This document shows positions 1 through 29,980 of a DNA stretch of 29,980 nt, one piece after another. Within the stretch, counting starts at the first letter, position 1, and each line of letters starts with the position of its first letter. The stretch comes from a virus: positions 1 to 29,980 of the IMG/VR virus record IMGVR_UViG_3300025082_000045; one strand, written 5' to 3'. A model generated the notes under the pieces. It did not search any database. It had not been told where the DNA came from and saw only the letters and a list, made by a program, of their open reading frames with translations. A program made the translations under genes and the position numbers.

Positions 1-1
1 T

Positions 2-1678
2 AATCAGACGGCTGCTATGATTTCAGGGGCAGGGATTACAATAGAAGATGAAACTAACTTAGACGCTTTAGTACGACTTAAAAAGTTTATCAATTCTGCA
101 AACTCTAAAGAAACATTACAGGAGGTTATGGATAAGATAGCTTTTGACCTCAAGCTTCAAGGTGCTTATGCCCTTAATGTTATTTGGTCAAAGGATAGAC
201 AAACCATAAGTGAGATATATCACATCCCTTGCGAGAAAATCAGGGCAGGATTACCCAACGAAATGGGTATTATAGACACATATTACATTTCTTCAGATTG
301 GAATAACACAAGAAAATCAGCAAACAGACCTACACCTATCAAAGCTTTTAACACAAAAGATAGAACTTCAGCAAATCAAATACTTTATTCTAGTTTATAT
401 AGCCCTATGATGGAGGTCTACGGAACTCCTGACTACTCAGGTTGTGTTTCGTGGTGTTTGACTGACCAACACATCTCTTCAATGCACCTAGCAAATGTGA
501 AAAACGGAATGTCACCGTCAATGATGATAAATTTCAATAATGGAGTTCCGACAAGGGAGGAAAGAGTACAGATAGAAAGACAGATAGAGAGTAAGTTTTC
601 AGGGGCTACAAATGCAGGTAAGTTTGTATTAACTTTTTCAGATGGAAAAGAAAACGAACCAACAATAACACCTATAAGCGTATCTAATCAGGATAAACAA
701 TTTTTAGCACTTCAGGAACTTCTTACACAAAACATCTTAACAGGACACCGTGTTACAAGCCCTATGCTTTTTGGAATTAAAAACGACACAGGACTAGGTT
801 CAAATGTAGATGAACTTAACAGTGCATTTGAAGTATATCAAAATACCGTTATAAAAGTATTCCAGTCAAACATACTAAAGACATTATCTAAGATATTTGA
901 AGTAAACGATATGAACTTACCTATATCTATTAAACAGCTTACACCTATTACTACTAAGTTCGATAACGAAACTTTAAAAGAAGTTCTAACACAAGACGAA
1001 TTAAGGGGTGAACTGGGGCTTGACCCATTAGAAGAACCAAACGAAGAGTTTAGTCAAGAGAAAACAGAACTTGATAACTTTATAGAGCAATACGGTGAAG
1101 ATGAATTAGAAGGGTACGACTTAATAGATGAAGAAATAGTAGAATTTGAAGAAGAAGATTTTGACTTTGAAAAAGAACTAAACGAAAAGCATAAAGTAGA
1201 GTTTGCTTCAACAGGTAGGGCTTATCCTGACGCACCTTCATCTGAAATAGGTGAAGAAGGGTTTGATAGGGAATACAATCTTTATAGGGTAAGGTACGAA
1301 TATGTAGAAGATGGATTTTTAACAAGAAAGTCAGGGAAGTCAAGGGAATTTTGTAAGAAAATGATGACTGCAAAAAAGATATACAGAAAAGAAGATATAT
1401 TAAGAATGAAGAATATGAAGGTAAATGCAGGTTGGGGTAAAGGTGGTGCTGATACTTACAATGTCTTTTACTTTAAAGGCGGTGGTAACTGTCATCATTA
1501 TTGGTTAAGGAAAATCTACTTCTTTGAGTTAGGAAAAGCAAGGGGTAAAAAACTAAAAGATGCTACTGCAATAGTAGGTATAACAAAAGCAAGAAACAAA
1601 GGATTTTACCCTAAAGCAAATGACGCTAGAGTTTCAAAACCACCAAAAAGAATGGCGAATAAAGGATTTATAAAATAA
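2..1678 (+). CDS. Phage portal protein, 5'-truncated by the window edge (copy 1)
   Basis: The frame is open from base 2, so the Met codon at 17 is internal. The second copy at 28651 shows 67 further residues upstream of it, giving about 620 aa in total. The protein forms the dodecameric ring at the capsid vertex through which DNA passes. Family-typical stretches are the EIYHIPCEKIR segment, the INFNNG segment and the GKFVLTFSDGKENEPTITPI segment, characteristic of HK97-like portals of Bacteroidota phages. An acidic linker (about residues 335-390 counted from the Met at 17) leads to a C-terminal domain with SREFCKKMM, YRKEDILRM and KGGGNCHHYW motifs and a basic tail. That domain resembles a Cys/His-containing domain I recall on other Bacteroidota phage head proteins, from memory only. 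The connector gene follows 36 bases downstream. Confidence 0.85.
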   Translation, partial: NQTAAMISGAGITIEDETNLDALVRLKKFINSANSKETLQEVMDKIAFDLKLQGAYALNVIWSKDRQTISEIYHIPCEKIRAGLPNEMGIIDTYYISSDWNNTRKSANRPTPIKAFNTKDRTSANQILYSSLYSPMMEVYGTPDYSGCVSWCLTDQHISSMHLANVKNGMSPSMMINFNNGVPTREERVQIERQIESKFSGATNAGKFVLTFSDGKENEPTITPISVSNQDKQFLALQELLTQNILTGHRVTSPMLFGIKNDTGLGSNVDELNSAFEVYQNTVIKVFQSNILKTLSKIFEVNDMNLPISIKQLTPITTKFDNETLKEVLTQDELRGELGLDPLEEPNEEFSQEKTELDNFIEQYGEDELEGYDLIDEEIVEFEEEDFDFEKELNEKHKVEFASTGRAYPDAPSSEIGEEGFDREYNLYRVRYEYVEDGFLTRKSGKSREFCKKMMTAKKIYRKEDILRMKNMKVNAGWGKGGADTYNVFYFKGGGNCHHYWLRKIYFFELGKARGKKLKDATAIVGITKARNKGFYPKANDARVSKPPKRMANKGFIK

Positions 1679-1714
1679 AGATAATTAATATAAACAACTG
1701 ATAATCAACGACTT

Positions 1715-2278
1715 ATGGCATCTGTATTATTTGTAAGTGAAAATAAGATTAAGGATAGCACGGCAATCAATGGAAATGTTGATGTTGAGTTTCTCCTTCC
1801 ATATATTAAAGTCGCACAGACCAAGTATATTCATACAAAGCTTGGCACGGACTTATACGAAAAATTAAAAGCTGATATTACAGCAAGTACCTTAACGGGA
1901 GCATATCAAACTTTAGTAGACGATTATATCGGACCCAGTTTGGTACACTGGGGGTTTTACGAGTGCCTACCATTTTTAAGGTTTAAAGTATCTAACGGAA
2001 ATATATATGCTAAGACAAGCGAGACGGGAACAGCTTTAAGTACTGAAGAAGCTTCTAGTTTGCGTGAGGAGGTAAGGAATACAGCTGAGTTCTACACACA
2101 ACGGCTCATTGACTACATAAAAAATAATCTATCTAGTTTCCCTGAATACTCTACAAACACGGGTGCTGATATTAGTCCAGATAGAGATGCCTACTATTCG
2201 GGAATAAATTTGGAGATAGGACAAGAACAAAAAAGGGGAATAACAATAGATGACTTCTTAACACCCGACTTACATTGA
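1715..2278 (+). CDS. Head-tail connector-like protein (DUF6712-like)
   Basis: The product is 187 aa, mostly helical, with no signal peptide or membrane segment. The N-terminal half (VEFLLPYIKVAQTKYIHTKL, then a conserved-looking helix around the WGFYECLPFLRFK segment) resembles DUF6712-type proteins that sit just after the portal gene in Bacteroidota phages. They are thought to be head-completion or connector proteins joining portal to tail. The position directly after the portal gene supports this. The start ATG follows a short A/T-rich leader without a Shine-Dalgarno sequence. The family name is recalled from sequence character, not searched. Confidence 0.55.
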   Translation: MASVLFVSENKIKDSTAINGNVDVEFLLPYIKVAQTKYIHTKLGTDLYEKLKADITASTLTGAYQTLVDDYIGPSLVHWGFYECLPFLRFKVSNGNIYAKTSETGTALSTEEASSLREEVRNTAEFYTQRLIDYIKNNLSSFPEYSTNTGADISPDRDAYYSGINLEIGQEQKRGITIDDFLTPDLH

Positions 2279-2353
2279 GAAAATACTATAAAGTAAAACC
2301 ACAAAATGAAGTTGCGTTAAAAAACTACTTAAATGTAGATAAAAAAATAAAAA

Positions 2354-2497
2354 ATGATGAAAGACACAATACAAATAGTAACAGCAAATGTAGGTGCAAT
2401 AGGAATATCACTTGCAAATGTAAATGATTGGCTTACACTTATTTCGCTTGTTTGTGCGATATGCTACACAATTTGGAAGTATACAAAAGATAAATAA
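2354..2497 (+). CDS. Small single-span membrane protein, holin candidate
   Basis: The product is 47 aa, starting MMKDTIQIVT. A hydrophilic N-terminus of about 10 residues leads into one long hydrophobic stretch (roughly residues 14-42, including WLTLISLVCAICYTIWKY) and a charged C-terminal end, KYTKDK. Such short membrane proteins immediately upstream of the cell-wall enzyme are common in Bacteroidota phages and are usually suspected holins. The stop TAA overlaps the ATG of the next small gene (TAATG), indicating translational coupling. Either ATG at 2354 or 2357 could be used. The holin role is inferred from size, topology and position. Confidence 0.55.
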   Translation: MMKDTIQIVTANVGAIGISLANVNDWLTLISLVCAICYTIWKYTKDK

Positions 2498-2619
2498 TGG
2501 CAAAAAATAGTATCTTTGTCTATCGTCAAAAAACTACTAAAAAGCGTAAAGGAGTTCATTCTAAGAATGCTTCAAGGTTGCAATCTAAATTCAAAAAAAG
2601 AAATCGAGGTCAGGGCTAA
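2497..2619 (+). CDS. Small basic protein (40 aa), unknown role
   Basis: The ORF begins at an ATG that overlaps the preceding TAA stop, encodes 40 aa and is rich in Lys and Arg. It opens MAKNSIFVYRQK, has a central TTKKRKGVHSK segment and ends RNRGQG. I recall closely similar tiny basic proteins (a K-R-x-G-V-H segment and a C-terminal R-G-Q-G) in other Bacteroidota phage late regions, which makes it more than a chance ORF. Its 3' half overlaps the probable start of the wall enzyme in another frame. Function is unknown; a nucleic-acid-binding or minor virion role is possible. Confidence 0.55.
   Translation: MAKNSIFVYRQKTTKKRKGVHSKNASRLQSKFKKRNRGQG
2511..2518 (+). promoter_or_regulatory. Possible host-type -7 box (TATCTTTG)
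   Basis: TATCTTTG matches the Bacteroidota consensus TAnnTTTG exactly and lies about 50 bases upstream of the likely ATG (2567) of the wall enzyme. No convincing TTG/TTTG element lies 19-21 bases upstream, and the box falls inside the small basic gene. About 20 chance matches per strand are expected in AT-rich DNA of this length. Confidence 0.2.
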
Positions 2620-3022
2620 AGTAAACCTGTTACTTATTAGGGATGCTTTCACAGAAGAAAGTACAATAGGCACTTTATACTTAAATAGTGAAAGGGTTGC
2701 TGATACCTTAGAAAACCCTTATTTAAACAATCAAAGAAATATTAGTTGTATCCCTTCAGGAGATTATAAAGTAAGGTTACGACTTGCTAGGGAAAGTGCC
2801 ACAAGAGATTATTTACACCTATTAGTACAAGAAGTAAAGGACAGAAGTTATATCCTTTTCCATAAAGGTAATACAGCAAAAGACACAAGGGGGTGTATCT
2901 TAGTAGGTTTAAGTCGTGAACAAAATAGAGTTAATAACTCTAAAAAAGCTATGGACTTACTAATAAAAGAAATACTTATTTTAGGTGGCGAAAATATAGA
3001 ACTCACAATCAAAAATTATTAA
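2567..3022 (+). CDS. DUF5675-like cell-wall enzyme, endolysin candidate
   Basis: The product is 151 aa from the ATG at 2567. The core begins at VNLLLIRDAF and IGTLYLNSERVADTLENPY, and contains ISCIPSGDYKVRLR followed by HKGNTAKDTRGCILVG (His99, Asn102, Asp106, Cys110 in this numbering). The H-x-G-N...G-C arrangement is typical of DUF5675 proteins and recalls L,D-transpeptidase-type active sites, so peptidoglycan binding or cleavage is likely. The frame is open upstream to a TTG at 2516, but that start would overlap the small basic gene more deeply and adds no recognisable domain. Flanking small membrane proteins suggest a lysis cassette. Confidence 0.6.
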   Translation: MLQGCNLNSKKEIEVRAKVNLLLIRDAFTEESTIGTLYLNSERVADTLENPYLNNQRNISCIPSGDYKVRLRLARESATRDYLHLLVQEVKDRSYILFHKGNTAKDTRGCILVGLSREQNRVNNSKKAMDLLIKEILILGGENIELTIKNY

Positions 3023-3038
3023 CTAAAAATTATATATT

Positions 3039-3230
3039 ATGTTAAAGAATTTCATTATCGGACAGATGCTAAAGAGTAAAAAGTTTTGGTATGCAGTAGT
3101 TGGCTGCTTGACTACTTTATTAAGCGACAATTTCGGACTAGACGCTGCACAAACGCAAAATATTCTAATGAGTGTGATTGCCCTTATATTAGGTCAGGGA
3201 ATTGCTGATTTAGGTAAAGGTGCGAAATAA
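3039..3230 (+). CDS. Small two-span membrane protein, holin-like
   Basis: The product is 63 aa. A basic N-terminus is followed by KFWYAVVGCLTTLLSDNFG (first hydrophobic segment) and ILMSVIALILGQGIADLGKG (second). This short pattern, two hydrophobic helices joined by a polar turn and ending in Gly and Lys, is common next to endolysins in Bacteroidota phages. It may be the holin, or a partner of the 47-aa membrane protein upstream. Its end overlaps the GTG start of the metallophosphoesterase gene by 11 bases. Confidence 0.55.
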   Translation: MLKNFIIGQMLKSKKFWYAVVGCLTTLLSDNFGLDAAQTQNILMSVIALILGQGIADLGKGAK

Positions 3231-3933
3231 CAGATACCGACTAAAACCACACGAAATTAAGGTACTTGAAGGTTTGCGAATGGCTAAACGAAATGTCTTA
3301 GTTATTGGCGACCTTCACGAACCTTTTTGCTTAGACGAATATTTAGATTGGTGCAAACAACAATACACATATTGGGGTTGTACTGATGTGGTGTTTATTG
3401 GAGATTGTTGCGACCACCATTATAGCAGTTACCACGAAACAGACGCAGACGGCTTGGGTGGTGCTGACGAATTAGAACTTGCTATCAAAAGAATAAGTAG
3501 GTGGTATAAAGCTTTTCCTGACGCAACAGTTATTATAGGCAATCACGATAGAATGATTATGCGAAAAGCACAAACTTCTGCTATTCCTTCTAAATGGATT
3601 AAGTCATATAAAGAAGTATTAGAAGTACCGAATTGGGAATTTGTAGATAGATTAGTAATAGACGGAGTACAATATATTCACGGTGAAGGTGGTACAGCTA
3701 GGACTAAGTGCCGTGCTGATATGATGAACACCGTACAGGGTCATTTACATACACAGGTTTATTGCGAAACATATGTCGGACAGAACTTCCGTATCTTTGG
3801 TATGCAGGTTGGTTGTGGTATAGACCACGACAGCTATGCTATGGCTTACGCTAAACGTGGTAAGAAACCTGCAATAGCTTGTGGAGTGGTTTTGAATGGT
3901 AAAGTACCTATCAATCTTTTAATGCCTTTGTAA
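3220..3933 (+). CDS. Calcineurin-like metallophosphoesterase
   Basis: The product is 237 aa from the GTG at 3220. An ATG at 3280 (Met21) would give a shorter protein starting just before the domain. All metal-binding motifs are visible: GDLHEPF (Asp31, His33), GDCCDHH (Asp62), GNHD (Asn108-His109-Asp110), a His in IHGEG (154) and GHLH (His175, His177). The protein is therefore probably an active di-metal phosphoesterase, either a protein/nucleotide phosphatase or a nuclease. The upstream YRLKPHEIKVLEGLR segment looks like an authentic N-terminal helix, favouring the GTG start, coupled to the preceding gene. It closes the late gene block before the non-coding region. Confidence 0.85.
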   Translation: MRNNRYRLKPHEIKVLEGLRMAKRNVLVIGDLHEPFCLDEYLDWCKQQYTYWGCTDVVFIGDCCDHHYSSYHETDADGLGGADELELAIKRISRWYKAFPDATVIIGNHDRMIMRKAQTSAIPSKWIKSYKEVLEVPNWEFVDRLVIDGVQYIHGEGGTARTKCRADMMNTVQGHLHTQVYCETYVGQNFRIFGMQVGCGIDHDSYAMAYAKRGKKPAIACGVVLNGKVPINLLMPL

Positions 3934-3987
3934 TATCAAACCTTCCGTTTTTAGTATGCCGTTGAGCCGTTTTAGGCACTTTCTACC

Positions 3988-4012
3988 CTTCTAGGTGTTA
4001 CACCCTTAGAAG
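3988..4012. repeat. Imperfect inverted repeat
   Basis: CTTCTA + GGTGT (3988-3998) faces ACACC + CT + TAGAAG (4000-4012). The arms match over 11 positions with a two-base bulge around a one-base centre. No T-run follows, so it looks more like a protein-binding site than a terminator. Confidence 0.4.
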
Positions 4013-4040
4013 CACTTACAAACGCTTATATGACACTATA

Positions 4041-4065
4041 TTATTAACATATAAATTGTTAATAA
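4041..4065. repeat. Perfect 8-bp inverted repeat, operator candidate
   Basis: TTATTAAC (4041-4048) and GTTAATAA (4058-4065) are exact inverse complements separated by 9 bases, so half-site centres are 17 bases apart. The right arm overlaps the first bases of the TAACTTTG box at 4063-4070, as expected for a repressor site. The DNA-binding protein that might use it is unknown; the small HTH protein at 5376 is one candidate. Confidence 0.4.
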
Positions 4066-4150
4066 CTTTGTAAATATTTTTGTTTAAAAGTACCCTATTT
4101 AAATAAAAAGGCGTATATTTGCCCTATTATTAATCACTAAAAACAAAATT

Positions 4151-4309
4151 ATGAAAACATTAACACAAAAGCAAATGGTTGCAATTTTGAAAAACAAAAA
4201 AATCAATAGTTGCACAAAAGAGCAAAAAGAACAAGTATTTAATTTTGCATTTGGAAATGAGTTTATGGAAAAGGTAAGTAAAGGAGAAGTTAGTAAATGG
4301 AAAGCATAA
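4151..4309 (+). CDS. Small basic protein of 52 aa, unknown
   Basis: The start ATG follows an A-rich leader (AAAACAAAATT), the same type seen at several confident genes here. The protein is lysine-rich and helical (MKTLTQKQMVAIL..., one Cys, C-terminal EVSKWKA) with no membrane segment. It is the first gene after the presumed early promoter and is followed 7 bases after its stop by a strong terminator, so it may form a transcription unit of its own. I do not recognise a family. Early phage proteins of this kind often target the host, but nothing in the sequence shows that. Confidence 0.55.
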   Translation: MKTLTQKQMVAILKNKKINSCTKEQKEQVFNFAFGNEFMEKVSKGEVSKWKA

Positions 4310-4315
4310 CAATAT

Positions 4316-4346
4316 AGGTAGATATTAAGTTATCTACCTTTTTTTT
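4316..4346 (+). terminator. Rho-independent terminator
   Basis: A perfect 9-bp stem AGGTAGATA (4316-4324) / TATCTACCT (4331-4339) encloses the loop TTAAGT and runs into a T-tract to 4346. It lies just after the stop of the 52-aa gene and about 65 bases before the next ATG. It may end a short early transcript completely or act as a partial terminator. Confidence 0.85.
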
Positions 4347-4380
4347 GTAGTATAAATCGCATATATTAACTTATATGTAC
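4344..4380 (+). promoter_or_regulatory. Weak candidate promoter for the 4410 operon
   Basis: TTTG (4344-4347) at the end of the terminator T-tract is followed after 19 bases by TAACTTAT (4367-4374), which matches the Bacteroidota -7 box TAnnTTTG at four of six defined positions. A short inverted pair, CATATA/TATATG, surrounds the -7 region. If real it would restart transcription after the terminator. Confidence 0.25.
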
Positions 4381-4409
4381 TAAAATAATATTAATCAAAA
4401 ACAAAAACA

Positions 4410-4685
4410 ATGAAAACAATTCACGAACTACAAGCCGAAGTAGAAAAATTAGGCAAACAATCAATAGACATTTCTAACAAGATAGATTTAAAAGAACATT
4501 ATAGAGGTGTAAAATCATTTGACGCTGATTTAGTAATGAACGAACTAAACAGATTAGCGACTTTTCACGAAAACCTGTCTATTAAAAATTCAGGCGAAAA
4601 TGCAGATGGACATTATCACGCTGCAAAAGAGGTTAGAGAAACTGTTAATTATATTGTAAGAACTCAAAAGCAAAGACAATGTTAG
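4410..4685 (+). CDS. Unknown early protein (91 aa)
   Basis: The product is helical and hydrophilic, with a possible coiled coil near the N-terminus (HELQAEVEKLGKQSIDISNKID) and a C-terminal helix ending TQKQRQC. No Cys/His clusters or membrane segments are seen. The ATG sits behind a long A-rich leader typical of SD-less Bacteroidota genes. It is the first gene after the terminator and overlaps the next gene by 7 bases. I do not recognise a family. Confidence 0.65.
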   Translation: MKTIHELQAEVEKLGKQSIDISNKIDLKEHYRGVKSFDADLVMNELNRLATFHENLSIKNSGENADGHYHAAKEVRETVNYIVRTQKQRQC

Positions 4686-5014
4686 TTCAAGATTGGGTAC
4701 TACATAAAAGCTATAAACCTTTTTTTGTTTTAGTTGCAGATGGGCAAATAGGCACTTATATAGAGGACTTTAACTATACTGCTAAAGAGTTTCGAGCCGT
4801 TGGTACACAAGAACAACTAGATGAAGCTATTAATGGCGAATGGACTTTAAAGGTAGATGAGATATATTCTTACGAACCTGTATCAAAAGATGATTTTTGG
4901 TATAAAGAAGAAAGGCGTGAGCAATACAATAAAGAGATAAAAGAAAATTTGAAATTTTATCGTAAATTGTATAAGGAAAATGAAAATAAATTATTAATTT
5001 TAAGAACTCAATAA
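4679..5014 (+). CDS. Unknown early protein (111 aa)
   Basis: The N-terminal two thirds look like a mixed alpha/beta domain (PFFVLVADGQIGTYIEDFNY). The last 35 residues form a strongly charged helix (EERREQYNKEIKENLKFYRK). The start ATG overlaps the end of the preceding gene, so translation is probably coupled. No catalytic motif is visible and no family is recognised. Confidence 0.65.
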   Translation: MLVQDWVLHKSYKPFFVLVADGQIGTYIEDFNYTAKEFRAVGTQEQLDEAINGEWTLKVDEIYSYEPVSKDDFWYKEERREQYNKEIKENLKFYRKLYKENENKLLILRTQ

Positions 5015-5021
5015 AACAATT

Positions 5022-5324
5022 ATGAAATATAAAAACCTACACGACATAAATACTTATCAATGCCATAGAAACGAGGTAATGATTTCAGGCAAAGATGAGA
5101 CCGGAAAAAACATTACAATAGTTTTCAATACTATTGAATTATTAGAATGGCTTGATTTATCTTATATGAAAGAACAAGCTATAAAACATATAGAAGAAAT
5201 AGGCGAAGACCCTAATAAAAATGCTGAAGAAGAAGAAGAAAGGAGTGAATGTTGTGGGGCAGAGTTTCAGCCAGATAGCGATTTATGTCCTGATTGTAAG
5301 GAACACACAGGACGAGAGATATAA
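5022..5324 (+). CDS. Unknown early protein with C-terminal zinc ribbon
   Basis: The product is 100 aa. Residues 1-65 are a small alpha/beta region. An acidic run (NAEEEEERSE) leads to ECCGAEFQPDSDLCPDCKEH, a Cys-Cys...Cys-x2-Cys-x2-His pattern that should bind one zinc ion. A similar short C-terminal ribbon (CCGAE...LCPDCKEH) is frequent on small Bacteroidota phage proteins. The N-terminal part is not recognised. DNA, RNA or protein binding are all possible. Confidence 0.65.
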   Translation: MKYKNLHDINTYQCHRNEVMISGKDETGKNITIVFNTIELLEWLDLSYMKEQAIKHIEEIGEDPNKNAEEEEERSECCGAEFQPDSDLCPDCKEHTGREI

Positions 5325-5375
5325 AATGGGGAAGCCGAAAACCTTAAAGAGTAGGCAAATTTTAAAAAATTAATT

Positions 5376-5585
5376 ATGAAAACAGATGAATTAGTAGAAA
5401 AATTAACAGATGTGATTAGTCGAGTAGATGAACCTTTTATTACTGAAAAAGAACTATCTAAAAAGATAAAAGTTTCAAAAGTTTCGTTAAACGCTTGGCG
5501 AAGGGATGGGAGAATACCTTATTATAAACTTGGTAGGAAAATGATAAGGTATAGATTAAGTGAAGTTATGAACCGAATAAACTAA
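5376..5585 (+). CDS. Small helix-turn-helix DNA-binding protein (excisionase/MerR-like)
   Basis: The product is 69 aa. After a 20-residue leader, ITEKELSKKIKVSKVSLNAW then RRDGRIPYYKLGRKMIRYRLSEV is the typical winged HTH of the HTH_17 type: recognition helix, a wing around G-R-I-P-Y-Y-K-L-G, and a final helix. Such proteins act as excisionases or small transcription regulators. No integrase is present, so a regulatory role is more likely than excision. The inverted repeats near 4000-4065 are possible targets, by inference only. Confidence 0.75.
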   Translation: MKTDELVEKLTDVISRVDEPFITEKELSKKIKVSKVSLNAWRRDGRIPYYKLGRKMIRYRLSEVMNRIN

Positions 5586-5610
5586 ATTATTAATTAATAA
5601 AAATTGAATT

Positions 5611-6060
5611 ATGAAAACAGACAAAGTAAAAAGAGTAACAGCTAACGGAACTTGGGAAGGTAACTACGGAATGATGTATAAATTTGAAGTAGAATTTGAA
5701 AATGGCGACTGTGGAGAATACAGCAGTAAGTCACAAGAACAAACTAAATTTGTAGAGGGTCAGGAAGCAGATTATGAATTTATTGGTGGTAAATTTCCTA
5801 AAGTAAAACCCTTTTACGCACCACCTCAAAGTAACGGACAATCTTTTAATTATAAAAAGGATGACAACGTTCAACACCTTATCGTAAGACAATCAAGCTT
5901 AAAAGCTGCCGTTGACTATTGCAGAGGGAGTAGCTGTTCACCTGAAGAAGTTTGCGAAAATGCACAAGTATTTGTTGAATGGGTAATGGATAAAAAGATG
6001 GAAGTAATTAACGAAACTACTAACGGAATAAAAGAGAGTAATAATGACTTACCGTTCTAA
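5611..6060 (+). CDS. Single-stranded DNA-binding-like protein
   Basis: The product is 149 aa. The N-terminal 65 residues are beta-rich (VTANGTWEGNYGMMYKFEVE then EFENGDCGEYSSKSQEQTKF), compatible with an OB fold. The protein ends NDLPF, matching the acidic-Pro-Phe tail by which bacterial SSBs recruit replication partners. Residues 85-130 form an extra helical segment with two Cys. Position among replication genes supports the call. It is not a close bacterial SSB homologue, so the assignment rests mainly on the tail and the beta pattern. It overlaps the next gene by 17 bases. Confidence 0.6.
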   Translation: MKTDKVKRVTANGTWEGNYGMMYKFEVEFENGDCGEYSSKSQEQTKFVEGQEADYEFIGGKFPKVKPFYAPPQSNGQSFNYKKDDNVQHLIVRQSSLKAAVDYCRGSSCSPEEVCENAQVFVEWVMDKKMEVINETTNGIKESNNDLPF

Positions 6061-6571
6061 AATAACAGACAAAGAAAAGTTTGAACACATCTGTAACCTC
6101 ACTACTTCGTTAGTGGGGTTACGGAAGGGTTCGCTTAGGTTTAAGTCAAGAAAGCAAGAGATACAATTACCAAGATTAGTAGCTGCTAATATAGGGCGTT
6201 TGAACGATATACATCACCGAGTTATAGCTGAAGTATTTAATCGTGATAGGTCTTTAATATATCACTACGAAAATACTCACGGGGCAAACTACACTTCTTG
6301 GGTTGCTTATAGAAAAATGTTTAATTTAGTACATCAAGCTTTTACAGAACTAGAAGAAGCTAAACCATTCTTTAAAGATTGTTTAGGGATGAAACGACAT
6401 ATCTTAGAATTTGTAAAAGAAAGCGAAAAGTGTCAGGTTGAAATTCTTATAACTTCAGGTAAAGTAGGTTGTAAGATAATAACTTCTTATAGAGAATTTT
6501 CTTATGTATTGAAAAATATTAAATTTGCATTAAAAAATTACAATCATTCAATAAGCATTAATTTATTATGA
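6044..6571 (+). CDS. DnaA domain IV-like HTH protein (replication initiation)
   Basis: The product is 175 aa. Residues 40-85 (PRLVAANIGRLNDIHHRVIA then EVFNRDRSLIYHYENTH) have the layout of the DnaA C-terminal DNA-binding domain: a helix, then 'I-A-x-x-F-x-R-D-R-S-x-I-x-H' in place of DnaA's 'G-R-D-H-T-T-V-x-H'. The AAA+ domain of DnaA is absent, so it may recognise DNA at the phage origin and recruit host or phage initiators. The C-terminal 90 residues are unrecognised. It overlaps the SSB-like gene and the replication initiator gene that follows. Confidence 0.6.
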   Translation: MTYRSKITDKEKFEHICNLTTSLVGLRKGSLRFKSRKQEIQLPRLVAANIGRLNDIHHRVIAEVFNRDRSLIYHYENTHGANYTSWVAYRKMFNLVHQAFTELEEAKPFFKDCLGMKRHILEFVKESEKCQVEILITSGKVGCKIITSYREFSYVLKNIKFALKNYNHSISINLL

Positions 6572-7248
6572 AGAACTTACTAAGTAGTACTGCATTTTTA
6601 GTAGTAAATAAAAAGTTAGCTAAAGAAATAGGATTACACGAAGTAGTCCTATTAGCTGACTTAATTTCTAAAGAGAAGTATTTTACTGAAAACCAACAAC
6701 TTATAGATGGATGGTTTTTTAATACTGCAAAGAATATTCAAGCCGATACGACGTTGACCTCACATAAACAAAGAAAGTGCATTAAGAGGTTGAAGGAGTT
6801 AGGAATAATAGAAACTAAGTTAGTCGGTATTCCTGCAAAACTACATTTTAAAATTATTGAAGACAACTTATTAAATTATTTTACGACTACGTGTAAAAAA
6901 AGTGAGGAACAACTTATTAAAAAAACGCAAACTATTAATAAGAATAAAGAAATAAGAATAAATAATAATAATATATCTAATAGAAAAGAGGACTTTGAAA
7001 AGTCAGTAAAAAAATCAACAAACGGCTATGGATATGATATAGATTTATTAAATGAATTTTGCGATTATTGGACAGAACCGAATAAATCAAATAGCAGAAT
7101 GAAATTTGAAATGCAAACAACTTTTGATATATCTTTGCGGCTAAAACGTTGGGCGAAAAATGCAAAGAAATTTAATAAAGGAACTAAAGGAACTTCTAAA
7201 ATAGATAGTCAATTAAACGAATACCTAAAAGGAAAAGAACTATTATGA
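6568..7248 (+). CDS. Replication initiator / replisome organizer-like protein
   Basis: The product is 226 aa. The N-terminal about 105 residues look like a winged helix with the typical order 'STAFLVVNKKLAKEIG', 'GWFFNTAKNIQADTTL', 'QRKCIKRLKELGIIETKLVG'. An Asn/Lys-rich linker (about 110-150) leads to a C-terminal domain with FCDYWTEPNKSNSRMKFEMQ and TTFDISLRLKRWAKN, a motif I know from Bacteroidota phage and plasmid replication proteins. It probably opens the origin and loads helicase. The linker-coding DNA (6895-6985) is very AT-rich and has direct repeats, as in phages whose origin lies inside the initiator gene. It is coupled by ATGA overlap at both ends. Confidence 0.65.
   Translation: MKNLLSSTAFLVVNKKLAKEIGLHEVVLLADLISKEKYFTENQQLIDGWFFNTAKNIQADTTLTSHKQRKCIKRLKELGIIETKLVGIPAKLHFKIIEDNLLNYFTTTCKKSEEQLIKKTQTINKNKEIRINNNNISNRKEDFEKSVKKSTNGYGYDIDLLNEFCDYWTEPNKSNSRMKFEMQTTFDISLRLKRWAKNAKKFNKGTKGTSKIDSQLNEYLKGKELL
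6937..6962 (+). repeat. 12-bp direct repeat in AT-rich block, origin candidate
   Basis: AATAAGAATAAA occurs at 6937-6948 and again at 6951-6962, followed by (ATA)n-type DNA to about 6975. It lies in the initiator linker. Two repeats in Lys/Asn codons can arise by chance, so the origin role is only suggested by analogy with lambda-type phages. Confidence 0.3.
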
Positions 7249-7421
7249 ATTTCAAAGGTTGGATAACCATTGCAGAAAAAGTAGCTTTAATAGATATTGC
7301 AGAACACCAAAATAAAACAATAAAAAATAAAAGGCAAAAAGCAATAAAAGGGCTATTAATTACAGCAAATTATCTTTATAAAAACGGTAAAGCAATAAGA
7401 AAACAAAATAAAAAATTATGA
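7245..7421 (+). CDS. Small basic protein (58 aa), unknown
   Basis: The ORF starts with an ATG overlapping the initiator stop (ATGA) and ends with a TGA overlapping the next ATG (ATGA), so it is placed exactly in frame-coupled series. The protein is very basic with an N-terminal MNFKGWITIAEKVALIDIAE helix and a Lys/Arg-rich remainder ending RKQNKKL. It may bind nucleic acid. I recognise no family. The coupling at both ends is the main support for its being real. Confidence 0.6.
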   Translation: MNFKGWITIAEKVALIDIAEHQNKTIKNKRQKAIKGLLITANYLYKNGKAIRKQNKKL

Positions 7422-7750
7422 AAACAGAAGATATATATGATCTTATAGCAAAAACCTCTATTGAATTAGGTTTAAGAACTGATGGTAAAACAATGGCTGC
7501 ACTTTCTAAACTATTCTATCAGGATTTACAAACAGATAAAAGATTAAAGTCATTGACATTAGAACAAATAAAAGTAGCTTTTCGTTTAGGTGTAAGGTAT
7601 GACGAAAAAGAACCTTTTTTAAATATCAGGACTTTCTATCGTTGGTGCTTAAAACATAAAGAAAGAATAAATGATGCAATACACCAAGTAGAATATCTAA
7701 ACAGAAACCCTAACGAATTAGAATACTATCCTAAAAATTTATTAAAATGA
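7418..7750 (+). CDS. Unknown replication-region protein (110 aa)
   Basis: An all-helical protein: MKTEDIYDLIAKTSIELGLR, then LSKLFYQDLQTDKRLKSLTL and FLNIRTFYRWCLKHKERIND. The pattern of a short helical domain scanning 'LT-x-E-Q-I-K-V-A-F-R-x-G-V-R' and ending in a 'T-F-Y-R-W' helix resembles small proteins found beside replication genes in other Bacteroidota phages, where a helicase-loader-like role has been guessed. No ATPase motif is present. It is coupled to neighbours through ATGA overlaps. Confidence 0.6.
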   Translation: MKTEDIYDLIAKTSIELGLRTDGKTMAALSKLFYQDLQTDKRLKSLTLEQIKVAFRLGVRYDEKEPFLNIRTFYRWCLKHKERINDAIHQVEYLNRNPNELEYYPKNLLK

Positions 7751-8391
7751 AGATATTAAATTTATATGCTTGTCTTGGTGGTAATCGATACAAATGGAAT
7801 GAAGTAAAAGAAGATATAGAAGTTACAGCTATTGAGTTAGACCCAGAGTTAGCTAGATTATATCAAGAGAGATTTCCTGATGATAAGGTTATTATAACAG
7901 ATGCTCACCAATACCTACTAGACCACTATAAAGAATACGATTTTATTTGGAGTAGTCCTCCTTGTCCAACTCATAGTAAATTAGCGATTTCAATGAAAAA
8001 CAAAGATAATTATAAGAAAAACTATCCTGATATGAAATTGTATCAAGAAATACTATTTTTGAAACATTACTTTAATGGCAAATATGTCGTTGAAAATGTT
8101 ATACCTTATTACGAACCTTTAATATCTGCTAAAAAAAGAGGGAGACATTTGTATTGGACTAACTTTAATTTACCTAATAAAATAGGAAGAAACAATGTAG
8201 ATAACTTTTCTAAAACTGATATAGAAAGTTTATCTAATTATCACGACTATAATTTTAGAAAATATAAAGGAAAACAATCAATAGGTAAGGTGGCGAGAAA
8301 TTTAGTAGATTATGAAGCAGGTAAAACAATATTTGAAACTATGTTAGGTATAGTAAGAAAAGAAAATATTAATCAAGTAAAACTATTTTAA
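7747..8391 (+). CDS. DNA (cytosine-5) methyltransferase, phage orphan type
   Basis: The product is 214 aa. Motif I is LNLYACLGGNR (residues 4-14; the usual AG-x-GG reads ACLGG). An acidic motif II follows (AIELDPE). The catalytic motif IV is SSPPCPTHS with Cys73, motif VI is VVENV (Glu116), and RGRHLYWTNF stands for motif VIII. The C-terminal ARNLVDYEAGKTIFETML resembles motif X. All steps for C5 methylation of cytosine are therefore present in a compact protein, shorter than usual bacterial enzymes. It probably protects phage DNA from host restriction. A membrane peptide and a nuclease-like gene follow, with 1- and 83-base steps. Confidence 0.85.
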   Translation: MKILNLYACLGGNRYKWNEVKEDIEVTAIELDPELARLYQERFPDDKVIITDAHQYLLDHYKEYDFIWSSPPCPTHSKLAISMKNKDNYKKNYPDMKLYQEILFLKHYFNGKYVVENVIPYYEPLISAKKRGRHLYWTNFNLPNKIGRNNVDNFSKTDIESLSNYHDYNFRKYKGKQSIGKVARNLVDYEAGKTIFETMLGIVRKENINQVKLF

Positions 8392-8392
8392 A

Positions 8393-8482
8393 ATGAAGAT
8401 ATTAACAATCGTTTGGGTAATAATTATAGCAGCTTGTATATTAGAAGCTTATTTTTGTACTAAGTTTGTTGAAGATGAATGA
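8393..8482 (+). CDS. Tiny membrane peptide (29 aa)
   Basis: The ORF lies between the methyltransferase and the nuclease-like gene. It encodes MKILTIVWVIIIAACILEAY then FCTKFVEDE, a single hydrophobic span with an acidic C-terminus. It starts 1 base after the upstream stop and overlaps the next ATG by 8 bases. It is supported only by position, overlap and its clear membrane-span composition. Function is unknown. Confidence 0.4.
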   Translation: MKILTIVWVIIIAACILEAYFCTKFVEDE

Positions 8483-8963
8483 AACATATATAAACTATCC
8501 TTATATTTTTCATAAACTTGCAGAAGATATTTCACAAGACAGAACGAAGGGTATGCACAAGAATTATAAAGGTAAAGATTATTATGTCGGTGAAAAAACT
8601 AAAGAATATAATGTAACAGGTGTTTTAGCAGAATTAATATCTTGGCACTTCTTTACCTATAACGACCAAGAATTTGAAGCAGTAAGTATGTTAGGCACAG
8701 AACCTGAAGTTGAAGCAGATGTAATTTGCGAAGGTAAAAAGATTGATGTAAAATATATACCACTCTATGCTAGGTTTTTGATGGTCAATTATAATTCACA
8801 TAAAAATATTGAAAAAGAGGTAACTCATTATATGTTTATACAGCCGATTAAGCGGCTTGGGTTAGGAATGGCTAAAGCAAAAATTTGGTTTATAAAACAT
8901 TCGGAAGTTGATAGTTGGAAAATTGATACACATAAAACAAAAGTGCTTTGCAAAAATCTATAA
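8475..8963 (+). CDS. PD-(D/E)XK nuclease-like protein
   Basis: The product is 162 aa from the ATG at 8475; the frame is open to a TTG at 8466, which adds nothing. VTGVLAELISW (Glu53) precedes EVEADVICEGKKIDVKYI (Asp82, Asp91-Val-Lys93), the acidic...(D/E)-x-K order of the PD-(D/E)XK nuclease fold, followed by a beta strand and a helix. The role could be recombination or junction processing with the neighbouring NinG-like protein, host DNA degradation, or a restriction partner of the C5 methyltransferase upstream. No family closer than the fold is recognised. Confidence 0.6.
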   Translation: MNETYINYPYIFHKLAEDISQDRTKGMHKNYKGKDYYVGEKTKEYNVTGVLAELISWHFFTYNDQEFEAVSMLGTEPEVEADVICEGKKIDVKYIPLYARFLMVNYNSHKNIEKEVTHYMFIQPIKRLGLGMAKAKIWFIKHSEVDSWKIDTHKTKVLCKNL

Positions 8964-9361
8964 GCAAACTAAAGAAAGAACTTGATAAGTGGTTCAGCTT
9001 ATACATCAGATTAAGGTGGGCTACAAAAGAAGGGCTTTGTCAATGTGTAACTTGTGGAAAGGTGGCACACTATAAAACAGGCGGTATGCAGTGCGGTCAT
9101 TTTCAAAGTAGGCGACATTTATCTACAAGATGGAATGAACAAAATTGTGATGTACAGTGCCTGAAGTGTAATTGTTTTTCTCAGGGCGAACAGTTCCAAT
9201 TTTCGATTTATTTAGAAAACAAGTATGGAAAAGGAACAGCAGAAACATTAGAATATATGGCAAGACAAATTACAAAGATTAGCCGTAGTGATTATGAAGA
9301 AAAGATTACTTATTATAAAGACCTTGTTGAAAAGTTAAAAAAAGAAGAAGGAATAGAGTAA
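8948..9361 (+). CDS. ninG: NinG/Rap-like recombination protein
   Basis: The product is 137 aa. The start is a TTG at 8948 overlapping the nuclease gene; there is no ATG before the conserved N-terminal helix (LKKELDKWFSLYIRLRWA), so TTG is the best choice. Zinc ligands are clear: CQCVTCG (Cys31, 33, 36), CGHFQSRRH (Cys49, His51) and QCLKCNC (Cys71, 74, 76). The GHF-x-S-R...R-W-x-E-x-N...Q-C-x-x-C-N order and the 'KYG-K-G-T-A-E-x-L-E' helix are diagnostic of the NinG family, HNH-like proteins of phage recombination. It likely processes branched phage DNA with the adjacent nuclease. Confidence 0.8.
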   Translation: MQKSISKLKKELDKWFSLYIRLRWATKEGLCQCVTCGKVAHYKTGGMQCGHFQSRRHLSTRWNEQNCDVQCLKCNCFSQGEQFQFSIYLENKYGKGTAETLEYMARQITKISRSDYEEKITYYKDLVEKLKKEEGIE

Positions 9362-9370
9362 CTTTTTTCT

Positions 9371-9378
9371 TAATTTTG
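9371..9378 (+). promoter_or_regulatory. Possible host-type -7 box (TAATTTTG)
   Basis: An exact TAnnTTTG match lies in the 21-base gap before the ATG at 9383. A start site 5-8 bases downstream would yield an almost leaderless message, and no -33 element is evident, so this is weak. Confidence 0.25.
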
Positions 9379-9382
9379 CCGT

Positions 9383-9736
9383 ATGCGTAAACCTATTGCC
9401 GTAAACCAAGAACACAAAATTTTATTAGACAATTATTTATATACAATTTGCGAAAGCATAGCAGATTTATCAAACGAAAGTAGGTATAATGATTTCAAAG
9501 ATGTTTTAAATATTATTATAGATTATCACAACGAATACTCTAGGAAGAAATTAGGTGGCTATTCTGATTTTATGAGTATTATCCCCTTAAATACTACGAG
9601 CTGCTTTAGTGGATTTTTAGCAGGAGTAGAAACAAAACGAAACCGTGCAAAGTGTAGGGCTTACAAAGTTTTACTTATGAACCTTAGCCACGACTTAATA
9701 GAAAAGCTAGAATATATAAAGATTGAAAAAGATTGA
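9383..9736 (+). CDS. Unknown protein (117 aa) preceding the sigma-like gene
   Basis: A helical protein with no Cys cluster: HKILLDNYLYTICESIADLS, a Tyr-rich middle, then FSGFLAGVETKRNRAKCRAY and a final long helix ending EYIKIEKD. It overlaps the sigma-like gene by 14 bases, so the two are co-translated and may cooperate, for example as a regulatory partner. That is only a positional inference. No family is recognised. Confidence 0.6.
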   Translation: MRKPIAVNQEHKILLDNYLYTICESIADLSNESRYNDFKDVLNIIIDYHNEYSRKKLGGYSDFMSIIPLNTTSCFSGFLAGVETKRNRAKCRAYKVLLMNLSHDLIEKLEYIKIEKD

Positions 9737-10265
9737 TAAAATATACAAGCTAATTGCAGACAATAGAAATAGATTTGTTGCTATTGCTTCAAACTATACA
9801 GAAGATAAAAATACAATAGATAATGTAGTTCAAGAGCAGATGTTGTATTTTATGCAAATGAACAAGCAAACATTAATAGATATTTACGAAAAAGATGGAT
9901 TAGAAGGAATAGTTAAGTACGGTGCAGTAGCTATTCATAGGGCTTTAACTAGCAAAACAAGCAAGTATTATTATACATATAGAAAATACTACACAAAGAT
10001 TGTAGATGCTGCAAGCATTACACAAGTTCCTTTCGTAAAGGATGACTTGTATAAAAAGAAACTAATCCATAAAATAGAAAAGGAATTAAATAATATGTAT
10101 TGGTACGACAAGAGAGTTTTTGAAGTTTATTATGAAGATAAGCATACACTTGACAGCTTAGCAGAAAAGACAGGAATAAGCAGGAACTCTTTATTTAGTA
10201 CGATAAAAAAAGTAAGAACAAAACTAAAAGAAATATTAAATAGTGAAGTACTTTGTAAAGAATAA
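9723..10265 (+). CDS. Sigma-70-like RNA polymerase factor
   Basis: The product is 180 aa from a TTG at 9723 overlapping the gene before it. Residues 15-50 (FVAIASNYTEDKNTIDNVVQ then EQMLYFMQM) have the look of sigma region 2.1-2.2. Residues about 134-172 (DKHTLDSLAEKTGISRNSLF then STIKKVRTKLKE) form the region 4 helix-turn-helix. The middle (75-100) is Tyr/Lys-rich. It would bind core RNA polymerase and direct it to phage promoters. The repeated TCTATTATATAA motif upstream of late genes is the obvious candidate target. It is placed at the end of the early region, as expected for a late-gene switch. Confidence 0.7.
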   Translation: MKKIDKIYKLIADNRNRFVAIASNYTEDKNTIDNVVQEQMLYFMQMNKQTLIDIYEKDGLEGIVKYGAVAIHRALTSKTSKYYYTYRKYYTKIVDAASITQVPFVKDDLYKKKLIHKIEKELNNMYWYDKRVFEVYYEDKHTLDSLAEKTGISRNSLFSTIKKVRTKLKEILNSEVLCKE

Positions 10266-10629
10266 AATAAGAAAAGAACGGCTAAAGATTTGTAAGGGTT
10301 GCGAACACTACTTTAAGCTAACAGGAAATTGCAAAAAATGTGGCTGCTTCATGCGTGTAAAAACTTCTTTGTCTTTTTCAGAATGTGCGATAGGACTTTG
10401 GGGAAAGACAGAAGAAATACAAGCACCTAAAGAACTCCCTAAACACCTAGAAAAAGAAGTTCAAGAAATATGGAAATTCATAAAAAACAAACAGATAAAA
10501 GACCACGAAACAAAAGCACGAATGATAGAACTATATAATACAATATACGGAACATCTTATAAAACTACAACCAACTGTAGTAGTTGTTTAGCTTCAATAT
10601 ATAGAGGAATTAATAAATATGTAAAATGA
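10243..10629 (+). CDS. Small Cys-rich protein (DUF6171-like), 128 aa
   Basis: Starts with a GTG inside the end of the sigma-like gene (23-base overlap). The N-terminal half has CKGCEHYFKLTGNCKKCGCF then M-x(13)-C, a zinc-ribbon pattern with 'C-G-C-F-M-x-x-K-T-x...E-C' seen in DUF6171-like proteins of Bacteroidota and their phages. The C-terminal half is helical and contains NCSSCLASIYRGINKYVK, a motif I recall from short phage proteins in this position. Function is unknown; nucleic-acid binding is plausible. Confidence 0.6.
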   Translation: MKYFVKNKIRKERLKICKGCEHYFKLTGNCKKCGCFMRVKTSLSFSECAIGLWGKTEEIQAPKELPKHLEKEVQEIWKFIKNKQIKDHETKARMIELYNTIYGTSYKTTTNCSSCLASIYRGINKYVK

Positions 10630-10811
10630 AATATAAAACAATTAAATGGATTTTAAGAAATCATATTAAAAACAATGTTAAAGCTTTGTGGACTTGGGAA
10701 GATAATAACTTCACCTGCATATATGAGAACTATTCACAGACGGACAGGATATATACTGCTGAACAATTAATAGAAAAAATAGACAATGAAATACAAGTGC
10801 AAAAAGTGTAA
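10626..10811 (+). CDS. Unknown small protein (61 aa)
   Basis: The ATG overlaps the preceding TGA, giving ATGA coupling. The protein is small and alpha/beta (MKYKTIKWILRNHIKNNVKA, TCIYENYSQTDRIYTAEQL). It overlaps the following gene by 26 bases. No recognisable family or motif. Confidence 0.5.
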   Translation: MKYKTIKWILRNHIKNNVKALWTWEDNNFTCIYENYSQTDRIYTAEQLIEKIDNEIQVQKV

Positions 10812-11019
10812 AACAGAAATAGAAATAAATAAATACACTTTAGTATTTAGGAATATGAAGATACAAAACAAAGATGCTTTTTGTTGTAAGCAAGAAATGG
10901 AATGCCTAACAGAAAACGAAGGTATACCAACGATTATAAGAAACGAATATACAAAAGAAGATAGAATTATCCAACACAAAGCGAAACAAAAGGAGAAACG
11001 ATTGAGAGGTAAAAAATAA
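10786..11019 (+). CDS. Small zinc-ribbon-like protein (77 aa)
   Basis: The N-terminus MKYKCKKCKTEIEINKYTLV has a Cys-x2-Cys knuckle and FCCKQEMECL supplies two or three more Cys, consistent with one zinc site. The C-terminal half (EGIPTIIRNEYTKEDRIIQH and a very basic tail, KAKQKEKRLRGKK) is probably extended. Similar small ribbons with a G-x-P-T-I-I-R segment are common in Bacteroidota phages. It is the last gene before the first late-motif site. Confidence 0.6.
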   Translation: MKYKCKKCKTEIEINKYTLVFRNMKIQNKDAFCCKQEMECLTENEGIPTIIRNEYTKEDRIIQHKAKQKEKRLRGKK

Positions 11020-11031
11020 ATATTAAGCAAA

Positions 11032-11043
11032 TCTATTATATAA
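11032..11043 (+). promoter_or_regulatory. Late motif 1 (TCTATTATATAA), putative phage promoter
   Basis: Exact copy of the recurrent 12-mer, 1 base upstream of the ATG at 11045. The A-rich DNA before it also resembles the other copies. If it is a -10 element the transcript would begin at or within the start codon (leaderless). Confidence 0.55.
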
Positions 11044-11044
11044 T

Positions 11045-12208
11045 ATGGAAATCAATAAGTTAAAACCAAACGAAAACAATCCTAGAATAATTAAGAACGA
11101 TAAATTTAAAAAGCTAGTTAAGTCAATAAAGGGCTTCCCTGAAATGCTAGAATTAAGACCTATCGTTATTGATGAAGGCAATGTTATACTAGGTGGCAAT
11201 ATGCGTTATAGGGCTTGTGTAGAAGCAGGGCTAAAAGATGTACCTGTAAAAGTTGCAAAAGGATTAACAGAAGAACAAAAAAAAGAATTTATAGTAAAAG
11301 ATAATGTAGGGTTCGGAGAGTGGGAATGGGATATGTTAGGGAATGAATGGGATAGTGTAGAACTTGCTGAATGGGGTTTAGATGTATGGGAAAACATAGA
11401 TGATAAAGAACCTGAAGCAGGATTAATAGAAGATGATGAAATACCTGAAGTAAAAGAAAGCAAAGTAAAGCGTGGGGATATTTGGCAATTAGGAGAACAT
11501 AGAGTTATGTGTGGGGATGCTACGATAAAAGCCGACACAGAGGCTCTAATGGGCGGAGAAAAGGCTGACATGGTATTTACTGACCCCCCTTGGAATGTTA
11601 ATTATGGTGCAGACGACAAGCATCCATCTTGGAAGCCTAGAACTATTTTAAATGATAAAATGGGTACAGTAGACTTTAAAGAGTTTATGAGTTCTTCATT
11701 TTCAAATATGTCTTTAATCTCAAAAGATGGCTGTCCAACCTATATAGTAATGTCAGCACAGGAATGGGGTAATTTAATGTTAGCATTAAAAGATAATCAG
11801 TATCATTGGAGCTCTACTATTATTTGGAATAAAGACCATCTTGTATTATCAAGGAAAGACTATCATACTAAATATGAGCCAATATGGTATGGATGGAAGG
11901 AGGGTGCTACGAGATTATGTCCGTTAAAAGACAGGAAGCAATCAGATGTATGGGATGTAAAAAGACCTATTCGTTCACCATTACATCCTACTACAAAACC
12001 AATAGACCTAATTGAGATTGCTATAAATAACAGTTCAATCAGGGATAGTATCGTTTTAGATTTATTTTTAGGTAGTGGCTCAACACTAATAGCAGCAGAG
12101 AAACTTAAAAGAAAATGTTACGGAATGGAATTAGATGAAAAGTATTGTGATGTAATAATAGAAAGATGGGAACAATTTACAGGACTTAAAGCAATTAAAA
12201 TAAATTAA
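11045..12208 (+). CDS. ParB-like domain fused to a DNA N-methyltransferase
   Basis: The product is 387 aa. Residues 1-95 form a ParB/Srx-like domain (INKLKPNENNPRIIKNDKF, ending with GGNMRYRACVEAG). Residues about 140-385 are a beta-class N6-adenine/N4-cytosine methyltransferase: RGDIWQLGEHRVMCGDA, catalytic motif IV DPPW (Asp180-Trp183), HPTTKP (314-319), and the AdoMet-binding LDLFLGSGST (about 338-347) followed by GMELDEKYCDV. The order DPPW before FxGxG marks the beta class. It likely modifies phage DNA against restriction before packaging, consistent with its place directly before the terminase genes. The start lies 1 base after late motif 1. Confidence 0.85.
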   Translation: MEINKLKPNENNPRIIKNDKFKKLVKSIKGFPEMLELRPIVIDEGNVILGGNMRYRACVEAGLKDVPVKVAKGLTEEQKKEFIVKDNVGFGEWEWDMLGNEWDSVELAEWGLDVWENIDDKEPEAGLIEDDEIPEVKESKVKRGDIWQLGEHRVMCGDATIKADTEALMGGEKADMVFTDPPWNVNYGADDKHPSWKPRTILNDKMGTVDFKEFMSSSFSNMSLISKDGCPTYIVMSAQEWGNLMLALKDNQYHWSSTIIWNKDHLVLSRKDYHTKYEPIWYGWKEGATRLCPLKDRKQSDVWDVKRPIRSPLHPTTKPIDLIEIAINNSSIRDSIVLDLFLGSGSTLIAAEKLKRKCYGMELDEKYCDVIIERWEQFTGLKAIKIN

Positions 12209-12212
12209 AATA

Positions 12213-12578
12213 ATGGACAAAAGTAGACACATAAAAAAGGAAGTAATTTTAAAAGCGTTGGAAAATAGTTTGGGGGTAGTAACAGTTGCTTGTAAACAAG
12301 CAGATCTTCCAAGAAGTACATACTATAAATGGCTAAAAGAAGATGAAGAGTTTGCTAAGTCAGTAAAAGATATTGAAAACATTGCACTAGATTTTGCAGA
12401 AAGCAAACTACATAACCAAATAGAAAATGGTAATACTTCAGCAACTATTTTCTTCTTAAAGTGCAGAGGTAAAAAAAGAGGATATATTGAAAAGTCAGAA
12501 CTAGATATTACAAGTGGTGACGAACCTATTACTATTGAATTTAATATAGATGCGAGTAATACCGACACTAACGAATAA
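12213..12578 (+). CDS. terS: Terminase small subunit-like protein
   Basis: The product is 121 aa. An N-terminal helix-turn-helix (VVTVACKQADLPRSTYYKWL) is followed by the helical segment EEFAKSVKDIENIALDFAES and KLHNQIENGNTSATIFFLKC, the layout of DNA-recognition and oligomerisation parts of phage TerS proteins. The acidic C-terminal 30 residues could contact the large subunit. It is 4 bases after the methyltransferase and overlaps the large terminase gene by 29 bases. Packaging signals (pac or cos) are not evident from sequence alone. Confidence 0.75.
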   Translation: MDKSRHIKKEVILKALENSLGVVTVACKQADLPRSTYYKWLKEDEEFAKSVKDIENIALDFAESKLHNQIENGNTSATIFFLKCRGKKRGYIEKSELDITSGDEPITIEFNIDASNTDTNE

Positions 12579-13857
12579 ACAAGCACTTGCCTTTACATAC
12601 CTTAAAGACAATGAAACTACTGAGATACTTTTTGGCGGTGGTGCAGGAGGTGGCAAGTCGTGGTTCTTATGTGCTGCTTTAGTATCAAGTTGCTTAAAGC
12701 ATAAAGGAATAAGGGCTTTACTTGGAAGAAGCCAATTATCAGTTTTAAAAAGTACAACCCTTAATACTTTATTTGAAGTTTGCCAACAATGGAATTTAAC
12801 AACCCCTAAACATTATAAATACAATGGTCACACAAATGTTATATCTTTTTGGAATGGTAGTGAAATCTATCTTAAAGACCTTTATCAATATCCTTCTGAC
12901 AGGAATTTTGACAGTTTGGGTTCTATGGAACTCACTATTGCAGCTATTGACGAGTGTAACCAAATTACTGAGAAAGCAAAGCAAATAGTATCAAGTAGGT
13001 TAAGATACAAACTTGATGAATACAATCTCATCCCGAAATTGCTATTGACTTGCAACCCTTCAAAGAATTGGACATACACAGATTTTTATAGACCTTATAA
13101 AAACAAAGAACTCCCTAAACACAGAAAGTTTATTCAGGCATTAGTAGATGATAACGAAAACATTTCTAAACACTACAAAGAACAATTAGGCAAGTTAGAC
13201 AAGTTAAGCAAAGAACGATTACTATTTGGGAATTGGGAGTATGACGCAACAGACGACAATTTAATTGACTACAATGCTATTGTAAGTTTATTTGAAAACA
13301 AAGGGGTGGAAGGCGAAAAGTACATCAGTTGTGATGTCGCAAGATTTGGTTCAGACAAAACAGTTATAATGTATTGGGAAGGTCTACAAATTAAAACTAT
13401 CAGAACGATACTTAAATCATCAATAGATAATGTCGTAGATGAAGTGAGGACTATACAACAAAAATATCAAGTGCCTTTAAGAAATGTAGTAATAGATGAA
13501 GATGGTGTAGGTGGAGGTGCAAAAGATTATTTAAGATGTCAAGGGTTTGTAAATAATGCTAGACCTTTGCGAAAAGAAAACTACCAGAACTTAAAGACAC
13601 AATGCTTCTATACATTAGCAAAGAAAATAAACGAAGGACAAATAGGAATAGATTGTCCTGACATAAATATTAAGGAATATATAATAGAAGAACTTGAACA
13701 GATTAGAATAAAGAACCAAGACAAAGATACTAAGCTACAAATCGTAGCTAAAGACACAATCAAAGCTTTAATAGGACGGTCACCTGATTATGCAGACGCT
13801 TTAGCTATGCGAATGTACTACGAAATAAAACCTTCAGGAAAGTATTTTGTACAATAA
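12550..13857 (+). CDS. terL: Terminase large subunit (packaging ATPase/nuclease)
   Basis: The product is 435 aa. The ATPase has Walker A GGGAGGGKS (29-37) and Walker B LTIAAIDECNQ (Asp134, Glu135). The RNase H-like nuclease has its acidic residues in YISCDVARFGSDK (Asp262), VVIDEDGVGGG (Asp316/Asp318) and SPDYADALAM (Asp413/Asp416). It cuts concatemers and drives DNA through the portal. The length is normal for Bacteroidota siphophages. The cutting mode is not readable, although the wrap-around contig fits a circularly permuted, headful-packaged genome (inference). The portal gene is on the far side of the tail and head modules. Confidence 0.9.
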   Translation: MRVIPTLTNKQALAFTYLKDNETTEILFGGGAGGGKSWFLCAALVSSCLKHKGIRALLGRSQLSVLKSTTLNTLFEVCQQWNLTTPKHYKYNGHTNVISFWNGSEIYLKDLYQYPSDRNFDSLGSMELTIAAIDECNQITEKAKQIVSSRLRYKLDEYNLIPKLLLTCNPSKNWTYTDFYRPYKNKELPKHRKFIQALVDDNENISKHYKEQLGKLDKLSKERLLFGNWEYDATDDNLIDYNAIVSLFENKGVEGEKYISCDVARFGSDKTVIMYWEGLQIKTIRTILKSSIDNVVDEVRTIQQKYQVPLRNVVIDEDGVGGGAKDYLRCQGFVNNARPLRKENYQNLKTQCFYTLAKKINEGQIGIDCPDINIKEYIIEELEQIRIKNQDKDTKLQIVAKDTIKALIGRSPDYADALAMRMYYEIKPSGKYFVQ

Positions 13858-13967
13858 AGAAAAAGCCGTGCCTAGCGACACGACTAATTCTAACACCAAA
13901 ACAAGTAAGAAAAATCAAGGCAAATATACTATTTTAAACTAAATAAACAAATTTTCTATATATAAGT
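13858..13967 (+). other. Intergenic region with weak hairpin and late motif 2
   Basis: These 110 bases contain no ORF. A hairpin at 13865-13884 (GCCGTG / CACGAC) has one mismatch on the + strand and no T-run; read on the - strand it pairs fully with one G-U pair and is followed by TTTTTCTTT, so it resembles a terminator for antisense transcripts. The late motif is at the 3' end. Confidence 0.4.
13955..13966 (+). promoter_or_regulatory. Late motif 2 (TCTATATATAAG variant)
   Basis: Variant of the recurrent motif with one T missing, 1 base upstream of the ATG at 13968. The upstream AAATAAACAA is shared with the copy before 23229. Confidence 0.45.
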
Positions 13968-14612
13968 ATGAAAGCAAAAATAACTAAGGGTGGTAAGACA
14001 AAGAAGTATAACATAATTGATAATTGGGATGATGTTACACTTGAAAAGTGGCAGCAATTAGCTTTAGGTAAAAAGTTATCAAAAGCAAAGTCAAAGGAAG
14101 CAAAAGATACAATAGCTTTACTTTCAGACATACCTAAAAAACTAATAGACCAAATGTCTTTAAAAGATGTGGCAACGATATTTGAAAAATTATCTGACCT
14201 ACAAGTAAAAGGAAAGCTAATAAAGGTCTTTAAAATAGACGGTGAAGAGTATGGATTTTTACCTGATTGTGATGAAATAAGTTTAGGGGAATGGGTAGAC
14301 ATAGAAGCTTATTTGAAAGACGGATTAGAAAAGAATATACATAAGATAATGGCAGTTCTATTTAGAAAAGTTACAAGCAAAGAAGGTAAGGTATATTCTA
14401 TTGAAGCATATTCAGGGGGAAGGGAACGAGCAGAAAAATTTAAAAATAAAATGAACGCTGCACAAGTTCAGCAAAGCTTAGTTTTTTTTTGGAATTTCGG
14501 CAGCGAACTATTAATAATTTTGAAGCTTTATTTGGCGAAACTGATGAAGAAGATACAGGAGGAAACGAACTCGTTAGCAAATGGGGATGGTTCGGAGTTC
14601 TCTACCGCTTGA
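13968..14612 (+). CDS. Tail assembly chaperone, short (zero-frame) product
   Basis: The product is 214 aa and is the gpG-like part. The N-terminal domain (about 1-130) includes LEKWQQLALGKKL, LSDIPKKLIDQMSLKD and EYGFLPDCDEISLGEWVDIE, a pattern typical of Bacteroidota phage proteins that guard the tape-measure protein during tail assembly. At codons 172-175 the gene crosses G-T9-GG (14481-14492), a -1 slippery run. Zero-frame reading continues for about 40 codons as FFWNFGSELLIILKLYLAKL and a charged tail. The overlapping downstream frame supplies the T-like extension. Late motif 2 directly precedes it. Confidence 0.65.
   Translation: MKAKITKGGKTKKYNIIDNWDDVTLEKWQQLALGKKLSKAKSKEAKDTIALLSDIPKKLIDQMSLKDVATIFEKLSDLQVKGKLIKVFKIDGEEYGFLPDCDEISLGEWVDIEAYLKDGLEKNIHKIMAVLFRKVTSKEGKVYSIEAYSGGRERAEKFKNKMNAAQVQQSLVFFWNFGSELLIILKLYLAKLMKKIQEETNSLANGDGSEFSTA
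14481..14492 (+). other. Probable -1 programmed frameshift site
   Basis: G TTT TTT TTT GG: in the zero frame the codons are gtt ttt ttt tgg, and slipping back one base on T-TTT-TTT keeps both tRNAs paired and enters the frame of 14489-14746. This is the expected place for the G/GT frameshift of siphophage tail chaperones. A homopolymer miscall in the assembly would look the same. Confidence 0.6.
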
Positions 14613-14746
14613 CAGGGGGAGAGTTCTCAAAGCTTGAATTAATAACGGAACGTTCTTTATTAGAAGCTTTAACTTGGTTGTCTTATGAATTAGATTTAAA
14701 CGAAACACAAAAAGTAAAATATGAGCATAGACGCAATACGGTATAA
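14489..14746 (+). CDS. Tail assembly chaperone, T-like extension made by -1 frameshift
   Basis: This frame runs 85 codons beyond the slippery T-run and has no good start of its own (a TTG inside the run). It encodes INNFEALFGETDEEDTGGNE, KWGWFGVLYRLTGGEF and LLEALTWLSYELDLNETQKV. The 'K-W-G-W-x...L-x-x-G-x-x...E-A-L-x-x-L-x-x' pattern is what I expect of the T domain of Bacteroidota phage chaperones, so it is coding. The fusion would be about 259 aa. It overlaps the next gene by 26 bases. Confidence 0.6.
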   Translation: MEFRQRTINNFEALFGETDEEDTGGNELVSKWGWFGVLYRLTGGEFSKLELITERSLLEALTWLSYELDLNETQKVKYEHRRNTV

Positions 14747-15230
14747 AACACTAAACAATGTAATAGACACGCTGAAATGTGTAGGTGAAGATCATAAACA
14801 AATTAAAACAGTTACAACAGGAGATTTGTTCGACATAGATCTGAATAAGAACACACTTTTTCCACTACTGCATATAAATTTAATAAATGTAAATGCAGGT
14901 AAAGGGCAGTTGCAATATAACTTTCAATTAGTTGTAGCTGATTTAGTAGAACCAAACGAAGCAGAAAACGAACAAGAAGTATTGAGTGATACACTTTCTA
15001 TTGCTTTAGATATAGTTGCAATATTTAAAAATGGTGAAAAGCTTTATTTACATAATAGGGTTCACGGTGAAGAAGCGAGATATTGGACTACTGACGACTT
15101 TACATTAGAACCTTTTACAGAACGATTTGACAACGCAATTTCAGGATTTACTTTAACACTACCTATTGTAATAGAATGGGTATACGATACTTGTAACATT
15201 CCAATAACAACCGATATATGTGTAAAATAA
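14721..15230 (+). CDS. Tail completion/terminator-like protein
   Basis: The product is 169 aa, mixed alpha/beta: an N-terminal helix (IRYKTLNNVIDTLKCVGEDH), then TLFPLLHINLINVNAGKGQL and QYNFQLVVADLVEPNE, a helix EVLSDTLSIALDIVAIFKNG, and a final strand region with EPFTERFDNAISGFTLTLPI. The 'YPLLH-like ... F-Q-L-V-V-A-D ... P-F-T-E-R-F-D-N' pattern is common to a protein encoded near the tail chaperone in Bacteroidota phages, possibly a tail terminator or head-tail joining protein. Exact role is uncertain. Confidence 0.45.
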   Translation: MSIDAIRYKTLNNVIDTLKCVGEDHKQIKTVTTGDLFDIDLNKNTLFPLLHINLINVNAGKGQLQYNFQLVVADLVEPNEAENEQEVLSDTLSIALDIVAIFKNGEKLYLHNRVHGEEARYWTTDDFTLEPFTERFDNAISGFTLTLPIVIEWVYDTCNIPITTDICVK

Positions 15231-15290
15231 AAATAGGAAGATTTATAATTCAATTAATACCACCAAAAATAATATATAAAATAAAATAAA

Positions 15291-15740
15291 ATGGCAGATT
15301 TATCAGTAACAATTTCCGAGAGCGTAACCTTAAATGGAAGCGTAAGAGGAACAACAAACACCTTAACAATATCAAGTATCATAGACACTTTTGAAAGGGT
15401 AGTAACTTGCCCTGCTTTACAAACAACTACCATAGCAACATTCGCTACAAATGTTTACGATAGCGTAGGGGCTATTGATGCACAGGGAGCAAAGTATGTA
15501 AGGGTAACTAATTTATCAAGTGAATACGATATGGAACTAGCAGTAGTAGGTGCAGCAACCTTATATCAAGTACATATACAAGCAGGACATTCTCATATTC
15601 TTTGCAGAACAGATGATGCTATGTTAGCAGAAGCAGATACTAGCCCTTCGTTTGGTACAATGGCAGACATAGCAAGTATACAAGCAAGACCAACAGCAGG
15701 TTCTGATATAAGTGTAGAAATATTTGTAGCTAGTATCTAG
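15291..15740 (+). CDS. Beta-rich virion protein, unknown
   Basis: The product is 149 aa, almost entirely beta: LSVTISESVTLNGSVRGTTN, KYVRVTNLSSEYDMELAVVG and YQVHIQAGHSHILCRTDDAM. Proteins of this kind, opening 'L-x-V-T-I-x-E-S-V-T-L-N-G', occur in tail modules of Bacteroidota phages and are presumed virion components. The start has an A/T-rich leader of 60 bases but no late motif. It abuts the next gene (1-base overlap). Confidence 0.5.
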   Translation: MADLSVTISESVTLNGSVRGTTNTLTISSIIDTFERVVTCPALQTTTIATFATNVYDSVGAIDAQGAKYVRVTNLSSEYDMELAVVGAATLYQVHIQAGHSHILCRTDDAMLAEADTSPSFGTMADIASIQARPTAGSDISVEIFVASI

Positions 15741-16285
15741 TGGCAACACTAAAAACAAATAATGTAGAAAAGTATTTAAGAAGTTTTGCGAAAGCAGTAA
15801 TAAAAAGGGGTAAAAAAATCTTAAATGCAAAGGGCAAGAGTGGAAAGCTAAGTGATAGTTTAAAGTACCGATTAGAAGCAACTAACAAAGGGTACAACTT
15901 AGTTTTTAAAGGTGCTGATTATGCTGCCTTTGTAGATAAGGGAGTTTCAGGAACTAAGACAACAAGAACTTATCACAATGTATTCGGCAAAAGAGAAAGA
16001 AGCCCTTTTAAATATAAAGCTGGTCTTGGTAATTCTCCAAACATAGGGGCTTTAATGAAATGGATAAGCAGAAAAGGAATTAAAGGAAGGGATAAAGAAA
16101 CAGGAAGGTTTATTAAAACAAAAAGTTTAGCTATGTTATTTTCCAAGTCAATACAAAGAGAGGGTCTTGCTTCAACCTCTTTCTTTTCAAAAGCTATGAG
16201 TATAGAACTTGCTACATTTGATATTGATTTACTTGAAAATTTTAAAGCAGATATATTAACACATTTTGAAACACTAGAAGTATGA
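15740..16285 (+). CDS. HK97 gp10-like tail completion protein
   Basis: The product is 181 aa. The start is a GTG at 15740 overlapping the upstream TAG. It begins basic and helical (KYLRSFAKAVIKRGKKILNA), then has beta segments with LVFKGADYAAFVDKGVSGTK, the signature of HK97-gp10-like head-tail joining proteins. SPFKYKAGLGNSPNIGALMK and WISRKGIKGRD are also typical. It connects capsid and tail or acts in tail completion. It is followed by the tail-tip genes through a 4-base overlap. Confidence 0.6.
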   Translation: MATLKTNNVEKYLRSFAKAVIKRGKKILNAKGKSGKLSDSLKYRLEATNKGYNLVFKGADYAAFVDKGVSGTKTTRTYHNVFGKRERSPFKYKAGLGNSPNIGALMKWISRKGIKGRDKETGRFIKTKSLAMLFSKSIQREGLASTSFFSKAMSIELATFDIDLLENFKADILTHFETLEV

Positions 16286-17781
16286 TAATAACACAATCAC
16301 CATTATACAAAATGGTAGCGTCAAATGAAGAGATAATTTTTGTAGTAGAAGATAGACCATTAGTTGCAGGGTCATTTTTAAACCCCCATTATAAGGTTAA
16401 GTTTATTGCTGAAATATATTTAACAACAGAGGGTAATGCTTCTAGTACATTATCTTCTGATAAAATAGCAACATTAAAGGCATCACCAAATAATGCAGGG
16501 GTAGGTATATTTGACTTTTCACGAATATTAGAAGCTTATGTAAGTCCTGAATACTTGGGGGGGCATACCTTAGATTGGAACGGAACGCCTAGATACACAA
16601 AGAAAGACGGGGCAATTTATACAGACAGCCAACCTCATTCCATACATCAAATAGATGAATTTTCTTTAGTTAGAAATAGTGTAAAGAATTTTGCTATAAG
16701 ATTTTCTATTGAATTTGCGACATCACAAACAGGTACTGTATCAACAGTAGCAGGTCTAACTTCTTCCGATTATTACATACATAATGCAGTAAGGCAAGAA
16801 GATGATGTTTTGGACATTATGGATACCACAGGATATTTTGGATATAATTATGATAGGCACGATTACGTATTAAATGCAGCTTCTTCTAAATTTCTAACAA
16901 ATTCACCAACAACCCAATATATCGGAAGTGCTGATTATCATACACTTGCCTTTTTTCAAGAAGGTCAAAATATCGGAGTAGGTAGTTTATATGGTAAGCA
17001 AGTTAGTTCAGCATTAGCTAGTCAAAACAGTCCAAGTTCCGTACAAATTAAGTTTTATTATAATGGCAGTATCGTAGGTACACCAATCGACTTAATTAAT
17101 CAACCCTCATCAGGGGGTATATCGTTTGCTAGTAGTATTGAAGCATATAGAAAAATGTGTTATGTAGGTGTAGGAACAGCAAACTTGACAGGTGTAGGAA
17201 ATACAATACCTACAAATTGGGATTATTATACGGTAATTGCTTATGATGATGCGGGGGCAACAATTTCAGATACTTATTATTTTTACAACCAATGTGATGG
17301 CAGGGGGTTTGAAAAGTTTAGGGTAACTTGGCTAAACAGATTGGGAACTTGGGATTACTTTAACTTCACAAAAAAGAATGTAAGAAAAATAAACTCTAAA
17401 AGGGAAACATATCAACAGATTAAAGGTACTTGGAATGAATTGACTTATAAAAAGTACGGCTATCAAGGTGGACAAAAAACATTCTCAACGAACTCAAAAG
17501 AAGTAATTACATTACAATCGGACTTTGTAACAGAAGAAGCGTCAGCTTGGTTAGAAGAACTATTCACAAGCCCTGATGTTTTTGTATTACAAGAATATTC
17601 TAATTGGACAGGGCAAGGTACTGCGTCAGGCGTGGTATGGTTTGATGCAATAAATAAATTCGTTCAGCCCTGCGTAATAAAATCTTCAAGCTATACAAAA
17701 AAAACTACGGCAAATGATAAGCTAAAACAATATACTTTAGAAATAGAAATGTCTCATAATAAACGAATACAAAGGTCTTAA
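16282..17781 (+). CDS. Large tail-tip / distal tail structural protein
   Basis: The product is 499 aa. It is beta-rich throughout, with FRVTWLNRLGTWDYFNFTKK in the C-terminal third and a final region ending EIEMSHNKRI. In Bacteroidota siphophages a protein of this size and composition next to the Tal-like gene is the likely distal tail or tail-tip component. The middle (about 150-330) is Asn/Ser/Gly-rich and may be a receptor-facing insertion. No enzyme motif is seen. Translation is coupled by overlap with the previous gene (ATGA), and the next gene starts at the stop. Confidence 0.5.
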   Translation: MIITQSPLYKMVASNEEIIFVVEDRPLVAGSFLNPHYKVKFIAEIYLTTEGNASSTLSSDKIATLKASPNNAGVGIFDFSRILEAYVSPEYLGGHTLDWNGTPRYTKKDGAIYTDSQPHSIHQIDEFSLVRNSVKNFAIRFSIEFATSQTGTVSTVAGLTSSDYYIHNAVRQEDDVLDIMDTTGYFGYNYDRHDYVLNAASSKFLTNSPTTQYIGSADYHTLAFFQEGQNIGVGSLYGKQVSSALASQNSPSSVQIKFYYNGSIVGTPIDLINQPSSGGISFASSIEAYRKMCYVGVGTANLTGVGNTIPTNWDYYTVIAYDDAGATISDTYYFYNQCDGRGFEKFRVTWLNRLGTWDYFNFTKKNVRKINSKRETYQQIKGTWNELTYKKYGYQGGQKTFSTNSKEVITLQSDFVTEEASAWLEELFTSPDVFVLQEYSNWTGQGTASGVVWFDAINKFVQPCVIKSSSYTKKTTANDKLKQYTLEIEMSHNKRIQRS

Positions 17782-20631
17782 ATGTCTACACAACTTATAT
17801 TATATCCACAAAATTATAATGGAGTTTATACTTTTACTTCTGTATTCAATCAATATGTAGCAGGGGCAAATTTTATAACAGGGATAACTTCTAATACTGC
17901 CACTTCAAATTCACAACCGTCTAATTATGCAGTAACAAATAGTGCGCCTATTAGTGCTTGGAAAGGGTTTAATTCAACAGGAGGAACTTTTGCAAATGTA
18001 TCTGCACCTTCTATTTCTACTTCAGGATTAACTTTAGCTTCTAATGGTTCGTCTACTTCAAGTTCAGGGGTGTATCAATTAATTTCTAATTTGAGTGTAT
18101 ATAATTGTTATGAATTAAAAATAACAATTACGTCAGGTGCAGCAGGGGGGTATTTACATATAGGAAATACATCTGCTACTAATTGGATTGCAGGTGGCAC
18201 GACTTACCACAGTTTATCTTGTTATGTAGGTCAATTTCTTACTATTCCTTCCACTTATTCTGTTCAATTTTATGCACAACACTCTGAAGAAGTGCTAGTG
18301 CTAGATTACCGTCATGATAATGGAAGTAGTATTGTAATAAGTGAAGTTTCAATAACAGAGTGTATTCCCGTTGCATCTGACCTTACAGATGGTCAAGTCA
18401 TTTGTGATTTATATGAAGAAGAAGCTATACCTTTAAGTTTAAGCATGGATGATTTTAAAAATGTAGCAGAGAAAACACAAAGCTATTCTAAGGATTTTCA
18501 TTTACCAAACACGAAAAGAAACAATAAGATTTTCGGACATATATTTGAAGTTACAAGGAGTACAGATACTTTCAGTTTTAATCCTTATATAAAAACAAGA
18601 GCAATATTAAAAGAAGATAGTTATACACTTTTTGAGGGGTTTTTAAAACTAATAGATATCAACGACAAAGAAGGAGAGATAAGCTACAATGTTAATATGT
18701 ATTCAGAAGCAGTTACACTAAAAGACATACTTGATACTAAGATACTTTCAGATATTAACTTTGCAGAACTTCAACACGACTATACAATTACAAATGTACA
18801 AAATAGTTGGGATGACACAACAGGGTTAGAGTTAGAGAATGCTATTACAACATCTTCTTATGCTTATGATAGTGGTATAACAAGCCCAACAGACCATACA
18901 AATGTATTAAAATATCCTTTTGTAAATTGGAGGGGGGATTGGACTTTAGATGCAAATAATAATATTCAGCTTGATAATTTAGAGCAAGTTTTTAGACCTT
19001 GGGTACAAGTTAAATATTTAATAGATAGGATAATTACAGAAGCAGGATTTGAATACACTTCGACCTTTTTAAATACTACTGATTTTAAGAAGTTATTTAT
19101 GGACTTTAATTGGGGGCAAGGGTTAGGAAGTAGTGAAGTATTTGAACTCTTTTGGTACAGAAATTATGAATGGAAATCTACCGCAGCTTATGGTTCTGTT
19201 GGGGTAGCCGAAGTATTTGCGGGAACTTCTTTTACTGATTTACAAATAAACTTCTTAGGGGGGGAAAATCCAACAGGGGTAGCAGCTACATACATATCAG
19301 GAAATGATACTTTTACTGCAACTAATGACAATACAACCGTACAGGTTCAGTATGAACATTATTTATATAATCTTGATAGTTCAGCAAGATATTTTATTAT
19401 TGAATGGCAGCACTTTGACGGAACTAATATAAACCATATAGACACCGAAACAGGCACTATTGCAGCTTGTGGGGGTGCTACCCCAACGAATAATACTAGA
19501 CCTGATAATGAAACAAAATATGGGGGATACCCCAATGTTGGTAGTTTTACAGTTACAATGAATGACGGCGATACTTTAAAATGCGTTTTCAAATCAGACA
19601 TATCAGGTAAAATTTTGCAAGGAAATGGTGATTATTATGCTACAATTAATGGGCATACTCCTGGAGGTCAGGGTTTTCATCTACAACCAGGAATAGTTAG
19701 ATATCAGCTAACTTCTGTTCAAACTGCTACTTCAGCTTTATTACACGCTATAAGGGGCGAAACAAATCAATGGGAATTTTTAAAAGGGATTTTCACTATG
19801 TTTAATCTAGTAGTAGTTAGTGAAGATGATATTTTAAGAATAGAACCTTATGCAGATATATTTATAACCAATCCTAATAGCACTAAAAGAGATTGGACTG
19901 AAAAAGTAGATATATCAGATATAAATTTAAAACCTTTAGAATTAAAAAAGAAAGTAAAATTTACTTATGAGGATGATGATAGCGACTATGCTTTAAATGT
20001 ATATAAAAAAGCAACAACAGGTTATCTTTACGGAACTAAAAGATTTAATGCTTCAGGATTTACCCTTTTGACAGATGAAGAAGAAATAGTAGCTACACCT
20101 TTTGCCCCTACATTAATAAGACCGGCAACAGACCTTTTTGACAGCACCTTAACAATACCGCATATTTATTCAGGAAATGATGACGGTACAGAATTTGAAG
20201 ATTTTGAAAATGCACCTAGAATACTTTATAATATAGGGGTCAAACAATTTACAACAGCTAATAATTATTTTGTACCTGCTCAAAACGGGGGCGTGGCAAC
20301 TACACTAACTACATTTTTGCAGTTTGCACATATTTCAGAAATACCTACTATATCAACAACAATAGATTATAATTTTGGAGAATGTCAATTAATTTCAGTA
20401 GGTGCTGCTCCAATAGACAATCTATATAATACTTACTATTCACCTTATTATGATGAGCTTTATCATTCAGACACTAGGGTAATGACTTTGAAAGTAAATC
20501 TAAGCCCTGCCGACATTCAAAATTTTAAGTTCTATGATGTGGTGGTTATTAAGAACAGGGAATATAGGGTAAACAAGATAGAATACAAGCCAAACACTTT
20601 AGCAAAAGTTGAATTTATACTTATCCCATAA
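17782..20631 (+). CDS. Large baseplate/tail-hub protein with N-terminal adhesion-like domain
   Basis: The product is 949 aa, the largest here. The first about 195 residues form a Ser/Thr/Gly-rich beta domain (for example KITITSGAAGGYLHIGNTSA) that looks like a jelly-roll or carbohydrate-binding module. From about 205 the protein turns into the conserved tail part: DLYEEEAIPLSLSMDDFKNV, a phage-hub-like KTRAILKEDSYTLFEGFLKL, and WVQVKYLIDRIITEAGFEYT. A further Gly/Asn-rich segment (450-640) precedes the C-terminal region with VVSEDDILRIEPYADIFITN and VVVIKNREYRVNKIEYKPNT. It probably forms the tail tip that contacts the host surface. Ends with TAATG to the next gene. Confidence 0.55.
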   Translation: MSTQLILYPQNYNGVYTFTSVFNQYVAGANFITGITSNTATSNSQPSNYAVTNSAPISAWKGFNSTGGTFANVSAPSISTSGLTLASNGSSTSSSGVYQLISNLSVYNCYELKITITSGAAGGYLHIGNTSATNWIAGGTTYHSLSCYVGQFLTIPSTYSVQFYAQHSEEVLVLDYRHDNGSSIVISEVSITECIPVASDLTDGQVICDLYEEEAIPLSLSMDDFKNVAEKTQSYSKDFHLPNTKRNNKIFGHIFEVTRSTDTFSFNPYIKTRAILKEDSYTLFEGFLKLIDINDKEGEISYNVNMYSEAVTLKDILDTKILSDINFAELQHDYTITNVQNSWDDTTGLELENAITTSSYAYDSGITSPTDHTNVLKYPFVNWRGDWTLDANNNIQLDNLEQVFRPWVQVKYLIDRIITEAGFEYTSTFLNTTDFKKLFMDFNWGQGLGSSEVFELFWYRNYEWKSTAAYGSVGVAEVFAGTSFTDLQINFLGGENPTGVAATYISGNDTFTATNDNTTVQVQYEHYLYNLDSSARYFIIEWQHFDGTNINHIDTETGTIAACGGATPTNNTRPDNETKYGGYPNVGSFTVTMNDGDTLKCVFKSDISGKILQGNGDYYATINGHTPGGQGFHLQPGIVRYQLTSVQTATSALLHAIRGETNQWEFLKGIFTMFNLVVVSEDDILRIEPYADIFITNPNSTKRDWTEKVDISDINLKPLELKKKVKFTYEDDDSDYALNVYKKATTGYLYGTKRFNASGFTLLTDEEEIVATPFAPTLIRPATDLFDSTLTIPHIYSGNDDGTEFEDFENAPRILYNIGVKQFTTANNYFVPAQNGGVATTLTTFLQFAHISEIPTISTTIDYNFGECQLISVGAAPIDNLYNTYYSPYYDELYHSDTRVMTLKVNLSPADIQNFKFYDVVVIKNREYRVNKIEYKPNTLAKVEFILIP

Positions 20632-21458
20632 TGGAATATAAAAAAGGACACAAAATAAAACCAAAAGAAACTTCACCAACTGGGAGGGTAATTTTTACAG
20701 ACGGAACTAATGATGTTTCACCTAATCAAATAAGTTGTGAAGCTTACGGGTATAAATGGAATAGGGTAAATAATACTTGTTCAGCTTTTCCTTCAAGTTT
20801 TAAAATAAGTAAATTATTTAAAAACACAACCAATACTAATATCGGAAATAACAAAGTAGAAGGTTCAACAGAAAATACTTTTATAAGTGGACAAAAAAAC
20901 ACAACAAAAGGGAACAATAGAAACATTATAATAAGTGGCGAAAACCACCAAGTAGAAAATAATATAAAAAATGCTTCAGTTTTAGGGGGTACTTATGGAA
21001 AGGTAATAAGACAATCTGAAGTAGTTATTGGTGGTGGTGAAGCTTTAGGTCGCAATCAAACTTCTATTGTACAATTTGCAGGAAGTACAACAAATAATAC
21101 TGCAACTGATTTAACAATACAAGGCGATACAAGTTCTTATTTAGCAGTACAAAATAACTCTATATTAGGGTTTGAGGTTAAAGTAATAGGGCTTTGTAGT
21201 GGTGGTTCAAGTGGTACAGCAGGAGATTATAAATATATAGAAATAAAGGGGGCGGTGCAAGTAGATAACGGTTATAACTTAACTTGGTCGCAAAGTTCAA
21301 CTACAATAGCAAGTGTAGGTACAACAGGAACGGCACAAATGGCAGCAGTAACAGACCCCAATATTACAGTAGAAGTAACAGGCACATCAAATGTAAACAT
21401 TCAATGGTTTGCAAGTGTTCAACTAACAGAAAAGAAATTAAGCACTGATACATTTTAA
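20631..21458 (+). CDS. Tail fibre-like protein with Asn-rich beta repeats
   Basis: The product is 275 aa. After a charged N-terminus, residues 65-150 show short recurring units (NNKVEGSTENTFISGQKN, NNRNIIISGENHQVENN, NASVLGGTYGKVI), each with N-N/G-x and I-x-S/G-G turns. This pattern resembles left-handed beta-roll or YadA-like trimeric fibre stalks. The C-terminal 120 residues are a Thr/Ser-rich beta domain. A receptor-binding fibre is the most likely role, and it lies between the tail hub and tape-measure genes. No chaperone or enzyme domain is seen. Confidence 0.55.
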   Translation: MEYKKGHKIKPKETSPTGRVIFTDGTNDVSPNQISCEAYGYKWNRVNNTCSAFPSSFKISKLFKNTTNTNIGNNKVEGSTENTFISGQKNTTKGNNRNIIISGENHQVENNIKNASVLGGTYGKVIRQSEVVIGGGEALGRNQTSIVQFAGSTTNNTATDLTIQGDTSSYLAVQNNSILGFEVKVIGLCSGGSSGTAGDYKYIEIKGAVQVDNGYNLTWSQSSTTIASVGTTGTAQMAAVTDPNITVEVTGTSNVNIQWFASVQLTEKKLSTDTF

Positions 21459-21461
21459 GAT

Positions 21462-23183
21462 ATGGCAGATAAAGAATTAGATTTTAATATAAAATCAAAT
21501 ATAAAGGGTGTAGCAAAAGACGCTGAAAAGTTAGGCGATAGCTTAGAAACAGCAGGAAAGCAAACTGAAAAAATATCTAAAACCGCAGGTAAAGGTGCTA
21601 AAGGTTTTGGATTATTAAGAGGTGCAGTAAATAAAGTCGGAACTGCACTAAAAGGGTTAGGGATTATAGCAGTTCTAGCAGCAGCATTCAATGCACTTAA
21701 AGAAGCGTTAGGAAGAAACCAAAAAGTAATGAATACTGTTAATACAGTAATGACTGCTGTATCAACGACCTTTAACCAAGTAATAGACGTGCTTGTAGAT
21801 GTGTACGGTTGGGTAACAAAATCATCTGATAGATTTGATGGACTAACTAAGGTTATAAGTGGGTTAATGACCATAGCACTAACACCTTTAAAAATGTCTT
21901 TTTATGCTATTAAGTTAGCAGTTCAAGGTGCTATGTTGGCTTGGGAAGATAGTTTCTTAGGTGGGGGTGATGAAAAGAAGATGGCAGAGTTAAGGGAAGA
22001 TATAAAAGCTACGAAAGAAGATATTTTAGATGTAGGATTAGCAGCTATTGATGCAGGGAAAGATGTATACAATAATACAAGAGACGCTATTGGTGAAATA
22101 GCAGCTATTGGTGAACAAGCCGTTAAAGGTATATCTGAAATAAGTATTAAAGCCAATATTGAACAAGCAAAGGCAACTACTGCTGCACAAAATAATTCAA
22201 AACTAGCAGAAGCAGGTATTCAGGGGCTTATTGAAAAATATGACAGACAAGCAGAGTTACAAAGACAAATTAGAGATGACGAAACTAAAACCTTTGCAGA
22301 AAGAATAGCAGCCAATACGAAGTTAGGCGAAATATTAGACGAACAAGAAGCTGAAATGTTAAAGTTAGCAGATACTAGAGTTGCTTCTGCTGCTTTAGAG
22401 TTGTCTGCAAATAAAGAAAATATAGAGTTACAAGTTGCTTATCAACAAGCTTTAAATGATAGGGCAGGAGTGGAAGCACAAGTGGCAGGATTTAGAAGCG
22501 AACAATTAACTAACGAAGTAGCTTTAGAAAAAGAATTAGGGGAAGTAAAAAATGAACTTCTTTTAGAGGGGCTTGATGGTATAGCACGAGAGTTAGCCGA
22601 ACTTGAACAAGCTTACGAGTTAAAAGTAAAAATGGCAAAAAAAGCAGGAATTGATACTGCTGCTATTACGGCTCAATATGAAAGACAAAAAGCTGATATT
22701 GTAAAAAGCAATCAAGAAGATATTGTTAAATGGTCTGAAATGAGTTCTGAACAACAGCTAGGTATGGCTTCACAAACAGCAGGTAATATGGCTAAGATAC
22801 TTGGTGAAGAAACGGAAGCAGGTAAAGCTATGGCAATAGTACAAGCTACGATAGATACTTATAAGTCAGCACAAGCAGCTTACGCTTCTATGGCAGGAAT
22901 ACTTTATGTAGGTCCTGTGTTGGGAGCTATTGCAGCAGCAGCAGCAGTTGCAGCAGGATTGAAAAATATAGCAGCAATTAAAAGTGCAAGTTCTTCAGGT
23001 CCGAGTGGAGGTGGTGGTGCTCCTTCTTCTGCACCAAGTATGCCTAGTACAACAGTGGCTAGTGGGGCTTTTACATTAGGTGAAGGTGTAGAACCTGAAC
23101 CTGCACGTGCTTATGTAGTTTCTGACGATATAACAAACAATCAAAACAAATTAGCCAACATAAGACGAAGGGCTACTATCTAA
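21462..23183 (+). CDS. Tape measure protein
   Basis: The product is 573 aa. N-terminal helical region (SNIKGVAKDAEKLGDSLETA) leads to a hydrophobic stretch (GLGIIAVLAAAFNAL), a second one around residues 125-165, a long Ala/Glu/Gln-rich coiled-coil (about 170-450), and a C-terminal hydrophobic Ala-rich segment (GILYVGPVLGAIAAAAAVAA). That order is typical of tape-measure proteins that fix siphophage tail length and enter the host membrane. At roughly 0.15 nm per residue the tail would be about 85 nm, an estimate from family knowledge. It precedes the capsid genes instead of following the tail tube gene. Confidence 0.75.
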   Translation: MADKELDFNIKSNIKGVAKDAEKLGDSLETAGKQTEKISKTAGKGAKGFGLLRGAVNKVGTALKGLGIIAVLAAAFNALKEALGRNQKVMNTVNTVMTAVSTTFNQVIDVLVDVYGWVTKSSDRFDGLTKVISGLMTIALTPLKMSFYAIKLAVQGAMLAWEDSFLGGGDEKKMAELREDIKATKEDILDVGLAAIDAGKDVYNNTRDAIGEIAAIGEQAVKGISEISIKANIEQAKATTAAQNNSKLAEAGIQGLIEKYDRQAELQRQIRDDETKTFAERIAANTKLGEILDEQEAEMLKLADTRVASAALELSANKENIELQVAYQQALNDRAGVEAQVAGFRSEQLTNEVALEKELGEVKNELLLEGLDGIARELAELEQAYELKVKMAKKAGIDTAAITAQYERQKADIVKSNQEDIVKWSEMSSEQQLGMASQTAGNMAKILGEETEAGKAMAIVQATIDTYKSAQAAYASMAGILYVGPVLGAIAAAAAVAAGLKNIAAIKSASSSGPSGGGGAPSSAPSMPSTTVASGAFTLGEGVEPEPARAYVVSDDITNNQNKLANIRRRATI

Positions 23184-23205
23184 AATCAAATAAACAATAA
23201 AAATA

Positions 23206-23217
23206 TCTATTATATAA
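23206..23217 (+). promoter_or_regulatory. Late motif 3 (TCTATTATATAA)
   Basis: Exact copy, 11 bases before the ATG at 23229. The preceding ATCTAAAATCAAATAAA is nearly the same as that before motif 4. Confidence 0.55.
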
Positions 23218-23228
23218 AAAAGAAAACA

Positions 23229-23609
23229 ATGTACAAAGAATACTTACAAAAATTAGAAAACCTTAAAGGTACTGAACTAAAATCTAAAAGAATTGAATTG
23301 GGAATAGTAGATGATTTAAAAAAGTTAAATACTAAAAGTGAAACTACAATAAAAAATTCTAAAAAAGTTGTTGAGAAAATAGATAAGTCAAGAAAAACGT
23401 ACAACGATTTATACGAAAAAACAAAGACACTAACGACAGAAGTAGAAGCACAAATAAAAAGAAATTTAAGTAAAATAAAAGAAGCAGGACAATCAGCTAA
23501 ACAATTAGGCGTTAAAGTTACTGATATTAAAGAAGTTGCTAAATTAGAAGAAGTAAATACAAAACTTAAAAGACAAATAAACGATTTAAAATACCCGTCT
23601 ATAAGGTAA
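23229..23609 (+). CDS. Coiled-coil protein, capsid-region (126 aa)
   Basis: The product is Lys-rich and almost wholly coiled coil: IELGIVDDLKKLN, then a long heptad-like helix (SKKVVEKIDKSRKTYNDLYE), then AKQLGVKVTDIKEVAKLEEV. The same arrangement (ELG-x2-D-L...AK-x-LGV-x-[IV]-TDI) recurs at the C-terminus of the protease-like protein downstream, so the two share a module. It may be a head-assembly or scaffolding factor. Late motif 3 precedes it, so it may be highly expressed. No other family is recognised. Confidence 0.6.
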   Translation: MYKEYLQKLENLKGTELKSKRIELGIVDDLKKLNTKSETTIKNSKKVVEKIDKSRKTYNDLYEKTKTLTTEVEAQIKRNLSKIKEAGQSAKQLGVKVTDIKEVAKLEEVNTKLKRQINDLKYPSIR

Positions 23610-23625
23610 TTACTAAAAATCAATT

Positions 23626-24591
23626 ATGAAAAAGAAAAAAACAAGAATTGTAGAATTAGTTATTTCAGACGATAGTCAAGAACTCACGATAGACGCAATA
23701 TCGCTTGTGTCCTCTCCTGCGATTGAAGAAACTTTTGTATTTTTTGGAAAAGAAAAGAACAATCTAACTTTCGCAAAGATAGACGAAGAAAAAAGAATGC
23801 TCATCAGTCCTGCACTTATACCAAACAAACAAATCTTTAGATACGACCCGCAGACAGATAGCGACTACTATGTGTACTTTTCGAAAGAAACAGTAGCACA
23901 AGCAGCAGCTTTATATTTAAAACACAATAACCACCATAAAGCAACCTACGAACACCAAGACAGAGTTTCAGGAGTATTAACTGTTGAAAGTTGGATAAAA
24001 GAAGGCGAACAAGATAAGTCAAATCTTTACGGCTTTAAAGGATTGCCTTTGGGAACGTGGTTCGTGAAAATGTCCGTTCAAAATGACGAAATTTGGAGTA
24101 AGATTAAGGATGGAACTTTGAAAGGGCTTTCAATAGAAGGTTACTTTATAGACAGAATGGAAACTATGAGTAAAGCAATAACAGACGAACAAATAAGAAC
24201 TGCATACAAAGAACTACAAGCAGAAGGTAAGGTTAAGGTTGAGTTGGGGGCTAAAGATTTAACAACTTTATTAAAAAAAGCCAATCAAGCAAAAAAAGAT
24301 GTAATAAAATATATGAAAGACGCTAAAGAAACAGAAAGCAGTTTTAATAGCTTACAAAAAAAACTCAAGCAATTAGAGGGAAAGAAAGATGATTTAAAAG
24401 ATAAAAACGCTGATATTTATGAAAATAATTTAAAAGAGTTTAATGCATTAGAAAAGGCAGCAAAAGAATTAGGTGTAGATATTACAGATATACCTGCTTA
24501 TAAAGATTATGGAAAAACAGTAGATATTATATTTCAAAACAGAAAAGATATAGATGCGGCTTGGGCTGACATATATAAGTTTAAACCTTAA
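23626..24591 (+). CDS. XkdF-like putative capsid protease with C-terminal coiled coil
   Basis: The product is 321 aa. Residues about 7-180 match the XkdF-type domain: IVELVISDDSQELTIDAISL, the SPAIEETFVFF strand, AKIDEEKRMLISPALIPNKQ, YYVYFSKETV, THREE-part TYEHQDRVSGVLTVESWI (His110, Ser115 region), and DGTLKGLSIEGYFIDRM. XkdF-like domains are proposed serine proteases for prohead maturation. The catalytic residues cannot be confirmed by eye. Residues 204-321 form a separate Lys/Glu coiled-coil module related to the 126-aa protein upstream. The protein is placed between that gene and the scaffold-like gene, where a capsid protease is expected. Confidence 0.65.
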   Translation: MKKKKTRIVELVISDDSQELTIDAISLVSSPAIEETFVFFGKEKNNLTFAKIDEEKRMLISPALIPNKQIFRYDPQTDSDYYVYFSKETVAQAAALYLKHNNHHKATYEHQDRVSGVLTVESWIKEGEQDKSNLYGFKGLPLGTWFVKMSVQNDEIWSKIKDGTLKGLSIEGYFIDRMETMSKAITDEQIRTAYKELQAEGKVKVELGAKDLTTLLKKANQAKKDVIKYMKDAKETESSFNSLQKKLKQLEGKKDDLKDKNADIYENNLKEFNALEKAAKELGVDITDIPAYKDYGKTVDIIFQNRKDIDAAWADIYKFKP

Positions 24592-24624
24592 AATAATCTA
24601 AAAATCAAATAAATAAATAAATAT

Positions 24625-24636
24625 TCTATTATATAA
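24625..24636 (+). promoter_or_regulatory. Late motif 4 (TCTATTATATAA)
   Basis: Exact copy, 20 bases before the ATG at 24657. It shares upstream ATCTAAAAATCAAATAAA with motif 3. Confidence 0.55.
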
Positions 24637-24656
24637 CAGAACCTAAAAAAGAACTT

Positions 24657-25307
24657 ATGAATTTAAAGAAACAAATCTTAACAGCACTTGGACTTGATAA
24701 CGAAGTGCAATTAGAATTCCAAGCCAAGCTAACTGACGGAACTATTATCGTTTCTGAAGCAGAAGCTTTAGCTGAAGGAATTGCTATTTCAGTACTTGCA
24801 GAAGACGGAAGTCAAATGCCTTTGCCTGTTGGTGAATATGAAACAGAAGATGGTCAAGGATTTTCTGTTAAAGAAGAAGGGATTGTAGCGGAACTTTATG
24901 AAAGTGAAACTGATGAAGAAGAAGTGGAAGAAGAAGAAACTGAAGAAGTTGAAGCTACTGAAGAAGAAAGACAACCTAAAAAAATCAAAGAAACTAAAGA
25001 AATTGAATTTGATAAGGTAGCTTTTATTGACGAAGTAAAAGCAGTTGTTGATGAATTAGTTGCTAAGACAACTTCTGACATTGAAGAGTTAAAATCAGAA
25101 ATAAACGAATTGAAAGAAGCAAACGGAAATTTAGAAACAGAAAAAGAAGAACTATCCTCACAAATAGAAAAGCTTTCTAAAGAACCTGCTGACAAACCTG
25201 TAAAAACTTCTAAATTTAATGAACCTAAAAAGGAAACATTATCTAAAGATGAATACAGAAACCTTTCAAGGAAAGAAAAATATTGGTATAATATAAAAAA
25301 TAATTAA
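24657..25307 (+). CDS. Scaffold-like acidic coiled-coil head protein
   Basis: The product is 216 aa. The N-terminal half is a beta domain (FQAKLTDGTIIVSEAEALA, PLPVGEYETEDGQGFSVKEE) common on Bacteroidota phage head proteins. It is followed by a very acidic run (residues about 83-104, mainly Glu), a long coiled coil (DIEELKSEINELKEANGNLE) and a C-terminal charged tail ending YRNLSRKEKYWYNIKNN. Acidic coiled-coil proteins just before the major capsid gene are typical scaffolding proteins. The role is inferred from composition and position. Late motif 4 directly precedes it. Confidence 0.6.
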   Translation: MNLKKQILTALGLDNEVQLEFQAKLTDGTIIVSEAEALAEGIAISVLAEDGSQMPLPVGEYETEDGQGFSVKEEGIVAELYESETDEEEVEEEETEEVEATEEERQPKKIKETKEIEFDKVAFIDEVKAVVDELVAKTTSDIEELKSEINELKEANGNLETEKEELSSQIEKLSKEPADKPVKTSKFNEPKKETLSKDEYRNLSRKEKYWYNIKNN

Positions 25308-25325
25308 TAATAAAAATTTAAGAAA

Positions 25326-26192
25326 ATGGGTTTAACAATCACATCGAGTACGTATGCTGGAAGTCAGGCGGGGGCGTATCTTCATGCGGCCTTAAAAGGT
25401 GCAGACAGTTTAGAGTACTCAACGGTAAGAGATGCCGTGAACTATAAAGAAGTTCTAAACACTCTCACAAATTCAAACTTAGTTAAAGACGCAACTTGTG
25501 ACTTTAGCGAAGAAAGTTCTACACTCACAATGACCGAGAATGTTTTAGAAGTAGAACAGTATCAGGTAAATCAAGATATATGCCGAAAAACGCTTTTAAG
25601 CGATTGGTCGTTCGCACAAGAAGATGATTTCGTTGCTTTTGTTACATCTTATGTTGCTTCAGTTATAGCAGATAGTATTGAAGGTTCATTTTGGGCAGGT
25701 ACAACAGCTACTTCAGGACAGTTTAACGGTATCACTACTTCTTATTCAGGTAGTATGACAGCTTCTACTGCTTCTGCTGCTTATTCTGCTGCTAACATTG
25801 TAGCAAATTTAGGTACTTTAGCTGCTGACATTCCAACATCAGTTTATGGCAAGGATGACCTTTATATCTACATGAACAAAAAGACGTACAGATTTTACAT
25901 TAACGCAATTTCTGCTTTAAGTGCTTTTCCTTTTAACCATATGGGGCAATACACTCCAGAATTTGAAGGAATAAAAATCGCTGTTGTAAGTGGTCTCGCA
26001 GACAATATTATGTATGCAGGACAAAAATCTAACTTATATTTCGGAACTTCAACTGCTTTAGATATGGATTATAATAAAGTGCAAGTTTTGGACATGTCCG
26101 AACTCGACGGCAGTCAAAATATCCGTTTTGTAGCCCTGTGGACGGCAGGAGTTAATGTAGGTGTAGATGCAGATTTTACTTATCAATCGTAA
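25326..26192 (+). CDS. Major capsid protein
   Basis: The product is 288 aa. Opens MGLTITSSTYAGSQAGAYLH and AALKGADSLEYSTVRDAVNY, a start I recall from Bacteroidota phage capsid proteins, followed by TLTMTENVLEVEQYQVNQDI and a mixed alpha/beta core (YKYIY-like YGKDDLYIYMNKKTYRFYIN, DNIMYAGQKSNLYFGTSTAL), compatible with the HK97 fold. The length is short but normal for this group. It lies right after the protease and scaffold-like genes, and the next gene is the tail tube. The 18-base leader is A-rich with no Shine-Dalgarno. Confidence 0.75.
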   Translation: MGLTITSSTYAGSQAGAYLHAALKGADSLEYSTVRDAVNYKEVLNTLTNSNLVKDATCDFSEESSTLTMTENVLEVEQYQVNQDICRKTLLSDWSFAQEDDFVAFVTSYVASVIADSIEGSFWAGTTATSGQFNGITTSYSGSMTASTASAAYSAANIVANLGTLAADIPTSVYGKDDLYIYMNKKTYRFYINAISALSAFPFNHMGQYTPEFEGIKIAVVSGLADNIMYAGQKSNLYFGTSTALDMDYNKVQVLDMSELDGSQNIRFVALWTAGVNVGVDADFTYQS

Positions 26193-26216
26193 TATTAACT
26201 TTAAAAACTAAATAAA

Positions 26217-26813
26217 ATGGCGTGTGAATTAACCAAGGGTAGAGGATTAGGGGGCTGCCTTACGACTACGGGTGGAATTAAAGCCGTTTATTTTGCTCAA
26301 TACGAAGATATTGATTGGGATGCTACTACTATTGCTTCTAGCGAATTGACAGACCTAGAATTTGCTGGGGGTTCAGGGGGTAGTGATGATGAACTCTTTA
26401 AATATCATTTAAAAAGGGGTGCTGGTTCGCTAAATGAGACAGTTTCAGCGAGTACTGAAAATGGGACTGTTTTCTATACTCCTTCTGTTACGATTAAACT
26501 TCACAAATTGTCGAAGGAAGATCAGAATGAATTGAAGCTTTTAGCACAAAATACTTTACTTATTTTTGTAGAAACAAATGCGCTAAATTCAGCAGGTAAA
26601 AATGTAATTTTTGCTTTAGGAACTGACAATGGTTGTACTATTAGTGGTGGCACAAATGCAGCAGGTAGTGCTTTAGGAGATTTCAACGGCTACGAATGGA
26701 CATTCGAAGCCAATCAAACATACCCTATGGTAACTGTCGCAGATTACACTACTTCACCATTCGATAATACAGCGTTTAATGGAAGTGTTGCAATAACTAT
26801 TACAGAAAGTTAG
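26217..26813 (+). CDS. Major tail tube protein (probable)
   Basis: The product is 198 aa, beta-rich with YHLKRGAGSLNETVSASTEN then GTVFYTPSVTIKLHKLSKED, a KLLAQNTLLIFVETNALN strand, and ALGDFNGYEWTFEANQTYPM. The 'R-G-x-G-S-x-x-E-T-V...E-N-G-T-x-F-Y-x...L-x-L-x-K-L' pattern is typical of tail tube subunits in Bacteroidota phages. It follows the capsid gene and is closed by two strong terminators, suggesting one highly expressed late unit. A head decoration role is a less likely alternative. Confidence 0.55.
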   Translation: MACELTKGRGLGGCLTTTGGIKAVYFAQYEDIDWDATTIASSELTDLEFAGGSGGSDDELFKYHLKRGAGSLNETVSASTENGTVFYTPSVTIKLHKLSKEDQNELKLLAQNTLLIFVETNALNSAGKNVIFALGTDNGCTISGGTNAAGSALGDFNGYEWTFEANQTYPMVTVADYTTSPFDNTAFNGSVAITITES

Positions 26814-26829
26814 AGTTAAATAAACTACT

Positions 26830-26852
26830 CAAAGTTCTTCGGACTTTGTTTT
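26830..26852 (+). terminator. Rho-independent terminator 1 (UUCG loop)
   Basis: CAAAGT(26830-26835) pairs with ACTTTG (26843-26848); a C-UUCG-G tetraloop with one bulged T closes it, followed by TTTT. It lies 16 bases after the tail-tube stop. Confidence 0.7.
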
Positions 26853-26863
26853 CATAATTCTTG

Positions 26864-26886
26864 AAGGGGGGGAAACCCCCCTTTTT
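26864..26886 (+). terminator. Rho-independent terminator 2 (GC-rich, GAAA loop)
   Basis: AAGGGGGG pairs with CCCCCCTT around a GAAA tetraloop, followed by a short T-run. It is an exceptionally strong hairpin in this AT-rich genome and the second of a tandem pair. Confidence 0.85.
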
Positions 26887-26911
26887 GATTTACAAATATT
26901 TCTAAGGTTTT

Positions 26912-26923
26912 TCTATTATATAG
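26912..26923 (+). promoter_or_regulatory. Late motif 5 (TCTATTATATAG)
   Basis: Differs from the consensus only at the last base. It lies between the tandem terminators and the ATG at 26928 (4 bases away), where a restart promoter is expected. Confidence 0.55.
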
Positions 26924-26927
26924 TGAT

Positions 26928-27425
26928 ATGTTACATATAACTTACGGATTTAACGGAACTTTTTATGTTACAACAGAAGAAAAAAGGATAAATACTTCAG
27001 TTGCTTCAAGTAAAATACGCCTTTTATTTAAGTTCACAAATGATATGGATAAAGGGGTAGTTTATGCTTACGGTCAAAGTCAAACACATTATGACGCTAA
27101 TAGGGTTTGGCAAAGATACACAGAAGTAACAATAAATTACAATCCAACAGAAGATGTCTTTTTAGGTAGGGTAAATTTTACACCTTTTGGATATTGGAAA
27201 TATGAAATATACGAAGTTAGTTGGATAGGTACAGTTACTTTGTCATCAGGGAGAGCACCAATAAATGAAGATAATGTTTTAGTAGTTAATGATGACCACG
27301 GAATAGTGCAAGGAAAAGTAGAAGAGGGAAAACTTTATGTAACAGAACAACCAGGGGATGAACAGGTTAGGTATACTGAACACCCTGAACCAAGTGCAAC
27401 AAATTATATATATTACGGACAATAA
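26928..27425 (+). CDS. Virion-associated beta protein, unknown (165 aa)
   Basis: Beta-rich: YGFNGTFYVTTEEKRINTSV, RLLFKFTNDMDKGVVYAYGQ, NRVWQRYTEVTINYN and VNFTPFGYWKYEIYEVSW. The 'F-T-N-D-M...Y-G...R-Y...G-x-W-x-Y-E-I-Y-E' pattern occurs in structural proteins of marine Bacteroidota phages that I recall without a function. It follows late motif 5 at once. The C-terminal part (GIVQGKVEEGKLYVTEQPGD) is more variable in look. Likely a minor virion protein. Confidence 0.5.
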   Translation: MLHITYGFNGTFYVTTEEKRINTSVASSKIRLLFKFTNDMDKGVVYAYGQSQTHYDANRVWQRYTEVTINYNPTEDVFLGRVNFTPFGYWKYEIYEVSWIGTVTLSSGRAPINEDNVLVVNDDHGIVQGKVEEGKLYVTEQPGDEQVRYTEHPEPSATNYIYYGQ

Positions 27426-27437
27426 AAAAAATAAAAA

Positions 27438-27737
27438 ATGAGTTTAATAGATAACAACAACACACTATTAAGAGAACAATTAGGAAAAGGTAAATGTGAT
27501 GTAATAGCCACTACTGCTATGACAGGCAAGGACTATTATGCAGTACACTTTATAACAACGAGTACTATAACTTCTATTGCTATTGCAGGTGCAACAGCCG
27601 TTGAAGGTTCAGCTATTGCTAACCTCAATACAACTGTCGCAGCAGGTACAGTTATATATGGAAGGGTAACGGCAATAAATCTATCGGCAGGGGTTGCAAT
27701 ATGTTATTACGAAACTGACGAAAAAACGAGTGAATAA
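27438..27737 (+). CDS. Small beta virion-like protein (99 aa)
   Basis: Mostly beta with Thr, Ala, Ile and Val (IATTAMTGKDYYAVHFITTS, SIAIAGATAVEGSAIANLNT, GTVIYGRVTAINLSAGVAIC). It resembles small cement or decoration proteins in composition, but I recognise no family. It is joined to the next gene by TAATG. The A-rich leader (AAAAAAATAAAAA) is good for a SD-less start. Confidence 0.55.
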   Translation: MSLIDNNNTLLREQLGKGKCDVIATTAMTGKDYYAVHFITTSTITSIAIAGATAVEGSAIANLNTTVAAGTVIYGRVTAINLSAGVAICYYETDEKTSE

Positions 27738-28438
27738 TGAAGTTAGGTTTTGGGGCTAACATAAAAAGTAGTATACACCACGATAATTATAGCTTAGATT
27801 TTGATGGTGTAGACCAATACATTACAATGGATGGTGCAGCTAGTAGTATTAATGGTGCAGTAGGTACTATTTCAGCTTGGGTAAAATTAGAGACAACAAG
27901 CGCAGGGTGTTATGTGTTGAGAACGCAAGTTGATGGTACTACTAATAACTATATAGCATTATGGTATCATGCTTCAAATAATCAAACGTATATGACACAT
28001 AAAGGGGGTGGCACTGCTACTCACGCTTATATAAGTGCAGGAGAGACAATAGAAGGCGATACTGATTGGCATCACCTTGTAGGCACTTGGAGTGAAAGTG
28101 CAGACGAAGTGAAAATATATTTAGATGGAGTATTAAAAGCAACAACAGGTTCACTTGGCACTTATTCAGGCACAAATACGCTTTGCGATATAGGGCAAAG
28201 TACACAAGCTGCAATGTTTTGGAAAGGTTTACTAAATGAAGTCGCAGTATTTGATAGGGTTGTTTCAGCAACGACTTTATATAATAGTGGTAGCCCTACT
28301 GACTTAACAGGAATGGCAGGGCTTGTTGGTTATTGGAAAATAGAAGAAGGTGCAGGAACGGTAGCAATAGATAGTTCAGGAAAAGGAAATAATGGAACAT
28401 TAACAAATTCACCTACTTGGGGTACAGACACACCTTAA
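27737..28438 (+). CDS. LamG/concanavalin-like virion protein
   Basis: The product is 233 aa. The bulk is a jelly-roll: SLDFDGVDQYITMDGAASSI, GTISAWVKLETT, WHHLVGTWSESADEVKIYLD and GLLNEVAVFDRVVSATTL. The 'L-D-F-D-G-V-D-Q-Y-I' opening, the W-H-H-L-x-G-T-W strand and the 'G-x-L-N-E-V-A-V-F-D' strand are diagnostic of LamG-type domains, and VGYWKIEEGAGTVAIDSSGK closes it. Such domains bind carbohydrates. On a virion it may attach to host surface glycans or the mucous matrix, which is inferred. Confidence 0.7.
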   Translation: MKLGFGANIKSSIHHDNYSLDFDGVDQYITMDGAASSINGAVGTISAWVKLETTSAGCYVLRTQVDGTTNNYIALWYHASNNQTYMTHKGGGTATHAYISAGETIEGDTDWHHLVGTWSESADEVKIYLDGVLKATTGSLGTYSGTNTLCDIGQSTQAAMFWKGLLNEVAVFDRVVSATTLYNSGSPTDLTGMAGLVGYWKIEEGAGTVAIDSSGKGNNGTLTNSPTWGTDTP

Positions 28439-28439
28439 A

Positions 28440-28664
28440 ATGAAAAAATACACTATTGTAAATATAAGCGAATTAGATAATTTAGATTTTTCTGAATTAC
28501 TAACTACTTCAAAAGATACTGCAAGAAGAAATTTAGATGGCACAAAAGCAATAGTTTCTTTTAACGAAACTCCTGCTTATTTTTCTTTAGCAGCTACTTA
28601 TACAAATGAAGAATTACTTGAATTAATAAATAACACAGATAATGGTTGGTATGAAGAAGAATAA
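28440..28664 (+). CDS. Small unknown protein upstream of portal (74 aa)
   Basis: Opens KKYTIVNISELDNLDFSELL, then TTSKDTARRNLDGTKAIVSF, and ends GWYEEE. The 'L-D-x-L-D-F-S-E-L-L-T-T-S-K-D-T-x-R-x-x-L-D-G-T' opening is one I have seen in marine Bacteroidota phages without a function. It starts 1 base after the LamG gene and overlaps the portal start by 14 bases. Confidence 0.6.
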   Translation: MKKYTIVNISELDNLDFSELLTTSKDTARRNLDGTKAIVSFNETPAYFSLAATYTNEELLELINNTDNGWYEEE

Positions 28665-29980
28665 CGAATTACTAGAACATCTTGGAATAGTTAATTTAGA
28701 AACACAAACTGCACCTGTAATATGTGAAGTGTCGGGCAAGGATTGGATTGAATATGGCACTAAGGACTATCGCAATTTATATCCTCAATTCTTAATTGAC
28801 CTTTATTACAACTCTAGTACACACGCTGCAATTTGTAATCAGACGGCTGCTATGATTTCAGGGGCAGGGATTACAATAGAAGATGAAACTAACTTAGACG
28901 CTTTAGTACGACTTAAAAAGTTTATCAATTCTGCGAACTCTAAAGAAACATTACAGGAGGTTATGGACAAAATAGCTTTTGACCTCAAGCTTCAAGGTGC
29001 TTACGCCCTTAATATTATTTGGTCAAAGGACAGACAAACTATTTCAGAGATATATCACATACCTTGCGAGAAAATCAGGGCAGGATTACCCAACGAAAGG
29101 GGTATTATAGATACTTATTACATTTCTTCAGATTGGGGTAACACACGAAAAGCAGCAAACAGACCTACACCTATCAAAGCTTTTAACACAAAAGATAGAA
29201 CTTCAGCAAACCAAATACTTTATTCTAGTTTGTATAGTCCTTCTATGGAAGTTTACGGAACACCTGACTACAGTGGTTGTGTAAATTGGTGCTTAACCGA
29301 CCAAATGGTTAGCGAATACCATTTAGCGAATATAAAAAACGGATTTAGTGGTTCATACTTCATAAATTTCAATAATGGAATTCCTAGCCGTGAAGAAAGA
29401 ATTCAGATAGAAAGACAGATAGAACGAAAGTTTGCAGGGGCTACAAATGCAGGTAAGTTTGTTTTAACCTTTTCAGACGGAAAAGAAAACGAACCAACTA
29501 TAACACCTATAAGCGTATCAAATCAGGATAAACAATATTTAGCACTTCAGGAATTACTCGTTACAAACATTCTCTGTGGACACAGAATTACAAGTCCTTT
29601 ATTAATGGGTATAAGAGATACAGGCGGTGGTTTAGGTTCAAATGTAGATGAACTTAACAGTGCCTTCGAAGTGTATCAAACAACCGTAATTTCTCCTTTC
29701 CAAGCAAACATACTAAAGACATTGTCTAAGATATTTGAAGTAAATGATATGAACCTTCCTGTAAGTATTAAACAGCTTACACCTATTACTACTAAGTTCG
29801 ATAACGAAACGCTTAAAGATGTTATGACACAAGACGAATTAAGAGGTGAACTTGGGTTAGATCCATTAGAAGAACCAAATGAAGAATTTAGTCAAGAGAA
29901 AACAGAACTTGATAACTTTATAGAACAATACGGTGAAGACGAACCTGAAGGGTACGACTTAATAGACGAAGAAATAGTAG
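28651..29980 (+). CDS. Phage portal protein, copy 2 (3'-truncated by window edge)
   Basis: Starts ATG at 28651 (MKKNNELLEHLGIVNLE) and reads open to the end of the window (about 443 codons). Residue 68 onwards corresponds to copy 1 from base 17. Between 28836 and 29980 it parallels bases 1-1142 with one extra codon (in GIRDTGGGLG versus GIKNDTGLG). It gives the true start of the gene that is missing in copy 1. Differences cluster at copy-1 residues about 145-170 and 236-260 and otherwise are mostly synonymous. It overlaps the small gene before it by 14 bases. Confidence 0.85.
   Translation, partial: MKKNNELLEHLGIVNLETQTAPVICEVSGKDWIEYGTKDYRNLYPQFLIDLYYNSSTHAAICNQTAAMISGAGITIEDETNLDALVRLKKFINSANSKETLQEVMDKIAFDLKLQGAYALNIIWSKDRQTISEIYHIPCEKIRAGLPNERGIIDTYYISSDWGNTRKAANRPTPIKAFNTKDRTSANQILYSSLYSPSMEVYGTPDYSGCVNWCLTDQMVSEYHLANIKNGFSGSYFINFNNGIPSREERIQIERQIERKFAGATNAGKFVLTFSDGKENEPTITPISVSNQDKQYLALQELLVTNILCGHRITSPLLMGIRDTGGGLGSNVDELNSAFEVYQTTVISPFQANILKTLSKIFEVNDMNLPVSIKQLTPITTKFDNETLKDVMTQDELRGELGLDPLEEPNEEFSQEKTELDNFIEQYGEDEPEGYDLIDEEIV

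Follow-up and report, generated by a model that had tools for sequence, protein, structure and literature searches.

The five near-identical motifs that lie ahead of late genes in the 29,980-base virus record analyzed here (hereafter, the window) are, in our assessment and with high confidence, late promoters for host RNA polymerase carrying an ECF-like sigma factor encoded by the phage itself (gene 9723), a reading drawn from sequence comparison. For the family as a whole, we consider it probable, with less assurance, that these phages of marine Bacteroidota run their packaging and structural programme from predicted leaderless mRNAs made by the phage sigma factor, in which the start codon is also the transcription start, and that the sigma loop and the promoters changed together several times, giving matched pairs. 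In the scheme that we propose, host-type promoters and the host sigma factor would drive the early genes, including that of the phage sigma factor, which would then redirect host RNA polymerase to two-box promoters in front of the methyltransferase, packaging, post-terminase, and structural genes. The box (T/C)AA(A/C)T(A/G)AA, around -32 to -24, would be contacted by region 4 of the sigma factor, and TCTATTATATA, around -13 to -3, would be bound and melted by region 2 through the specificity loop of that region; counted from the first T of TCTATTATATA, the purine 13 bases further on would be the transcription start. At most family sites this starting purine would be the A of the ATG, yielding a leaderless mRNA translated from its AUG; at the other sites, the transcript would carry a short leader, from a few nt up to about 20 nt. 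The binding events, the start site, leaderless translation, and the timing are all steps that we infer from the sequence.

All five copies reported in the first-pass annotation, which had proposed them as phage-specific late promoters, were recovered where it had placed them (Table 1). The exact 12-mer occurs three times in the window, always on the + strand (11032, 23206, 24625), the copy at 26912 departs from it solely in the last base, and the copy at 13955 reads TCTATATATAA. The A-rich DNA previously remarked upstream of several copies proved real and was only part of the pattern: a -35-like A-rich box stands at all five window sites at a constant spacing, 18 bases before the motif, the copy at 26912 (AAATATT) being the weakest. 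Trained on 46 sites of relatives, with the window and its nearest kin excluded, a position matrix gave its five highest scores in the window at exactly these five sites (34.2, 32.7, 29.3, 14.7, and 5.2 bits), followed by -0.4 bits for the best antisense position and -1.9 bits for the best other sense position. The score at 13955 (5.2 bits) was below the maximum reached in 40 random Markov sequences (10.5), and this site is therefore accepted because its upstream box is intact and its position is orthologous. The earlier judgment that such a repetition is very unlikely by chance stands for the exact copies and their placement, but not for loose matches, as the 12-mer with up to two mismatches was observed 19 times in the window versus 14.8 expected, which is the chance level; loose matching in this AT-rich window alone was accordingly discarded as uninformative. 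The host-type TAnnTTTG -7 element was absent at all five window sites, and matches to E. coli-type sigma-70 promoters were no more frequent than at the shuffle level.

Table 1. Putative late promoters of the window, with the associated terminator-like hairpin and sigma factor gene
Feature	Position	Strand	Remarks
ECF-like sigma factor gene, 180 aa (sigma2, linker, sigma4; predicted)	9723..10265	+	AlphaFold2, structure comparison, family profiles
P1 -35-like box AAATAAAT	11014..11021	+	18 bases before motif, matching relatives
P1 -10-like element TCTATTATATA	11032..11042	+	29.3 bits; same place before methyltransferase orthologues of relatives
P1 predicted start (A of ATG, ParB-like/DNA methyltransferase gene)	11045	+	predicted leader 0 nt (leaderless)
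P2 -35-like box AACTAAAT, inside TAAACTAAAT	13937..13944	+	intact upstream box
P2 -10-like element TCTATATATAA	13955..13965	+	5.2 bits; element at orthologous site in nearly all relatives
P2 predicted start (A of ATG, first gene after terminase)	13968	+	predicted leader 0 nt (leaderless)
P3 -35-like box AAATAAAC	23188..23195	+	matrix scan
P3 -10-like element TCTATTATATA	23206..23216	+	32.7 bits
P3 predicted start	about 23219	+	predicted leader about 10 nt; ATG 23229
P4 -35-like box AAATAAAT	24607..24614	+	matrix scan
P4 -10-like element TCTATTATATA	24625..24635	+	34.2 bits; L078 has the orthologous site (12745)
P4 predicted start	about 24638	+	predicted leader about 19 nt; ATG 24657
Intrinsic-terminator-like hairpin, GGGGGGG-AAA-CCCCCC + T-rich tail	26863..26888	+	directly before P5
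P5 -35-like box AAATATT (weak)	26894..26900	+	matrix scan
P5 -10-like element TCTATTATATA	26912..26922	+	14.7 bits
P5 predicted start	about 26925	+	predicted leader about 3 nt; ATG 26928

The same motif recurs in a related set of about 80 marine viral contigs, assembled from scans with the sigma-like protein and the terminase. These contigs hold 77 unique sense copies of TCTATTATATA versus 3 antisense copies, reversed or shuffled versions of the motif occur only 0-5 times in them, and a search of the relatives' upstream regions conducted without prior knowledge returned TCTATTATA as the top 9-mer (44 occurrences versus 0.25 expected). Relative to the sigma-like gene, 51 motif copies lie downstream and 1 upstream, which upholds the placement behind the sigma gene described earlier for the window and locates this promoter class before packaging and structural genes, not early genes. 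In the aligned sites, the -35-like box (T/C)AA(A/C)T(A/G)AA begins 18-20 bases upstream of the motif and often overlaps the stop codon of the preceding gene. The 247-site logo takes in loci fetched by the motif itself, whereas the 77-copy count and the counts on 54 non-redundant sites, which come from loci fetched by protein similarity only, are unbiased in this respect. An ATG is found exactly 2 bases past the 11-mer in 60 of the 77 unique sense copies. Among the 54 non-redundant sites, the box is present at -18 in 29 of the 36 with an ATG at +2 and in 13 of the 18 without one; in these 18 sites, the box-to-ATG distance scatters from -55 to -32, and a purine occupies +13 in all but one (17/18). 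Because the box spacing is fixed even where the ATG distance varies, the pattern points to a promoter and speaks against a signal for translation or processing, and the constant unit, as judged from these alignments, is the box, the motif, and the predicted purine start, not the motif and the start codon. The proposal of phage-specific late promoters is thus supported by the strand and position bias, the fixed two-box spacing, and the promoter variants that change with the sigma factor, as described below. A strong terminator-like hairpin directly before P5 (Table 1) is a further point in its favour.

Gene 9723 had been described as sigma-70-like; its product is indeed predicted to be a sigma factor, of the ECF-like type rather than a full sigma-70. 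The AlphaFold2 model (mean pLDDT, 78) contains helices at residues 3-91 and then 108-175, connected by a loose linker of low confidence, and consists of sigma2 and sigma4 only, with neither sigma1.1 nor sigma3; the presumed specificity loop, T76-S77-K78-T79-S80-K81, lies between helices 48-76 and 81-91. Region 4 superposes on the DNA-bound region 4 of E. coli sigmaE (2h27, -35) with a Z score of 10.5 and 2.2 A over 71 residues. The best-ranked structures for the whole chain are also ECF sigma factors, with a poor two-domain superposition and a tight fit in region 4 only, even the best Foldseek E-value is weak (0.0047), and the identity to cellular ECF sigma factors is about 8-16% over structural alignments. 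Matches of the window protein itself in Pfam and PHROGs are sub-threshold or generic, including 16.1 bits against Pfam Sigma70_r4, below the cut-off of 24.1. Across the family, profile matches at E 0.01 were obtained for Sigma70_r4 in 23 of 50 members and for Sigma70_r2 in 4 of 50, and phrog_1740, 'RNA polymerase sigma factor', was matched by 23 of the 50. A member of this sigma family is located upstream of the terminase throughout the relatives, and a tblastn search of cultured phage records with the sigma protein yielded no match at E 0.01. The sense pattern TAHHTTTG, derived from the host -7 consensus (PMC6847099), is denser before the sigma gene (130 in 153 kb) than after it (159 in 396 kb), a distribution that fits early genes being host-driven.

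Nearly all genes of the window lie on the + strand, and its genome also codes for other small proteins of unknown function. The cultured phages nearest by the window terminase are Flavobacterium phage 11b (52%) and Cellulophaga phage phi10:1 (49%), a kinship from which the host is placed, probably, among marine Bacteroidota. Among 25 bacterial loci examined for prophage relatives, neither the motif nor any clear sigma homologue was present, and the host is therefore assigned only as Bacteroidota, via the terminase relatives.

The distance between the 11-mer and the ATG is 2 bases at 11032 and 13955, 5 at 26912, 12 at 23206, and 21 at 24625. Where the ATG is merely 2 bases past the 11-mer, initiation must be at or before the ATG. 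A start 6-8 bases past TCTATT would coincide with the A of the ATG or lie next to it, and this position agrees with the start 6-9 bases past the element reported for phage sigma promoters (PMC8948821). Leaderless or near-leaderless messages, with a 5' end no more than about 5 nt from the start codon, are predicted at three of the five window sites (0, 0, and about 3 nt), so the near-leaderless transcripts suggested in the first-pass annotation would hold for these three but not for the other two (about 10 and 19 nt); in the family, leaderless messages are predicted at no fewer than 36 of the 54 non-redundant sites. The start codon adjoining the motif at 13968 is, very probably, genuine rather than artefactual, because the orthologues of its product, whose predicted leaders range from 0 to 11 nt, have the common N-terminus MKVKIKK.... 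Leaders longer than 10 nt are carried by 87% of the transcripts predicted in Flavobacterium johnsoniae (PMC6847099), and a leaderless late regulon would therefore be unusual in such hosts. The phages may provide a regulon of this kind in a phylum in which leaderless mRNAs are regarded as uncommon.

The promoters vary along with the presumed specificity loop of the sigma factor. In one relative (L102), three unrelated promoters, located before the methyltransferase, after the terminase, and in the structural region, all read TACATTATATA in the same register; this genome has no TCTATTATATA, and TACATTATATA is absent from both strands of 823 kb of the main group. The joint alteration of several unlinked sites suggests that the trans-acting reader changed. 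The sigma loop of L102 and L104 is TCKNN, while that of most others is TSxRS. On a separate branch, L137 and L143 have a TC(R/K)NN loop and the -10 element TACTTTAA, which begins TAC, with the -35 box unchanged, and wherever the sigma loop is TC(K/R)NN, all promoters detected in the genome have a -10 element starting with TAC. In sigma clades that are more distant (about 21-30% identity), ACGTTATATA and GTACATATAG stand before the orthologous gene, in the same register and next to the ATG. In ECF sigma factors, the specificity loop reads a flipped -10 base (PMC6411747), and the position of TSxRS/TCKNN in the structural model would approximately match this loop. Both the sigma factor and the promoters are vertically inherited, and common descent could account for part of their joint variation; on each of the two trees, the TAC change seems to have arisen twice, although a single origin is also permitted. 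The window sigma factor has T79 where relatives have R, yet its -10 element stays TCTATTATATA (TCT). The correlation between -10 distance and sigma region 2 distance, controlled for terminase distance in a partial Mantel test (r = 0.28, p = 0.008), was set aside because the promoters of L091 and L137 were mis-registered in that test. The evolved pairs, namely, TSxRS with TCT, TC(K/R)NN with TAC, and the more distant combinations, could help explain how ECF-like factors read the -10 element.

It is unlikely that the promoters are read by a host alternative (ECF) sigma factor instead of the phage one. Bacteroidota hosts possess many ECF sigma factors, and two boxes with rigid spacing resemble ECF promoters; however, the -10 variant shifts at all promoters of a phage genome along with the loop of the phage sigma factor, nearly all copies are downstream of the phage sigma gene, and the cultured terminase relatives without the sigma factor (phage 11b, and phi10:1 over the 40 kb covered) are also without the motif. 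The observation that one third of the copies fall off the common ATG distance, and mostly keep the -18 box and the +13 purine, makes a translation or RNA-processing signal directly before start codons highly improbable, even though two thirds of the copies do stand at one constant distance from the ATG and Bacteroidota lack Shine-Dalgarno sequences and have A-rich start contexts (PMC6847099). The frequent overlap of the box with the preceding stop codon also speaks against such a signal, and an RNA-processing site would have no need of another box at a constant distance.

Very little weight can likewise be given to an operator for a phage repressor or activator acting on ordinary host promoters. 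A repeated intergenic motif would be compatible with an operator, and the genome codes for other small proteins of unknown function, but the boxes are two in number, asymmetric, and present in a single orientation only, the ATG register leaves no space for a separate downstream core promoter, and the host-type TAnnTTTG is missing from the five sites. Chance repetition in AT-rich DNA, with which the two-mismatch count in the window agrees, is of negligible probability in view of the strand bias, the shuffled and reversed controls, and the conservation in relatives.

Late promoters read by a phage sigma factor, the explanation that we prefer, have counterparts in known systems. The nearest, likened by description, is the late sigma factor of phage 7-11, SaPh711_gp47, whose bipartite promoters, GTAAtg-(16)-aCTA, were shown in vitro (PMC8948821): a phage sigma factor serves bipartite promoters before late genes while the host sigma factor serves the early ones, and the window likewise has two conserved boxes at fixed spacing before late genes. 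In contrast to the window phage, phage 7-11 infects Salmonella, both of its box sequences differ from those found here, and the word leaderless does not occur in the paper describing it (PMC8948821). The sigma factor gp36 of phiEco32, which is called ECF in PMC7881722 and recognizes the promoter tAATGTAtA (PMC8948821, PMC4331800), is similar by description as a phage sigma factor for middle and late genes; unlike gp36, with its single-element promoter and no region 4 homology, the window system has a -35 box and a predicted region 4 fold. By this analogy, the proposed scheme resembles the 7-11 late sigma factor more than the single-box gp36. The predicted sigma2-linker-sigma4 architecture, the presumed reading of a flipped -10 base by a loop, and the rigid spacing are shared with E. 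coli sigmaE and M. tuberculosis sigmaH and sigmaL (PMC6411747), which, unlike the phage product, are cellular regulators. The host housekeeping sigmaABfr promoter (-33 TTTG / -7 TAnnTTTG; PMC6847099) is expected to employ the same core polymerase, and sense TAHHTTTG is denser in the phage early region, whereas the phage motif has neither TTTG.

A late-sigma scheme is therefore known in principle, and its unusual details are the start-codon register and the matched sigma-promoter series, for which we found no description in Bacteroidota phages in an incomplete open-access literature. In this way, sequence yields base-level predictions, start site and leader length included, for late transcription in a marine phage group that is widespread and almost uncultured. 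As collection-scale evidence, the single-box pattern TCTATTATATANTATGA was rejected, its shuffled control reaching 82 stretches versus at least 120, which is not clean. The two-box pattern was found in at least 120 stretches of the viral contig collection, compared with 1 for the same box with a shuffled core.

The small Cys-rich protein encoded beside the predicted phage ECF-like sigma factor is a candidate partner or anti-sigma of that factor; in the window, its gene overlaps the sigma gene at the latter's 3' end, and dozens of relatives have it after the sigma gene. The sigma factor itself is strongly diverged in L013, L015 and L056, related marine phages that carry a promoter of a third type, GGAGTACAGT ... 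GTACATATAGTATG, 5' of the orthologous gene. Upstream of the orthologue of gene 13968, the first gene after the terminase, in L016, L026, L033, L051 and L058, a conserved run, CACCTTTTTTTTTATACTAAAAT, which is perhaps the terminator tail of the preceding unit, is followed by a ACGTTATATA element.

In the early region, only 4 bases separate the host-type -7 element TAATTTTG from the ATG of gene 9383; its message may therefore be near-leaderless, as is predicted for late ones.

Features of the early region and the sigma locus
Feature	Position	Description
Host-type -7 element and ATG	9360-9385	TAATTTTG-CCGT-ATG, before gene 9383
Small Cys-rich protein	10243-10629	DUF6171 match, weak

When the two ends of the window were compared, 28836-29980 proved to be a second copy (1.1 kb, ~85% identity) of 1-1145 (portal gene); the record therefore seems to wrap round a ~28.8 kb genome, its ends seemingly derived from different strain variants.
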